From the NCBI RefSeq assembly GCF_000718135.1, contig NZ_JOEM01000006.1, positions 208,088 to 272,087 on the forward strand: a stretch of DNA of 64,000 nt. Reading direction: 5' to 3'. Under the pieces are notes generated by a model, which was not told the origin of the DNA, did not search any database, and was given only the letters and a program-made list of their open reading frames with translations. Position numbers and translations under genes: made by a program. Every line of letters starts with the position of its first letter. The stretch's first letter is position 1. This document shows, piece after piece, positions 1 through 64,000 of the stretch. The stretch comes from Streptomyces cyaneofuscatus (GTDB lineage Bacteria; Actinomycetota; Actinomycetes; Streptomycetales; Streptomycetaceae).

Positions 1-77
1 CACAGTTTGCCGCTGAGGCCTCCGAGCCAATGGCGATCTGCTGGTCAAAACGCCTCGCGCCCTCCACGATGGCCGTC

Positions 78-566
78 ATGGATCGGTTGCAGGTCAGTGC
101 TTGGCAGTACGTGGCGGAGGTGCTCCGCCCTGAGGATCTTCCGATGGTCGCTGCGCACGCGCTAGTTGACGGGCATGACTCTCCTGCCCTACGTGAGTTG
201 GCCGGCCTGTCGCGTCGGAGCGATGCGACCGAGGTCCGCGAGCTGTACGTCCAGGCGTTGAGTGAGCTCGACGTGCCTCTTCCTGACGAGGAGACGGCTG
301 GCCGGCGTCTCCTCGTGAGCCTCGCGTTCGGTCTCGTGCATGGCGCGCTGAGTCCCAAGGAAGTGGGCGACGGCCTCTCGATGACTGTCACGGCACGCAC
401 CCAGGAGGAGGCGCAGTTCCTCTCTGTCGCAGCGGAGTACAGCGAATGGATCGAGCCGGACGATCTCCCGGCTTGGGAACGCGAGCTACAAACGGCAGCC
501 CAGTTGTTGGCGGCTTCTACCGATCTTGGCCCCGGCATCCGCGTACCAGCTTCGCGGCACGGCTGA
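78..566 (+). CDS. hypothetical protein in integrated-element end
   Basis: A protein of about 162 residues that I do not recognise as an enzyme. It looks soluble, acidic and mostly helical, with no signal peptide, membrane segment or metal site. The N-terminal third (WQYVAEVLRPEDLPMVAAHAL, then a DSPALRELAGLSR stretch) resembles small actinomycete hypothetical proteins often found beside mobile genes, but this is memory, not a search. The frame is open to the left edge of the window, so the gene could be the end of a longer one. The Met at 78 fits the family-like N-terminus best; an upstream in-frame ATG lies at 30. It sits inside the DNA left of the tRNA-Pro fragment, so it is probably element cargo. 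Function unknown. Confidence 0.55.
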   Translation: MDRLQVSAWQYVAEVLRPEDLPMVAAHALVDGHDSPALRELAGLSRRSDATEVRELYVQALSELDVPLPDEETAGRRLLVSLAFGLVHGALSPKEVGDGLSMTVTARTQEEAQFLSVAAEYSEWIEPDDLPAWERELQTAAQLLAASTDLGPGIRVPASRHG

Positions 567-1005
567 CCCCCTGGCCGTGGCGCGCTCTCGTGCCAGATCC
601 GTGCCAGATCGAGCGGTCAGCCACGGACACCCGGAGCCCGTTGCAGGGTAAACGCCCGTCGAGCGGCTCGTCGCCTGGCACGCGGGATGACCAGCGAGGA
701 CGTGGCCAGGCGTGGCGCCAGGCTTACAAGGCAGCGCTCCAGCTCCCCAACATGAGGCTCAAGCACCGTCAGTACGTGCCGGCCGTCGTAGCTCTCTTTG
801 GTCGACAGCGCTGGCAGCGTGGTGGAGGCCGCTGGGGGTGCACTAGGCATACACACGCCTGGCCCGTTGGCATACCCATCGTGGTGGCTGACTGTCGTCG
901 GCTAAAGTCCGTGCCGCAACCGTGCCAGATACAGGGCAAACGAAGGGCCCGCGGAGGCGTCTCCAACGTCGAGACGTTCCGCGTGAAGCCGGGGGAGAAG
1001 TGGGC
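567..1005. other. intergenic stretch with short direct repeats
   Basis: No convincing gene. It carries CGTGCCAGATC as a perfect tandem pair (589-610) and a third near-copy CGTGCCAGAT at 921-930. Overlapping open frames here have no ribosome site or recognisable protein features. Confidence 0.5.
589..610. repeat. 11-bp tandem direct repeat
   Basis: CGTGCCAGATC occurs twice in immediate succession (589-599, 600-610), and its first ten bases recur at 921-930. It could be an arm-type recombinase site, an iteron or simple slippage; nothing in the window decides. Confidence 0.5.
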
Positions 1006-1248
1006 ATGCTAGAAAACCTTGGGAAGTACGGGGAGATCACGAAGCAGGCGGCTGAGGCGGGGGGCGTCGACAAGCTGATCAGCGTCATTGAGAAAGCTGC
1101 GTACACGAAAGGCGCGGCCGTGGGCGTAGTGGTCGGCGGAGCAGCTGTCAGCGGGGTTGCTGCAGCCGTCGTGGCCTACCGCTCTCGTAAGGCGCGAGCC
1201 GAAGCGGCGAAGAAGGAACTGCGGACGACAGCGCGGGACGCTGAATGA
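1006..1248 (+). CDS. small single-pass membrane protein
   Basis: An 80-residue protein with one clear membrane segment around residues 28-50 (GAAVGVVVGGAAVSGVAAAVVAY) followed by a basic, charged tail (RSRKARAEAAKKEL). The N-terminal part is amphipathic with several Glu and Lys. I chose the ATG at 1006 because GGGGGAGAAG lies 5-6 nt upstream; a longer in-frame start at 922 lacks such a site. A strong hairpin terminator follows 17 bases after the stop, so it is probably the last gene of a transcript. Function unknown. Small membrane proteins of this sort are common near the ends of actinomycete integrative elements, which is only an association. Confidence 0.6.
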   Translation: MLENLGKYGEITKQAAEAGGVDKLISVIEKAAYTKGAAVGVVVGGAAVSGVAAAVVAYRSRKARAEAAKKELRTTARDAE

Positions 1249-1264
1249 AGCGACTCCTAGCACA

Positions 1265-1306
1265 GAAGAACCTCCCGGCGCTCTTCCGGCGGCCGGGGGG
1301 TTCTTC
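1265..1306 (+). terminator. intrinsic terminator after small membrane protein
   Basis: The arms GAAGAACCTCCCGG (1265-1278) and CCGGGGGGTTCTTC (1293-1306) pair with one G-T wobble, followed by a T-rich run. It lies just behind the stop codon at 1248. Confidence 0.75.
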
Positions 1307-1664
1307 ATTTATCAAAACGCGGCACCTCGCCCGGGGGCTAGGTCGGGGCGCACTCGGTGCCACCTCCTGACGTGCCGCCACCAGCCGCTGCCGACATCAA
1401 CAACAGCTTCCACCTCACCACCAGTTTTGGCGCCAAAGAGCCAGCACAAGCGGATCCATCGCAGTCATCCCCGCAACCTAGCTGACCCCTACGACAGCAA
1501 GGTCACCGTCTCCCGAGGCATGAGGATGCATCGAGCGTCCCGGCTACTGAGTGTCTAACTGTGTGACAACGCCGAGAAACGATGGCGGACGAGCACGGAC
1601 GTCTGCGGAACATCAGCGCAGGTGGCAGCCAAGCCGACCTGGGGCAGCTTCCCCCTCCCAATTG

Positions 1665-1707
1665 CTTCGGGACGAAGAGGTCGTGGGTTCAAATCCCGCC
1701 ACCCCGA
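1665..1707 (+). other. tRNA-Pro 3' fragment, probable attachment site
   Basis: These 43 nt match the 3' half of a bacterial tRNA-Pro with anticodon CGG. They hold the end of the anticodon stem-loop (CTTCGGGACGAAG), variable bases, a good T arm (stem GTGGG/CCCGC around loop TTCAAAT, 1683-1699) and the 3' acceptor strand CACCCCG plus discriminator A. The 5' half of a tRNA is absent: the sequence before 1665 has no D arm or matching acceptor strand. A lone 3' tRNA end is the usual scar of tyrosine-recombinase integration, as in pSAM2-type elements that use tRNA-Pro. By orientation, the complete tRNA and the integrase should lie left of the window. Confidence 0.8.
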
Positions 1708-1721
1708 CAGCCGAAATACCA

Positions 1722-1762
1722 GCTCAGGGGCCTGATCCACTTAGTGGATCAGGCCCCTGAGC
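1722..1762 (+). terminator. hairpin terminator downstream of tRNA fragment
   Basis: A near-perfect 20-bp inverted repeat (GCTCAGGGGCCTGATCCACT and its complement) has a one-base centre at 1742. It is probably the original tRNA-Pro terminator, left on the chromosomal side of the attachment site. A second hairpin (GGGAGCCGG/CCGGCTCCC, 1780-1806) follows. Confidence 0.75.
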
Positions 1763-1886
1763 GGTTTCCGGGGCGGCTTGGGAGCCGGCCTCGGAACCCG
1801 GCTCCCCGGGGGTCGCCGATGAGCCTGCCGGGCAGAGACCCGGCGAGGCACTTACGGGACGGATGCCCGGCAGAGCCGACCCGCGG

Positions 1887-2638
1887 TCATGCGGCGGACT
1901 CCACCCCTGGGGCGGAATCCTCCGGCGGGTCGAGGAGCCGGAAAGCGCAGTCTTCCGGACGCCGGCCCAAGCGCTGGACCATCAGAGCACCGAGGAGCGC
2001 AGCCCCCGGGCCGCACACCGGCCCCGCATCCATACCGACATAGAACAGGCCGTTCTCGTCCGGTTCCCGGTCCTCGTACTCGGCGTCGGCGGCCGGCACA
2101 AGGCAGAAGCCGAGAAGGTCGACGCGGAGGCCGACAGGCATCCCGGCAAAGAAGCACCAGCGGGCGGGCCAACCCCTCATCGTCACAGCCGGCGGCGACT
2201 ACAGCGCCGAGCCCGTCAGGCAACGGGTACATCTCCTTGGGGATATCCAGCACACACCCTTCAGGTAGATGCCGGCGAGCTCCAGAAGCTCAGCAAGAAC
2301 CTCCTCGTCGCTGCGCCACCCATCCTTCGGCGCCCAGTTTCCTTCCCGTAGAGATGAGGGATATCGGCCGTCACGTCCGGCGGGTCTTCCAGCACCAAGT
2401 CCGACAACTCGTCATCCGGCTCTTTCGCCACTACGCCTTGCCCGTCCCGCTCTGGCCAGAGGAGCAGGTGGGGGACAGGGCGGTGGATGTATCGAGCGAG
2501 AAGAGACCGGATTGCGACCGGCAGTTGTTGCTCGCTGAGGCCTGGGCGCACCAGCACACAGATCTGGCCCGAGAGGACGGCCAGTGCCGCCTGCATACCG
2601 TGCTGCCCTAGATCGATCTCCACCGCTTTCGCGTTCAT
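1887..2638 (-). pseudogene. frameshifted hypothetical gene
   Basis: Read on the minus strand, one protein-like sequence is split over frames. It starts MNAKAVEIDLGQHGMQ and runs to DIPHLYGK near 2345. It then continues in another frame as GNWAPKDGWRSDEEVLAELL, in a third as DIPKEMYPLPDGLGAVVAAG, and ends in a last frame (WCFFAGMPVGLRVDLLGFCL through GMDAGPVCGPGAALLGALMV to the stop at 1887). Three small indels would join these into about 250 residues. Each piece has normal Streptomyces codon bias, so the gene decayed recently or the sequence has errors. No family recognised. Its first ATG overlaps the stop of a small upstream ORF as ATGA. Confidence 0.6.
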
Positions 2639-2754
2639 CGTGTCCAGCAGCCCGGCAACTCCAACGCCCAGGCGTCATGTGCTCGAATCCTCCCGCAGGG
2701 CTCGTCCTCACCGTGGGTGCCCTCGGGTACGAATTGCGGTGCTCGCTTCCGCAT
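2635..2754 (-). CDS. 39-residue ORF coupled to the frameshifted gene
   Basis: A short reading frame starts at the ATG at 2754 with GGAAGG about 7 nt upstream and encodes a 39-residue peptide beginning MRKRAPQFVPEGTHGEDEPC. Its TGA overlaps the ATG of the next gene (ATGA at 2638-2635), the usual arrangement for translational coupling. It has two Cys and two Trp and no signal peptide. It may be a genuine small protein or a leader that meters translation of the gene behind it. As that gene is broken, both may be relics. Not recognised. Confidence 0.4.
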   Translation of the reverse strand: MRKRAPQFVPEGTHGEDEPCGRIRAHDAWALELPGCWTR

Positions 2755-3029
2755 GGGGCTTCCTTCCGTCGTCTGAACCGGGTGACCCAGTCTTGGCCCG
2801 GTCATGGAGAGGAAGGCGCAAAGTCGTGAAACGCCAAGTCGTGCGCGCCGCGCCTGCCACGCTCGCCAGCGCCAGCTCACGTCCCACGCATCGGACCGCA
2901 AAGCACTGTCCGGGCTGGTGATGTCCGGGAAGAATTCCGACCGGTTGGGCCTCTCTCACCCGCTCTGCCGCACACCTTTGGAAGGACAGGTGGGTGCGGG
3001 CGGAACGGTAACCGGCCGGCCGGAAACGA

Positions 3030-3362
3030 TCAGTCGGACGGCGGGGTCTCCCCCTCGCCTCCCGAGGGGGCGTCAGCGAAGGCGACGATGCGGCGGAGTT
3101 CGGCGATGTGCCCCGCCAGGCCCCGTCGGCCGTCACGGGTGAGCGCGATCCAGGTACGGGGGTACGACGCCCCCCGCGCCTTGGTCACCTCCACATACCC
3201 CGCCCCCTCCAGCACCTTGAGGTGCTTGCTGAGGACGGAGTCGCTCACCCCGAGGCTCTCGCGCACCCGGGAGAGCTCCATGCTGTCGACGGCCGCCAGC
3301 ATGGCGCAGATCTGCAGCCGGTTCGGCGCGTGGATCACCGCGTCGTAGCGGGGTTCGGTCAC
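3030..3362 (-). CDS. winged-helix transcriptional regulator
   Basis: A 110-residue DNA-binding protein of the ArsR/MarR-like type that usually pairs with a membrane protein. Residues 10-85 form a winged helix: LQICAMLAAVDSMELSRVRE, then the recognition-helix stretch GVSDSVLSKHLKVLEGAGYV and the wing VTKARGASYPRTWIALTRDG. There is no cysteine metal site, so a metal sensor is unlikely. The start is GTG at 3362, which overlaps the stop of the upstream membrane gene as GTGA, showing coupled translation. It probably represses its own operon; an inverted repeat that brackets the operon promoter (3841-3885) is a candidate operator. Ligand unknown. Confidence 0.8.
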   Translation of the reverse strand: MTEPRYDAVIHAPNRLQICAMLAAVDSMELSRVRESLGVSDSVLSKHLKVLEGAGYVEVTKARGASYPRTWIALTRDGRRGLAGHIAELRRIVAFADAPSGGEGETPPSD

Positions 3363-3838
3363 CGGCCCGCCCGCAGTTCCCGGCGTACGGTCGCGTCGAC
3401 GCGGTACCCCATCACCACGGTGAGCACACCGGCGGCCAGGCCCGCGCCGGTGATGGCCCAGCGGACGTCGAAGCCCCACTCCAGCGTCATGCCGGAGGCC
3501 ACGAGCACCAGGCAGGCCAGCAGGTACGCCCCGAAGTACCGGGCCGCGTCGGGGGTGCTCGTATAGCGGTCGAAGGTGACGCCGCTGGTCCGGCTGAGAG
3601 CCCAGCCGAGCCCCAGGACCACGACGACGAACGGGCCCATGGCCCAGTCGGCCCACCGCAGGCTGATGGCCGCGCAGACGAACGCGAAGGCGAGCCCGAG
3701 GCCGCTGTGGTACCACCAGGGGCTCGACACGCTGTCGGCGACGCGCGCCCTGGAGGCGGCCGCTTCACCCAGCGCGCGACGAGCCGCCTCGGCGTCGGGC
3801 AGCCCGGGAGAGGTCGATGAGAGCGAGCTGCTTTCCAT
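3359..3838 (-). CDS. multi-pass membrane protein, regulator partner
   Basis: A 159-residue protein with about four hydrophobic segments (near residues 45-62, 65-82, 108-126 and 132-150) after a charged N-terminus. It contains no recognisable catalytic or transport motif. Starting at the ATG at 3838 gives MESSSLSSTSPGLPDAEAAR; a longer frame upstream is rejected because it runs through promoter-like DNA. No Shine-Dalgarno sequence precedes this ATG, and a promoter lies so close that the transcript is likely leaderless. It overlaps the downstream winged-helix gene by four bases. Two-gene operons of this shape are common in Streptomyces; the pair may sense a membrane signal, but this is inference. 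Confidence 0.75.
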   Translation of the reverse strand: MESSSLSSTSPGLPDAEAARRALGEAAASRARVADSVSSPWWYHSGLGLAFAFVCAAISLRWADWAMGPFVVVVLGLGWALSRTSGVTFDRYTSTPDAARYFGAYLLACLVLVASGMTLEWGFDVRWAITGAGLAAGVLTVVMGYRVDATVRRELRAGR

Positions 3839-3840
3839 GT

Positions 3841-3885
3841 CGGAAAGTAATACAAACCACTGTCCACTACGGCAAGTACTTTCCG
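3841..3885 (-). promoter_or_regulatory. leaderless promoter inside an inverted repeat
   Basis: On the minus strand TTGCCG (3875-3870) and TATTAC (3852-3847) are 17 nt apart, a good -35/-10 pair placing the transcript start within 1-3 nt of the ATG at 3838. The arms CGGAAAGTA (3841-3849) and TACTTTCCG (3877-3885) are perfect complements and flank the promoter, so they could be the operator of the winged-helix regulator. Confidence 0.5.
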
Positions 3886-4227
3886 CCGCATAACCACAGA
3901 AGGAGTGCTCCAGCAGGAAAGGGGCGGCCTCCACGTTGGGCCGTACGGATGAAACCGCCGTCGCCCGCAGCGGCCGCCCTCCGCTCCGTACGGGCCCGAA
4001 CCGCCACCGGCCACAGTGCGCGCGGGCGCACAACCTTTCCTTCAACTCGCCTGTTTCTCCACGGAGTTAAGGGTTCATCTACGCGCAGAGCATCACCCGC
4101 CGAACGACCATCCGGTCATATCAGACGACTTTTCGCGCGGGCATTACCGGTGGGTACCACGAGCTGCTAGACACTGCATCGCACCTTCAACCCCCCACCC
4201 ACCCCCACACTTCGAAGGTCGGCAGCC
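3886..4227. other. divergent intergenic region
   Basis: No gene seen. It separates the minus-strand membrane/regulator operon from the plus-strand esterase and must hold the esterase promoter, which I could not place with confidence. A GAAGG sequence about 10 nt before the ATG at 4228 is the likely ribosome site. Confidence 0.4.
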
Positions 4228-5034
4228 ATGTCCGTACGTAGGTTCTGGGCATCCCTATCCACTCTCGCACTCACCGCCGTGGCCGCTCTTGGTGTCGCCG
4301 GGACCGCCGTCGCGGCGGACTCCGCCGCCGCGGGCGGTTATGTCGCGCTCGGCGACTCCTACTCCTCCGGTGTCGGCGCCGGGGACTACCTCCCCGACAG
4401 CGGCGACTGCCGTCGCAGCGCCAACGCCTATCCGCAGCTGTGGGCGGCGGCGAACTCCCCCACCTCGTTCGCCTTCGTCGCCTGCTCGGGGGCGACCACC
4501 TCTTCCGTCGCCAGTGGTCAGCTGGGCGCGCTCGACGCGTCCACCGCGCTGGTCAGCGTTACGGCCGGAGGCAACGACGTCGGGTTCGCCGATGTCATGC
4601 AGGACTGCGTGCTGGGGAGCGAGGCCACCTGCATCAGCAGCGTGAACGCCGCTGTCGCCGAGATGAACAACTCCCTTCCCGGCAGCCTCGACTCGCTGTA
4701 CGCCGGCATCCGCTCCGGGGCACCCTCCGCCCAGGTCGTGGTCCTCGGGTATCCGCGCTTCTACCAGCTCTCCGGCAGCTGCGTCGCGGGGCTCACCGAG
4801 GCCGAGCGGGCCGCGATCAACGATGCGTCGGACGTGCTGAACGGGGTCCTCGCCAAGCGGGCGGCCGATGCCGGCTTCACCTTCTCCAGCGTCGTCGACG
4901 AGTTCACCGGGCATGAGCTGTGCTCCGGCGACGCCTGGCTCCACAGCGTGACCGTGCCCGTCCAGAACTCGTACCACCCCACCGCCGCCGGGCAGTCGGG
5001 CGGCTATCTGCCTGCCTTCCGGTCAGTGGTGTAG
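4228..5034 (+). CDS. secreted SGNH/GDSL esterase or lipase
   Basis: A 268-residue secreted hydrolase. Residues 1-30 are a Sec signal peptide (MSVRRFWASL, hydrophobic core, cleavage after AVAA). The mature part shows the SGNH blocks: GDSYSSG with the nucleophile Ser44 (block I), GGND at 114-117 (block III) and SYHPTAAGQ near 248-256 with the catalytic His250 (block V). Six cysteines in the mature chain suit the disulfide-bonded Streptomyces extracellular SGNH lipases, which cleave ester bonds of lipids and other acyl substrates. The length is typical. It is transcribed alone, away from the preceding operon. The exact substrate cannot be read from the sequence. Confidence 0.9.
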   Translation: MSVRRFWASLSTLALTAVAALGVAGTAVAADSAAAGGYVALGDSYSSGVGAGDYLPDSGDCRRSANAYPQLWAAANSPTSFAFVACSGATTSSVASGQLGALDASTALVSVTAGGNDVGFADVMQDCVLGSEATCISSVNAAVAEMNNSLPGSLDSLYAGIRSGAPSAQVVVLGYPRFYQLSGSCVAGLTEAERAAINDASDVLNGVLAKRAADAGFTFSSVVDEFTGHELCSGDAWLHSVTVPVQNSYHPTAAGQSGGYLPAFRSVV

Positions 5035-5109
5035 CGGGGGGCTATTCCTGTTCCTGTGTCTGTGTCTGTACGGAGGCGACTCGCCGGGTGATCCGGGTGG
5101 GCCGCCTCT

Positions 5110-5520
5110 TCAGTACCTCTCCACCAAGTGCTCGCGGCCCGCCGGGGGTTCGTACGACTCCGGCCAGAAGTCCGTCACCCCGGTGATCAAGCCCCGGTCG
5201 TCGAAGGTGAAGAAGTGGATCGCGTGTGTCTCCTCCGGGCCGACCGTGACCTCGGTCCGCGCCGCCGCCTGGAGGCCCTCGGCGTCGGCGACGATCCGCT
5301 CGATGCGGATGTGCCAGTCGCCCGGGTACTCCTGGTTGAAACGCACGTAGCGCTCCTTGCCGTGGATGCGCTCCCTGGTCTGCGGGAGCTCGTACACCAC
5401 GTCGTCCGCCAGCGTCGCCGCGAACGCGTCCCAGTCGCGGGCGTCGGCCGTCGCCCAGTACGTCTCCACCGCCGTGCGCAGGGCGCCCGTGGTGATGCTT
5501 CTACTCGTCTCGTCGGTCAT
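5110..5520 (-). CDS. SnoaL-like / NTF2-fold protein
   Basis: A 136-residue protein with the alpha+beta cone of the SnoaL-like family: VETYWATADARDWDAFAATL at the start, ADDVVYELPQTRERIHGKERY in the middle, and IHFFTFDDRGLITGVTDFWP at the end. Such proteins act as small isomerases, hydrolases or binding domains, and this one lacks a residue set that fixes its reaction. I chose the ATG at 5520 (MTDETSRS); an in-frame start at 5550 is possible. It lies just downstream of the methyltransferase gene on the same strand with a 48-nt gap, so the two may be co-transcribed. Cellular role unknown. Confidence 0.75.
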   Translation of the reverse strand: MTDETSRSITTGALRTAVETYWATADARDWDAFAATLADDVVYELPQTRERIHGKERYVRFNQEYPGDWHIRIERIVADAEGLQAAARTEVTVGPEETHAIHFFTFDDRGLITGVTDFWPESYEPPAGREHLVERY

Positions 5521-5568
5521 GGGAGTGAGTGTGGCGTGCGGCACTGACAATGGCCCGGAGCGCTGCTG

Positions 5569-6411
5569 TTACGCCTCGGTCGGCTTGAAGCGTGTCGCCT
5601 TCAGCGAGTACATCAGCGGGATCCGGGGACGGTCCGCCGGGAAGCGGTAGTGGCCGTCCGCGTGGCGCTCCAGCGTGCCGAAGCGCGGGAAGAGCGAGAC
5701 GTCGTGCTCGTGGAGGAACTCGATCCGCAGGCCGGCCGCCGCGAGCGCCGTCACCACCTCGCCCACCGGGTGCTGCCACTCGACGCTGCGGTTGTGCACG
5801 GTCGGCGCGTCGAAGTCGGCATACGTCCCGGGGGTCTCGTCCACCCAGGCCTCACGGCTGAAGTAGTCGTGGGTGACGACCGAGCCGGTCCCGTCGTCCA
5901 GCGTGTCGGTGAGGGGGTGGAACTCCGCGAGGTAGAGGAAGCCGCCAGGGGCGACCAGCGAGGCCGCCGTCTCGGCCCAGCGCTCCATGTCGGGCAGCCA
6001 GTTCAGCGCGCCGATGCCCGTGTAGACGATGTCGTACGAGGAGTCGGGGACGGCCGTCGCGGCGTCGTACACATCGGCCGCCACGAACGCCGCGCGGTCC
6101 GGGCCCAGGCCCAGCGATTCCGCCAGGCCCCGGGCGGTCTCCACGGCGGGCTCGGAGAAGTCCAGGCCCACCACCTGCGCGGCGCCGTGCCGCGCCCAGG
6201 ACAGGGTGTCCAGGCCGATGTGGCACTGGAGGTGCAGCAGGGTCTTTCCCGTGACGTCGCCGACCTCCGCCAGCTCGAACGGGCGCAGCGCGTCCTTGCC
6301 CGCCCGGAACGCCTCCAGGTCGTAGAAGTCGCTCGCCGCGTGTATCGGCACGCGCTCGTCCCAGCGTGCGCGGTTGGCGTCCTGCCAGTCGTCCGGCGTC
6401 GGGGAGTACAT
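5569..6411 (-). CDS. class I SAM-dependent methyltransferase
   Basis: A 280-residue methyltransferase of the Rossmann-fold class. Motif I is the modified LLHLQCHIGLDTLSWARHGA near residues 58-77, followed by the acidic end of beta-2 (VVGLDFSEPAVETAR) and a post-I AAFVAADVYDA stretch. The LNWLPDMERWAETAASLVAP region and GGFLYLAEFHPL complete the core. The family uses S-adenosylmethionine to methylate small molecules; the acceptor cannot be predicted. The start at 6411 (MYSPTPDDWQ) was preferred over 6459 because the family conserves this N-terminus; there is no strong ribosome site, so initiation may be leaderless. It is divergent from the S9 peptidase gene. Confidence 0.85.
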   Translation of the reverse strand: MYSPTPDDWQDANRARWDERVPIHAASDFYDLEAFRAGKDALRPFELAEVGDVTGKTLLHLQCHIGLDTLSWARHGAAQVVGLDFSEPAVETARGLAESLGLGPDRAAFVAADVYDAATAVPDSSYDIVYTGIGALNWLPDMERWAETAASLVAPGGFLYLAEFHPLTDTLDDGTGSVVTHDYFSREAWVDETPGTYADFDAPTVHNRSVEWQHPVGEVVTALAAAGLRIEFLHEHDVSLFPRFGTLERHADGHYRFPADRPRIPLMYSLKATRFKPTEA

Positions 6412-6461
6412 ATCCGAAAAGTTACCCACCGGGTGGGAGGGGCGCGAGCGGTTATCCACAG

Positions 6462-6502
6462 GCGGAGGGGGCCGGTCATATCGCGGAGGGGCCGGTCATA
6501 TC
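6462..6502. repeat. 20-bp direct repeat in divergent promoter
   Basis: GCGGAGGGG(G)CCGGTCATATC occurs twice with a one-base indel between the copies. It lies between the divergent methyltransferase and peptidase genes, so it may be a regulator site or a duplication. Confidence 0.45.
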
Positions 6503-6564
6503 TTCGTAAGGGGGTTGTGGACGGGCTGCTCCGGTCGGGCGGGGGATCGGGTTGGATGGAGGGC

Positions 6565-8397
6565 ATGAGCGAATCGGAGAATGTCTCGACCATGCCGGAG
6601 TGGGAGCAGCGGTTCCGCGCGCCCAGGGTGTCCCTGCCCGACTGGGCCGAGGACGCGCCTGACCGCTCGCTCTTCGTCTCCAACGCCACCGGGACCTACG
6701 AGCTGTACGCGTGGGACCGTGCGAGCGGGCGGCAGCGCCAGGTGACCGACCGGCCCAACGGGACCACCGACGGCGTGCTGACGCCGGACGGTGAGGCCAT
6801 CTGGTGGTTCAGCGACACCGACGGCGACGAGTTCGGTGTGTGGATGCGCCAGCCCTTCGGCGGCGGGGAGGACGAGCCCGCCGCCCCGGGCCTCGCGCCC
6901 TCGTATCCGGCGGGCCTCGCCATCGGGCGCGACGGGTCCGCGGTGATCGGCCGTTCCACGGATGAGGACGGGACGACCATCCATCTGGTGCCGCCCTCGG
7001 GCAGTGACGGGAGCGGGGGCGAAGCCGTTGAGATCTATCGGCATCGCGAGTCCGCCGGTGTGGGGGATCTGTCCTACGACGGGACGCTCATCGCGCTGGA
7101 GCACACCGAGCACGGCGACGCCATGCACTCCGCCCTGCGCGTGGTGCGCCCCGACGGCTCCACGGTGGCCGAGCTCGACGACACCGAGGGCGGCACCAAG
7201 GAGCTCGGGCTCGCCGTGCTGGGCTTCGCGCCGGTGGCCGGTGACCCCCGGCTCCTCGTGGGGCACCAGCGCCGGGGCCGGTGGGAGCCGATGATCTGGG
7301 ACCCGGTCGCGGGCACGGAGACCGCGCTCCCCGTCGACCTGCCCGGGGATGTGGGTGCCGAGTGGTATCCGGACGGGTCCGCCCTGCTCATCGAGCACAG
7401 CTTCGAGGCCCGCAGCGAGCTGTGGCGGTACGAGCCGGGGGCCGCGGAGCCCGTGCGCGTCGAAACCCCCGCCGGGACGGTGTCGGGCGCGACGGCCCGG
7501 CCGGACGGGACGGTGGAGTACCTCTGGTCCTCGGCCGCGCAGCCGCCCGTGGTGCGGTCGACGAGCGGTGCGGTGGTCCTGGACCCGCCGGGCGCCAAGG
7601 CCCCGGCCTCGGTGGCCGTCGAGGACGCGTGGGTGGAGGGGCCGGGGGGCCGGATCCATGCCCTCGTGCAGAAGCCCGCCACCGGGGATGGGCCCTTCCC
7701 CACTGTTTTCGAGATCCACGGTGGGCCGACCTGGCACGACAGTGACGCCTTCGCCTCCGGGCCCGCCGCCTGGGTGGACCACGGCTTCGCCGTCGTGCGG
7801 GTCAACTACCGGGGCTCGACCGGGTACGGCCGCGCCTGGACGGACGCCCTCAAGCACCGGGTCGGGCTGATCGAGCTGGAGGACATCGCGGCCGTGCGGG
7901 ACTGGTCGGTGAAGTCCGGGCTGGCGGACCCGCAGCGCCTGGTGCTGGCCGGCGGCTCCTGGGGCGGCTACCTCACCCTGCTCGGCCTCGGCACCCAGCC
8001 CGACGCCTGGGCGCTGGGTCTCGCGGCGGTGCCGGTCGCGGACTACGTCACGGCGTACCACGACGAGATGGAGGCCCTGAAGGCGATGGACCGCACGCTG
8101 CTGGGCGGTACGCCGGAGGAGGTGCCCGAGCGCTTCGAGGCCTCGTCCCCGCTGACGTACGTCGACGCGGTGCGCGCTCCCGTCTACATCTCGGCGGGCG
8201 TCAACGATCCGCGCTGCCCCATCCGTCAGGTGGAGAATTACGTGGACCGGCTGGCGGCGCGCGGCGCGGTGCACGAGGTCTACCGGTACGACGCCGGGCA
8301 TGGCTCGCTGGTGGTGGAGGAGCGCATCAAGCAGGTGCGGCTGGAGCTGGAGTTCGCCCTGAAGCACCTGGGGGGTGGTGACGTCCTGGGGGCGTGA
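6565..8397 (+). CDS. S9 family prolyl oligopeptidase
   Basis: A 610-residue serine peptidase or acyl-aminoacyl peptidase. Residues 1 to about 350 are a beta-propeller built from repeated WD40/PD40-like blades (for example LTPDGEAIWWFSDTDGDEFG). Residues 370-610 are the alpha/beta-hydrolase domain with nucleophile Ser465 in GGSWGGY, Asp548 in NDPRC and His579 in DAGHGS. No signal peptide is seen, so it should be cytoplasmic and trim short peptides. The open frame extends far upstream over the methyltransferase gene; I place the start at the ATG at 6565, with ATG at 6556 or 6592 also possible. Monocistronic by context. Confidence 0.9.
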   Translation: MSESENVSTMPEWEQRFRAPRVSLPDWAEDAPDRSLFVSNATGTYELYAWDRASGRQRQVTDRPNGTTDGVLTPDGEAIWWFSDTDGDEFGVWMRQPFGGGEDEPAAPGLAPSYPAGLAIGRDGSAVIGRSTDEDGTTIHLVPPSGSDGSGGEAVEIYRHRESAGVGDLSYDGTLIALEHTEHGDAMHSALRVVRPDGSTVAELDDTEGGTKELGLAVLGFAPVAGDPRLLVGHQRRGRWEPMIWDPVAGTETALPVDLPGDVGAEWYPDGSALLIEHSFEARSELWRYEPGAAEPVRVETPAGTVSGATARPDGTVEYLWSSAAQPPVVRSTSGAVVLDPPGAKAPASVAVEDAWVEGPGGRIHALVQKPATGDGPFPTVFEIHGGPTWHDSDAFASGPAAWVDHGFAVVRVNYRGSTGYGRAWTDALKHRVGLIELEDIAAVRDWSVKSGLADPQRLVLAGGSWGGYLTLLGLGTQPDAWALGLAAVPVADYVTAYHDEMEALKAMDRTLLGGTPEEVPERFEASSPLTYVDAVRAPVYISAGVNDPRCPIRQVENYVDRLAARGAVHEVYRYDAGHGSLVVEERIKQVRLELEFALKHLGGGDVLGA

Positions 8398-8488
8398 GGG
8401 TCTGGCGGGCCCCCACAGGGACGTAAGAGGCGGATAAAGGGGCGACCCCGCTCCAGAGGGCCGGAGCGGGGAACCGTACCTTGGTGGG

Positions 8489-9376
8489 GTGTACCGGTTC
8501 CTGCTGACCCCGCGATGGTGGGGGATCAACCTCTTCGTCGTGCTGGCCATCCCGTTCTGCGTGTTCATGGGCACCTGGCAGCTCGGCCGCTTCGAGGACC
8601 GTGTGCAGTCGCACGAGCAGGCGGAGAAAGCGCCCGATCCGAGCACCCGGGCCGCGAAGCCGCTGGACGAGCTGCTGCCCGTCGACAAGGTGACGTCCGG
8701 CCGCCCGGCCGTCGCGACCGGGACGTACGCCGACCAGTTCCTGGTCCCCGGCCGTGAGCTGGACGAGCGACGCGGCTTCTACGTCCTGAGCCTGCTGCGG
8801 ACCGAGGGGGGCAAGGCCCTGCCGGTGGTACGCGGGTGGCTGCCCGGCACCGCGGGCAGCGTCCCCGTGCCGGCCGCGCCGCAGGGCGAGGTCACCGTCA
8901 CCGGGGACCTCCAGGCCTCCGAGAACATCCACAGTGACGGCGTCGACACCAGAGGCGGGCTCCCCGCGGGCCAGCTCGGCATGATCAGTGCCGCGTCCCT
9001 GGTGAACCTGGTCGACTACGACGTGTACGACGCCTGGGTGACGCTTCCCGAGGCGGAGGCGGGCGGTGCGGGTGGCGCGTTGAAGCCGGTGCCCGCCGCC
9101 GCCCCGCAGGGCAGCGGGCTCGACCTCAAGGCGTTCCAGAACCTGGGGTACACGGGCGAGTGGTTCGTCTTCGCGGGCTTCGTGCTCTTCATGTGGTTCC
9201 GGCTGGTCCGCCGCGAGGCCGAGGCCGTCCGCGATGTCGCCCTCGGGCTCGTGCCGGAGGGCGAGGAGCCCCAGGAGGGCGAGAAAGCCGACGCCGGCGT
9301 TGCGGGAGCCGAGAAAGCCGAGCGAGCCGAGGCCGTACCGGCGTCTGAGACGACGAAGGCCGCGCAGGGATCGTAA
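8489..9376 (+). CDS. SURF1 family cytochrome oxidase assembly protein
   Basis: A 295-residue membrane protein of the SURF1 family, which assists assembly of haem-copper (cytochrome c) oxidase. It has the typical two transmembrane helices, one near residues 12-30 (INLFVVLAIPFCVFMGTWQL, with the family GTWQL motif) and one near 232-248 (FVFAGFVLFMWFRL). Between them is a periplasm-side domain containing the family-type VVRGWLPG and VTVTGDLQ stretches. The C-terminal 40 residues are an Ala/Glu-rich tail outside the family domain. Start codon GTG at 8489. It converges with the sigma-factor operon, leaving about 110 nt between. Confidence 0.9.
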   Translation: MYRFLLTPRWWGINLFVVLAIPFCVFMGTWQLGRFEDRVQSHEQAEKAPDPSTRAAKPLDELLPVDKVTSGRPAVATGTYADQFLVPGRELDERRGFYVLSLLRTEGGKALPVVRGWLPGTAGSVPVPAAPQGEVTVTGDLQASENIHSDGVDTRGGLPAGQLGMISAASLVNLVDYDVYDAWVTLPEAEAGGAGGALKPVPAAAPQGSGLDLKAFQNLGYTGEWFVFAGFVLFMWFRLVRREAEAVRDVALGLVPEGEEPQEGEKADAGVAGAEKAERAEAVPASETTKAAQGS

Positions 9377-9485
9377 GGCCCGTTGCGCTAGTAGGGCTCG
9401 TGGGGCCCTCAAGGGTCCGGTGAGCTCGTGGGGCTCTCAGGGGCCCGGTGAGTCTGTCGCGTTCTCGGTCGCGGCGGTGGTCCGG

Positions 9486-10763
9486 CTACGACGTGGGCAG
9501 TACGCCCGTCCGGTAGATCGTGCCCGCGCAGGCGTTGTCGATCTTCGTCTCGGCCGTGGGCGCGCCCGTCTCCGGGGTGTGCGTCACGGCGATGCTGCCG
9601 TCCGCCGAGGAGCCGTCCTCCCGCAGCGACTGGGTGTCGGTGCCGGACTGGCCGGAGCTCTCGCCCGTCGATCCCCCGGTGCTCGTGCCCGTGTCCGGCG
9701 ACGGGGTGGGGGTCGGTGAGGGGGCCACGGTCGGGCAGGTGTCGTCGGGGACCCAGGCGAACTGCACCTCGTAGGCCATGGAGGGCTTCAGCAGCACCGT
9801 GCCCGGCTCCTGCGAGGGGTCGGGCAGGCCGGGGGCCGCGTCGCCCGCCGTGTGCTGGATGACGTTGATCTTGAGTGGGTCGGCGGCGCCGAGGGCGGTG
9901 AAGCCGACGGTGCCGTTGCTGCTGACCGTGCAGTCCGCGCCGGAGACGTTCGCGATCTTGAAGCTGCCGTAGACCGTGCCGTCGGCGCCCGGGGTGCCCG
10001 CTCCCGCGGAGGCGACGCCGAGCTGGCCCGGGTCGCAGACCGGCAGGGCGGCGAGATCCGCCGGCGGGGGCGTGGAGGGGCCGCCCGTCGTGGCGCCATC
10101 CACCGGGTCCTCCGTGCGGTCCGCCGAGGGGTTCTCCTCGGAAGGCTGCGGTTCGCCGACGCTGCCCCGGCTCTCCTGGTAGGTGGGCTCCACGGTCCGG
10201 TCGCCCGGCGCCTGGGGCCCCGGCTCCGCCCCCTTGCCGCCCTGGGCCTGCTCGCCGTGTCCGGCGATGGCGGGGGACGCGGTGGCCGGGCCGTCGGAGT
10301 TCGCCACGTGCACGAAGGCGGGGACCGCGGTGCCGATCAGCAGCGCCGCCGCGGCCGCGCCGACGACGGCCTGCCGCCGGCGGGCGCGCCGGGCGGGCAC
10401 CGCGCGCTGGAGGTGCTCCAGGGTCCGGTCGGAGGGTTCGAGGTCCCCCACGGCACCGTGCAGCATCCGGCGCAGGGCGGCCTCGTCCAGCTCGCCGTCA
10501 CCGGTTCCGAGCCCGCTCCGGACGCCCGCGAAGAGGTCGGTGAGCGTACCGGCGGAGGAGTCCGCGGAGTCGGCGGGGACGCTCTCGTCCGGTTCTCGGG
10601 GCGCGCTCTTCCCGCCCGGAGCGCCCGGACCGCGCGGACCGTCCGGTCGGTCCGGCTGCTCCGGATCGGTGTGCGGAGTGTTCTCCGGCCCGTGGTTCAC
10701 AATTCCGTTTCCCGTCGGGTCATTCTCGTGCCTGTGCTCGTGCCGGTGGCCGGGCCCGCTCAT
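9486..10763 (-). CDS. single-pass membrane protein coupled to sigma factor
   Basis: A 425-residue protein with a long cytoplasmic N-terminus rich in His, Pro and charged residues (HRHEHRHEN), then LDEAALRRMLHGAVGDLEPS and HLQRAVPARRARRR. One transmembrane helix follows near residues 135-155 (VVGAAAAALLIGTAVPAFVH), then a Pro/Ser/Thr/Gly-rich extracytoplasmic region with a probable beta domain (LPVCDPGQLGVASAGAGTPG ... FAWVPDDTCPTV). Its ATG overlaps the stop of the upstream sigma-factor gene as ATGA, so the two are translated together. The layout (cytoplasmic helix, one membrane span, outer domain) suggests an anti-sigma-like or sensor role, but no zinc anti-sigma HxxxCxxC motif is visible. 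This is inference. Confidence 0.75.
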   Translation of the reverse strand: MSGPGHRHEHRHENDPTGNGIVNHGPENTPHTDPEQPDRPDGPRGPGAPGGKSAPREPDESVPADSADSSAGTLTDLFAGVRSGLGTGDGELDEAALRRMLHGAVGDLEPSDRTLEHLQRAVPARRARRRQAVVGAAAAALLIGTAVPAFVHVANSDGPATASPAIAGHGEQAQGGKGAEPGPQAPGDRTVEPTYQESRGSVGEPQPSEENPSADRTEDPVDGATTGGPSTPPPADLAALPVCDPGQLGVASAGAGTPGADGTVYGSFKIANVSGADCTVSSNGTVGFTALGAADPLKINVIQHTAGDAAPGLPDPSQEPGTVLLKPSMAYEVQFAWVPDDTCPTVAPSPTPTPSPDTGTSTGGSTGESSGQSGTDTQSLREDGSSADGSIAVTHTPETGAPTAETKIDNACAGTIYRTGVLPTS

Positions 10764-11422
10764 GTCTGGGCCTCCATCACGACGCGCAGCGCCGCGATAC
10801 CGCGGGAACCGTACGCCTTGACGGAGCCCAGCGAAACTCCGAGCGTCTCCGCGACCTGGGCCTCCGTCATGTCCGCGAAGTAGCGCAGGACCAGCACCTC
10901 GCGCTGGCGCCGCTGGAGGCCTTTCATGGCCTTGATCAGGGCGTCCCGCTCCAGCTGGTCGTAGGCGCCCTCCTCCGCGCTCGCCATGTCCGGCATGGGC
11001 TTGGAGAGCAGCTTGAGCCCGAGGATGCGGCGGCGGAGCGCGGAGCGCGACAGGTTGACGACGGTCTGGCGCAGATACGCGAGCGTCTTCTCCGGCTCCC
11101 GGACGCGGTTGCGCGCGGAGTGCACCCGGATGAACGCCTCCTGCACCACGTCCTCGCAGGACGCGGTGTCGTCCAGGAGCAGGGCCGCGAGGCCGAGCAG
11201 CGAACGGTAGTGGGCGCGGTAGGTCTCGGTGAGATGGTCGACCGTGGTTCCTGCTGCCACCGTCTCGTCAGCACCCCCGCGCTGCGAGGGCAGCTGGGCC
11301 GGGCGTGCGGCGGGCATGGGCGCGATCACCGGCATGCCGCCGGGCGCGCGGGGCCGCCGGGGCGGACGCATGGTCGCGCCTCGCAACGGGCCCACCACTG
11401 TGATGTCGAGAACCTCTGCCAC
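10760..11422 (-). CDS. SigE-family RNA polymerase sigma factor
   Basis: A 220-residue group 4 (ECF-like) sigma factor. Region 2 runs from TYRAHYRSLLGLAALLLDDT through CEDVVQEAFIRVHSA; region 4 is AMKGLQRRQREVLVLRYFAD followed by the helix-turn-helix MTEAQVAETLGVSLGSVKAY. The first 55 residues are a proline-rich extension not found in most family members, so the true start may lie further in (for example the ATG at 11371); the GTG at 11422 is the outermost candidate. It directs transcription of an unknown regulon. The neighbouring order sigma-asd-ask matches what I remember of Streptomyces chromosomes, supporting a core rather than acquired gene. Confidence 0.9.
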   Translation of the reverse strand: MAEVLDITVVGPLRGATMRPPRRPRAPGGMPVIAPMPAARPAQLPSQRGGADETVAAGTTVDHLTETYRAHYRSLLGLAALLLDDTASCEDVVQEAFIRVHSARNRVREPEKTLAYLRQTVVNLSRSALRRRILGLKLLSKPMPDMASAEEGAYDQLERDALIKAMKGLQRRQREVLVLRYFADMTEAQVAETLGVSLGSVKAYGSRGIAALRVVMEAQT

Positions 11423-11722
11423 GCCTGTTGGACACGCTGCCCCCCGTCAGGGTTGTACGCGTACGGCGCCGCGTTCGGCGCTGTGCGACATGCCCTCATA
11501 CGTACCTGCTCTTCCCCAAATGCCCCGTAAACGCGTCCCCGTCACGCAAGAAGTGACGGCATAGACGCTGCCCGGCCGACGTGCGGTTGCAGAAGGCCGG
11601 GAGATCATCGTCGGATATGACAACGCCCCAGCTCAAGAGGTTCAGACCAGGTAATTGCTCATAGGGCGTTCACAGATCCTACAAAACAGGTTCGACCGCC
11701 AGGTTCGATCAAAGGGGCTCGC
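11423..11722. other. intergenic region before sigma operon
   Basis: No gene seen. It contains an inverted repeat CCGTCAC/GTGACGG (11539-11545 and 11553-11559) that could be an asd-side terminator or an operator for the sigma gene. The sigma-operon promoter must also lie here. Confidence 0.4.
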
Positions 11723-12796
11723 TCAGGCGAGGGTAATTTCGGCGGCCACCGATTCCGCGATCTGCGCCACGTTCAAAGCCGCACCTTTACGGAGATTATC
11801 GCCGCAAATGAACATTTCCAGGGCGCGGGGATCATCCATCGAGCGCCGTACCCGGCCGACCCAGGTGGGGTCGGTGCCCACGACGTCGGACGGGGTGGGG
11901 AAGTCTCCGGACGCCGGGTTGTCGAAGAGCACGACGCCGGGGGCGGTCGCCAGGATCTCGTGGGCCCGGTCGACGGCGACCTCGTTCTCGAAGCGCGCGT
12001 GGACGGACATGGAGTGCGTCGCGACGACGGGGACGTACACGCAGGTCGCGGTGGTCTTGAGGTCCGGCAGGCCCAGCACCTTGCGGCACTCCTCGCGGAT
12101 GGCGAGCTCTTCGGAGGACCAGCCGTTGCCGGCGTCCGTACCGGCCCAGGGCACGACGTTCAGGGCCACGGGTGCCGCGAACGGACTTCCGGCGGCGGAG
12201 GCGCCGTCGCCGAGGGCCCGACGTACGTCTCCGGGGTGGGTGCCCAGCTCCGTACCGGCCACCAGCGACAGCTGTTCGCGCAGGGCGGTGACGCCGTCGC
12301 GGCCCGCGCCGCTGACCGCCTGGTAGGAGGAGACGATCAGTTCGCGCAGCCCGAATTCCGCGTGCAGCGCGCCGACCGCGACGATCAGCGACAGCGTGGT
12401 GCAGTTCGGGGACGCGACGATGCCGCGCGGTCTGAGCCGGGTGGCGTGCGCGTTGATCTCGGGGACGACCAGCGGTACGTCGTCGTCGAGGCGGAAGGCC
12501 GCCGAGTCGTCGATGACGACGGCGCCCTTGGCCGCGGCGATCGGGGCCCAGTGGGCGGACACGTCGTCCGGCACCAGGAAGAGGGCCACGTCCACGCCGT
12601 CGAACACGTCCTCGGCGAGCGCGAGCACCTCGCTCTCCTCACCGCGCACGACCAGCTTCCTGCCGGCCGAGCGCGGTGAGGCGACGAGTCTGACCTCGCC
12701 CCAGACGTCCGCGTGCTGCGAGAGGATCCGGAGCATGACGCCGCCGATCGCCCCGGTCGCACCGACGACCGCGAGCGAAGGGCGGCGTGCTGTCAT
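11723..12796 (-). CDS. asd: aspartate-semialdehyde dehydrogenase
   Basis: A 357-residue NADPH-dependent enzyme that reduces aspartyl-4-phosphate to aspartate semialdehyde, the branch point for lysine/diaminopimelate, threonine and methionine. The N-terminal Rossmann motif is GATGAIG (residues 12-18); the catalytic cysteine is Cys132 in ASPNCTT, and the EINAHAT stretch and substrate-binding downstream segments are present. The length matches the family. Its ATG overlaps the aspartokinase stop as ATGA, so the consecutive enzymes are translationally coupled, with substrate from Ask passed directly to Asd. Cytoplasmic, housekeeping. Confidence 0.95.
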
Positions 12797-14064
12797 CGGC
12801 CGGTGCCTCCGTAGACGACGGCCTCGTCGGAGTCGCTGTCGAGGCCGAAGGCGGTGTGCACGGCGCGCACGGCCTCGTTGACGTCGTCGGCCCGCGTGAC
12901 CACCGAGATGCGGATCTCGGAGGTCGAGATGAGCTCGATGTTCACGCCCGCGTCGGAGAGCGCCTCGAAGAAGCCGGCGGTGACGCCCGGGTTGGTCTTC
13001 ATACCGGCGCCGACCAGGGAGATCTTGGCGATCTGGTCGTCGTAGCGCAGCGACTCGAAGCCGATGGAGCCCTTGGCCCGCTCCAGGGCGTCGATGGCCT
13101 TGCGGCCCTCGGCCTTGGGGAGGGTGAAGGAGATGTCCGTCAGGCCGGTCGACGCGGCGGAGACGTTCTGCACCACCATGTCGATGTTGACCTCGGCGTT
13201 GGCGATGGCGCGGAAGATCGCGGCCGCCTCGCCCGGCTTGTCCGGGACGCCGACGACGGTGACCTTGGCCTCCGAGACGTCGTGGGCGACTCCGGAGATG
13301 ATCGCGTGCTCCACCTTCTGGTCCCCTTGCGGCTCGTTGCTGACCCAGGTGCCGCGCAGTCCGGAGAAGGACGAGCGGACGTGGATCGGGATGTTGTAAC
13401 GGCGTGCGTACTCGACGCAGCGGTGCAGCAGCACCTTGGAGCCGGACGCGGCCAGCTCCAGCATGTCCTCGAAGGAGATCCAGTCGATCTTCTTCGCCTT
13501 CTTCACGACCCGGGGGTCCGCGGTGAAGACGCCGTCGACGTCCGTGTAGATCTCACAGACCTCGGCGTCCAGCGCGGCGGCCAGCGCGACGGCGGTCGTG
13601 TCCGACCCGCCGCGGCCGAGGGTGGTGATGTTCTTGCCCTCCTGGCTCACGCCCTGGAACCCGGCGACGATGGCGATGTTGCCCTCGTCGATCGAGGTCC
13701 GGATGCGGCCCGGCGTGACGTCGATGATGCGCGCTTTGTTGTGGACCGAGTCGGTGATGACACCGGCCTGGCTGCCCGTGAACGACTGGGCCTCGTGGCC
13801 CAGGTTCTTGATCGCCATCGCCAGCAGGGCCATGGAGATCCGCTCGCCGGCGGTCAGCAGCATGTCGAACTCACGGCCGGCAGGGATCGGTGAGACCTGC
13901 TCGGCGAGATCTATCAACTCGTCCGTCGTGTCGCCCATCGCGGACACCACGACAACCACCTGGTTGCCGTTCCTCTTGGCGTCGACGACTCGCTTGGCGA
14001 CCCGCTTGATGCCCTCGGCATCGGCTACGGAGGAGCCTCCGTACTTCTGCACGACAAGGCCCAC
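12793..14064 (-). CDS. ask: aspartokinase
   Basis: A 423-residue aspartate kinase that phosphorylates aspartate as the first step of the aspartate amino-acid family. The catalytic domain begins [15 protein letters not shown], includes [16 protein letters not shown] and [20 protein letters not shown], and ends near residue 245. Two ACT regulatory domains follow ([20 protein letters not shown] and [20 protein letters not shown]), which in actinobacteria bind lysine and threonine for feedback control. I use the GTG at 14064 because GAGGAG sits 5 nt upstream and the family starts [10 protein letters not shown]; an upstream ATG at 14085 would add seven residues. In relatives an internal start yields a separate beta subunit. 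The PKS cluster begins a few genes upstream. Confidence 0.95.
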
Positions 14065-14312
14065 GTGCGCTCCTCGCTCAGTCATTACTGCGGTCGGCTC
14101 AGTTTAACGAGCAGCCCGGAATCGACCCGTCCATACCAGATGGTGAGATGTCCCGCCCACAACCCGGTACGGCGTGTCGACCCGAACCGCTCGTAAGGAG
14201 TTGCTGCCCATCCCGGAGGAGCGCACTCCCTTTTGTGTCCCAGCCCACACGTTCCAGCCCACACCTTCAGGGGGGAATGCGCGAGCCGGGCGGCGCCGGG
14301 CGGAGTACGTGC

Positions 14313-14669
14313 CTACCGGCGCCGCTCGGTGGCCTCGATGTAGTCGCCGAGGGAGCGGCGGGTGTCGAGCAGGGCGTCGATGCGCGCGTCGATTCCCCGG
14401 AGCCGGGCCCGCAGGACGTCCAGCACCTCGGCGCACGGTTCGAGCTCGGGTGACGGGCCGGTCGCGCAGGGGAGGGTGTACGCGATCTCCGTGGTGGACA
14501 GGCCGGCCGCGAGGAGGTTGCGGATCTGGGTGACGGTGAGGACGACGTCGTCGGTGTACTCGCGGTATCCGCCGGGGCTCCGGGTGGGCCGTAACAGTCC
14601 CTGGGATTCGTAGTACCGCAGAAGGTGTGCGTTGACCCCGGTCCGCCGGCTCAGTTCCCCGATCAACAT
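14313..14669 (-). CDS. MerR-family transcriptional regulator
   Basis: A 118-residue MerR-type activator. The DNA-binding head is MLIGELSRRTGVNAHLLRYY followed by ESQGLLRPTRSPGGYREYTD, then a dimerisation coiled coil (VLDVLRARLRGIDARIDALL). The effector-binding tail is short, with single Cys at about residues 67 and 77 and no metal-binding CxxC pattern, so the ligand may be an organic compound or oxidant. The ATG at 14669 follows AAGGAGGAACAGGC, a strong ribosome site. It is divergent from the flavin-fold oxidoreductase gene, and a symmetric site between the two start codons is the probable operator, so the regulator likely controls that gene and itself. Confidence 0.9.
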   Translation of the reverse strand: MLIGELSRRTGVNAHLLRYYESQGLLRPTRSPGGYREYTDDVVLTVTQIRNLLAAGLSTTEIAYTLPCATGPSPELEPCAEVLDVLRARLRGIDARIDALLDTRRSLGDYIEATERRR

Positions 14670-14681
14670 GCCTGTTCCTCC

Positions 14682-14712
14682 TTGACCTTCATACCGGTGT
14701 GAAGGTTGATGA
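14682..14712 (+). promoter_or_regulatory. MerR-type operator/promoter
   Basis: ACCTTCA (14685-14691) and TGAAGGT (14700-14706) form a perfect inverted repeat around TACCGGTG. It lies between a -35-like TTGACC (14682-14687) and the -10 region near 14707-14712, the stretched spacer geometry used by MerR regulators. The predicted transcript start is at or next to the ATG at 14720, suggesting a leaderless message. Confidence 0.6.
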
Positions 14713-14719
14713 TGCCCCC

Positions 14720-15151
14720 ATGACCACGACACCCTTCAACCCGCACGCCCTCCTCGCGAAGAGCAGTCTCGGCACGCTCGCGACGGTCAAGTCGGACGGC
14801 CGGCCCCAGCTCTCCCCCGTCCAGCCCTTCTTCGACCAGGAGGCCGGCGTCATCTATGTATCGACCAGTCACGGAACGGCCAAGACGGCGAACCTGCGCC
14901 GGGACGCGCGCGCCACGCTGATGGTGCTGAGCTCCGACGGGTGGGAGTGGGCCACCGCCGAGGGCGTCGCCACGCTCACCGGGCCGGGCGAGGACCCGCA
15001 CGGCCCGGAGGTCGAGGCGCTGGTGGACTACTACCGCAAGGCGGCCGGTGAGCACCCGGACTGGGACGAGTACCGCGAGGCGATGGTGTCGGGCCGCCGG
15101 GTACTCATCACGATGACCGTGGACCACGTGTACGGCGCCCGGGTGTCCTGA
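14720..15151 (+). CDS. pyridoxamine 5'-phosphate oxidase-fold protein
   Basis: A 143-residue split-barrel flavin-binding protein of the PPOX family, often an F420- or FMN-dependent reductase in actinobacteria. It starts TTTPFNPHALLAKSSLGTLA, with the family segments RPQLSPVQPFF, GVIYVSTSHGTAKTANLRRD and RATLMVLSSDGW that build the cofactor barrel, and VDYYRKAAGEHPDWDEYREA near the end. The ATG at 14720 is used; an in-frame ATG at 14699 lies within the operator and is unlikely. Divergent from the MerR gene, which probably activates it. Its substrate is unknown. It probably flanks the PKS cluster rather than serving it. Confidence 0.85.
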   Translation: MTTTPFNPHALLAKSSLGTLATVKSDGRPQLSPVQPFFDQEAGVIYVSTSHGTAKTANLRRDARATLMVLSSDGWEWATAEGVATLTGPGEDPHGPEVEALVDYYRKAAGEHPDWDEYREAMVSGRRVLITMTVDHVYGARVS

Positions 15152-15223
15152 CGGCACGCCGCGCACAGCTTCCTGCCCCGCACGGTCCGTCGACCGGACC
15201 GCGCGGGGCAGGAGGGTTCGGTG

Positions 15224-16837
15224 TCATCCGGCCGATGCGGCTCCGCCATGGAGGAGCGTCTCGCCGTCCTGCTCCCGGAGTACGGCGATCAGCCCGCGCA
15301 GTCCCGCCTCCGTACGGGCGATCTCCTCGTCGGTCAGATACACCGACGGCTCGAAGCGCAGGGTGTTGGTCGCGCTCGCGGTCGGGAAGATCCGCAGCGA
15401 GTGGACCCGCAGGAGGTAGCCGGAGAACAGGTAGCCGAGGAGTCCGGCGCCCGCCTGCTCCCGGATGATCTCCGAGGTGGAGCCGGACTGGTCGTGGAAC
15501 TCCAGGCCGAGCATCAGGCCCCTGCCCCGGACGTCCGCGACGATGTCGCCGAACTCCTTGCGCAGCCCCTCCAGCACCGCCAGCAGCTGGTTGCCCCGCG
15601 TCTCGGCGAGCCGGTACGCCTTCCCGTCGTCGGCCTCCAGCAGCTCGACGGTCTTGGCCGCGACGAGCGTGGAGAAGCTGTCCTTGGCGTAGGTGGAGCT
15701 GTGGACGAGCTCGAAGTCCGTACGGTAGCGGGAGCCGCGCACCAGGGTCAGCCCCGCCTTGGCGATGCCGCCGCCGAGGCTCTTGGCGAGGGTGATGTAG
15801 TCGCCGCGCAGGCCGATGTGGGAGGCGGCGAAGAAGGCCCCGGAACGGCCCATGCCGCTCTGCACCTCGTCGACGACGATCGGGATGTCGGCCGTGGCGC
15901 AGGCGTCCTGGATCCGGCGGGCGGTCTCCCGGTCGAAGACCCGGATGCCGGCCTCGCCCTGGATGGGCTCCAGCAGGAGCGCGCCGATGACCGGCAGTTC
16001 GCGCTCGACGACGCGGACCGTCCCGTCCTCCGCCTGGAGGTCGAACAGGGAGCGGCGCTCCTCGTCGATGGCCTCCGTCAGCGCCTCGGGACGGCTGACG
16101 TCCACGAAGCGGCACCGGGCGGCGAGCGCGGTGAACGGGGTGCGGTAGCCGGGGTTGTGGGTGAACTGGACGCTGCCGATCAGCTTCCCGTGGAAGGAGC
16201 CTTCCGGCGCCAGGAACACCGGGGCCGTGCCGGCCCGTTCGGCGTTGACCCGGTCGACGGCGGCGAGCACGCGCTCGATCCCCTCCCCGCCCTCCCGCGC
16301 GGGGTCGCCCTCCACACCGAGTGCGGCGAGCGCCTCGGCGGAGACCTCCAGCCGCGCGCCCGTCCCGGCGGCGGCCCTGGCCTCCTCGGCGTGGGCCGCG
16401 ACCCCTTCGAGGAGTTCGGCGAGCTTCAGCACCCGGTCGAGTTCCGCGTGCTTGACGGCCACTTCGTTGGCCTCGGCACCGCTGTTGGCGAAGATCGCCG
16501 AATAGGGCTCGGGGTCGCCGAACTCCCGGTGGATGATGCCGTTGATCTTCCAGGCCAGGTCATTGGCGTACGGGTGGCGCGAGAACTGGGCGTGGACCGG
16601 CGTCCCTCCGTCCAGCAGCGACTTCGCGTACGCCACGATCTCGGGGTTGTTGTGCCCGAGGACGACCGACCCGTAGCCGCCGACCAGGTCGAGCACCGGT
16701 ATTTCCGCCCCATCGGCCCGGCGGTAGAAAAGGGTGTTTCCACCGGATCGGACGTACTCGACGTCCAGGCCCAGCGTGGACAGCCAATTCGCCAGGTGCG
16801 GTTCAGCAAGTTCGAGCTTCTCTACCACGGGGTTCAT
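15224..16837 (-). CDS. class III (PLP) aminotransferase of the PKS cluster
   Basis: A 537-residue PLP-dependent aminotransferase, proposed to convert the aldehyde released by the PKS thioester reductase into a terminal amine. Class III hallmarks are present: NSGAEANEVAVKHA (cofactor phosphate site), the PEGSFHGKLIGSVQ loop, IPIVVDEVQSGMGRSG with the PLP-nitrogen Asp, and the Schiff-base lysine Lys352 in TLAKSLGGGIAKAG. It is about 80 residues longer than usual because of an Ala/Glu-rich insertion (roughly residues 135-195) after the phosphate site. ATG 16837 has GAGGG 5 nt upstream; GTG 16843 is an alternative. It is divergent from the first PKS gene and shares its 360-bp promoter region. TD plus class III aminotransferase is the pairing known from cyclizidine- and coelimycin-type pathways. 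Confidence 0.88.
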   Translation of the reverse strand: MNPVVEKLELAEPHLANWLSTLGLDVEYVRSGGNTLFYRRADGAEIPVLDLVGGYGSVVLGHNNPEIVAYAKSLLDGGTPVHAQFSRHPYANDLAWKINGIIHREFGDPEPYSAIFANSGAEANEVAVKHAELDRVLKLAELLEGVAAHAEEARAAAGTGARLEVSAEALAALGVEGDPAREGGEGIERVLAAVDRVNAERAGTAPVFLAPEGSFHGKLIGSVQFTHNPGYRTPFTALAARCRFVDVSRPEALTEAIDEERRSLFDLQAEDGTVRVVERELPVIGALLLEPIQGEAGIRVFDRETARRIQDACATADIPIVVDEVQSGMGRSGAFFAASHIGLRGDYITLAKSLGGGIAKAGLTLVRGSRYRTDFELVHSSTYAKDSFSTLVAAKTVELLEADDGKAYRLAETRGNQLLAVLEGLRKEFGDIVADVRGRGLMLGLEFHDQSGSTSEIIREQAGAGLLGYLFSGYLLRVHSLRIFPTASATNTLRFEPSVYLTDEEIARTEAGLRGLIAVLREQDGETLLHGGAASAG

Positions 16838-17194
16838 CTCCACCCTCTGACCGACAGTGCCGCATGACTCCGTACTGTGACTCCGTACTGGCGGCGAACA
16901 ATAGCCCCTTTATTCGAAGCGCCTGTAATGGATCGGTAACTGTCCGTCCTCCGCGCCCTGATCGCCGCCCCGACCAGGCAATTCCTCCCCGGTTCCCGGT
17001 GTGATCCATAGGTTTCCTTTCCCTGGCACGGGCGCTCTGCGGTAATCATCCGGGGAAAGCGGACGGAGATTCACGCGTTGCCGGGCCGTGACCGACTTCC
17101 TGGAATTCATGTATCGAATACGGATACGGTTCGGGGCGAACATGTGATCGTCAGCCAGAGGCGATTTCCGTCGCGGGAAAGGCAGTCGAGCGAA
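16838..17194. promoter_or_regulatory. divergent promoter region of aminotransferase and PKS
   Basis: These 357 bp hold the start signals for both arms of the cluster. A perfect 13-bp tandem repeat TGACTCCGTACTG lies at 16865-16890, 28 bp before the aminotransferase ATG. Closer to the PKS, ATACGG is doubled within TATCGAATACGGATACGG. I cannot assign -35/-10 boxes with confidence. The SARP regulator of this cluster would be expected to bind short direct repeats here, although the 13-bp spacing is not the usual 11. Confidence 0.5.
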
Positions 17195-20100
17195 ATGACG
17201 AGTGAGCCACGTTCCGAGGTCAACGGCCCGCACCGGGGACGGTCCGAGCCCATCGCCGTGGTCGGCCTGTCCTGCCGACTGCCCGAAGCCTCCGGCCCGG
17301 CGGCCTTCTGGGAGCTGCTGAGCGAAGGCCGGGACGCCCTCACCGACATGCCGGCCGACCGCTGGGAGTCGATCTCGGGCGACCCGGTCGACGGAATCCG
17401 CCGGGGCGGATTCATCGACGGCATCGCCGACTTCGACGCCTCCTTCTTCGGTATCTCGCCCCGCGAGGCCGTCGTCATGGACCCGCAGCAGCGCCTGCTG
17501 CTGGAGCTCACCTGGGAAGCGCTGGAGGACGCGGGCATCGTCGCCTCGACCCTGGAGTCCAGCGCGACCTCCGTGTACGTCGGCACCGCCCGCGAGGACT
17601 ACACCAGCCTGGTCTACCGGCAGGGCTCCTCGGCCATCACCCAGCACACCGTGACCGGCACCCACCGCGGCATCATCGCCAACCGGGTCTCCTACGCGCT
17701 CGGGCTGAACGGCCCCAGCCTCACCGTGGACACCTCCCAGTCCTCCTCCCTGGTCGCCGTCCACCTCGCGTGCGAGAGCCTGCGGACCGGCGAGTCCGAC
17801 ATGGCCCTCGCGGCGGGCGTGAACCTCAACATCCTCGGCGAAGGGATCGGCGGCGCCGAGCAGTTCGGCGGCCTCTCCCCCGACGGCCGCTCCTTCACCT
17901 TCGACGCCCGCGCCAACGGCTACGTACGCGGGGAGGGCGCGGGCGTCCTGGTCCTCAAGCCGCTCTCGCGGGCCCTCGCCGACGGGGACCGGGTCCACAG
18001 CCTGATCCTCGGCAGCGCCGTGAACAACGACGGCGCGACCCCCGGCCTCACCGTCCCCAGCGCCGCCGCGCAGGAGCGGGTGATCCGCCTGGCCCGGGAG
18101 CGGGCCGGGGTGGAGCCGGACGCGATCCAGTACGTCGAACTCCACGGCACCGGAACCCCGTTGGGCGACCCGATCGAGGCCGCCGCGCTCGGGGCGGCGC
18201 TCGGCACCCTCAAGGCGGACGGCGATCCGCTGCGGGTCGGGTCCGTCAAGACGAACATCGGGCACCTGGAAGGCGCCGCCGGCATCGTCGGCCTCATCAA
18301 GACGGTCCTGTCCATCCGCCACCGGATGCTCCCGCCGAGCCTCAACTTCGAGACGCCCAACCCGGACATCCCCCTCGGCGAGCTGAATCTCGCGGTCAAC
18401 GAGCGGCTGAGCCCATGGCCGCGCCCCGACCGCCCGCTCACCGCGGGGGTGAGCTCTTTCGGCATGGGCGGGAGCAACTGCCACGTCATCCTCACCGAGG
18501 CGCCCACGCGACCGACCGACCCCGCCGACCCCGCCGCCTCCCCGGCGCGCCCCTCCGTCGCCCTGCCGGTGGTGGTCTCCGGGCGGACCCCGAAGGCGCT
18601 GGACGCCCAGGCCGCCCGGCTGGCCGCCCAGGTGGCGGCCGACGAGGACGTGACGCCCGCCGCCGTCGGCCGGTCGTCGGTCTCCACCCGGTCACTGTTC
18701 GCTCACCGAGGGGTGGTTCTCGCCGCCGACCGGGAGGAACTCCTCGCCGGGCTCCAGTCGTTGGGCGGGCGACTGCCCGCCGCCAACGTGGTCTCCGGCA
18801 GCGAGGTGGGCGGCCGGCTGGGGATGGTCTTCACCGGCCAGGGCGCCCAGCGGGTGGGGATGGGAAGCGAGCTGTACGCGGCGTTCCCGGCCTTCGCCGC
18901 CGCCTTCGACGCGGTGTGCGAGCACCTCGACCCGCTGCTGGAACGCCCGCTCCGGGAGGTCATCGCCTCGGGCGAGGGCCTGGACCTGACCGGCTCCACC
19001 CAGCCCGCGCTGTTCGCCGTCGAGGTGGCGCTGTTCCGGCTGTACGAGTCCTTGGGTGTGCGCCCCGACTTCCTCGCCGGGCACTCCATCGGCGAGGTCT
19101 CGGCCGCCCATGTGGCCGGGGTGCTCACGCTGGCCGACGCGTGCGTCCTGGTGGCGGCCCGGGGCCGGCTGATGCAGGCGCTTCCCGAGGGCGGCGCCAT
19201 GGTCGCGGTCCAGGCGTCCGAGGCGGAGGTGCTGGACGCGCTGTCCGGACACGAGGCGGCGGTGTCGCCGGCCGCGGGGTCCCAGGCGGCGGTGTCGCTG
19301 GCCGCGGTGAACGGGCCCGCCGCCGTCGTCCTCTCCGGGGACGAGGCGGCGGTGCTGGAGGTCGCGGGCGGGCTGCGCGAGCGGGGGCACAAGACGAAAC
19401 GGCTCACGGTGAGCCACGCGTTCCACTCGGCCCACATGGACGGGATGCTCGACGCGTTCCGCGAGGCGCTGGCGCCGCTGTCCTTCCACCCGCCGCGCAT
19501 CCCCGTCGTCTCCACCGTGACCGGTGAGGTGGCGGCGGACGGCCTGCTGGAGTCCCCGGAGTACTGGGTCGAGCAGGTGCGGGCGCCCGTACGGTTCCTG
19601 GAGGCCGTGCGCACCCTGGAGGCCGAGGGCGTGCGCACCGTCGTCGAGCTGGGCCCCGACGGGGTGTGCTCGGCGATGGTGGCCGAGAGCGTGCTCGACC
19701 GGGACACCGTGCACGCCGAGCCCGCCCTGCGCGCGGGCCGCCCGGAGGACCGTACGGCGGGCGCGGCGCTCGCCCAGGCCTTCGTCCGGGGGGCGGAGGT
19801 GGACTGGAACGCGGTGTTCGCGGGCACCGGGGCGCACCGGGTGGAGCTGCCGACGTACGCCTTCCAGCGCGAGCGCTACTGGGTGACGGACCTGCCGGCT
19901 CCGGCCGCCGGCTCCTCCCCGGCGGCGGGCGCCACCACGGCCGCTCCGGCGGCCGTGACCGCCCGGCCGACGGGTCCCACGGCCGGCGACCGCTCGGCGG
20001 CCGACCTGGTGACGGCGCACGTCGCGGCCGTCCTCGGATACGGCCCCGACCGGTCCGTGGAGTCGGACCTCCCCTTCCGCGACCTCGGCTTCAGCTCCCT

Positions 20101-23100
20101 GATGACCGTGGAGCTGCGCACCGGCCTCGCCGAGGCCACCGGGCTGCGGCTGCCGTCCGGGCTGCTCTTCGACCACCCGACGCCGGCGGCGCTGGCGGAG
20201 TTCATCGGTGCCGAACTCCAGGGCTCCGGCGGCGCCCAGGAGGAGGAACCGCTCCTGGCCACCGGCTCCGACGAGCCGATCGCCATCGTCGGCATGGCCT
20301 GCCGCTACCCCGGCGGCGTCGCCTCGCCGGAGGACCTGTGGCGGCTCGTAAACGAGCACGGTGACGCGATCACCTCCTTCCCGACCGACCGGGGCTGGGA
20401 CGAGGACCTCTACGACCCCGACCACGAGCGCTCCGGCAAGTCCTATCTGGGCGAGGGCGGCTTCCTGCACGACGCGGGCCGCTTCGAGCCCGGCTTCTTC
20501 GGTATATCGCCGCGTGAGGCGCAGGCCATGGACCCCCAGCAACGGCTGCTGCTGGAGACCGCGTGGGAGTCCCTGGAACACGCCGGGCTGGTGCCGCGCA
20601 CGCTGCGCGGGACCCGTACGGGTGTCTTCGTCGGCGCGACGACCGGCGACTACGGGCCCCGGATGCAGGACGCCCCGGAGAGCGCCGAGGGACACCTGCT
20701 CACCGGGACCACCCCCAGCGTGATGTCCGGCCGCATCGCCTACCAGTTCGGCTTCACCGGCCCCGCGGTCACCGTGGACACGGCCTGCTCCTCCTCCCTG
20801 GTCGCCGTGCACATGGCGGTGCAGTCGCTGCGGCGCGGCGAGTCCGGCCTCGCGCTGGCGGGCGGGGCCACCGTCATGTCCTCCCCCGGGATGTTCGTGG
20901 AGTTCTCCCGGCAGCAGGGGCTGTCGCCCGACGGGCGGTGCAAGTCCTTCGCCGCCGGGGCGGACGGCACCGTCTGGTCGGAGGGCGTCGGCCTGCTGGT
21001 CCTGGAGCGGCTCTCCGAGGCCCGCCGCAACGGGCACCGGGTCCTGGGCCTGGTCCGCGGGTCCGCCGTCAACCAGGACGGCGCCTCCAACGGGCTCAGC
21101 GCCCCCAACGGCCTCTCCCAGCAGCGGGTGATCCGGCAGGCGGTGGCCGACGCCGGTCTGACCGTCGCCGACGTGGACGTGGTGGAGGCGCACGGCACCG
21201 GTACGTCGCTGGGCGACCCGATCGAGGCCGAGGCGATCCTCGCCACGTACGGGAGCGACCGGGAGGGCCGGGAACCGGTGCTGCTCGGCTCGCTGAAGTC
21301 GAACATCGGGCACGCCCAGGCCGCGGCCGGGGTCGGCGGGCTCATCAAGATGGTCGAGGCCATGCGGCACGGCGTCGTCCCGGCCACCCTTCACGTGGAC
21401 GAGCCGACCCCGCACGTGGACTGGTCCTCCGGCACCGTCGCGCTGGTGCGCGAGCACCGGCCGTGGCCCCGGACCGGTGCGCCCCGGCGGGCCGGTATCT
21501 CCTCCTTCGGCATCAGCGGGACCAACGCGCACGTCGTCGTCGAGCAGCCGGACCGGGCGGACGCACCGCCGCCCGTGAAGACGCGCCCCGTGGAGACGGC
21601 CGCTACCGACACGTCCGCCGCCGTCGACGCGGCGCGCGCGCCCTGGCTGCTCTCCGCCCCCGACGCCGACGGCCTGAAGGCCCAGGCCGCGCGGCTGCGT
21701 GAGTTCGTGACGGCCCGTCCGGAGCTGCGCCCCGAGGACGTGGGGCTCTCCCTCGCCGCCACCCGTACCCTCTTCGCCCACCGGGCGGTGGTCCTCGGCA
21801 CGGCCGGTGACACCGGCTCCGGTTCCGGTTCCGGCTCCGGTTCCGGCTCCGGTTCCGGTTCCGGCTCCGGTTCCGGTTCCGGTTCCGGTTCCGAGGGCCG
21901 TCTCGCCGCGCTCGACGCGCTCGCCGAGGGCGCCGCCTCGCCGCAGGTGGTGCGCGGCTCGGCCGCCGAGCCCGGCCGTACCGCCTTCCTCTTCACCGGC
22001 CAGGGCGCCCAGCGGGCCGGGATGGGACGGGAACTCCACGCGGAGTTCCCGGTGTTCGCCGATGCCTTCGACGCCGTGTGCGCGGCGGTCGACCCGCACC
22101 TGGACCGGTCCCTGCGCGAGCTGGTCTTCGCCGGCGAGGACGACCCGGACGCGGCGCTGCTGCACCGGACGCGCTACACCCAGCCGGCCCTGTTCGCCGT
22201 GGAGGTGGCGCTGTTCCGGCTGGTCGAGCACCAAGGCCTGGCACCGGACCTGCTGGCCGGCCACTCCATCGGTGAGCTGGCCGCCGCCCATGTGGCCGGG
22301 GTGCTCTCCCTCGACGACGCCGCCGCGCTGGTGGCGGCCCGGGGGCGGCTCATGGAGGAGGCGCGCTCGGACGGGGCCATGCTCGCGATCCAGGCCGGGC
22401 CCGACGAGGTGGTCGCCACGTTCGGCGCCGACGCCGACGCGGTCTCCCTGGCGGCGGTCAACGGGCCCCGGTCCGTGGTCGTCGCAGGGGACGAGGCCGT
22501 GGTGGAGCGGATCGAGACGGAGTGGCGCGAGCGCGGTCACCGCGTCCGCAGGCTCCGGGTGAGCCACGCGTTCCACTCGCCGCACATGGACGGCATCCTG
22601 GAGGAGTTCCGTACGGTCGCGCGGTCCCTGACCTTCCACGCGCCCGCCATCCCCGTGGTGTCCACGGTGACCGGAGCGCCCGCCGATCCGGAGCTGCTGC
22701 GCTCGCCCGACTACTGGGTGGACCAGATCCGTGCCACGGTGCGGTTCCACGACACCGTACGGTCGCTGTACGACGAGGGGGCGACCCTCTTCGTGGAGCT
22801 CGGGCCGGACGCCGTCCTCACCGCCATGGCGCGGGAGTCGCTCACCGACGCGGGCGCCGAGGCCGCCACCACCTGTGTCGCCCTGGCCCGCGCCGGCCGG
22901 CCGGAGGCCGACACGTACACCGCCGCCCTCGCCACGGTCCAGGCCGCCGGGGCCGCCTTCGACCTGGCCGCCCGCTACCCCGGCGCCGAGCGCATCGGCC
23001 TGCCGACGTACGCCTTCCGCGGGGCGCACTACTGGCTGGCCCCGGGCGCCCGCACCGATGTCCCCGGGCTGGGCCTCGACGCCTCCGGGCACCCGCTGCT

Positions 23101-26100
23101 CGGCGCCTCGGTCGAGGTGGCGGGCGGCGACGGGGAGACCGTCCTGACGGGCCTGCTCTCCCTGCGCGCCCACCCCTGGCTGGCCGACCACGTCGTGGCG
23201 GGCAGCACGCTTCTGCCCGCCACCGCCTTCCTGGAGCTGGCCTTCGCCGCCGGGGAGCCGACGGGGGCCGACACCGTCGACGACCTGACCCTGGAGGCGC
23301 CGCTGGCGCTGACCGGGCGGGACTCCGTACGCGTCCAGATCAAGGTCGCCGCCCCGGACGCGGACGGCGCACGCCCGTTCACGATCCACTCCCGCCCGGT
23401 GAGCGCCAGCGGTCAGCCGTGGACGCGGCACGCGACCGGGTTCCTCTCCGCCGCGCAGGCCCCGTCACCGGACGCCGATCAGGGCACCTGGCCGCCCGCC
23501 GGGGCGGTCGCACTGCCGGCCGAGGACGTGTACCGGGAGCTGGACGGCCTCGGATACGCCTACGGCCCGTCCTTCCAGGGCGTGCGGGCGCTGTGGCGCC
23601 TCGGGGACGAGTTGCTCGCCGAGATCGCGCTGCCCGAGGGCCAGCAGGAGCACGCCGGCCGGTACGGCGTGCACCCTGCGCTGTTCGACGCCGCGCTGCA
23701 CCCGCTGCTGCCGGGTGCGGCGGAGGGCGGGAGCGCGGCGGAGATCCGGCTGCCGTTCGCCTGGGACGGGGTCCGGCTGCACGCCGCCGGGGCCGCCTCC
23801 GCCCGGGTACGGATCACCCCGGCCGGCCCGGACACCGTCTCGCTGGCCGTCACCGACCGGGCCGGGGAACCCGTGGTGACCGTCGCCTCGCTCACCCTGC
23901 GCCCGGTGGCGCGGGCGGCGTTCGCCGAGGCCGCCGTGGTCCGCGAGCCCCTCTACGTACTCGACTGGCCGGTGGTCGCGGCGGGCGAGGTCCCCGAGTG
24001 GACCCGTACGGAGCTGACCGGGCCAGCCGGGCTGACCGGGCTCTCCGCGCAGGACCCGGCGGCCGTCGAACCGGCCGACCTCGTCGTCCTGACCCTCACC
24101 GAGATCCCGGACGCCACCCTGACCGAGACCCCGGGCGCCGTCCCCGGCACCGCCCGGACCACGACCGCGGAGGTGGCGGCCTTCCTGCGGGAGTGGCTGG
24201 AAGCGGAGCGGTTCGAGCGGTCCCGGCTGGTCCTGGTGACCACCGGTGCCGTGGCGGCCGCCCCCGGCGAGGACGTGACCGACCTGGTCCACGCCCCGCT
24301 GTGGGGGCTCGTGCGCTCGGCCCAGACCGAACACCCGGGCCGGATCGTCCTGGTCGACCTCGACGGGCACGGTGACGCGGACGCCCTGGTGGCCGGGGCC
24401 GTGGCCACCGGGGAACCGCAGATCGCCGTCCGCGACGGGGAGTTCCGCGCCCCGAGGCTGGCCCGGGCCGCCGCCCGGACCGCACCGCCGGTCCGCTTCG
24501 CGGCCGAGGGTACGGTCCTGATCTCCGGCGGCACCGGCGGACTCGGCGCGGTCCTGGCCCGGCACCTGGTCACCGAGCACGGCGTACGACGTCTGCTCCT
24601 GCTCAGCCGCCGAGGCCCCGACAGCCCCGGCGCCGACACCCTCCGCACCGAACTCACCGAACTCGGCGCCCACGTCGACCTCGTGGCCGCCGACGCCGCC
24701 GACCGCGAGGCCCTCGCCCGGGCCCTCGCCACCATCCCGGAGGAACACCCGCTCACCGCCGTCGTCCACACGGCGGGCGTCATCGACGACGCGACGATCG
24801 CCTCCCTCACCCCGGAACAGCTCGACAGCGTGCTCCGGCCCAAGATCGACGGCGCCTGGAACCTCCACGAACTCACCCAAGACCACGACCTCACCGCCTT
24901 CGTCCTCTACTCCTCGATCGCCGGAACCCTCGGCACCCCAGGACAGGCCAACTACGCCGCCGCCAACACCTTCCTCGACGCCCTCGCCCACCACCGCCAC
25001 GCCCACGGCCTCCCCGCCGACTCCCTCGCCTGGGGACTGTGGGACGCCTCCACGGGCATGGGCGCCACCCTCTCCGGGGCGGACGTGGCCCGCTGGACCC
25101 GTACCGGTGTGCTCCCGCTCTCCGAGGAGCAGGGCCTGCGCATGTTCGATACGGCGCTGGGCACGGACGCCCCCCTCACCGTCGCCGCCGCGCTGGACCC
25201 GGCGCGGATCGCGGGCTCCGGCCTGCCGCCTGCCGTGTGGCGCGGCCTGGTCCGCACCCGCCGCACCGCCCGTACGGCAGCGGCGGCGGACGCCTCGGGG
25301 TGGGCGGCCCGCACGGCCGCCCTGCCCGAGGACGAGCGCGGCCCCGCCGTGCTCCAGCTCGTCCGCGACTGCGTCGCCGCGGCGCTGGGCCACACCTCCG
25401 GTGAACAGGTCGACGTCACCAAGGCGTTCAAGGAGCAGGGCTTCGACTCCCTCACCGCCGTCGAGCTGCGCAACCAGCTCGGCACCGCCACCGGACTGCG
25501 GCTGCCCTCCACCGTGGTCTTCGACCACCCCAACCCCACCGCGCTGACCGCCTACATCCTGGGCCTGGTCCCGGGGCAGGACCAGGCGGGCGCGGCCCCG
25601 GGCAAGGCCGCGAAGGCCCGCCGGGGCAAGCGCTCCGGCACGGCCGACGAGCCGCTGGCCATCGTGGGCATGGCCTGCCGCTACCCGGGCGGCGTCCGGT
25701 CGCCGGAGGACCTGTGGAACCTGGTCACCTCGGGCACCGACGCGATCAGCGGCTTCCCGACCAACCGGGGCTGGGACCTGGAGCGGCTCTACGACCAGGA
25801 CCCGGAGCACACCGGCACCTCGTACGTCCGCGAGGGCGGGTTCCTGCACGACGCCGACCTCTTCGACCGTGACTTCTTCGGCATATCGCCGCGCGAGGCC
25901 ACCGCCATGGACCCCCAGCAGCGGCTGCTGCTGGAGACCGCCTGGGAGACCTTCGAGAGCGCGGCGATCGACGCGACCGCGCTGCGCGGTACCAACACCA
26001 GCGTCTTCGTCGGTTCCATGTACGACGACTACGCCTCCCGACTGGCCTCCGTGCCCGCCGAGTTCGAGGGCTTCCTGCTCGTCGGCAACACCTCCAGCGT

Positions 26101-29100
26101 CATCTCGGGCCGGCTGGCGTACACCTTCGGGCTCGAAGGCCCGGCGGTCACCGTCGACACCGCCTGCTCCTCCTCCCTGGTCGCCCTCCACCTCGCGGCC
26201 CAGGCCCTTCGCTCGGGCGAGACCGATCTGGCGCTGGCCGGCGGGGTCACCGTGATGGCGGGCCCGGGCTCGTTCGTCGAGTTCAGCCGCCAGCGCGCTC
26301 TGTCGACCGACGGCCGCTGCCGGTCCTTCGCCGCCGACGCCTCCGGCACCGCATGGAGCGAGGGGGTCGGGCTGCTGCTGGTGGAACGGCTCTCCGACGC
26401 CCGCCGCAACGGCCACCAGGTCCTCGCGGTGCTGCGCGGCTCGGCCGTCAACCAGGACGGGGCGAGCAACGGCCTCACCGCCCCCAACGGCCCCGCCCAG
26501 GAACGCGTCATCCGCCAGGCCCTCGTCGACGCGGGACTCACCCCCGCCGACGTCGACGCCGTCGAGGCCCACGGCACCGGCACCACCCTCGGCGACCCCA
26601 TCGAGGCGCAGGCGTTGCTGGCCACGTACGGCGCCGAGCGGGAGCCCGGAAACCCTCTGCTGCTCGGTTCGTTGAAGTCCAACATCGGCCACGCCCAGGC
26701 GGCGGCCGGTGTCGGCGGGATCATCAAGATGGTCCACGCCCTGAACCACGCCCACCTGCCCCCGACCCTCCACGCCGAGAACCCCACCTCGCACATCGAC
26801 TGGGACACCGGCACCCTCGAACTCCTCACCCAGGGCCGCGAGTGGCCCGCGACCGACCGCCCCCGCCGGGCCGCCGTCTCCTCCTTCGGGATCAGCGGCA
26901 CCAACGCCCACGTCATCCTCGAACAGGCACCCGCCGTCGAGGAGACGGCCGGGAAGGACGCCGACGGGCCCCGCCTGGAGACCGAGGCCGGTACGACGGT
27001 TCCGTGGCTGCTCTCGGCGAAGTCCCCGGACGCGCTGCGCGCCCAGGCGGACCGGCTGCGGCAGTTCGTGACCGCGAACCCCGAACTCCCCACGTCCGAC
27101 CTCGGCTTCTCCCTCGCCACCGGCCGGATCCGGCACGAGCACCGGGCCGCCGTCGTCGGAGCGGACCGCGAGGAGCTGCTGCGCGGCCTGGCCGCGCTGG
27201 CGGCGGGCGAGGACGCCACAGGCGTCGTACGCGACGAGGGCGGGCGGCGCGGCAGGACCGCCTTCCTCTTCACCGGGCAGGGCAGCCAACGATCCGGTAT
27301 GGGGAGCGAGTTGTACGCCGCGTTCCCGGTCTTCGCGGCCGCCTTCGACGAGGTGGACGCGCACTTCGAACTGCCCTTGAAGGACGTGGTGTTCGGTGGC
27401 GGGGACGAGCTGAACCGGACCGCGCTCGCCCAACCCGCCCTTTTCGCCCTGGAAGTGGCCCTGTTCCGGCTCGTGGAGTCCTGGGGCATCACCCCCGACC
27501 TGCTGATGGGCCACTCCATCGGTGAGTTCGCCGCCGCCCATGTCGCGGGCGTGCTGTCGCTCGCCGACGCCTGCGCCCTGGTGGCCGCCCGAGGCCGGCT
27601 GATGGACGCGCTGCCGGCGGGCGGGGCGATGCTGGCGGTGGAGGCCGCCGAGGACGAGACCGACCTGCCGGACGGGGTGAGCCTGGCCGCCGTCAACGGC
27701 CCCCGGTCGGTGGTGGTCTCCGGCGACGAGGAGGCCGTGGCCGCGCTGGAGGCGCGGTGGCGCTCCGAGGGCCGCAAGGTCAAGCGGCTCACCGTCTCGC
27801 ACGCCTTCCACTCCCACCTCATGGACGGGATGCTCGACGCGTTCGCGCGGGTGGCGGAAGGGGTGACCTTCCACCCGCCGAAGGTGCCCATCGTCTCCAC
27901 CGTCACCGGTTCCCTGATCGGCGACGCGGACCTGTGCACGCCCGACTACTGGGTGGCGCAGATCCGGCAGGCCGTCCGTTTCGCCGACGGCGTCCGGGCG
28001 CTGGAGGCCGAAGGGGTCACCGAGTACCTGGAGTTGGGCCCCGACGGTGTCCTCTCCGCGCTGGTGGAGCGGTGCCTGACGGCTCCGGCCGGTTCGGTGG
28101 CCGCGCTGCTGCGGTCCGGTCGGCCCGAGCCCCGGACCGTCGTATCGGCCCTGGCCCTGTCCGCGCTGCGGGGGGCCCGCACCGACTGGAGCGCCGTCCT
28201 CCCCGGCGCCCGCCGCACGCCGCTGCCCTCGTACGCCTTCCAGCGGCAGCGGTACTGGCTCACGGCCGGGGACACGAAAGGCGAGGCCGCGGACTTCGGC
28301 CTCGACTCCGCCGGGCACCCGCTGCTCGGCGCGGCGGTCGAGGTGGCGGGCGGCGAGCTCGTCGTCCTCACCGGCCGGGTCTCGCTGCGCACCCACCCGT
28401 ACCTCGCCGACCACGCCGTCATGGACCGGGTCCTGCTGCCCGGAACGGCCTTCGTGGACCTGGCGCTGACGGCCGCCCGGCGGGTCGGCCTCGCCCTGCT
28501 GGACGAACTCACCCTCACCGCCCCTCTGGTGCTCGGTACGGACGACGAGGCGCAGCTCCAGCTCACCGTCGGCGCCCCCGACGACAGCGGCCGCCGCCCG
28601 GTCTCCGTCCACTCCCGGCGGACCGGCACCGGCTCCGGCTCCGGCACCGGGGGCGACGAGCCCTGGACCCAGCACGCCGAGGGCGTGCTCGCTCCGGGCG
28701 GGCCCGCCTCCCCGGCCGACGGGGACACCCGCGCGCCGGCCGGTGTGCTGGAGATCGACCTCACCGGCGTCTACGACCGGCTCGCCGGGCAGGACTACCG
28801 GTACGGCCCCGCCTTCCAGAACCTCCGGCGGCTCTCCCGCCTCGGGGACGACCTGTACGCCGAGGTCGCGTCGGCCGGTGAACACCCGGCGGGCGGGGCG
28901 GGCTTCACGCTCCACCCGGCGCTCCTGGACGCGGTTCTGCACGCGCTGCTCCCCGGCGTCGCGGGCGTGGCGGACCGGCCCATGGTGCCCTTCTCCTGGT
29001 CCGGGGTCAGCGTGCCGGCGGCTCCCGTCGACGCGCTCCGGGCCCGGCTGACCCTGCGCAAGTCCGACGACACGGCCGTCGCGGTCGGCCTCACCCTGAC

Positions 29101-31051
29101 CGACGGGGCGGGGCTGCCCGTGGCCACGGTCGACGAGCTGCTCCTGCGTCCGCTGTCGCCCGATGACCTGCCGGTGGCGGGCGACCGGGCCGCCGAGGGA
29201 CTGTTCGGGCTGAGCTGGGAACCCGTACCGCTCGACCGGACGGCGGCGGATGAGGACCGGGTGGTGCTCGGCGGGACGCTCGACCTGCCCGGAGCCCGTA
29301 CGCACGCCGATCTGCCCGCTCTGCGCCGGGCGGTGGACGACGGGGAGGCCGCGCCCTCGGCCGTACTGCTGCCGCTGGAGGCGCCCGCCGGGACCGGTGA
29401 TCTCGCGGAACGGGCTCGGGCCGCGCTGGCCGGGGTCCTCGCCACCGTGCGGGAGTGGCTGGCAGACGAACGGTTCGCCGACACCCGGCTGGCCGTGGTG
29501 ACCCGGGGCGCCGTCGCCCCGGACGGCGAGGACGCCACCGACCTGGTGCTGGCCGGTGTCTGGGGCCTGCTCCGGTCGGCCCAGGCCGAGCAGCCGGGGC
29601 GGATCGTGCTGGTCGACACCGACGGGAACCCGCTCAGCCGGGACGCCCTCGCGGCGGCCCTGCGCACCGACGAGACCCAACTGATGCTGCGGGCCGGCGA
29701 GGCGTTCGTCCCGCGCCTCACCCCCGCCGAACCCCCCGCCCGGGGCGTGGCCGGACCCGACTGGGGACGCGGTACGGTCCTGATCACCGGCGGCACCGGA
29801 GCGCTCGGGGCGATCCTGGCCCGGCACCTGGTGACCGAGCACGGCGTACGACGTCTGCTTCTGCTCAGCCGCCGGGGACCCGACAGCCCCGGCGCCGACA
29901 CCCTGCGCACCGAACTCACCGAACTCGGCGCCCACGTCGACCTCGTGGCTGCCGACGCCGCCGACCGCGAGGCGCTGAGCCGGGCCCTCGCCACCATCCC
30001 GGAGGAGCACCCGCTCAGCGCCGTCGTCCACACGGCCGGTACGACGGATGACGCCACCGTCATGTCGCTCACCCCGGAACAGCTGGCCGGTGTGCTCCGG
30101 CCCAAGATCGACGGCGCCTGGAACCTCCACGAACTCACCCAAGACCACGACCTCACCGCCTTCGTCCTCTACTCCTCGATCGCCGGCACCCTCGGCACCC
30201 CAGGCCAGGCCAACTACGCCGCCGCCAACACCTTCCTCGACGCCCTCGCCCACCACCGCCACGCCCACGGCCTCCCCGCCCACTCCCTCGCCTGGGGACT
30301 GTGGTCCGACACCAGCGCCCTGAGCTCCCACCTGTCGGACGCCGATGTGCAGCGCCTCGCCCGGCTCGGGCTGAAGCCGCTGAGCGCGGCGGAGGGCACC
30401 GCGCTGCTGGACGCGGCGCTGCGCCTGGACCGGCCCGTCCACGCCCTCACCCGGATCGACCGGGCGGCGCTGCGCACCGCGCAGCAGCTCCCCGCCGTCC
30501 TGCGGCGCCTCGCCCCGGCAGCCGCCGCGCCGGTCCGGAGCCAGGCACCGCTCACCGAGCGGCTGGCCCAACTGCCGCCCGCCGAACAGGAAGCGCTCGT
30601 CGCCGACCTGGTGCGGGCCAAGACGGCGGCCGTGCTGGGCCATGCCGACCAGTCGGCGGTCGCCGCCACCCGCGCCTTCAACGAGCTGGGGTTCGACTCG
30701 CTCACCGCGATCGAGCTGCGCAACCAACTCGGCACAGCCACCGGGCTGCGGCTCCCCTCCACCGTGGTCTTCGACCACCCCAACCCCACCGCCCTGGCCG
30801 CCTACATCCTGGCGGAGCTCGCCCCGGCGGCCGGCCCCGCGACCCCGTCGGCGGCCACGGCGGTCCTCGCCGATCTCGACCGGCTGCTCGGCGCCCTGCC
30901 GGGCGCGCTGTCCGACGCCGACGCCCAGGGCCGCATCGCCACCCGGCTCAGGGAACTTCTCGACCTGGCGGACCCGGTGGCCGGCACCGACGAGGACCTG
31001 GACGGCGCGACCGACCAGGAACTCTTCGACCTCATCGACGAACTCGACTGA
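17195..31051 (+). CDS. modular type I PKS: loading module, modules 1 and 2
   Basis: About 4618 residues. Loading: KSQ (Gln182 replaces the active Cys in DTSQSSS), malonyl AT (Ser631 in GHSIGE, HAFHS at 741), ACP (Ser968), giving an acetyl starter from malonyl. Module 1: KS (Cys1198), malonyl AT (Ser1691, HAFHS 1791), DH (His1999 in [10 protein letters not shown], Asp2165), KR (Tyr2587, Asn2591, VIDD so B-type), ACP (Ser2752). Module 2: KS (Cys2991), malonyl AT (Ser3441), DH (His3740, but [10 protein letters not shown] has Asp for the motif Gly), KR (Tyr4341, TDD), ACP (Ser4502), then a C-terminal docking helix ending DLIDELD. No ER domain, so a diene is expected. The ATG at 17195 ([11 protein letters not shown]) was chosen; earlier in-frame starts exist. 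A 26-residue Gly-Ser tract sits in the module 1 KS-AT linker. Confidence 0.95.
21815..21892 (+). repeat. (GGNTCC)13 microsatellite encoding Gly-Ser repeats
   Basis: Thirteen tandem hexamers (GGC/GGT plus TCC) encode 26 alternating Gly and Ser at PKS residues 1541-1566, in the linker between KS and AT of module 1. The unit keeps the reading frame if copies are gained or lost. Confidence 0.95.
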
Positions 31052-31160
31052 GAAATCGACGAACTCGACCGAGAAGAGGTGGGCCGGGGCCCACTCGCCC
31101 GGCCCACCTCGCCGCCGCACGCACCGTCCCCTTCCGCACACGAACCTGGAGCTGAGAGAC

Positions 31161-36572
<5,412 letters not shown>

Positions 36573-36671
36573 CCCCCGCCGCGTCCCATGATCCCGCGCA
36601 GCCGAGGCCTGTGAAGTTCCGCCCTGCCGTCACCGCCCGCCCCGATCTCACGAGGAGATGTGAGCCGTCCC

Positions 36672-39600
36672 ATGCCCGATGAGAAGAAGCTCGCCGAATA
36701 CCTGAAGTGGGTCACCGCCGACCTGCAGAAGGCCCGCCACCGCATCACGGAGCTGGAGTCCGGGCGGAGCGAGCCCATCGCCATCGTGGGCATGGCGTGC
36801 CGCTACCCCGGCGGTGTCGCCTCGGCCGACGACCTGTGGCAGCTGGTCCGGGACGGCCGTGACGGCATCTCGGAGTTCCCCACCGACCGGGGGTGGGACC
36901 TGGACGGCCTGTACGACGCCGACCCGGACACGCCCGGCACCTCGTACACCCGGGAAGGCGGCTTCCTGGACGGGGCGGCCGACTTCGACGCCGGCTTCTT
37001 CGGCATCTCGCCGCGTGAGGCGGTCGCGATGGACCCGCAGCAGCGGGTGCTGCTGGAGACGGCCTGGGAGACCTTCGAGCAGGCCGGGATCGACCCGACC
37101 TCGCTGGAGACCTCCAAGGTCGGGGTGTTCGTGGGCTCGGTGGACCAGACGTACCTCGGTCTGGAGGGGCCCTCGGACCTGGAGGGCTACCTGATGACGG
37201 GCAAGCTCAGCAGCGTCGTGTCGGGGCGGGTCTCCTACTCGCTCGGCTTCGAGGGTCCGGCCGTGACCGTGGACACCGCCTGCTCCTCGTCGCTGGTGGC
37301 GCTGCACCTCGCCGCCCAGTCGGTGCGCAGCGGTGAGTCGTCGCTGGCCCTGGCCGGCGGGGTGACGATCAGCGGGACGCCGGGCGGGTTCGTCGACTTC
37401 TCCCGGCAGCGCGGCCTCGCGGAGGACGGCCGGTGCAAGTCCTTCGCGGGAGCGGCCGACGGGACGAGCTGGTCGGAGGGGGTGGGGCTGCTCCTGGTGG
37501 AGCGGCTGTCCGACGCGGTGCGGCGCGGCCACCGGGTGCTGGCGGTCCTCCGGTCGACGGCGGTCAACCAGGACGGCGCGTCCAACGGGCTGACCGCGCC
37601 CAGCGGTCCGTCCCAGGAGCGGGTGATCCGGCAGGCGCTCGCGGAGGCCCGGCTGGACTCCTCCGACGTGGACGCGGTCGAGGCGCACGGCACCGGTACC
37701 CGGCTCGGCGACCCCATCGAGGCGCAGGCGCTGCTGGCGACCTACGGGGCGGCGCGCCCGGCGGAGCCGCTCTGGCTGGGCTCCCTGAAGTCGAACATCG
37801 GGCACTCCGTCGCGGCGGCCGGGGTGGGCGGTGTGATCAAGATGGTGCAGGCCATCCGGCACGGCGTCCTGCCCCGCACGCTCCACGTCGACGAGCCCAC
37901 CCCGCTGGTCGACTGGTCGGCGGGGGCGGTGGAGCTGCTCACCGAGGAACGCGCCTGGCCGGAGACCGGCAGGCCCCGACGGGCCGCCGTATCCGCGTTC
38001 GGCGTGAGCGGCACCAACGCGCACGTGATCCTGGAGCAGGCACCACGGCAGGAGGAGCCGGCCACCGAGGGCACCCCGGGCGGGGACCAACTCCCCGTCG
38101 CTGCTTGGGCGTTGTCGGCGAAGGCGGCGGACGGGCTGCGGGCCCAGGCCCGCCGGCTGCTCTCCCACGTCGAGCGGCACCCCGGCCTCTCCGTACCGGA
38201 CGTCGCCCATTCCCTGGTCACCGCCCGGGCCGCGCTGGAGCACCGGGCCGTGGTGGTGGGCACGGACCGCGACGAGCTGCTGGAGGGGCTGCGCTCGTTC
38301 GCCCTGGACGAGGCGGGCTCCACCTCGCCGTCGGATGTGGCGCGGCCGGGGAGGCTGGGCTTCCTCTTCACCGGCCAGGGCAGCCAGCGGCCGGCCATGG
38401 GGCTGGAACTGCGGGCGGCCTACCCGGTGTTCGCCGAGGCGTTCGACGCGGTGTGCGCCGAGGCCGACCCGTATCTGGACCGCCCGCTGCGCGAGGTCAT
38501 CGAGACCGGCGACCGGCTGGACGAGACCGGGTACGCGCAGCCGGCCCTGTTCGCGTTCGAGGTCGCGCTGGCCCGGCTGGCCGAGTCGTGGGGGGTGCGG
38601 CCCGACTTCGTCGCCGGGCATTCGGTGGGGGAGCTGGCCGCCGCCCATATCGCGGGCGTCCTGAGCCTCGCCGACGCGACCGCCGTGGTCACCGCCCGGG
38701 GCCGGCTGATGCAGGCGCTGCCGGCCGGCGGGGCGATGGTGGCGCTCCAGGCGACGGTCGAGGAGGTGGAGCCGCTGCTCGCCGCCCGTGCGGGGCGGGT
38801 GGGCATCGCGGCGGTCAACGGGCCCACCTCCACGGTGGTTTCGGGCGACGAGGACGTGGTCGCCGACATCGCCGCGACCGTACGGGCCTGGGGGCGGGCC
38901 ACCAAGCGGCTGACGGTCAGCCACGCGTTCCACTCGCCGCGGATGGAGCCGATGCTGGAGGAGTTCGGCACGGTGGTGCGCGGGGTGACCTTCGGCGCCC
39001 CGGCCGTTCCGCTGGTCTCCTCGGTGACCGGCCGCATCGCCACCGAGGAGGAGCTGCGCTCCCCCGACTACTGGATCGACCAGGTCCGCCGGCCGGTGAT
39101 GTTCCTGGAGGTGGTGCGGACTCTGGCGGCACAGCAGGTGAACACGCTGCTGGAGGTGGGCCCGTCCGGGGTCCTGTCGGCGATGGTCGACGACTGCCTG
39201 CCCGGCGGTGCGGCGGTCCTGCCGGTGGCCGCCGTACGGTCCGGCCGGCCCGAGCCGCACGCCGTGGTCCACGCGCTGGGCCGGCTGTGGAGCGCGGGGG
39301 TGCCGGTGGAGTGGACGGCGCTCTTCGCCCCGGCAACCCCGCACCGGGTGGAACTGCCGACCTACGCGTTCCAGCGGGAGCGGTACTGGGTGGAGGCGTC
39401 GGCCCCCGCCGAAGGCCCCCGCTCCGGCGGGCCGGTGGCGGACCATCCGCTGCTGGACGGGGTGGTGGAGGTGGCCGGCCGGGACGAGCTGGTGTTCACC
39501 GGCCGGCTGTCGGCGCGGGCCGAGCCCTGGTTCGAGGGGCACCGGCTGTTCGGCTCCCCGGTGGTGCCCTCGTCGGCGCTGCTGGACATGGTGGTGCGGG

Positions 39601-42600
39601 CGGGCGACGAGGTGGGCTGCCCGGTCGTCGACGAGCTGGTGGTGGACCGGCCGGTGGTCCTTCCCGAGCGCAACCCGCTGCGGGTGCAGATCACGGTGGG
39701 CCAGCCGGACGGGGCCGGTGCGCGGCCCTTCACCGTCCACACGGCGGGTGAAGGGGTGCGTCCCGCGTGGACGGCCTGCGCCTCGGGGGTGCTCGGCACG
39801 GGCGGCCGCGCCCTGCCCTTCACCATCGGCACGTGGTCGCCTGCCGACGCCGAACCACTCCCCGTACCGGAGAAGGCCCCGGAGGGCGACGGCGTCGGTT
39901 CACCGTCCGGGCCCGGGGCCGCCGGCCTGGTCGCGCTCTGGCGCCGGGAAGGCGAGCTGTTCGCCGAGGCCCGGCTGGAGCCGGGCGCCTCCGCCGACGG
40001 CTTCGGGCTGCACCCCGCGCTGCTTGACGCGGCGCTACGGGCCGCCGGGCTCGCCTCCGGGCAGCCGGTCGCCGTGGCCGAGTGGCGGGGCGTACGGCTG
40101 CACGCGGTGGGCGCCACCTCGGTCCGGGTTCGGATCACGCCGGGCGACGACGGCGCGGTGGCGCTGCTCGTCGCGGACGGGTCGGGCCGGCCCGTCGCCT
40201 CCGCCGATGCGGTCCGCGTCCGCCCGGTCACCGAGGACGCGGTCGCCACCGCGCGGACGCGTCCTCAGGACTCCCTGTTCGAGCTCGGCTGGAAGCCGCT
40301 CGCGCTGTCCCCGCTCGGCGGCGACGCCGCCTGGGCGGTGCTTGACACCGGCAGCGGCGACCTCGGGCTCTCCCGTGGCCAGCGGTTCGACGACGTGGAC
40401 GCGGCCCTGGACTCGCCGGGCGCGTTCGGGGCGCTGCTCGCCCCGTTCGTGTTCCCGCAGGACGGTGACGTACCGGCAGGGGTACGGGAGGCCACCGGGC
40501 GGGCGCTGGCGCTCGCGCAGCGGTGGCCGACCGACGACCGGGCCGCCGACACCCCGCTGGTGGTGGTGACCCGGGGCGCGGTGTCCGCGGGCGGGTCGGG
40601 CGTGAGCGATCTCGTCGCGGCGCCCCTGTGGGGTCTGCTGCGGTCGGCGCAGTCGGAGATGCCGGGCCGGATCGTCCTGGTCGACCTCGACGACGACCCG
40701 GCCTCGGTGGCGGCGCTGGCGGCGGTGATCGCCTCCGGGGAGCCGCAGGTCGCGGTCCGGGGCGGGGCGGCGTCCGTCCCGCGCCTGGAGCGGACCACTC
40801 CGGCGCGGGGAGGGTACCCGGAGGCGGGACCGTGGAACTCCGGCGGTACGGTCCTGATCACCGGCGGCACCGGCGCCCTCGGGGCCCTGTTCGCCCGCCA
40901 CCTCACCCGGGTGCACGGCGTCTCCCACCTGCTGCTCGTCAGCCGCAGCGGCCCGGCGGCCCCGGGCGCGGGCGCGCTCGCCGACGACCTGGCCCGGCTC
41001 GGCGCGAAGGTGACCATCACCGCCTGCGACACCGCCGACCGGGAGGCGCTCGCCGCCCTGCTGGCCGCCATCCCCGCCGAGCACCCGCTGACCGGGGTGG
41101 TGCACACCGCCGGTGTGCTCGACGACGCCCTGATCCCGGCGCTCTCCTCCGAGCAGCTGGCGGGCGTCCTGCGGCCCAAGGTGGACGCGGCGTGGCACCT
41201 GCACGAGCTGACGGCCGGTCATGACCTGTCGGCGTTCGTCCTGTTCTCCTCCATCGCCGGGGTCGTGGGCGGCCCCGGCCAGTCCTCGTACGCGGCGGCC
41301 AACGTCTTCCTGGACGCCCTGGCCGCGCACCGCGCCGAGCAGGGTTTGGCCGCGACCTCGCTCGCCTGGGGGCTGTGGGACTCCGCGCAGGGCATGGGCG
41401 GGCACCTGAGCGCCGCCGACCTCAAGCGGATCGCCCGCACCGGTCTGCTGCCGGTCACCGAGGAGGACGGCCCGCGCCTGCTGGACACCGCCCTCGGCCT
41501 GCGCCGCCCGGCGCTGGTGGCCTCGCCCCTGGACGTGGCCGCCCTGCGCGCCCGCCCCGGCGAGACCCCGGCCGTCTTCGGCGCGCTGGCCCCGGCCGCC
41601 TCCCGCGCCTCCGTACGGGAGGACGGCGACGGGCCCGGGTCGCTGGTGGAGCGTCTCGGCCTCCTGCCGGAGGGGCGGCGGCAGGAGGCCGTGGCCTCGT
41701 TCGTCCGCACCCAGGTCGCCCTGGTGCTGGGCCACGCCGACCCGGAGACCGTCGATGTGGACCGGCTCTTCTCCGAGCTCGGCTTCGACTCCCTCGTCTC
41801 GGTGGAGCTGCGCAACCGTCTCAACGCCGCGACAGGACTGCGCCTCTCGCCGTCGGTGGTCTTCGAGCACGCCACGCCCGCGCTGCTGACCAAGCACCTG
41901 CACTCCGAGCTGTTCGCCGGGGAGCGGGAAGATGCCTCCCAGGGCCGTACGACGGTGGACTTCGCGGCCGAGGTGCACCTGCCGGAGGACGTGCGGCCGG
42001 CCGACGAGGTGGTCCGGGTGGCGGCCGACCCGCGCGAGGTGCTGCTGACCGGGGCCACCGGGTTCCTGGGCGCGTTCCTGCTGCGCGATCTGATGCGGTC
42101 GACCACGGCACAGGTGCACTGCCTGGTACGCGGGGAGGACAGGGCCGACGCCGAGCGCCGGCTGCGCGACAGCCTCGCCTGGTACCGGGTGGCGGACGAG
42201 ATCGACGAGGACCGGATCTCGGTCGTCGTGGGTGACCTCACCGCACCGGGCCTGGGGCTGGCCGAGGACGTCTTCGACGACCTGGCCCGCCGGGTCGACG
42301 TCGTCCACCACGCCGGGGCGACGGTGAGCTGGCTGCGGCCGTACACCGAGCTGCGGCAGGCCAACGTGGCAGGGCTGCGGGAGGTGTTGCGGCTGGCCGC
42401 CCGGCACCGGACCGTACCGGTGCACTACGTCTCGACGACCGGGGTGTTCCCCGCACCGGAGCCCGGCACCCGGCCGGTGCCCGCCAAGCCCGGCGACCCG
42501 ACCGGCCCCGCCTCCTCCCTGTGGAACGGCTACCTCCAGAGCAAGTGGGTGGCCGAGCAGGTCATCGAGGTGGCCCGGGACCGGGGGATGCCGGTGTCGG

Positions 42601-43133
42601 TGTACCGGGTGGACGTGGTCTGCGGCGACCGGCACACCGGCGCCTGCCAGACCCGTGACTTCGTCTGGCTGAGCCTGAAGGGGCTGCTCCAGGCGGGCGC
42701 GGTGCCCGACCGGCTGGCCGGGTCGTTCCACATGGTGCCGGTGGACTACGTCAGCGGGACGATCACGACCCTCGCCGCCGACCCGGCCGCCGCCGACGGG
42801 ACGTACCACCTCTACAACGAACAGACCCAGCCCTTCGCCGAGTTCGTCGGCCACCTGAGGGCGGCCGGGTACGAGCTGCCCGAGGTGAGCTGGGACGCGT
42901 GGCGGGAGCTGGTGCGGTCCGACCCCGGGAACGCGCTCACCCCGCTGCTGCACGCCTTCGACGGCGCGATGGCCGGCGACGGGAGCGAGACGTACCCGCC
43001 GATGGACGTCTCCGCGACGGAGGCCGCCCTCGCGGGCAGCGGAGTCTCCTGCCCGCCGGTCGACCGCGAACTGTTCGCGAAGTACGTCGACTTCTTCGTG
43101 GACGCCGGCTACTTCCCGGCGTCCGGTGCCTGA
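36672..43133 (+). CDS. modular type I PKS: module 4 with thioester reductase
   Basis: About 2153 residues. N-terminal docking coil ([20 protein letters not shown]), KS (Cys204), malonyl AT (Ser651 in GHSVGE, HAFHS at 751), DH-like region, KR, ACP and reductase. The DH keeps [10 protein letters not shown] (His957) and HPALLDAAL but lacks the YGPxF block, so its activity is doubtful. The KR is complete (LDD, Tyr1540, Asn1544; B-type). ACP Ser1707. Residues about 1780-2153 are a short-chain-dehydrogenase-type thioester reductase: GATGFLG at 1794-1800, [15 protein letters not shown], and Tyr1954/Lys1958 in YLQSK. It would release the chain with NAD(P)H as an aldehyde instead of by a thioesterase. 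ATG 36672 has GAGGAG 14 nt upstream; GTG 36660 is the alternative start. Confidence 0.95.
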
Positions 43134-43177
43134 GCCGTACGCGGCCGAATCCGTCGGCCCGACCTACCCGAGGAGCA

Positions 43178-44563
43178 GTGACCACCGTGGGCATAGCTGA
43201 CCACAACCGCGCCGTCGTGCTGGGGGCGAGCATGGCCGGTCTGCTGGCCGCCCGTGTCCTGGCCGACTCCTACACCGAAGTGCTGGTGGTGGAGCGCGAC
43301 GGCCTGGAGGACCTGACCGGCCCGGACGGATCGGCGGAGACGAGGCGGGGCGTACCGCAGGGCCGCCATGTGCACGCCCTGCTGGCCCGGGGCCGGCACA
43401 TCCTGGAGGAGCTGTTCCCCGGCTTCACCGATGAGCTGGTCACCGCGGGCGCCATCACCGGCGACGTCACCGGCAACGTCCGGTGGATCATGGACGGCCA
43501 CCGGATGCCGAAGCCGCATTCGGACATGCTGCTGCTGTCGATGAGCCGCCCCTTCCTGGAGCAGCGCGTCCGGGCCCGGGTGCGGAGCCTGCCGAACGTG
43601 CGCTTCCTGGAGCGGCACGACGTCACCGGCCTGCTGACGGCCGAGAGCGGGAAGGGGGACGGCAAGGGGGACGGCAAGGCCGTCGTCGGGGTGAGCGTCA
43701 CCGAGGACGGCACGGACCGCACCCTCTCCGCCGATCTGGTGGTCGACGCCGGCGGCCGGCGCTCGCGCACCCCGGCCTGGCTCAAGGAGCTGGGCTACGC
43801 CGAGGTGCCCGAGGACCAAATGCCCATCTCCGTCGGCTACGCGACGCAGTACTACCGGCTGCCGGACGACGTGATGCCGGACGAGATCTCCATCGACGTG
43901 GTGGCCTCCCCTCAGCTGCCGCGCGGCGCGATCTGCGCGAAGATCGACGGGGGCCGTACGGTCGTGACGGCCTACGGCTACCTGGGGGACTACCCGCCCA
44001 GCACCTCCGCCGGGTTCCTGGACTTCCTCAAGTCTCTGTCGGGGACGGACATCTACGACGCGGTCCGCGACCACCGGCCGCTGGGCGATCCCGTCGCCTA
44101 CCGCTTCCCGGCCAACCTGCGCCGGCGGTACGAGCGGCTGCCCGCGCTGCCGGACGGGCTGCTCGTCCTCGGCGACGCGGTGTGCAGCTTCAACCCGGTC
44201 TACGGGCAGGGGATGACCGTCGCCGCGCTCGGGGCGACCGTACTGCGCCAACACGTGACGGGCAATCAGGCACCCGACCCGAGCGCGTACTTCGCCGATC
44301 TCGCCGCCCGCGCGGTGGACGACGTCTGGGAGATGACGACCGGCGCCGACCTCGCTTTCCCCGGAGTCGAGGGCGAACGTACGGAGGAGTGGCAGGCTGA
44401 GCAGGGTTACGTGGCCGATCTCCTCACGGCGGCGACGCGGGACCACTCGCTCCTGACGGCGTACGCACGGGTCGTGTTCCTCGTCGACCCGCCCTCCGCG
44501 CTCGCGGCCCCGGAGATCCAGGAAGCCGTACGCGCCGCCCTGGCGTCGCAGACCGACCGATGA
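43178..44563 (+). CDS. FAD-dependent epoxidase-like monooxygenase
   Basis: A 461-residue group E-like flavoprotein resembling polyether epoxidases such as MonCI. FAD sites are GASMAG (residues 16-21), RRGVPQGRHVHALLARG, VVDAGGRRSRTPAWL and the second FAD motif VLGDAVCSFNPVYGQGMT. Enzymes of this type epoxidise isolated alkenes of polyketides with molecular oxygen, which fits the diene expected from modules 1 and 2. Start is GTG 43178 with GAGGAG just upstream, 44 nt after the PKS stop, so it is in the PKS operon. A 12-bp tandem repeat gives the odd GKGDGKGDGK stretch near residue 158. A hydroxylase role is less likely but not excluded. Confidence 0.88.
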   Translation: MTTVGIADHNRAVVLGASMAGLLAARVLADSYTEVLVVERDGLEDLTGPDGSAETRRGVPQGRHVHALLARGRHILEELFPGFTDELVTAGAITGDVTGNVRWIMDGHRMPKPHSDMLLLSMSRPFLEQRVRARVRSLPNVRFLERHDVTGLLTAESGKGDGKGDGKAVVGVSVTEDGTDRTLSADLVVDAGGRRSRTPAWLKELGYAEVPEDQMPISVGYATQYYRLPDDVMPDEISIDVVASPQLPRGAICAKIDGGRTVVTAYGYLGDYPPSTSAGFLDFLKSLSGTDIYDAVRDHRPLGDPVAYRFPANLRRRYERLPALPDGLLVLGDAVCSFNPVYGQGMTVAALGATVLRQHVTGNQAPDPSAYFADLAARAVDDVWEMTTGADLAFPGVEGERTEEWQAEQGYVADLLTAATRDHSLLTAYARVVFLVDPPSALAAPEIQEAVRAALASQTDR

Positions 44564-44564
44564 C

Positions 44565-44594
44565 CGCACCACTTCACGTCGCACCACTTCACGT
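44565..44594 (+). repeat. 15-bp perfect tandem repeat
   Basis: CGCACCACTTCACGT occurs twice back to back in the 45-nt gap between the epoxidase and NmrA genes. No hairpin forms, so it is not a terminator. Binding site or slippage duplication cannot be told apart by eye. Confidence 0.8.
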
Positions 44595-44608
44595 TAAGGA
44601 CAGCTGAG

Positions 44609-45451
44609 ATGAGCGAAGCACCCGTTCTCGTACTGGGCGGCACCGGCAAGACGGGCCGCCGAGTGGCCCGCCAACTCACCGAGAAGGGAGGGACGGTGAA
44701 GGTCGCCTCCCGCTCCGGCGGCCAGCGCTTCGACTGGCACGACCGGTCCACCTGGGCGGACGCCGTCGCGGGCGTCGAGGCGGTCTACGTGGTGGACGAG
44801 CAGGGCGCCAACGCGGCGGCGCTGCTGGCCGACTTCGTCGCCCTGGCGGTGGGCGCGGGGGTCACGCGCCTGGTCATGCTCTCCGCCCGGACCCTGGAGG
44901 AGTCCCCGCAGGAGGACGAGGTGTTTACCGCCGAGCGCGTGGTGCGCGAGTCCGGCGTGGCCTGGACCATCCTGCGTCCGACGTGGTTCGCGCAGAACTT
45001 CAGCGAGGACGGCCTCTTCCGCGACGAGGTCGCGCGCGGCGAGCTGCTGCTGCCGGACTGGAAGGGGCTTGAGCCCTTCGTGGACGCCGAGGACATCGCG
45101 GCCGTCGCGGTGGCGGCCCTGACCGAGGAGGGCCACGACGGGGAAATCTACGCGCTCTCCGGCCCCCGGCTGATGACCTTCGAGGAGTGCGCCGAGGAGA
45201 TCTCGAAAGCGGCCGGACGCGAGATCCGCCGGGTGGCGGTGACCCGCGAGGAGTACGCGCTCCACCTCGTCGAGCGCGGCTACCCGCGGGGCTTCGCGGA
45301 CTTCCTCAACACGCTCCTCGACGTCGTCCGGGACGGCGGGGCGGCCCACCTCTCCGACGGGGTGCAGCGGGCGCTCGGCCGCGAGCCGCGCGACTTCTCC
45401 CAGTACGCCGCCGAGACCGAGTGGACCCCGGCGGCGGGCGCCACCAGCTGA
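44609..45451 (+). CDS. NmrA-like NAD(P)-binding reductase
   Basis: A 280-residue atypical short-chain dehydrogenase of the NmrA/NAD(P)H azoreductase-like group. The dinucleotide loop is GGTGKTG (residues 10-16); VTRLVMLSARTLEESPQEDE, VAWTILRPTWFAQNFSEDG and FVDAEDIAAVAVAAL are family-typical segments. It lacks the usual YxxxK catalytic pair, so it could be a reductase using other residues, an isomerase-like enzyme or a redox sensor. It is 45 nt downstream of the epoxidase and in the same orientation, so it is probably a tailoring enzyme of the alkaloid pathway. AAGGA before the ATG at 44609 is the likely ribosome site. The reaction is unknown. Confidence 0.85.
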   Translation: MSEAPVLVLGGTGKTGRRVARQLTEKGGTVKVASRSGGQRFDWHDRSTWADAVAGVEAVYVVDEQGANAAALLADFVALAVGAGVTRLVMLSARTLEESPQEDEVFTAERVVRESGVAWTILRPTWFAQNFSEDGLFRDEVARGELLLPDWKGLEPFVDAEDIAAVAVAALTEEGHDGEIYALSGPRLMTFEECAEEISKAAGREIRRVAVTREEYALHLVERGYPRGFADFLNTLLDVVRDGGAAHLSDGVQRALGREPRDFSQYAAETEWTPAAGATS

Positions 45452-45634
45452 CCGTCCGCAACCGGCCGGGCCGCCGGCCACCGTGCGGTCTCCGCGCGGT
45501 AACCGGCGGCTCTCCGCCGCAGGTCACCGGGGCCGCCGAGCGCGGAGATCCGGCGGTTGCCGGGCCGTGTCGGGCAGCCCGTAGCGTCAATCCGGCCGCC
45601 GCGTTCTGCGGGCTGCGGCACACGGCGAAGTCCA

Positions 45635-45654
45635 TCCGAACGAATCCGAACGAA
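45635..45654 (+). repeat. 10-bp perfect tandem repeat
   Basis: TCCGAACGAA occurs twice in succession, 20 bp before the SnoaL-like gene start. The gap before it (45452-45634) also holds a GC-rich hairpin GGCGG-CTCT-CCGCC. Confidence 0.7.
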
Positions 45655-45674
45655 GAGAAACGGAGCGGTTCACC

Positions 45675-46109
45675 ATGGCCAGCGCATCCCAGAACACCAG
45701 CTTCCTGACCGACGACATCGAGCAGCACCAGGAGTTGTTCGGCCAGGCCTTCAACGCCGGTGACGCGGACGCCATCAACTCCATGTACGCCGATGACGCG
45801 GTCGGCGTGTGGGAGCCGGGCTTCCCGCTGACCGGGCAGGCCCGCCGCGACTACGTCACCGACTTCATGTCCCGGAAGCCCTCCGTCGAGGCGACGGTGC
45901 TCCAGACCCTGGTGACCGGTGACACCGCCATGCTGATCGTCCAGTGGTCCATGGAGACCACCACCAAGGAGGGCGAGCCCGAGCACCTGGAGGGCACCGC
46001 CGTGGACGTGCTCCAGCGGGACGAGAACGGCCACTGGCGCTACGTGGTGGACAACCCGTACGGCGCCAGCGGCCCGCACACCGCCGAAGAGGCGGCCGCG
46101 CAGGCCTGA
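45675..46109 (+). CDS. SnoaL-like protein, candidate epoxide-opening cyclase
   Basis: A 144-residue NTF2-fold protein. The fold is seen in DIEQHQELFGQAFNAGDADA, INSMYADDAVGVWEPGFPLT, YVTDFMSRKPSVEATVLQTL and the last strand GHWRYVVDNPYGASGP. Proteins of this fold include MonB-type epoxide hydrolases that work after MonCI-type epoxidases, and polyketide cyclases. Its position close behind the epoxidase makes an epoxide-opening or isomerising role plausible. Acidic residues in the pocket (Asp and Glu around 45-52) could serve as the general acid, but the key residues cannot be fixed without a structure. It is convergent with the GlxA-type regulator, 33 nt apart. Confidence 0.8.
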   Translation: MASASQNTSFLTDDIEQHQELFGQAFNAGDADAINSMYADDAVGVWEPGFPLTGQARRDYVTDFMSRKPSVEATVLQTLVTGDTAMLIVQWSMETTTKEGEPEHLEGTAVDVLQRDENGHWRYVVDNPYGASGPHTAEEAAAQA

Positions 46110-46142
46110 CCCGGCCCCGGGCGCCCGGATCCCGCCCCGGCC

Positions 46143-47144
46143 TCAGGCGCCGCGGCGGGCCGGGGGGATCGCCCCGAAGGACTGCCGGTAGTCGGTGGGG
46201 GTGACCCCGACGTGGAGGGTGAAGTGCCGCCGCATGTTGGCCGCGGTGCCGAGGCCGCTGTGCTCGCTGATCCGCTCGATCGGCAGGTCGGTGGTCTCCA
46301 GCAGGGCCTGGGCCCGGGAGAGGCGCTGGTTGAGGAGCCACTTCAACGGCGTCATCCCGGTGGCGGCCTGGAGCCGGCGGAAGAACGTCCGGGTGCTCAT
46401 CCCGGCCCGCTGCGCCATGCCGTCCACGGTGAGGGCCTGGTCGAGGTGGTGCGCGGCCCAGTCCATCACCGGGCCGAGGCTGTCGTCCTCGGTGGCGGGC
46501 ACGGACAGGTCCACGAACTGCGCCTGGCCGCCCGGCCGGTGACCGGACACCACCAGCCGTCGGGCCAGCTGGTTGGCCACATGGGCGCCCAGGTCGCGGC
46601 GGACGAGGTGCAGGCACAGGTCGAGTCCGGCGCTCATGCCGGCGCTGGTCAGCACCTGGCCCTCGTCGACGTAGAGCACCGAGCCGTCGACCTCGGCCTT
46701 GGGGTAACGCTTGGCCAGGTCAGCGGTGTTGGTCCAGTGCGCGGTGGCCCGGCGGCCGTCGAGGAGTCCTGCCTCGGCGAGCGCGAAGGCCCCGGTGCAC
46801 AGGGAGACCACCCGCGCCCCGCGGGCGGCCGCCGTACGGAGGGCTTCGATGAACGCGGCCGGGAGCGGCTCGCCGTGGGAGACCACGGCGTCGGGGACCG
46901 AGGGCACGATCACCGTGTCGGCGGCGACGAGTTCGTCCAGGCCGTAGGGGGTGCGTACGGAGAATCCCTTCGCATCGGCGCCGGGGTTCTCGTTCACCGC
47001 GCATAACCGCAGGTCGTACCAGGGGTCGTGGAGATCCAGATGTCCATCGCCGAACACCGCGTAGGCGATGGCCGTCTCATAGACCTCGCATGCCTGCATA
47101 TTCGTGTCGTTGATCAAGGCCAGCGCAACAGAGCCAGGATTCAT
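46143..47144 (-). CDS. GlxA/AraC-type transcriptional regulator with TTA codon
   Basis: A 333-residue regulator. The N-terminal two-thirds is a DJ-1/PfpI-like domain (cysteine elbow VVSLCTGAFALAEAGLL; HWTNTADLAKRYP), and the C-terminal 110 residues carry two AraC helix-turn-helix units (QALTVDGMAQRAGMSTRTFF and LPIERISEHSGLGTAANMRR). Such GlxA-family proteins activate catabolic or secondary-metabolite genes. Residue 47 is encoded by TTA (47006-47004), so translation should depend on the bldA tRNA. I start at the ATG at 47144 (MNPGSVALALIND); no ribosome site is obvious, so it may be leaderless. It is divergent from the imine-reductase gene, which it may control. Confidence 0.88.
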   Translation of the reverse strand: MNPGSVALALINDTNMQACEVYETAIAYAVFGDGHLDLHDPWYDLRLCAVNENPGADAKGFSVRTPYGLDELVAADTVIVPSVPDAVVSHGEPLPAAFIEALRTAAARGARVVSLCTGAFALAEAGLLDGRRATAHWTNTADLAKRYPKAEVDGSVLYVDEGQVLTSAGMSAGLDLCLHLVRRDLGAHVANQLARRLVVSGHRPGGQAQFVDLSVPATEDDSLGPVMDWAAHHLDQALTVDGMAQRAGMSTRTFFRRLQAATGMTPLKWLLNQRLSRAQALLETTDLPIERISEHSGLGTAANMRRHFTLHVGVTPTDYRQSFGAIPPARRGA

Positions 47145-47281
47145 GCCGCGAGTGTACGGCAGGAATTTTGCGACATCAGTCAGTTCTGCCACTGTCCGCC
47201 TCGCCGAGGCAATGCGATGGTGCAGGAGCAACAGGTCGGACATCGTCGCGATGCAGACCAGGAAATTGACGGGAGCACACA

Positions 47282-48175
47282 ATGTCGAACACCAATGCAG
47301 CCCAATCACCGGTGTCGGTCATCGGACTGGGCCTGATGGGCCAGGCATTGGCCGCCGCATTCATCAAGGGGGGTCACCCCACCACGGTGTGGAACCGCAC
47401 GGCCTCCAAGGCCGATGAGCTCGTCGCCTCCGGCGCCACGCTCGCCGACTCGGTCGAGAGCGCCGTCAAGGCGAGCCCGCTGGTGATCGTCTGCGTCTCG
47501 GACTACGCCGCCGTGCACGAGCTGCTCGACCCGCTGGAGGAGTCCCTGAAGGGCCGGGTCCTGGTGAACCTCACCACGGGCACCTCCTCGCAGGCCCGTG
47601 AGACGGCCGAGTGGGCGGCGCGACGTGACGGCCTGTACCTCGACGGCGCGATCATGGCCATCCCGCCGGACATCGCCACCGACGCGGCCGTCCTCCTCTA
47701 CAGCGGCCCGAAGGCGCTCTACGAGCAGCACGAGGAGACGCTGAAGAAGCTGGGCCCGGTGGGCACCATCTACCTCGACGAGGACCACGGCCTGTCGGCG
47801 CTGTACGACCTGTCGCTGCTCGGCATCATGTGGGGCATCCTCAACGGCTTCCTGCACGGCGCCGCCCTGCTCGGCACCGCCAAGGTGAAGGCCACCACCT
47901 TCGCCCCGCTGGCCAACACGATGATCAACGTGGTCACCGAGTACGTGACCGCCTACGCGCCCCAGATCGACGACGGCTCCTACCCGGCCGGCGACGCCAC
48001 CGTGACCGTCCACCAGGAGGCCATGGAGCACCTCGCCGAGGAGAGCGAGACCCTCGGCGTCAACGCCGAGCTGCCCCGCTTCTTCAAGGCGCTGGCCGAC
48101 CGCGCGGCGGCCGAGGGTCACGCCGGCAGCAGCTACGCCGCACTGATCGAGCAGTTCCGCAAGCCCTCCGCCTGA
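47282..48175 (+). CDS. imine reductase-like dehydrogenase
   Basis: A 297-residue NADPH-dependent enzyme of the 6-phosphogluconate/beta-hydroxyacid dehydrogenase superfamily, closest by motif to imine reductases. The Rossmann loop is GLGLMG (15-20) followed by VWNRTASKADELVASGATLA, where NRT suits NADPH. DGAIMAIPPDIATDAAVLLY and LYDLSLLGIMWGILNGFLHG are typical of imine reductases; Asp176 in LYDLSLL sits where R-type imine reductases have their catalytic Asp. It would reduce the cyclic imine made by transamination and ring closure to a piperidine. Length matches the family. Divergent from the GlxA-type regulator; followed by a perfect 13-bp hairpin terminator. Confidence 0.88.
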   Translation: MSNTNAAQSPVSVIGLGLMGQALAAAFIKGGHPTTVWNRTASKADELVASGATLADSVESAVKASPLVIVCVSDYAAVHELLDPLEESLKGRVLVNLTTGTSSQARETAEWAARRDGLYLDGAIMAIPPDIATDAAVLLYSGPKALYEQHEETLKKLGPVGTIYLDEDHGLSALYDLSLLGIMWGILNGFLHGAALLGTAKVKATTFAPLANTMINVVTEYVTAYAPQIDDGSYPAGDATVTVHQEAMEHLAEESETLGVNAELPRFFKALADRAAAEGHAGSSYAALIEQFRKPSA

Positions 48176-48198
48176 GCCTTCTGGCGAGATCTCATTCC

Positions 48199-48227
48199 GG
48201 GGCACGGCCGATTCTCGGCCGTGCCCC
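48199..48227 (+). terminator. terminator after imine reductase
   Basis: GGGGCACGGCCGA and TCGGCCGTGCCCC (13-bp perfect arms, TTC loop) lie 24 bases behind the stop. Confidence 0.85.
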
Positions 48228-48476
48228 GTTCTGCGTTCCCGCGAAAAACGACAGGGCCAGCAGTGACAGCAGTGACAGGAACAGGAGCGGCGGGAACAGG
48301 AATCTCACATTTCCCTCCCCACGGGGCTTCGTCCGGTCACCGTTCCGGTGACCAAACCTGGACCACGGGAATTACCCACATGTGACTGAAAATCGATGCC
48401 CCTCGGCTACGTTGAGCCCGCGCTTTCCGGACACGGCATTGCCTTGCGCGAGCCCGGCGAAACACCGAGGAGAAAC
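48228..48476 (+). promoter_or_regulatory. upstream region of the amine oxidase
   Basis: No gene seen. It includes a 9-bp tandem repeat CAGTGACAG (48261-48278) and a perfect inverted repeat GGTCACCG-TTC-CGGTGACC (48335-48353) that looks like a regulator-binding operator. The ribosome site GAGGAG at 48467-48472 leads to the GTG at 48477. Confidence 0.5.
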
Positions 48477-49997
48477 GTGAGAACACCCACGGACCGCGGT
48501 CCGATATCCACCACCGTCAACGCGGCCGAAACCGGTCGTGGCACCACGCGCCCGACCCGGCGCACCCTGCTGAAGGTGGCCGGAGCCGCCACACTCGCCT
48601 CCGCGGCGAGCGTCTCCGTGGCACATGCGACGCCGAGCGCCATCCGGCGCGATTTCGACGTCATCATCGTGGGAGCCGGCCTGGCCGGCGTCACCGCCGC
48701 CCGTGAACTACGGAAGAAGGGCAAGCGCGTCCTCCTGCTGGAGGCGCGCGACCGCATCGGCGGCCGGACCTGGACCGACACCTGGCGCGGCAGCCAGATC
48801 GAGCGCGGCGGCACCTGGGTCGACCAGCTCCAGCCGCACATCTGGCGGGAACTGGTCCGCTACCGAATACCGATCGTCGCCGACTCCGGCGTGGAGCGGG
48901 CCATCCTCCCCACCCTCACCGGCTTCCAGGAGTACGACCCGGTCGAGGCGTACACCCGCCAGAACGAGCTGTTCACCCCCTTCTTCGACGGGTCCCGGGA
49001 CCACTTCCCCCGCCCGTACGAGCCCTTCGCCCGCGAGGACCTGGTGAAGCCGCTCGACCGCTTCTCCCTGCGGGACCGGCTCGACCAGCTCGACTACGCG
49101 CCGGAGGACGAGATCCGGCTCACCAGCACCACCTCGCTCTACGGCGGCTCCTCCACCCGCGGGGCGTTCACCCACCTCACCCAGTGGTGGGCCCTCTCCG
49201 GCTGGAACTTCGACGGCTTCCACGGGGTGAACACCTACCGCCCGAAGGACGGCACGATCGCCCTGCTCAAGGCCATCCTCAAGGACGCGGCGCCCACGCT
49301 GCGCCTCAACTCCCCCGTCAAGTCGGTCGTCCAGAGCAACGGCCGCGTCCAGGTCACCACCCGCGCCGGCGAGCAGTTCACCGCTCCCGAGGTCATCATG
49401 GCCGTCCCGGTCAACGTGTGGAAGACGATCCAGTTCAGCCCCCCGCTGCCGAAGGCCCACAAGGCGGCCTCCACGGCGGGCATCGGCGTCCCGCACGAGA
49501 AGAAGCTCTGGCTGGAGCTGAAGCGCCCCGCGGACACCTTCGTCGCGGAGGCACCGGAGGGCTACCCGATCTGCATCATGGGCCGCCTCAACGAGGGCGA
49601 CCACGCGGTCGCGTTCAGCGTGAAGGACACCTTCGACGTCAACCAGCGCCGGCAGGTCGAGAACGCCGTCCGCGAGATCATCCCCGACGCCCAGCTGCTC
49701 AACTACACCGCGACCGACTGGCACGCCGACGAGTTCGCCCTCGGCGTCGGCGCGTTCCGCCAGCCCTTCCAGCTGACCCGGCTCCACCGCCAGATCCAGC
49801 AGCCGCACGGCAAGGTGAAGTTCGCCGGCGCCGACATCGCCGACGGCTGGAGCGGCTACATGGACGGCGCGATCGAGTCCGGCCTGCGCATCGCCGGCTC
49901 CCCCACCCTGACCGGACCGCTGCCCGCAGCGGTCCGCAACTCCCTCGGCGCACCCCCGGTCGACCGCCGGGCCTACCGCCCTCTCCGGGGGCTCTGA
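48477..49997 (+). CDS. Tat-signal flavin amine oxidase
   Basis: A 506-residue FAD-dependent amine oxidase (MAO/polyamine oxidase superfamily). The N-terminus has a twin-arginine signal: RPTRRTLLKVAG (Arg28-Arg29), a hydrophobic stretch and a probable cleavage after AHA near residue 51, so the folded holoenzyme may be exported. FAD-binding motif GAGLAG at 66-71 and LLLEARDRIGGRTWT follow; ERGGTWVDQLQPHIW and the C-terminal FAD contact FAGADIADGWSGYMDGAIES complete the family pattern. It would oxidise a C-N bond, for example the ring amine to an iminium. GTG 48477 is chosen by GAGGAG 4 nt upstream; an upstream ATG at 48396 is in promoter-like DNA. Transcription probably ends at the hairpin at 50004-50033. 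Confidence 0.88.
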   Translation: MRTPTDRGPISTTVNAAETGRGTTRPTRRTLLKVAGAATLASAASVSVAHATPSAIRRDFDVIIVGAGLAGVTAARELRKKGKRVLLLEARDRIGGRTWTDTWRGSQIERGGTWVDQLQPHIWRELVRYRIPIVADSGVERAILPTLTGFQEYDPVEAYTRQNELFTPFFDGSRDHFPRPYEPFAREDLVKPLDRFSLRDRLDQLDYAPEDEIRLTSTTSLYGGSSTRGAFTHLTQWWALSGWNFDGFHGVNTYRPKDGTIALLKAILKDAAPTLRLNSPVKSVVQSNGRVQVTTRAGEQFTAPEVIMAVPVNVWKTIQFSPPLPKAHKAASTAGIGVPHEKKLWLELKRPADTFVAEAPEGYPICIMGRLNEGDHAVAFSVKDTFDVNQRRQVENAVREIIPDAQLLNYTATDWHADEFALGVGAFRQPFQLTRLHRQIQQPHGKVKFAGADIADGWSGYMDGAIESGLRIAGSPTLTGPLPAAVRNSLGAPPVDRRAYRPLRGL

Positions 49998-50003
49998 CCC
50001 GGC

Positions 50004-50033
50004 CCCGGGGCCGTCCGCGAGGGCGGCCCCGGG
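50004..50033 (+). terminator. terminator after amine oxidase
   Basis: CCCGGGGCCG (50004-50013) and CGGCCCCGGG (50024-50033) are perfect arms 10 nt apart, just behind the stop of the oxidase. Read-through to the P450 is possible. Confidence 0.7.
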
Positions 50034-50107
50034 TGCCAGGGGGTGTCCGACCGTCCCTCGCGGCCCCGTCCGCCCATTCCGTACGACGAAGGTGAAGACG
50101 CAGGATC

Positions 50108-51295
50108 ATGACCATCATCTCGGACGCCACAGCGCAGGACCCGACCGAGGAGCTGTTCTCCTGGTTCCGCACGAAGCTCGACACCACCCCGGTCTACCGG
50201 GACGAGGAGAAGGGCTGGCAGGTCTTCGGTTACGACGACATCGCCCGGATCCTGGCGGACACCACCACCTTCTCCTCCGACACCGCCCGCGCCTTCAACC
50301 CCCCGCAGCCCGACCTCGACTTCTTCGACATGGGCAACCTGGTCACCACCGACCCGCCCCGCCACCGCCAGCTGCGCTCGCTGATCAACTCGGGGTTCAC
50401 GCCCCGCGCCGTGGCCGGGCTGACCCCGATGATCGAGCGGATCACCCACACGCTGCTCGACGCCGTCGACGGCAAGGACCGGTTCGACCTGATCGACTCG
50501 GTCGCGTACGCGCTGCCGATCACCGTCATCTGCGAGCTGCTCGGGCTGCCGATGGAGGACGAGCCGCTCTTCCGCGTCTGGGGCGAGGCGCTCGGCACGG
50601 TGGACGCCGCCACCGTGCCGCCGGACCAGCTGCGAGACGAAGTCGCCCCCGCCGTACGGGACATGAACGCCTACCTGATGGACCAGGTACGGCGCCGGCG
50701 CAAGCAGCCCACCGACGACGTGATCAGCAAGCTCGCCAACGCGGAGGTCGACGGCAAGCAGCTGGAGGACGGCGAGATCGTCGGCATCACCGGCCTGACC
50801 ATGTTCGCCGGCCACGCCACCACCATGGCCCTGATCGCCAACGCGGTGCTGCTCTTCGACCGCCACCCGGAGTCGGGCGCGGCCGTGCGCGCCGACCGCT
50901 CCCTGCTGCGCAACGCCGCCGAGGAGGTGCTGCGCCTGCGCCCGCCGTTCCCCCGGCTGGCCCGGGTCGTCACGGCCGACACCGAGATCGGCGGCCACGC
51001 GATCGCCGCCGGTGAGCTGGTGACGCCGTGGATCGGCGCGGGGAACCGGGACGCCTCCCGCTTCCCCGACCCCGACCGGTTCGACATCCACCGGCACACC
51101 GGCAGCAGCCTGGTCTTCGGCCAGGGCATCCACTTCTGCCTCGGTGCCCCGCTGGCCCGCCTGGAGGGGCGGATCGCGCTGGACATCCTGATGGACCGCT
51201 ACGCGGACATCGCGGTGGACGCCAGTGAACCGGTGGAGTTCGAGAACCCGTGGCAGCTGATCACCCCGAAGCGGCTACCCGTACGCGTGTCCTGA
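50108..51295 (+). CDS. cytochrome P450
   Basis: A 395-residue bacterial class I P450, soluble, needing ferredoxin and reductase from elsewhere (none in the cluster). Motifs: substrate-side DPPRHRQLRSLINSGFTPR, I-helix AGHATT (234-239), ExxR (Glu273-Arg276 in EVLR), PPFPRLARV, and the haem loop FGQGIHFCLGAPLARLE with ligand Cys344. In the I-helix the usual acidic residue before the Thr (AGHETT or AGHDTT) is Ala237. The enzyme likely hydroxylates or epoxidises the alkaloid. It may also do less usual chemistry given the lost acid. The last 21 bp overlap the tail of the convergent SARP gene. ATG at 50108. Confidence 0.92.
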   Translation: MTIISDATAQDPTEELFSWFRTKLDTTPVYRDEEKGWQVFGYDDIARILADTTTFSSDTARAFNPPQPDLDFFDMGNLVTTDPPRHRQLRSLINSGFTPRAVAGLTPMIERITHTLLDAVDGKDRFDLIDSVAYALPITVICELLGLPMEDEPLFRVWGEALGTVDAATVPPDQLRDEVAPAVRDMNAYLMDQVRRRRKQPTDDVISKLANAEVDGKQLEDGEIVGITGLTMFAGHATTMALIANAVLLFDRHPESGAAVRADRSLLRNAAEEVLRLRPPFPRLARVVTADTEIGGHAIAAGELVTPWIGAGNRDASRFPDPDRFDIHRHTGSSLVFGQGIHFCLGAPLARLEGRIALDILMDRYADIAVDASEPVEFENPWQLITPKRLPVRVS

Positions 51296-53731
51296 CAGCC
51301 GGGGGGTGCACTCCGGGGCGGCGGCCGGCAGGCCGCCGCCGCCGGAGCACCGCTCGTACCGCAGGGACGCCGACCCGGACGCCAGGATCCGGCGTAACTG
51401 GTGGCGCCGGGCGTCCGGCTCCCGGCCCCCGCTCTCCAGCAGGGCCTCCAGGAGCCCGCCGACGGAGTTCTTCGCCCCGCCCTCGGTCGTGGACATCAGG
51501 AACTCCAGCAGCCGGTCGATGGCGGCGTCGGAGATCGGCTCCAGGGTGATGGTGAGCCGGTTCAGACTGCCCTCCCCCCACTCCGGCCGTCTCTTGAGCA
51601 GCTCCGGCCCGGCGGTGACGATCACGAAGATCGGCAGCCCGGCCTGGGAGGCCGTCAGGTTCTCGACGAAGTCCACCAGCGCCTGATCGGCCCAGTGCAG
51701 GTCCTCGAAGACCAGCACGAGCGGTGTGCCCGCCGCCACCGACCCCAGGAACTCCCTTGAGGCGGTGAGCATTTCGTCCGGCGGAGCCTGGGACGCGGCC
51801 GGGTCGACGAGCGGGGCCAGGCAGGACAGCATCCAGCGGCAGTCCTCCTCTGACGCCTTCAACCGCCTTACGGTGGCGGCTAGTTTGGCCGTCATCGTCT
51901 CGACCCTGTCCCCCTGGAGGATGCCGCAGCAGGCCAGCAGGAGGTCGTGCAGGGCCTCCAGGGGATGCGCGCCGCCGCCGGGCCGGACCCGCCCCACCAC
52001 CAGCCGTACCGCGTCCGCGTTGGCCGCGACCCGCCGCTCGAACTCCATGACGAACCGCGTCTTGCCGACGCCCGGCTCGCCCAGCACGGTCACCAGGTGC
52101 GGCGTCGCCTGGTGGCGGCTGCGCTGGAGCAGCCCGCGCAGCACATCGAGGTCGTACTCGCGGTCGATCACCGGTACGGCGTGCAGGGCCGTGTACTCCT
52201 GGCGGAACCCGCCGACCGTCCACCCGGAGGACGGGGAGCCGTGCTGGTAGGTGACGGCGAACCCGGTCGACCGGCGCGTGTTGTCGCAGACCCGGATTTC
52301 ACCGGCCCGGGTGTCGGAGAGCAGGGTGTGGCACTCGTCCAGCAACGCCCCGTTGACCGTGGGCGGTACGCCGCTGCGGTCCGGCTGGTAGCGCACGAGC
52401 GCCTCGCCCGTGGCCACCGCGACCTGCACCGACACCCCTCGGGTGCAGCCGCCGTCCGGCTCCCCGGGGTCGGCGATCCGGGTGAGCTGGTCCCGGATGG
52501 TCAGCGCCGCGGCCACCGCCCGCTCGGCGTCGTCGTCGGCGGCCTCGGGGACACCGAACAGCACCAGGGAGATCGGCCCGATGGACGCCGCGACCGTACC
52601 GCCGAGGCATTCGACCTCGCCCCGGATGGTCGCGGCCACCTGCTCCACCGCCTCGTCCATCCGCTGGGGATCGACGCCCGCCGCGTCGGGCATCAGCTGG
52701 ACCCGGGCGATCAGGACGCTGACCTCCTTGCGCTCGGCGACCATGGTCCGCGGCACCGGCCGGGCGGCCGCCTCGTCCGCCACCCGCTCGGGCCGCGTCT
52801 CCGGCCGCACGCGGCGCTCCGCCTCCGGCGGCGGACCGGCGGGAATCTCGGCGGGCGGCGGCGGCGCGACGGGCCGGGCCGAATCCGCAGCCGCAGCCGC
52901 AGCCGCCCGCGCGGGTTCCCGGGGGGCGCCTGTCATCCGTACCTCTATCTGCTCCCGTATGCCGACGGGTATCAGCGCCGGATCGTGCGTCAGGACCGCC
53001 TGCTGCAAAGCCTGGAGGGCGTGCCCGGGTTCGAGGCCGAGCCGGTCGGCCATCGCGGCGCGCGCACCGGAGTAGACGTCGAGCGCGTCCGTCTGCCGCC
53101 CGGACCGGTAGAGCGCGAGCATGAGCTGGCCCAGCAGCCGCTCCCGCAGCACCTCGGTGGCGACGGTCTTCTCCAGCTCGGCCAGGACCCGGTGGTGGTG
53201 GCCGCACGCCAGCTCCGCCTCGAAGAAGTCCTCCAGGGCGTCGAGCCGCGCGTTCTGCACGGAGGCCAGCTCGGGCCAGTCGATACCGGTCTCGACCAGG
53301 TCGGCCAGGACCGGCCCCCGCCACAGGGCCAGCGCCTCACGCAGCAGGACGGCGGCGGCCCGGGGCGCCCCCGCCGCCAGCTCCGCGTGACCGCACTGCG
53401 CCAGCCGCCGGAAGTGGTAGAGGTCGATCTGCTCGGGCTCGGCACAGAGCATGTAGCCGGGCGCCTGGCTCTGGAGCCGCACCCCCGTGAACTCCCCATC
53501 GCCCAGCGGCAGGGCTCTGCGCAGCCGCCAGACGGAATTCTGGAGGATCTTGCGCGCCGACTGCGGCGCCCGGCCTGCCGGCCACAGCGCGTCGATCAGC
53601 TGACTGCTGGCCACCACCCTGTTGGCGTGCATCATCAGGAACCCCAGGGTGGCGCGCTGCCGCGTCCCTCCCAGTCCCACGGGCACGCCCCCTCCATCCA
53701 CTTCCAGCGGGCCCAGCATCCGGAACAGCAT
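51275..53731 (-). CDS. SARP regulator fused to cyclase-like and ATPase regions
   Basis: An 818-residue probable pathway activator. Residues about 10-95 are the OmpR-like DNA-binding domain (RQRATLGFLMMHANRVVASS, NSVWRLRRAL), and 98-245 the BTAD helical domain, together a Streptomyces antibiotic regulatory protein. A proline/alanine linker follows (270-325), then a nucleotide-cyclase-like region (KEVSVLIARVQLM to about 480) and an AAA/NACHT-like ATPase with Walker A GEPGVGKT (551-558) and Walker B LVLVFEDLHWAD near 670. This order resembles PimR-type regulators, but the protein stops soon after the ATPase. Residue 779 is a TTA codon (51397-51395), so full-length product needs bldA tRNA. ATG 53731 has GGGGGA upstream. 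It overlaps the P450 gene tail to tail. Confidence 0.9.
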   Translation of the reverse strand: MLFRMLGPLEVDGGGVPVGLGGTRQRATLGFLMMHANRVVASSQLIDALWPAGRAPQSARKILQNSVWRLRRALPLGDGEFTGVRLQSQAPGYMLCAEPEQIDLYHFRRLAQCGHAELAAGAPRAAAVLLREALALWRGPVLADLVETGIDWPELASVQNARLDALEDFFEAELACGHHHRVLAELEKTVATEVLRERLLGQLMLALYRSGRQTDALDVYSGARAAMADRLGLEPGHALQALQQAVLTHDPALIPVGIREQIEVRMTGAPREPARAAAAAAADSARPVAPPPPAEIPAGPPPEAERRVRPETRPERVADEAAARPVPRTMVAERKEVSVLIARVQLMPDAAGVDPQRMDEAVEQVAATIRGEVECLGGTVAASIGPISLVLFGVPEAADDDAERAVAAALTIRDQLTRIADPGEPDGGCTRGVSVQVAVATGEALVRYQPDRSGVPPTVNGALLDECHTLLSDTRAGEIRVCDNTRRSTGFAVTYQHGSPSSGWTVGGFRQEYTALHAVPVIDREYDLDVLRGLLQRSRHQATPHLVTVLGEPGVGKTRFVMEFERRVAANADAVRLVVGRVRPGGGAHPLEALHDLLLACCGILQGDRVETMTAKLAATVRRLKASEEDCRWMLSCLAPLVDPAASQAPPDEMLTASREFLGSVAAGTPLVLVFEDLHWADQALVDFVENLTASQAGLPIFVIVTAGPELLKRRPEWGEGSLNRLTITLEPISDAAIDRLLEFLMSTTEGGAKNSVGGLLEALLESGGREPDARRHQLRRILASGSASLRYERCSGGGGLPAAAPECTPRLSGHAYG

Positions 53732-53745
53732 GTATATCCCCCGTA

Positions 53746-53796
53746 ATTCGACATTCGACGTCGGTCTGCGGATCGTCGGGAACCGCAGAATTCGAC
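53746..53796 (-). promoter_or_regulatory. heptamer repeats upstream of SARP gene
   Basis: ATTCGAC occurs as a tandem pair (53746-53759) and a third time at 53790-53796, within 65 bp of the SARP start. They may be autoregulatory sites; the spacings (7 and 37 bp) are not the standard SARP pattern. Confidence 0.45.
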
Positions 53797-53925
53797 CAGC
53801 GGGCTCGCCGAGAACAAGCCCGTATTACGAACACAAGACGTTCACTCGGCGGATTCGTGACATCCGGGTGGTGTTTGTATTCCGTTACCCCCGGATACAG
53901 CGACGGTGAACTCCGGGCGCGGTGC

Positions 53926-54726
53926 TCAGCCGCTGGTGGCCGTGACGCTGCCGCGGATCAGGTCGGCGAGTTCCTCGACCCGGCTGCCCAGGTAGAAGTG
54001 GCCGCCTTCGAACACCCGCAGGCGGAAGTCGCCCGAGGTGTGGCCCTGCCACGCCTCGACCTCCCGGACGGGTGCCTCCGGGTCGGCGTCGGCCGCGAGG
54101 GCCAGCACCGGACAGGACAGCGGCCTTCCCGGCGTGCCCCGGTAGGAGGCCAGGGCCCCGTAGTCGCCGCGCAGCGCGGGCAGGACCAGCTCCCGCAGCT
54201 CGGGGTCGTCGAGGAAGACGGCATCGGTTCCGCCGAGCGCCCGCACCCTCCTGAGGAGGGCCGTGTCGTCCCCCACCCAGCCCCAGCCCGGTTCGGGCGC
54301 GCTCGGGGCCCGCCGGGCGGAGACGATGAGCAGGTCGGGGCCGCCGCCCGGGGTACGGGAGAGCCGGGCGGCCACCTCGTACGCCAGGGACGCGCCCATG
54401 CTGTGCCCGAGCAGCACCCGGGGCCGGCCGCCGGAGCCGCCCAGCACCCCGGCGATCAGGTCGGCCAGCCGGTGCAGGTCCGCCACGGCGGGCTCCCGGT
54501 AGCGGTCCTGCCGGCCCGGGTACTGGACGGCCAGGACGTCCGCGTCCTGGGCGAGCTCCACGGCCAGCCCCCGCCAGTACGAGGCGGCGCCCCCGGCGTG
54601 CGGAAAACAGATCAGTTCGAACGGCGCACCGGCGCGCGCGGCCTCCCTTGTATCGGTGCCGAATTTCCGGAACCAGAGATTCCGTTCGCTACTTGCCACT
54701 TTCGGACCGCCCTGACGAATCGTCAT
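53926..54726 (-). CDS. type II thioesterase
   Basis: A 266-residue alpha/beta hydrolase of the external editing thioesterase class (RifR/TEII). The N-terminal FPHAGGAASYWRGLA motif, nucleophile Ser109 in GHSMGAS, the acid region LAADADPEAPV and His243 in GGHFYLGS are all present. It removes stalled or wrongly primed acyl groups from PKS carrier proteins, which matters here because the reductase cannot release stalled chains. The ATG at 54726 is used; GTG 54699 is an alternative. It lies 194 nt upstream of the SARP gene on the same strand and may share its transcript or have its own promoter. Confidence 0.92.
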   Translation of the reverse strand: MTIRQGGPKVASSERNLWFRKFGTDTREAARAGAPFELICFPHAGGAASYWRGLAVELAQDADVLAVQYPGRQDRYREPAVADLHRLADLIAGVLGGSGGRPRVLLGHSMGASLAYEVAARLSRTPGGGPDLLIVSARRAPSAPEPGWGWVGDDTALLRRVRALGGTDAVFLDDPELRELVLPALRGDYGALASYRGTPGRPLSCPVLALAADADPEAPVREVEAWQGHTSGDFRLRVFEGGHFYLGSRVEELADLIRGSVTATSG

Positions 54727-55209
54727 GCTTCGATGCCCCGCATGCAGACTTGGAAAGCAACCGTGCACCTCTCGCATCACTGTCGAGTGGGCGCGCGGAT
54801 CCACGCAACCAGGAAAGGGTTCAGGCTCAGCCAATGGCCGGTATTGACCAGCATCACGGCCAAAAACGCATGCTTGCCATCGCATTGTTAACCAGTATGT
54901 TTCAGCCGCCGTGCACGTGCGGCCGGACATCGGTCACCTCGGCCGACCGGGAGCGACAGCGGTGAACAGCGGCCCGTCGCGGGGCGTCCGTCGGCCGATG
55001 AAGAATTCCGGCCAACTCCTGTCGGCCGCGGGGACAACGCCTGCCGCCGAGCGGTGAACACGCCGATGTCCGATACGTGTCACGAGCCACGCCTTCTCGG
55101 CCAGGCGCCGGGCCCGTCCACGGCCGCACCGCACGACGCAGCCGGCCCCACGGCTGCACTCACCGTGGGACCGGCTGCGAAAGCGAACGGACGTCTTGGT
55201 TCCGGGCGG
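54727..55209. other. intergenic region at the cluster boundary
   Basis: About 480 bp with no credible gene. Open frames on both strands are short, lack ribosome sites and have atypical composition (AT-richer 54740-54910). It separates the cluster from the conserved DUF5063-recR-ybaB block, so it contains the right edge of the insertion; no direct repeat or tRNA marks the junction. Confidence 0.5.
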
Positions 55210-55869
55210 CTACTTCACCGGACGCAGCCCCAGCGGTCCCGCGATCTCCTGGAGCATCACGCGCCCCGCCTCCTCGGCGAGGTCGTCCTCACCCGGGTCC
55301 TGGTCGGTGTCCAGCCCGTCCAGTTCCTCCAGGGGCTGGCCGAGGCGGATGTGGGCGACGAGGGACTGGAGGGCGCGCAGGGTGGCGGAGGCGGTGGAGC
55401 CCCAGTTGGAGAAGTACGAGAACTGCCACCACCACAGCGCCTCGGCCGTGCGCTCCGCCTCGTAGTGCGCGAGCCCGTGGCCGAGGTCGGTGACCAGGTC
55501 GGCGAGGTCGTCGGAGATGCGGTGCGGGACCGGGGCCTTGCGGGGCTCGTACGGGTCGAAGACCTCGGAGTAGACGTCGATCGGCTCCAGGAGGGCCGCG
55601 AACCGCTCCCGCAGGCCGTCCGCGTCCGGCTCGGGCCCGAGGTCCGGCTCGTACCGCTCGTCGGGGAGGACGTCCTCGTACGCGCCGAGGCGGCCGCCCG
55701 CGAGCAGGAGCTGCGAGACCTGGAGGAGCAGGACCGGGACGGCCTCTTCCGGCTCGTCGACCTTGGAGACCTCGGTGACCGCGACGATGAACGTCTTGAT
55801 CTGGTCCGCGATCTGGACGGCGAAGTCGCCCGGGTCCTGCGTGACGGAGTTCAGCGTGGCGTCAGACAT
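55210..55869 (-). CDS. DUF5063 family protein
   Basis: A 219-residue acidic, helical cytoplasmic protein of a family (DUF5063) found next to recR and ybaB in Streptomyces. Features are the N-terminal DFAVQIADQIKTFIVAVTEV, a central FAALLEPIDVYSEVFDPYEP and a tryptophan-rich ALWWWQFSYFSNWGSTASA near residue 155. No catalytic motif is known. It follows recR on the same strand with about 80 nt between, so the three genes probably form one operon (ybaB-recR-DUF5063). A role with recombination or replication repair is suggested only by context. Confidence 0.88.
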   Translation of the reverse strand: MSDATLNSVTQDPGDFAVQIADQIKTFIVAVTEVSKVDEPEEAVPVLLLQVSQLLLAGGRLGAYEDVLPDERYEPDLGPEPDADGLRERFAALLEPIDVYSEVFDPYEPRKAPVPHRISDDLADLVTDLGHGLAHYEAERTAEALWWWQFSYFSNWGSTASATLRALQSLVAHIRLGQPLEELDGLDTDQDPGEDDLAEEAGRVMLQEIAGPLGLRPVK

Positions 55870-55952
55870 CGAGGGGACCTCCCGTGGGCACGGTCACAGA
55901 CGGTGAAGCAGACGGCGGTACGGGGGAGGGCCGGGGGCTCGTGGCCGTGGTG

Positions 55953-56552
55953 TCAGACATCCAGCAGCCGCCTCCCCTCGAACGCGCGGCCCAGCGTGAC
56001 CTCGTCGGCGTACTCCAGGTCGCCGCCGACCGGCAGGCCGCTGGCCAGCCGGGTCACCCTGAGGCCCATCGGCTTGACCATCCGCGCCAGGTACGTCGCG
56101 GTGGCCTCGCCCTCCAGGTTGGGATCGGTCGCGAGGATCAGCTCCGTGATGGAGCCGTCCGCGAGCCGGGCGAGCAGCTCACGGATGCGCAGATCGTCCG
56201 GGCCGACGCCCTCGATGGGGCTGATCGCCCCGCCCAGGACGTGGTACCGGCCCCGGAACTCGCGCGTCCGCTCGATCGCCACGACATCCTTGGGCTCCTC
56301 GACCACGCAGATGACGCTCCGGTCGCGGCGCGGATCGCGGCAGATCCCGCACTCCTCCTGCTGGGCGACATTGCCGCACACGGCGCAGAACCGGACCTTG
56401 TCCTTGACCTCCAGGAGGGCATGGGCGAGACGGCGCACGTCGGTGGGCTCGGCCTGCAGGATGTGGAAGGCGATCCGCTGCGCGCTCTTGGGACCGACGC
56501 CGGGCAGCCTGCCCAGTTCGTCGATGAGGTCCTGAACAACGCCTTCGTACAA
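55953..56552 (-). CDS. recR: recombination mediator RecR
   Basis: A 199-residue RecR, which with RecF/RecO loads RecA at single-strand gaps. It starts [20 protein letters not shown] with the helix-hairpin-helix [15 protein letters not shown]. The four-cysteine zinc finger is [19 protein letters not shown] (about 56-74), and the Toprim domain begins [18 protein letters not shown]. The C-terminal [20 protein letters not shown] and [12 protein letters not shown] are conserved. The length is standard. Housekeeping, cytoplasmic; downstream of ybaB as in most bacteria. Confidence 0.97.
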
Positions 56553-56672
56553 CGGAACGCCTTTCTTCGCTTCCTGCTCCGTACCGTAGTGGGTACGGGT
56601 CGGTACCAGTAGGCCCCCGGGACCAGGAGGCCCCCCGGGCCCGATCGGACGGGCCCGATCGGACGGGCAGGA

Positions 56673-57017
56673 TCAGAACGGCAGGCCCGGGATCGAGCCG
56701 CCGCCGCCCAAGCCCTGCGCCAGCGGGCCGAGCTTCTGCTGCTGGAGCGCCTGCGCGTTCTCGTTGGCCGCCTGGACGGCCGCCACCACGAGGTCGGCGA
56801 GCGTCTCGGTGTCCTCCGGGTCCACGGCCTTCGGGTCGATCACCAGGGCCCGCAGCTCGCCGGAGCCGGTGACGGTGGCCTTCACGAGGCCTCCGCCCGC
56901 CTGTCCGTCGACCTCGGCCCTCGCCAGCTCCTCCTGGGCCGCGGCGAGGTCCTGCTGCATCTTCTGGGCCTGCTGGAGCAACTGCTGCATATCGGGCTGG
57001 CCACCACCGGGAATCAC
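56673..57017 (-). CDS. ybaB: YbaB/EbfC nucleoid-associated protein
   Basis: A 114-residue dimeric DNA-binding protein of the YbaB/EbfC family. [20 protein letters not shown] is the N-terminal helix, [20 protein letters not shown] the beta hairpin, and [20 protein letters not shown] the C-terminal helix, ending in a Gly-rich tail. I use GTG 57017 because AGGAG lies 5 nt before it and the mature family starts MIPGGGQ; ATG 57032 would add five residues. Upstream of recR, in the same operon. Confidence 0.93.
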
Positions 57018-57335
57018 GGTCACTCCTGGCATTTCGACGACAAATGTTTCGGTAAGCCGAGCCTACGTGCTCCCCGGTCACCGCGCTTCACCCGCCGGGG
57101 ACCAACTCTTTCGGGTGAGATTCGTCAACCGCCGTGAAGGCTCCTATACCTGACCAGCGGCCCTGCGCAGGCGGGAATCCCGCGATTTCGACTCCGCAGC
57201 CCACCATTCGGCGGTAGGAAGGGCATGCACATCGGTACGCCTGCGCGCATGTGCGGTGACGCAGAGTTACCCACGTCATCCGCGAGGAAGCCCCGAGCGT
57301 CCGTTCCGTCCGTCAGAGTGCGAAGGAGTGCCCCG
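57018..57335. other. divergent promoter region, ybaB and SLATT gene
   Basis: About 318 bp with no gene. It must hold the start signals for ybaB-recR and for the SLATT protein. AAGGAG about 9 nt before GTG 57336 is the ribosome site of the latter. No other structure was recognised. Confidence 0.45.
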
Positions 57336-58283
57336 GTGAGTCAGCCGGAGATGCAGCCCGAGGGGCCGCCCCGCAAGGAGTCCGACGCGGGTTCCGGTGA
57401 GATCGGAGTGGAGGCTTCCGCTTCTGGCACCCGCGCCGGCGGAGCCGGGGGGAGCGGCGGAGGCCGTGGGATGGGCGGCGGCGGAGGCGGCGGTGGAGCC
57501 GGTGGCACCGGCGCGCGGGACGGGTCGGGCGGCGGCGGGGCCGGGAGCGGCGGCGGAGCCCGTGCCGGTGGGTCCTGGGGCGGCGGCTCCGGGGCCGGCG
57601 GGCGCGATCTGACCGGGCGGCCCTTCCCCCTCGGGGACTGGGGCGAGCCCGCCGAGCGGCTCGACGAGCTCTACCGCTGGGTCGAGTCGGGCGCCCTCGC
57701 GACGGCGGAGTGGTATCTCACCGACCGCGTGTGGAAGCGCCGGACGGCCAGGGCCCTGCGGCTGGGCACCGCCTTCGGGGTCGTCGCGGGGGCCGCGCTG
57801 CCGCTGCTGGACCTGACGGGGACGCTGAGCGGGTCGGCCGGCTGGGGGTACCTCTCGCTGCTGCTGGGCGCCGCCTGCATGGGCTGCGACCGGTATTTCG
57901 GGCTCACCTCCGGCTGGATAAGGAACCTCGCCACCGCGCAGGCCGTGCAGCGGCGGCTCCAGGTGCTCCAGTTCGACTGGGCGTCGGAGTGCGTACGGGA
58001 GACGCTCGGCCCGTCCGAGGGGACGGCCAGCGAGGCGGCGGAGCGGTGCCTGGGGGTGCTGCGGCGGTTCTCCGAGGACGTCACGGAGCTGGTGCGGTCG
58101 GAGACGGCGGACTGGATGGTGGAGTTCCGGGCGGGGCCCGCGCCCATGGGGACGCAGGCGCTCGTGTCGGGCAGTGCGGGCGGCCGGGCCGAGCCCGGCG
58201 GGCTGCCGGGACGGTTCTCCATGCCGTCCGTCGCCGCCCGCCCGAACATGCCCCGGCAACGGCCACCGGAGGCGCCGCGCTAG
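57336..58283 (+). CDS. SLATT domain membrane protein
   Basis: A 315-residue protein with a SLATT-type domain. Residues 1-95 are low-complexity Gly/Ala/Ser (GGGGGGGGAGG runs). The domain then follows: WGEPAERLDELYRWVESGAL, LTDRVWKRRTARALRLGTAF, two transmembrane helices (GVVAGAALPLLDLTG and GYLSLLLGAACMGCDRYF) and the ATAQAVQRRLQVLQFDWASE helix. SLATT proteins are proposed pore-forming or sensing effectors linked to nucleotide signals, mostly from comparative genomics. Start GTG 57336 with AAGGAG upstream. A flexible glycine-rich cytosolic tail is typical of actinobacterial members. Confidence 0.85.
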   Translation: MSQPEMQPEGPPRKESDAGSGEIGVEASASGTRAGGAGGSGGGRGMGGGGGGGGAGGTGARDGSGGGGAGSGGGARAGGSWGGGSGAGGRDLTGRPFPLGDWGEPAERLDELYRWVESGALATAEWYLTDRVWKRRTARALRLGTAFGVVAGAALPLLDLTGTLSGSAGWGYLSLLLGAACMGCDRYFGLTSGWIRNLATAQAVQRRLQVLQFDWASECVRETLGPSEGTASEAAERCLGVLRRFSEDVTELVRSETADWMVEFRAGPAPMGTQALVSGSAGGRAEPGGLPGRFSMPSVAARPNMPRQRPPEAPR

Positions 58284-58296
58284 CACGCCAGGCGGC

Positions 58297-59010
58297 TCAG
58301 CTGAAGATGATCATCGAGCCCTGCGCCAGCGACCGGGTGGCCGCCGCGTGCAGCCCCAGCCAGACGTGGCGCTCCCGGGCGAAGGGACTGTCGTCGTACG
58401 GGACGGGGGTCGCCGGTTCCTCCAGGGCCGTGGGGCCCGGCGGCGGCTGCGGGGCGGCCGGGGGGTTGGCCGGGTCGATGCCGATGGCCGGGGCCACGTA
58501 CTCCAGCTCCCGCAGCAGGCCGTGCGCGGAGCCGAGCGGGCCGCCGCCCTCCAGCAGCGCGTCGTTGGAGAGCGGGTGCGGGAAGTCGACCGGGACGTAC
58601 GCCCCGGCGTGGTCGTAGTGCCAGACCAGGTGCGACTGCTGGGCGGTCTGCTCGAACATCTCCAGCAGTTGCTCGTAGTCGCCGCCGAGCCCCTCGACCG
58701 GGGTGACGGCCAGACCGCTCAGCTGGAGCAGATAGGCGCGGCGCAGGAAGTGCAGGGCGTCGTAGTCGAAGCCCGCGACCGGGGCCACGTCCCCGTTGAG
58801 GCCCGGCATGTAGGCGAAGACGGGGACGGGCGGCAGCCCCGCGTCGTTCAGCGCCCGGTCGTAGACGGCGATCTCTTCGGCGAACGGATTGTCGGGGCTG
58901 TGGCACAGCACATCGACGAGGGGGACGAGCCACAGGTCACAGGCCACGAAGTCTCGCTCTCCATAGGGTTCGGCGATCGTCGGACCAGCGTAATGCGAGG
59001 TGAACCCCAC
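58297..59010 (-). CDS. conserved hypothetical protein
   Basis: A 237-residue cytoplasmic protein that I cannot assign. It begins VGFTSHYAGPTIAEPYGERD, has ACDLWLVPLVDVLCHSPDNP, FDYDALHFLRRAYLLQLSGL, QSHLVWHYDHAGAYVPVDFP and a Pro-rich segment near residue 195. The pattern looks like a conserved actinobacterial family with no obvious active site. I start at GTG 59010, the first residue with family-like sequence; the frame continues upstream into the GntR gene as a shadow. It is downstream of the GntR gene on the same strand, 29 nt apart, so the two are probably co-transcribed, and it converges with the SLATT gene. Confidence 0.75.
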   Translation of the reverse strand: MGFTSHYAGPTIAEPYGERDFVACDLWLVPLVDVLCHSPDNPFAEEIAVYDRALNDAGLPPVPVFAYMPGLNGDVAPVAGFDYDALHFLRRAYLLQLSGLAVTPVEGLGGDYEQLLEMFEQTAQQSHLVWHYDHAGAYVPVDFPHPLSNDALLEGGGPLGSAHGLLRELEYVAPAIGIDPANPPAAPQPPPGPTALEEPATPVPYDDSPFARERHVWLGLHAAATRSLAQGSMIIFS

Positions 59011-59039
59011 GCACAGTGCCCCGGCACCCGCCAAGGGCC

Positions 59040-59750
59040 CTACTGCTCCGGGCGCTCCCGGCTCTCCTGCGCCTCGCGGGCCTCCCGGGCCTCCAAGTGG
59101 TCGGCCCAGGCCAGCGCGTGGGCGTAGTACCCCTGCATCACCGCCAGCACCTCGCCGCGGTCGCCGCCTGCGATGGCCTCGACCAGCTCCTCGTGCCCGA
59201 ACCACAGCACATGCTCGTCCGCGTGCTCGCCGCGCAGCCGGTGGACGGCGAACACCCAGGCCTGGACGCGGAGTTTGGCGAGGAAGGCGGTGATGTACGG
59301 GTTGAGGACGAAGGCCCCGAGCTCCCGCCAGAAGCGGAGGTCGTACCCGATCAGTACGTCGAGATCGCCGCCCTTCGCCGCGCGGACGGCCTCCGCGGCC
59401 CGGCGCCGGATCGGGGCGAGCGCCTCGGGCCGGACGGCCACCTGGTCGGCGGGGCGGCGGAAGATGCCCTCGACGACGAGGGAGCGGGCCTCCACCATCG
59501 CCCGGTAGTCCGCAATCGTGAACTCGTGGACCTGGAAGCCGCGGTGCTGGTCGGAGCAGAGCAGCCCTTGCGCGGAGAGGTCGAAGAGCGCCTCGCGCAC
59601 GGGGGTCGCGGAGACGCCGTACTGTTCCGCGATCTGCTTGACGGTGAACTCCCGGCCCGGGCGCAGTCGCCCGGCCAGCACTTCGTCGCGCAGCGCGTCG
59701 GCGATCTGCTGGCGAAGCGTACTGCGGGTCACACCTCCGCTCGGCCCCAT
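59040..59750 (-). CDS. GntR-family regulator (FadR/FCD type)
   Basis: A 236-residue repressor-type protein. Residues 10-75 are the GntR winged helix (LRQQIADALRDEVLAGRLRP and VKQIAEQYGVSATPVREALF), and the rest is an FCD helical bundle (DYRAMVEARSLVVEGIFRRP, LIGYDLRFWRELGAFVLNPY, LWFGHEELVEAIAGGD) that binds a carboxylic acid, usually through a metal held by Asp and His. A GntR regulator next to an aminotransferase gene suggests control of amino-acid or amine catabolism, but no operator was identified. Ends in an Arg/Glu repeat tail. Confidence 0.92.
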   Translation of the reverse strand: MGPSGGVTRSTLRQQIADALRDEVLAGRLRPGREFTVKQIAEQYGVSATPVREALFDLSAQGLLCSDQHRGFQVHEFTIADYRAMVEARSLVVEGIFRRPADQVAVRPEALAPIRRRAAEAVRAAKGGDLDVLIGYDLRFWRELGAFVLNPYITAFLAKLRVQAWVFAVHRLRGEHADEHVLWFGHEELVEAIAGGDRGEVLAVMQGYYAHALAWADHLEAREAREAQESRERPEQ

Positions 59751-59904
59751 GGGCGACCCTTCCCGTTCGTCAGCCGTGGTTCGTCAGCCGCGTTCAGCCG
59801 CGTTTCAGCCGTCTTTCGGCTCGGGACACCTTAAGCCAGCCGCCCGCCGTGCCCGATTTCGGGCAGGACGGGCGGCGATGAGGTGCTTGAGCGTGCTCGG
59901 ACGC

Positions 59905-61278
59905 TTACACCGTGTGCTCGTCGGCCACCGCGAGCGCGATGTCCAGCGCCGCGAGCCCCTCCTTGGCCTCGGCCTCGGTGACGTTGCACGCGGGGACGGC
60001 GTGGGTCCGGTTCATGTTGATGAACGGCCACAGCCCTTGCTTCTTGGCCGCAGCCCCGAAGGCCGCCATCGGCGCGGCGGCCTCACCCGACGCGTTGTAC
60101 GGGACGAGCGGCTCGCGGGTCTCCCGGTCGCGTACGAGCTCCAGCGCCCAGAACGCGCCGAGGCCGCGCACCTCGCCGACCGAGGGGTGGCGCTCGGCGA
60201 GCTCGCGCAGGCCGGGGCCGAGGACGGTCTCCCCGATCCGGGCGGCGTTCCCGACGACCTTCTCGTCCTCCATCACCCCGATGGTGGCGACGGCGGCCGC
60301 ACAGGCCAGCGGGTGGCCGGAGTAGGTGAGGCCGCCGGGGTAGGGGCGGGTCTCGAAGGTGGCGGCGATCTCGGCGCTGATGGCGACGCCGCCGAGCGGT
60401 ACGTAACCGGAGTTGACGCCCTTGGCGAAGGTCAGCAGGTCCGGCACGACGTCGAAGTGGTCGGCGGCGAACCAGGCGCCGGTGCGGCCGAAGCCCGCCA
60501 TGACCTCGTCGAGCACGAACACGATCCCGTACCGGTCACAGATCTCGCGAACGCCCGCCAGGTATCCCGGCGGCGGGGTCATGATGCCGGCCGTGCCCGG
60601 AATCGTCTCCAGGATGATCGCGGCGATGGTGGACGGCCCCTCGAAGGCGAGCGTGTCCTGAAGGTGCTGGAGCGCCCGGGCGCACTCCTCGGCCTCGGTC
60701 TCGGCGTAGAACGGCGAGCGGTAGAGGAAGGGCGCCCAGAACCGTACGACCCCCGCGGAGCCGTTGTCGGAGGGCCAGCGGCGCGGGTCACCGGTGAGGT
60801 TGATCGCGGTGGAGGTGGCGCCGTGGTACGAGCGGTAGGCGGAGAGCACCTTCGTACGGCCGGTGTGCAGCCGGGCCATCCGGATGGCGTTCTCGACGGC
60901 CTCGGCCCCGCCGTTGGTGAAGAAGATCTTGTCCAGGTCGCCCGGGGTGCGCTCGGCGATGAGGCGTGCGGCCTCGGAGCGCGCCTCGATCGCGAACGCG
61001 GGCGCGAACGTGGCGAGCTTGCCCGCCTGCTCCTGGATGGCCGCGATCACGGTGGGGTGCTGGTAGCCGATGTTGGTGTAGACGAGCCCGCTGGTGAAGT
61101 CGAGGTAGCGGTTGCCGTCGTAGTCCCAGAAGTAGGACCCCTCGGCGCCGGCGACGGCGAGCGGGTCGATGAGGCCCTGGGCGGACCAGGAGTGGAACAC
61201 GTGCGCGCGGTCCGCGGCCTTCACGGCCGCACCGGCCGCGGGGTCGGCGTACGGGGCATGAGGGGCATGAGGGGTCAT
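59905..61278 (-). CDS. class III omega-aminotransferase
   Basis: A 457-residue PLP aminotransferase (aspartate aminotransferase family protein by usual annotation). It has FTNGGAEAVENAIRMARLHT (PLP phosphate), SAYRSYHGATSTAINLTGDP, IVFVLDEVMAGFGRTGAWFA (Asp binding the pyridine N), and Lys286 in TFAKGVNSGYVPLG. Enzymes of this type move amino groups between amines or omega-amino acids and keto acids, for example beta-alanine or taurine to pyruvate. It is outside the PKS cluster and upstream of the GntR gene on the same strand, so a catabolic role is more likely than alkaloid synthesis. ATG 61278; the upstream extension to 61416 overlaps the DJ-1 promoter. Confidence 0.92.
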   Translation of the reverse strand: MTPHAPHAPYADPAAGAAVKAADRAHVFHSWSAQGLIDPLAVAGAEGSYFWDYDGNRYLDFTSGLVYTNIGYQHPTVIAAIQEQAGKLATFAPAFAIEARSEAARLIAERTPGDLDKIFFTNGGAEAVENAIRMARLHTGRTKVLSAYRSYHGATSTAINLTGDPRRWPSDNGSAGVVRFWAPFLYRSPFYAETEAEECARALQHLQDTLAFEGPSTIAAIILETIPGTAGIMTPPPGYLAGVREICDRYGIVFVLDEVMAGFGRTGAWFAADHFDVVPDLLTFAKGVNSGYVPLGGVAISAEIAATFETRPYPGGLTYSGHPLACAAAVATIGVMEDEKVVGNAARIGETVLGPGLRELAERHPSVGEVRGLGAFWALELVRDRETREPLVPYNASGEAAAPMAAFGAAAKKQGLWPFINMNRTHAVPACNVTEAEAKEGLAALDIALAVADEHTV

Positions 61279-61380
61279 GCGGGGAGCGTAGGTGCTGGCG
61301 GGGGCCGGTCTCCATGGCCATGTTGTACGGCGTGGGGCGCGGGGTTCGGCAGGGTGTCGGGTCAGGGACGCACTCCCCAT

Positions 61381-61415
61381 TGACAGCAAGCTGTCATGAT
61401 GACAGAATCCTGTCA
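61381..61415 (+). promoter_or_regulatory. twin palindromic operator
   Basis: TGACAG-CAAG-CTGTCA (61381-61396) and TGACAG-AATC-CTGTCA (61400-61415) are two 16-bp sites with identical arms, 19 bp apart centre to centre, just before the DJ-1/MarR operon. A MarR dimer could bind each; the regulator is encoded two genes on. Confidence 0.75.
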
Positions 61416-61434
61416 TCTACTTCAGGAGGCTGCC

Positions 61435-62043
61435 ATGACCGGCACCAGCACCGGCCCTGTGGTTCATCTCGCCGTGTACGACACCCTCGCCGACTGGGAG
61501 ACCGGGTACACGACCGCCTTCCTCGCGCAGAACGGCTACACCGTGCGGACGGTGGGGCCGGAGCGGGAGCCCGTCACCACCATGGGCGGGCTGCGCATCC
61601 AGCCCGATCTGGCCCTGGCCGAGCTGCGCCCCGAGGACAGCGCGCTGCTCGTCCTCCCCGGGGCCGGGCTCTGGGACGCGGGCGACGACCTGGCCCCGTT
61701 CGCCCGTACGGCACGCGCCTTCCTCGACGCGGAGGTGCCGGTCGCGGCGATCTGCGGGGCGACGGCCGGGCTGGCCCGCGAGGGGCTCCTCGACGACCGG
61801 GCGCACACGAGCGCGGTCTCGTTCTACCTGGCGGCGACGGGGTACGGCGGTGGCGCGCGGTACGTGGACGCCGACGCGGTGACGGACCGCGGGCTGATCA
61901 CGGCCGGGCCCACGGAGCCGGTGGCGCTGGCACGGGAGGTGTTCGGGCTGCTGGGGGTGTACGGGGAGGAGAAGCTCGGGGCCTGGTACCGGCTGTTCCA
62001 CGACTCGGACGCGAGCGCGTACGAGGTGCTGGAGGGTGCGTGA
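61435..62043 (+). CDS. DJ-1/PfpI family protein
   Basis: A 202-residue class I glutamine-amidotransferase-like protein of the DJ-1/PfpI superfamily. VHLAVYDTLADWETGYTTAF begins the fold, DSALLVLPGAGLWD is the mid segment, and the nucleophile elbow is VAAICGATAGLAREGLL with Cys at about residue 105. Members act as glyoxalase, chaperone or stress proteins; this short intracellular subgroup is often controlled by a linked regulator. The ATG at 61435 follows CAGGAGG. The gene overlaps the MarR gene by 8 nt. Two palindromes upstream point to repression by that MarR protein. Confidence 0.9.
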   Translation: MTGTSTGPVVHLAVYDTLADWETGYTTAFLAQNGYTVRTVGPEREPVTTMGGLRIQPDLALAELRPEDSALLVLPGAGLWDAGDDLAPFARTARAFLDAEVPVAAICGATAGLAREGLLDDRAHTSAVSFYLAATGYGGGARYVDADAVTDRGLITAGPTEPVALAREVFGLLGVYGEEKLGAWYRLFHDSDASAYEVLEGA

Positions 62044-62521
62044 GCGCGCGGGGCGCGTCCCGTCCGAGCAGGAGCTGTTGAGCCGGGCGGCGCTGACGGT
62101 GTTCCGGCTGAACGGCCAGTTCCTGGGCGTGGCCAAGGAGTTGGCCAAGCCGGGCGGGCTGACGGCGGCGTGGTGGCAGGTGCTGGGGGCGGTGCTGAGG
62201 GAGCCGTTGCCGGTGGCGGGGATCGCGCGGACGATGGGGATCACCCGGCAGAGCGTGCAGCGGATCGCGGACCTGCTGGTGGGGCGGGGCCTCGCGGAGT
62301 ACGTGGAGAACCCGGCCCACCGCCGAGCGAAGCTGCTCCGCCCGACGGCTGCGGGCCGGGAGGCGGTCTCACGGATCACCCCGTCCCACGCGGATTTCGC
62401 CGCCCGCCTGGCGGCAGAGCTGGGGGCGGAGGGGTTCGCGGAGGCGGTGGGGGTGCTGGAACGCCTGGCGGGGGCGATGGATTCAGTAACGGGTGCCCAT
62501 TCCAGCCCGTCCGGCGTTTGA
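62036..62521 (+). CDS. MarR-family transcriptional regulator
   Basis: A 161-residue winged-helix repressor. GGLTAAWWQVLGAVLREPLP, VAGIARTMGITRQSVQRIAD (recognition helix) and GLAEYVENPAHRRAKLLRPT (wing) match the family. The dimerisation helices lie at both ends. Start GTG 62036 overlaps the DJ-1 stop, so it is coupled. The last residues, SSPSGV, and the stop codon lie inside a copy of a dispersed 49-bp repeat, so the native C-terminus may have been replaced or extended. It likely represses its operon through the twin palindromes at 61381-61415; ligand unknown. Confidence 0.9.
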   Translation: MRERAGRVPSEQELLSRAALTVFRLNGQFLGVAKELAKPGGLTAAWWQVLGAVLREPLPVAGIARTMGITRQSVQRIADLLVGRGLAEYVENPAHRRAKLLRPTAAGREAVSRITPSHADFAARLAAELGAEGFAEAVGVLERLAGAMDSVTGAHSSPSGV

Positions 62522-62713
62522 GGACGGAACCCTTGGGCCGGGGAGCCCGCCACTCCAGCCCGTCGGGTACCCCTCCCAGCCCGTCCGGCGTTTGAGGACG
62601 GAACCCTTGGGCCGGGGAGCCCGCGCTCAACGCATCCGCTCCCCGGAGCACCGCCCATGCCCGCGCACCGACCCCCCGCTCCCCGGTTCCGTCCTCAAAC
62701 GCCGGACAGGCTG
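62502..62713. repeat. dispersed 49-bp repeat, two direct copies and one inverted
   Basis: Two identical 49-bp copies (62502-62550 and 62576-62624) begin CCAGCCCGTCCGGCGTTTGA and end CCGGGGAGCCCGC. A third partial copy is inverted (62685-62713) with one mismatch. Direct and inverted copies could pair into a strong hairpin. Similar elements are scattered in Streptomyces genomes, often at gene ends. Confidence 0.85.
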
Positions 62714-62901
62714 AGGGCGCACGCCGGACGGGCCGGGGGTGCGCGCCGGACGGGCTGAAGGAGGCTCACCGCACCAGGCTTGGTGTGGCGCGGGCGGAAC
62801 CAAGGGCGCGGCAGGCGTGTCGTAGACGGCGGGGACAGCGGCGGCGGCGCCCCCACCCCACCGGGGCTATCCTCGTGCGGGCCGCACGGGAGGAACCGCA
62901 C
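62525..62901. other. non-coding stretch between MarR and kinase
   Basis: Apart from the repeat copies, GC-rich variants of the same sequence (GCGCACGCCGGACGGG) continue to about 62760. After that there is no clear feature until AGGAA about 7 nt before the kinase ATG at 62902. Confidence 0.45.
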
Positions 62902-64000
62902 ATGGACAAGCTCGGCCCCGACGACCCGCACCGCATAGGCGCGTACCGCATCCTCGCCCGCCTGGGAGAAGGCGGCATGGGCCAGGTCTTCCTCGCCCGC
63001 TCCGACAGAGGCCGCACCGTAGCCCTCAAGCTCGTCCGCCGCGAACTCGCCGAACAGCCCGAGTTCCGCGCCCGCTTCCGCCAGGAAGTCCGCGCCGCAC
63101 ACCAGGTCGACGGCGCCTGGACCGCCCCGGTCCTGGACTCCGACACCGAGGCCCCGGTCCCCTGGGTCGCCACCGGCTACGTCGCCGGCCCCTCCCTCCA
63201 CCGCATCGTCTCCGGCCGCCCCGGCGCCCCCCTCACCGACGCGGGCGCGTACGGCCCCCTGCCGACCCGCTCCGTCCAGCTCCTCGGCTCCGGCCTCGCC
63301 CACGCCCTCCAGCACATCCACCGCGCCGGGCTCATCCACCGCGACCTGAAGCCCTCCAACGTGCTGCTCACCATCGACGGCCCCCGGGTCATCGACTTCG
63401 GCATCGCCCGCGCCCTGGAGTCCCTGGCCGACGGCGATCTGACCCGCACGGGCGCGATGATCGGCTCGCCGGGGTTCATGGCCCCGGAGCAGGTGCGCGG
63501 CGAGCGCGTGACGACGGCGTGCGATGTGTTCTGCCTGGGCTCCGTGCTCGCGTACGCGGCGACCGGCCGGCTCCCCTTCGGCGCGGCCGAGAGCGGCGGG
63601 GTGCACGCCCTGATGTTCCGGATCGCCCAGGAGGACCCGGACCTGGCCGGCGTCCCGGCGGAGCTGGCCGGGGTCGTCCGGGACTGCCTGGCCAAGGACC
63701 CGGCCGCCCGGCCCTCCACCGACGAGATCCTGGCCCGGCTGGGCGAGGCGGAGGCGGACGAGCCCTGGCTCCCCGCCACCCTCATCGCCCAACTGGGCCG
63801 CCACGCGGTGGGGTTGCTCGACGCGGAGGACCCGGAGGACCCGGAGGCCCCGGCGGACCCACAGGGCCCCCACACACCCCCCGCAGCCGTCCACGCGCTG
63901 CCCACGCAGGCGGCGACACCCCAGCCGACCCCGACGCCACCCCCGTACACCCACCAGCCCCAGCCGTACGGCCACCCCCACCCCCAGAGCTACCACCCCC
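62902..64000 (+). CDS. serine/threonine protein kinase, 3' end beyond the window
   Basis: At least 366 residues of a Hanks-type kinase. Glycine loop LGEGGMGQVF, Lys43 in VALKLV, HRDLKPSN with catalytic Asp148, DFG (IDFGIA), activation loop GAMIGSPGFMAPEQ with APE, and CDVFCLGSVLAY in subdomain IX are all visible. The kinase domain ends near residue 280, after which a Pro/Gln/His-rich linker runs to the window edge with no transmembrane segment yet seen. The remainder could include a membrane helix and sensor domain or only a linker and repeat domain. ATG 62902 with AGGAA upstream. Phosphorylation targets unknown. Confidence 0.95.
   Translation, partial: MDKLGPDDPHRIGAYRILARLGEGGMGQVFLARSDRGRTVALKLVRRELAEQPEFRARFRQEVRAAHQVDGAWTAPVLDSDTEAPVPWVATGYVAGPSLHRIVSGRPGAPLTDAGAYGPLPTRSVQLLGSGLAHALQHIHRAGLIHRDLKPSNVLLTIDGPRVIDFGIARALESLADGDLTRTGAMIGSPGFMAPEQVRGERVTTACDVFCLGSVLAYAATGRLPFGAAESGGVHALMFRIAQEDPDLAGVPAELAGVVRDCLAKDPAARPSTDEILARLGEAEADEPWLPATLIAQLGRHAVGLLDAEDPEDPEAPADPQGPHTPPAAVHALPTQAATPQPTPTPPPYTHQPQPYGHPHPQSYHP

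Follow-up and report, generated by a model that had tools for sequence, protein, structure and literature searches.

A 64-kb stretch of the Streptomyces cyaneofuscatus genome, hereafter the window, contains a compact, complete and conserved gene cluster (14.7 to 54.9 kb) that, taken as a whole, is probably best explained as a pathway to a methyl-branched piperidine or piperideine polyketide alkaloid, running from chain assembly to a cyclic imine and beyond. The product is very probably a small nitrogen-ring compound that resembles the relatives of streptazolin and carries one methyl more; it is predictable to the formula and searchable by mass.

As expected of a polyketide-alkaloid cluster, the region encodes a modular type I PKS that ends, at its C-terminus, in a thioester reductase domain. 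The KSQ starter and four extension modules claimed in the initial annotation are seen, by Pfam domains and in the translated sequence, on three proteins (genes are on the plus strand unless marked minus). PKS 1 (17195..31051) comprises the loader and modules 1 and 2, in the order KSQ(VDTSQSSS)-AT-ACP / KS-AT-DH-KR-ACP / KS-AT-DH-KR-ACP, with a (Gly-Ser)n run in the module-1 KS-AT linker. PKS 2 (31161..36572, with a GTG start codon at 31161) is module 3, KS-AT-DH-KR-ACP, in which the AT is of the methylmalonyl type, the DH is dead and the KR is apparently inactive. PKS 3 (36660..43133) consists of module 4, KS-AT-DH-KR-ACP with another dead DH, followed by the thioester reductase (42039..43112), a domain that had also been predicted and that scores 327.6 bits against TIGR01746 (cut-off 213.35) and 232 bits against NAD_binding_4. 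Rfam ASpks matches antisense to two KS regions were taken as PKS sequence similarity and rejected as RNA genes.

The ATs of the loader and of modules 1, 2 and 4 carry the malonyl-type motifs GHS[IV]GE and HAFH, whereas the module-3 AT (32853..33800) carries three motifs of the methylmalonyl type, RVEVVQ, GHSQGE and YASH. Comparison with PDB entries, the substrate specificities of which are assumed here, gave the same division: the module-3 AT matched 6iyr (4.7e-115), the Lsd14 fusion (1.2e-102) and DEBS (7.6e-97), against 6iyo (5.9e-47) and CurL (8.7e-38) on the malonyl side, and the module-4 AT is closest to malonyl-type ATs; the one exception is 11sz, an entry named DEBS that falls on the malonyl side. 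Within the cluster family described below, YASH is present in the module-3 AT of all six readable genomes and GHSQGE in five of five, in agreement with the single methyl branch, at C4, that had been proposed.

The KR of module 3 (35265..35801) retains Ser, Tyr and an intact NADPH motif (GGTGALG) but has Gly at the position of the catalytic Asn (NYAAAG, with the codon near 35721). The replacement is found in 6/6 readable module-3 KRs of the family versus 0/19 other KR rows, a list restricted to KRs that fit the search pattern, one row of which is the G225 copy of Streptomyces muensis (G225 was treated as the same genome and not counted as a second one). The module-3 DH has no catalytic Asp, this residue being replaced in 6/6 (R, E, E; E, E, Q), with the S. 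viridochromogenes motif counted although it lies in a different frame from its KR; the module-3 counts of six omit S. ipomoeae and S. verrucosisporus, where module 3 lies beyond the sequence obtained. These substitutions accord with the earlier reading of the module-3 reductive loop as inactive, and because neither KR nor DH would act, C5 is predicted to stay a ketone. Since the NADPH motif, Ser and Tyr are kept, loss of ketoreduction is likely rather than certain, and the same three features would suit a KR that is still active and leaves a C5 hydroxyl, in which case no C5 imine would form and the product would be a linear or otherwise cyclised amine. We consider this quite unlikely, given that the change of Asn to Gly runs through the readable family members while the other listed rows retain Asn, that each of the eight genomes has a match to the imine reductase gene (split in G235 into two pieces that lie in separate frames) and that iminimycin and cyclizidine carry a ketone at the same place. 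The conserved substitution would represent a clean natural case of a probably switched-off ketoreductase setting the site of nitrogen-ring closure.

In module 4, the KR is good, and the DH of the window retains Asp and HxxxGxxxxP; we call this DH dead because YGPxF is missing and His is replaced by Arg. It is degenerate in all five alignable family members, a count that excludes S. viridochromogenes (which reads as X) and S. muensis and S. ipomoeae (outside the alignment). With a dead DH in module 4, a C3 hydroxyl, corresponding to the piperidine 4-OH, is predicted, a feature absent from the initial annotation. The module-2 DH of this strain has Asp for Gly in HxxxGxxxxP and, along with the (Gly-Ser)n run, could be taken as a sign that the cluster has decayed in the strain and yields no product or a truncated chain. 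Failure of this DH was considered and rejected, as it is one of three DHs with the same Asp among 22 otherwise intact ones found by pattern search in the fetched loci; moreover, the frames read are open and every gene of the family order is present, which makes decay very improbable.

From these domain activities, we infer the following route for the favored alkaloid pathway. The KSQ domain would decarboxylate malonyl-ACP to provide the acetyl starter. Extension with malonate by modules 1 and 2 would install the C8=C9 and C6=C7 double bonds, after which module 3 would add methylmalonate, placing the C4 methyl and leaving C5 as a ketone, and module 4 would add malonate and reduce C3 to the hydroxyl level. 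Release by the thioester reductase would then yield a C1 aldehyde, 3-hydroxy-4-methyl-5-oxo-deca-6,8-dienal, and the C1 amine introduced by a CrmG-type aminotransferase would close on C5 to give a six-membered imine, 3-methyl-4-hydroxy-2-(penta-1,3-dienyl)-1-piperideine (C11H17NO), from which the imine reductase would produce the piperidine C11H19NO ([M+H]+ 182.1539). The chain logic as originally put forward, that is, a C10 chain with a C4 methyl, C5 ketone and diene, reductive release, a C1 amine and a six-membered imine, thus passes every sequence test made.

The class III (omega) aminotransferase expected for such a pathway is a dedicated gene of the cluster (15224..16843, minus; Aminotran_3, 185 bits) with CrmG as its best match (4.7e-153, next best 9e-35), and is matched at 72-81% in 7/7 relatives. 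The imine reductase, epoxidase, SnoaL-like, NmrA, P450 and amine oxidase genes listed in the initial annotation were all recovered by domain and PDB matches; the sequences already make the folds of the tailoring proteins plain, and these folds would not fix the product. The imine reductase (47282..48175) has a RedAm-like C domain (149 bits) and matches PDB 8j44 (3.3e-159) and the R-imine reductase 3zgy (2.7e-109). The likely side-chain epoxidase is a flavin monooxygenase (43178..44563, start chosen by RBS) of the MonCI/Lsd18(LasC) polyether-epoxidase family (PDB MonCI, 1.5e-53; LasC/Lsd18, 6e-52). It is followed by an NmrA/EasG-like NAD(P)-binding reductase (44609..45451; NmrA, 49 bits; TIGR03649 ergot_EASG, 176.5 bits, below the cut-off of 256.4) and by a SnoaL/NTF2-like protein (45675..46109), the sole SnoaL-type gene of the cluster and a candidate catalyst of epoxide opening. 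The flavin amine oxidase (48396..49997; Amino_oxidase, 167 bits) matches entries named amine oxidase (5.3e-77), MAO-N (2.2e-54) and (S)-6-hydroxynicotine oxidase (1.5e-49), and a cytochrome P450 (50108..51295; p450, 115 bits) lies downstream. Two regulators are encoded, one of the AraC/DJ-1 (GlxA-type) family (46143..47309, minus; domain match) and a SARP-AAA pathway regulator (51275..53731, minus; BTAD, 142 bits; AAA_16), for which PADLOC gave no match.

The order of these genes recurs, nearly gene for gene and at 60-87% protein identity, in at least seven other Streptomyces genomes, S. viridochromogenes DSM 40736 among them, as far as the sequence of the seven relatives was obtained and among the best 80 matches taken in the genome scan. 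Given that the order is kept in seven other genomes, the assembly of the cluster is not a matter of chance; to judge from these comparisons, it is not unique to this strain but belongs to a conserved family with at least eight members, each in a different Streptomyces genome. The epoxidase-type FAD gene has some homologue in 350 of 392 genomes of the genus and occurs without the rest of the cluster in G277 (70-72%) and G043 (60%); it was therefore rejected as a marker by itself, and only the whole gene order was counted.

The initial annotation had placed the cluster at 15224..54726. Its right end was nearly correct: the type II (editing) thioesterase gene (53926..54930, minus; Thioesterase, 156 bits; matched in four relatives) is the end of the cluster on this side, and its start is probably downstream of the listed ATG because homology begins near residue 80. 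The left end has to be moved outward, to a PNPOx-family split-barrel protein (Rv1155-like; 14699..15151; PNPOx_N, 53 bits; PDB Rv1155, 1.6e-41), the gene of which adjoins the aminotransferase gene in 7/7 related clusters; to its left, these seven share no common gene, weak SARP-type matches excepted, and the gene is accordingly read as the conserved left end. In the host, the cluster sits in an insert (14310..55206) between ask/asd and DUF5063-recR. In blastn comparison of the window with four host relatives without the insert (L165-L168), the alignments end at 14160-14309 and restart at 55207-55226; a fifth relative, G007, had no ask match and was omitted. The cluster was probably acquired by horizontal transfer. 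No tRNA was found in the 64-kb window.

All steps after the cyclic imine are speculative. The MonCI-type enzyme would probably epoxidise the side-chain diene, and the SnoaL-like protein, amine oxidase, P450 and NmrA-like reductase would complete the molecule, possibly with attack of the nitrogen on the epoxide. We tentatively suggest, with more doubt than confidence, that the family makes an unreported C11 skeleton, namely a 3-methyl-2-alkenylpiperidin-4-ol that is epoxidised on its side chain and cyclised via nitrogen to an 8-methylindolizidine or methylquinolizidine. The 8-methylindolizidine core is familiar from the 5,8-disubstituted indolizidines of poison frogs, and a C11 indolizidine would, to our knowledge, be the smallest bacterial polyketide indolizidine.

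The presence of an epoxidase and a SnoaL-type protein would also be compatible with a carbocyclic second ring as in streptazone and abikoviromycin, where attack of C4 on the side-chain epoxide would give a cyclopenta[b]pyridine methylated at the ring fusion; the available portion of PMC5820336 proposes that the argimycin and streptazone pathways couple the opening of an epoxide with closure of the five-membered ring. The same portion proposes that the argimycin closure requires ArpHI and ArpHII together (PMC5820336), whereas four SnoaL queries of both subtypes revealed no second SnoaL-type gene in the window or in any of the seven relatives, each of which has one. Among the comparison clusters, there are two such genes each in G010, G071 and G101, and none was seen in the G178, G251, G034 and G355 loci; alignment A1 was made without L155:14012-14401, which has a stop within its translation. 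The single SnoaL-type gene is thus evidence against a streptazone-type C-C closure, and the methyl-bearing C4 would turn quaternary, so that we regard a carbocycle as quite improbable. The added methyl tests how a common epoxidase/SnoaL machinery copes with a blocked C4.

The chain logic could be right and the product nevertheless an alkaloid already described, considering that at least eight Streptomyces genomes, including that of S. viridochromogenes DSM 40736, carry the cluster. We compared streptazolin, the streptazones, SS20846A, the streptopyridines, the argimycins, coelimycin, the cyclizidines and the iminimycins, as covered by the accessible parts of the open-licence literature, where no related compound is given as a chain of five units whose only methyl lies beside the imine carbon, and we consider this possibility unlikely. 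Louisianins and other C11 Streptomyces nitrogen heterocycles were rejected, as their ring fusion does not fit a C5-alkyl piperidine.

With iminimycin and cyclizidine, the cluster shares a C5-equivalent ketone, a C3-equivalent hydroxyl and reductive release, all deduced from predicted domain activities only, as well as amination, a cyclic imine and later oxidation (PMC11278551). The iminimycin chain combines a polyene, a ketone, a hydroxyl and an aldehyde, and is aminated by ImiB, with the closure of the six-membered ring described as spontaneous (PMC11278551). These systems differ in having seven or eight modules, compared with a loader and four here, longer chains and methylmalonate at other positions. 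The G071 and G101 clusters, which we guess make indolizidines, encode similar enzymes (aminotransferase, epoxidase, imine reductase, amine oxidase and SnoaL) but differ in the number of SnoaL genes.

Coelimycin P1 (cpk) is similar in the aminotransferase, flavin epoxidase and SARP and differs in its larger number of modules. In the G178 and G251 clusters, the gene order of which we take to be cpk-like, the epoxidase homologues (54-56%) adjoin the first PKS gene, the aminotransferase homologues are at 56-58%, all AT motifs seen are of the malonyl type, and no imine reductase match was found in these loci. For argimycin hybrids, the part of PMC9733639 available proposes that CpkD converts a double bond of the chain into an epoxide and that N-bicycles subsequently arise in a step presumed to be spontaneous; arp itself is said there to lack epoxidase functions of the cpkD type. 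The argimycin P cluster (arp) resembles the present one in its three PKS proteins, aminotransferase, imine reductase, SnoaL-like cyclase, type II thioesterase and SARP (PMC5300972, in part), and ArpDHII is confirmed as an imine reductase in the text available from PMC5820336. Argimycin P and streptazone E (stz) differ in being hexaketides, with six malonyl units in arp, and in having two SnoaL-like cyclases; here, the module-3 AT motifs point away from a malonyl-only chain.

Streptazolin, SS20846A and streptopyridine, from Streptomyces sp. FORM5 and others, are compared by chemistry, not genes: in the accessible part of PMC4077424, the streptazolin gene cluster was still unidentified in 2014. 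That text describes streptazolin as a pentaketide, reports the uptake of up to five acetate units into streptopyridine, and proposes a route to SS20846A and the streptopyridines from a pentaketide through an amine to a piperideine (PMC4077424). The likeness to the predicted pathway extends to the pentaketide diene chain, the proposed reduction and transamination, and the six-membered imine with a pentadienyl side chain and a 4-hydroxyl. Streptazolin itself was rejected as the product, being a pentaketide without the methyl as given there, in contrast to the methylmalonyl-type AT of module 3. Unlike in this group, module 3 is predicted to take methylmalonate and place a methyl at piperidine C3, and the predicted piperidine would be the methyl homologue of SS20846A.

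The initial annotation described this locus as a polyketide-alkaloid gene cluster predicted to produce a new short-chain cyclic imine or piperidine, built from a methyl-branched C10 chain by reductive release, transamination and ring closure; the observation of such a cluster holds, and the core of that interpretation is sound. Analysis of Pfam domains combined with motif reading reveals a loader and four extension modules distributed over three proteins, namely P1 (loader and modules 1 and 2), P2 (module 3) and P3 (module 4 and the thioester reductase). In the loader, a KS whose Cys is replaced by Gln (VDTSQSSS) is paired with a malonyl-type AT. Modules 1 and 2 each possess a DH with the His, Asp and YGPxF motifs and a KR with Ser-Tyr-Asn; in the module-2 DH, Asp replaces Gly of HxxxGxxxxP. 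Module 3 combines a methylmalonyl-type AT (RVEVVQ, GHSQGE, YASH) with a DH that shows Pro to Ser and Asp to Arg replacements and lacks YGPxF, and with a KR that has NYAAAG as opposed to NYAAAN or SYAAAN in the other KRs of the window. In module 4 the AT is of the malonyl type, the KR is good, and the DH lacks YGPxF and carries a His to Arg replacement. The linker between the KS and AT of module 1 includes a (Gly-Ser)n stretch encoded by about 13.5 copies of a six-base unit (CCGGTT; 21813-21893), possibly a length-variable spot.

The AT domains of modules 3 and 4 were compared with PDB entries that we take to be methylmalonyl or malonyl ATs. The nearest entries to the module-3 AT are 6iyr (4.7e-115), the Lsd14 fusion (1.2e-102) and DEBS (7.6e-97), with weaker similarity to 6iyo (5.9e-47) and CurL (8.7e-38). 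For the module-4 AT, the order is reversed: a GfsA chimera (2.8e-105) leads, ahead of two entries that bear the name polyketide synthase (1.5e-95), followed by 6iyo (7.9e-88), CurL (5.6e-68) and DEBS (2hg4; 1.3e-43). The entry 11sz, which is named DEBS, goes with the malonyl group (1.1e-87 to the module-4 AT and 3.1e-33 to that of module 3). At the level of sequence similarity, this comparison agrees with the motif-based assignment of the two domains.

Two matches to the Rfam family ASpks (RF01782) above the gathering score, at 32214-32288 and 37719-37790 on the minus strand, are antisense to P2 and P3, and are most likely due to similarity between PKS sequences, not to genuine sRNAs. The very long open frames that run on the strand opposite to the PKS genes (18692-31141, minus strand; e.g., 23465-31141, 2558 aa) fail the codon-position G + C filter and are explained by the G + C content of 73%.

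A search of the species-genome collection with the MonCI/Lsd18-type flavin monooxygenase (FAD protein; 43178-44563, plus strand) yielded, among the best 80 matches, five at 73-75% identity, with the next step down at 53%. In a sample of 392 genus genomes, four others contain a match of at least 70%; of these, G277 has none of the other cluster genes, and G225 is the Streptomyces muensis genome again. The same gene order, as far as sequence was obtained, is present in S. sp. JHD 1, S. ipomoeae 91-03, S. viridochromogenes DSM 40736, S. verrucosisporus, S. muensis and the genus genomes G358 and G235. The order common to these seven relatives, several of which have the cluster divided among contigs (the S. 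ipomoeae contig stops before the amine oxidase), is PNPOx, aminotransferase, P1, P2, P3, FAD, NmrA, SnoaL, AraC, imine reductase, amine oxidase, P450 and SARP. The thioesterase is matched in G358, G235, S. verrucosisporus and S. muensis; the JHD 1 locus has a match of 40 residues, and the stretch searched in S. viridochromogenes gave none. The distinctive features of module 3 are retained as well: YASH in 6 of 6 and GHSQGE in 5 of 5 readable genomes, loss of the DH Asp in 6 of 6, and the Asn to Gly replacement in the KR in 6 of 6, compared with none of the 19 other listed KR rows (one of which repeats S. muensis). In S. viridochromogenes the module-3 DH motif is out of frame with the AT and KR of the same protein, and in G235 the imine reductase is matched as two pieces in different frames; these are frameshifts, which may be assembly errors. 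Rather than a singleton, the cluster represents a conserved orphan family.

The window covers bases 208088-272087 of contig 6 in a 7.9-Mb Streptomyces genome. By a fast-evolving protein encoded nearby, the host falls beside S. cyaneofuscatus (86-96% identity to five entries bearing that name) and S. arboris (93%). The cluster (14.7-54.9 kb) lies within an insert at 14.3-55.2 kb that is absent from four relatives of the host (a fifth, without an ask match, was left out). In these four, the alignment ends at 14160-14309 and resumes at 55207-55226, and the empty site sits between ask/asd and DUF5063-recR-ybaB; the DNA in between measures from about 70 bases up to about 2.1 kb, which means that some other DNA is present at two of these sites. 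In 40 other relatives, searched at E 1e-150, the aminotransferase query had a single match, at 62%, in a different cluster of the genome G010. Beyond PNPOx, the flanking genes are unrelated among the seven genomes, except for weak SARP-type matches, and the left end is accordingly fixed there. G358 and G235 share additional genes past the cluster on the right, so that this end rests on the empty sites. Just outside the cluster lie a second class III aminotransferase (59905-61416, minus strand) and an adjoining GntR/FCD regulator (59040-59750, minus strand).

Among the tailoring enzymes, the aminotransferase is CrmG-like (4.7e-153), the FAD protein belongs to the MonCI/Lsd18 polyether-epoxidase family, and the amine oxidase resembles PDB entries named amine oxidase, MAO-N and 6-hydroxynicotine oxidase. 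The NmrA protein is similar to ergot EasG (176.5 bits, under the curated cut-off of 256.4 bits). The imine reductase is similar to 8j44 (3.3e-159) and R-imine reductase 3zgy (2.7e-109). It has many 64-79% homologues in other genera and species and therefore cannot by itself serve as a marker of the family. The SnoaL-type protein is a distant NTF2 protein (yybH, 2.6e-06; MonBI, weakly, E 0.02).

Partly overlapping enzyme sets occur elsewhere. G178 and G251 encode aminotransferase, FAD, NmrA and SARP homologues together, in what we take to be the coelimycin order; G071 and G101 each encode imine reductase, amine oxidase, FAD, aminotransferase and two SnoaL proteins; and the G010 cluster includes aminotransferase, imine reductase, NmrA and two SnoaL genes. 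The SnoaL alignment, in which one of the two G010 sequences was usable, separates two subtypes in G101 and G071. Searched with both subtypes, the window and the seven relatives each have one matching place, closer to the first subtype. The G010 cluster (L154-L157, G010:C4; aminotransferase homologue 62%) is polyketide-alkaloid-like, as is another in S. viridochromogenes (L158-L160, 955000-1014999; 59%).

The module logic predicts 3-hydroxy-4-methyl-5-oxo-deca-6,8-dienal (C11H16O3), which would be formed by reductive release and then transaminated, the sequence of steps described for iminimycin in a review (PMC11278551). Closure of the amine on the C5 ketone would yield a 1-piperideine (C11H17NO), which the imine reductase would convert to C11H19NO; imine reduction by ArpDHII has been demonstrated by nigrifactin feeding (PMC5820336). 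The epoxidase is expected to target the diene. In argimycin intermediates, CpkD is proposed to epoxidize the C9-C10 double bond; it led to quinolizidines, with closure of the second ring thought to be spontaneous (PMC9733639). With a single SnoaL gene and a methyl-bearing C4, ring closure at nitrogen or plain opening of the epoxide seems more probable here than C-C closure of the streptazone type. That the product has already been described seems rather improbable; among the open-licence papers listed in the searches, we recognized none on this cluster or on a C11 methyl-branched member. The predicted skeleton varies a known theme in a modest but clean way, and its mass provides a direct test. 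The nearest reported molecules that we encountered are SS20846A and the streptopyridines (PMC4077424), of which the predicted product would be the 3-methyl homologue.
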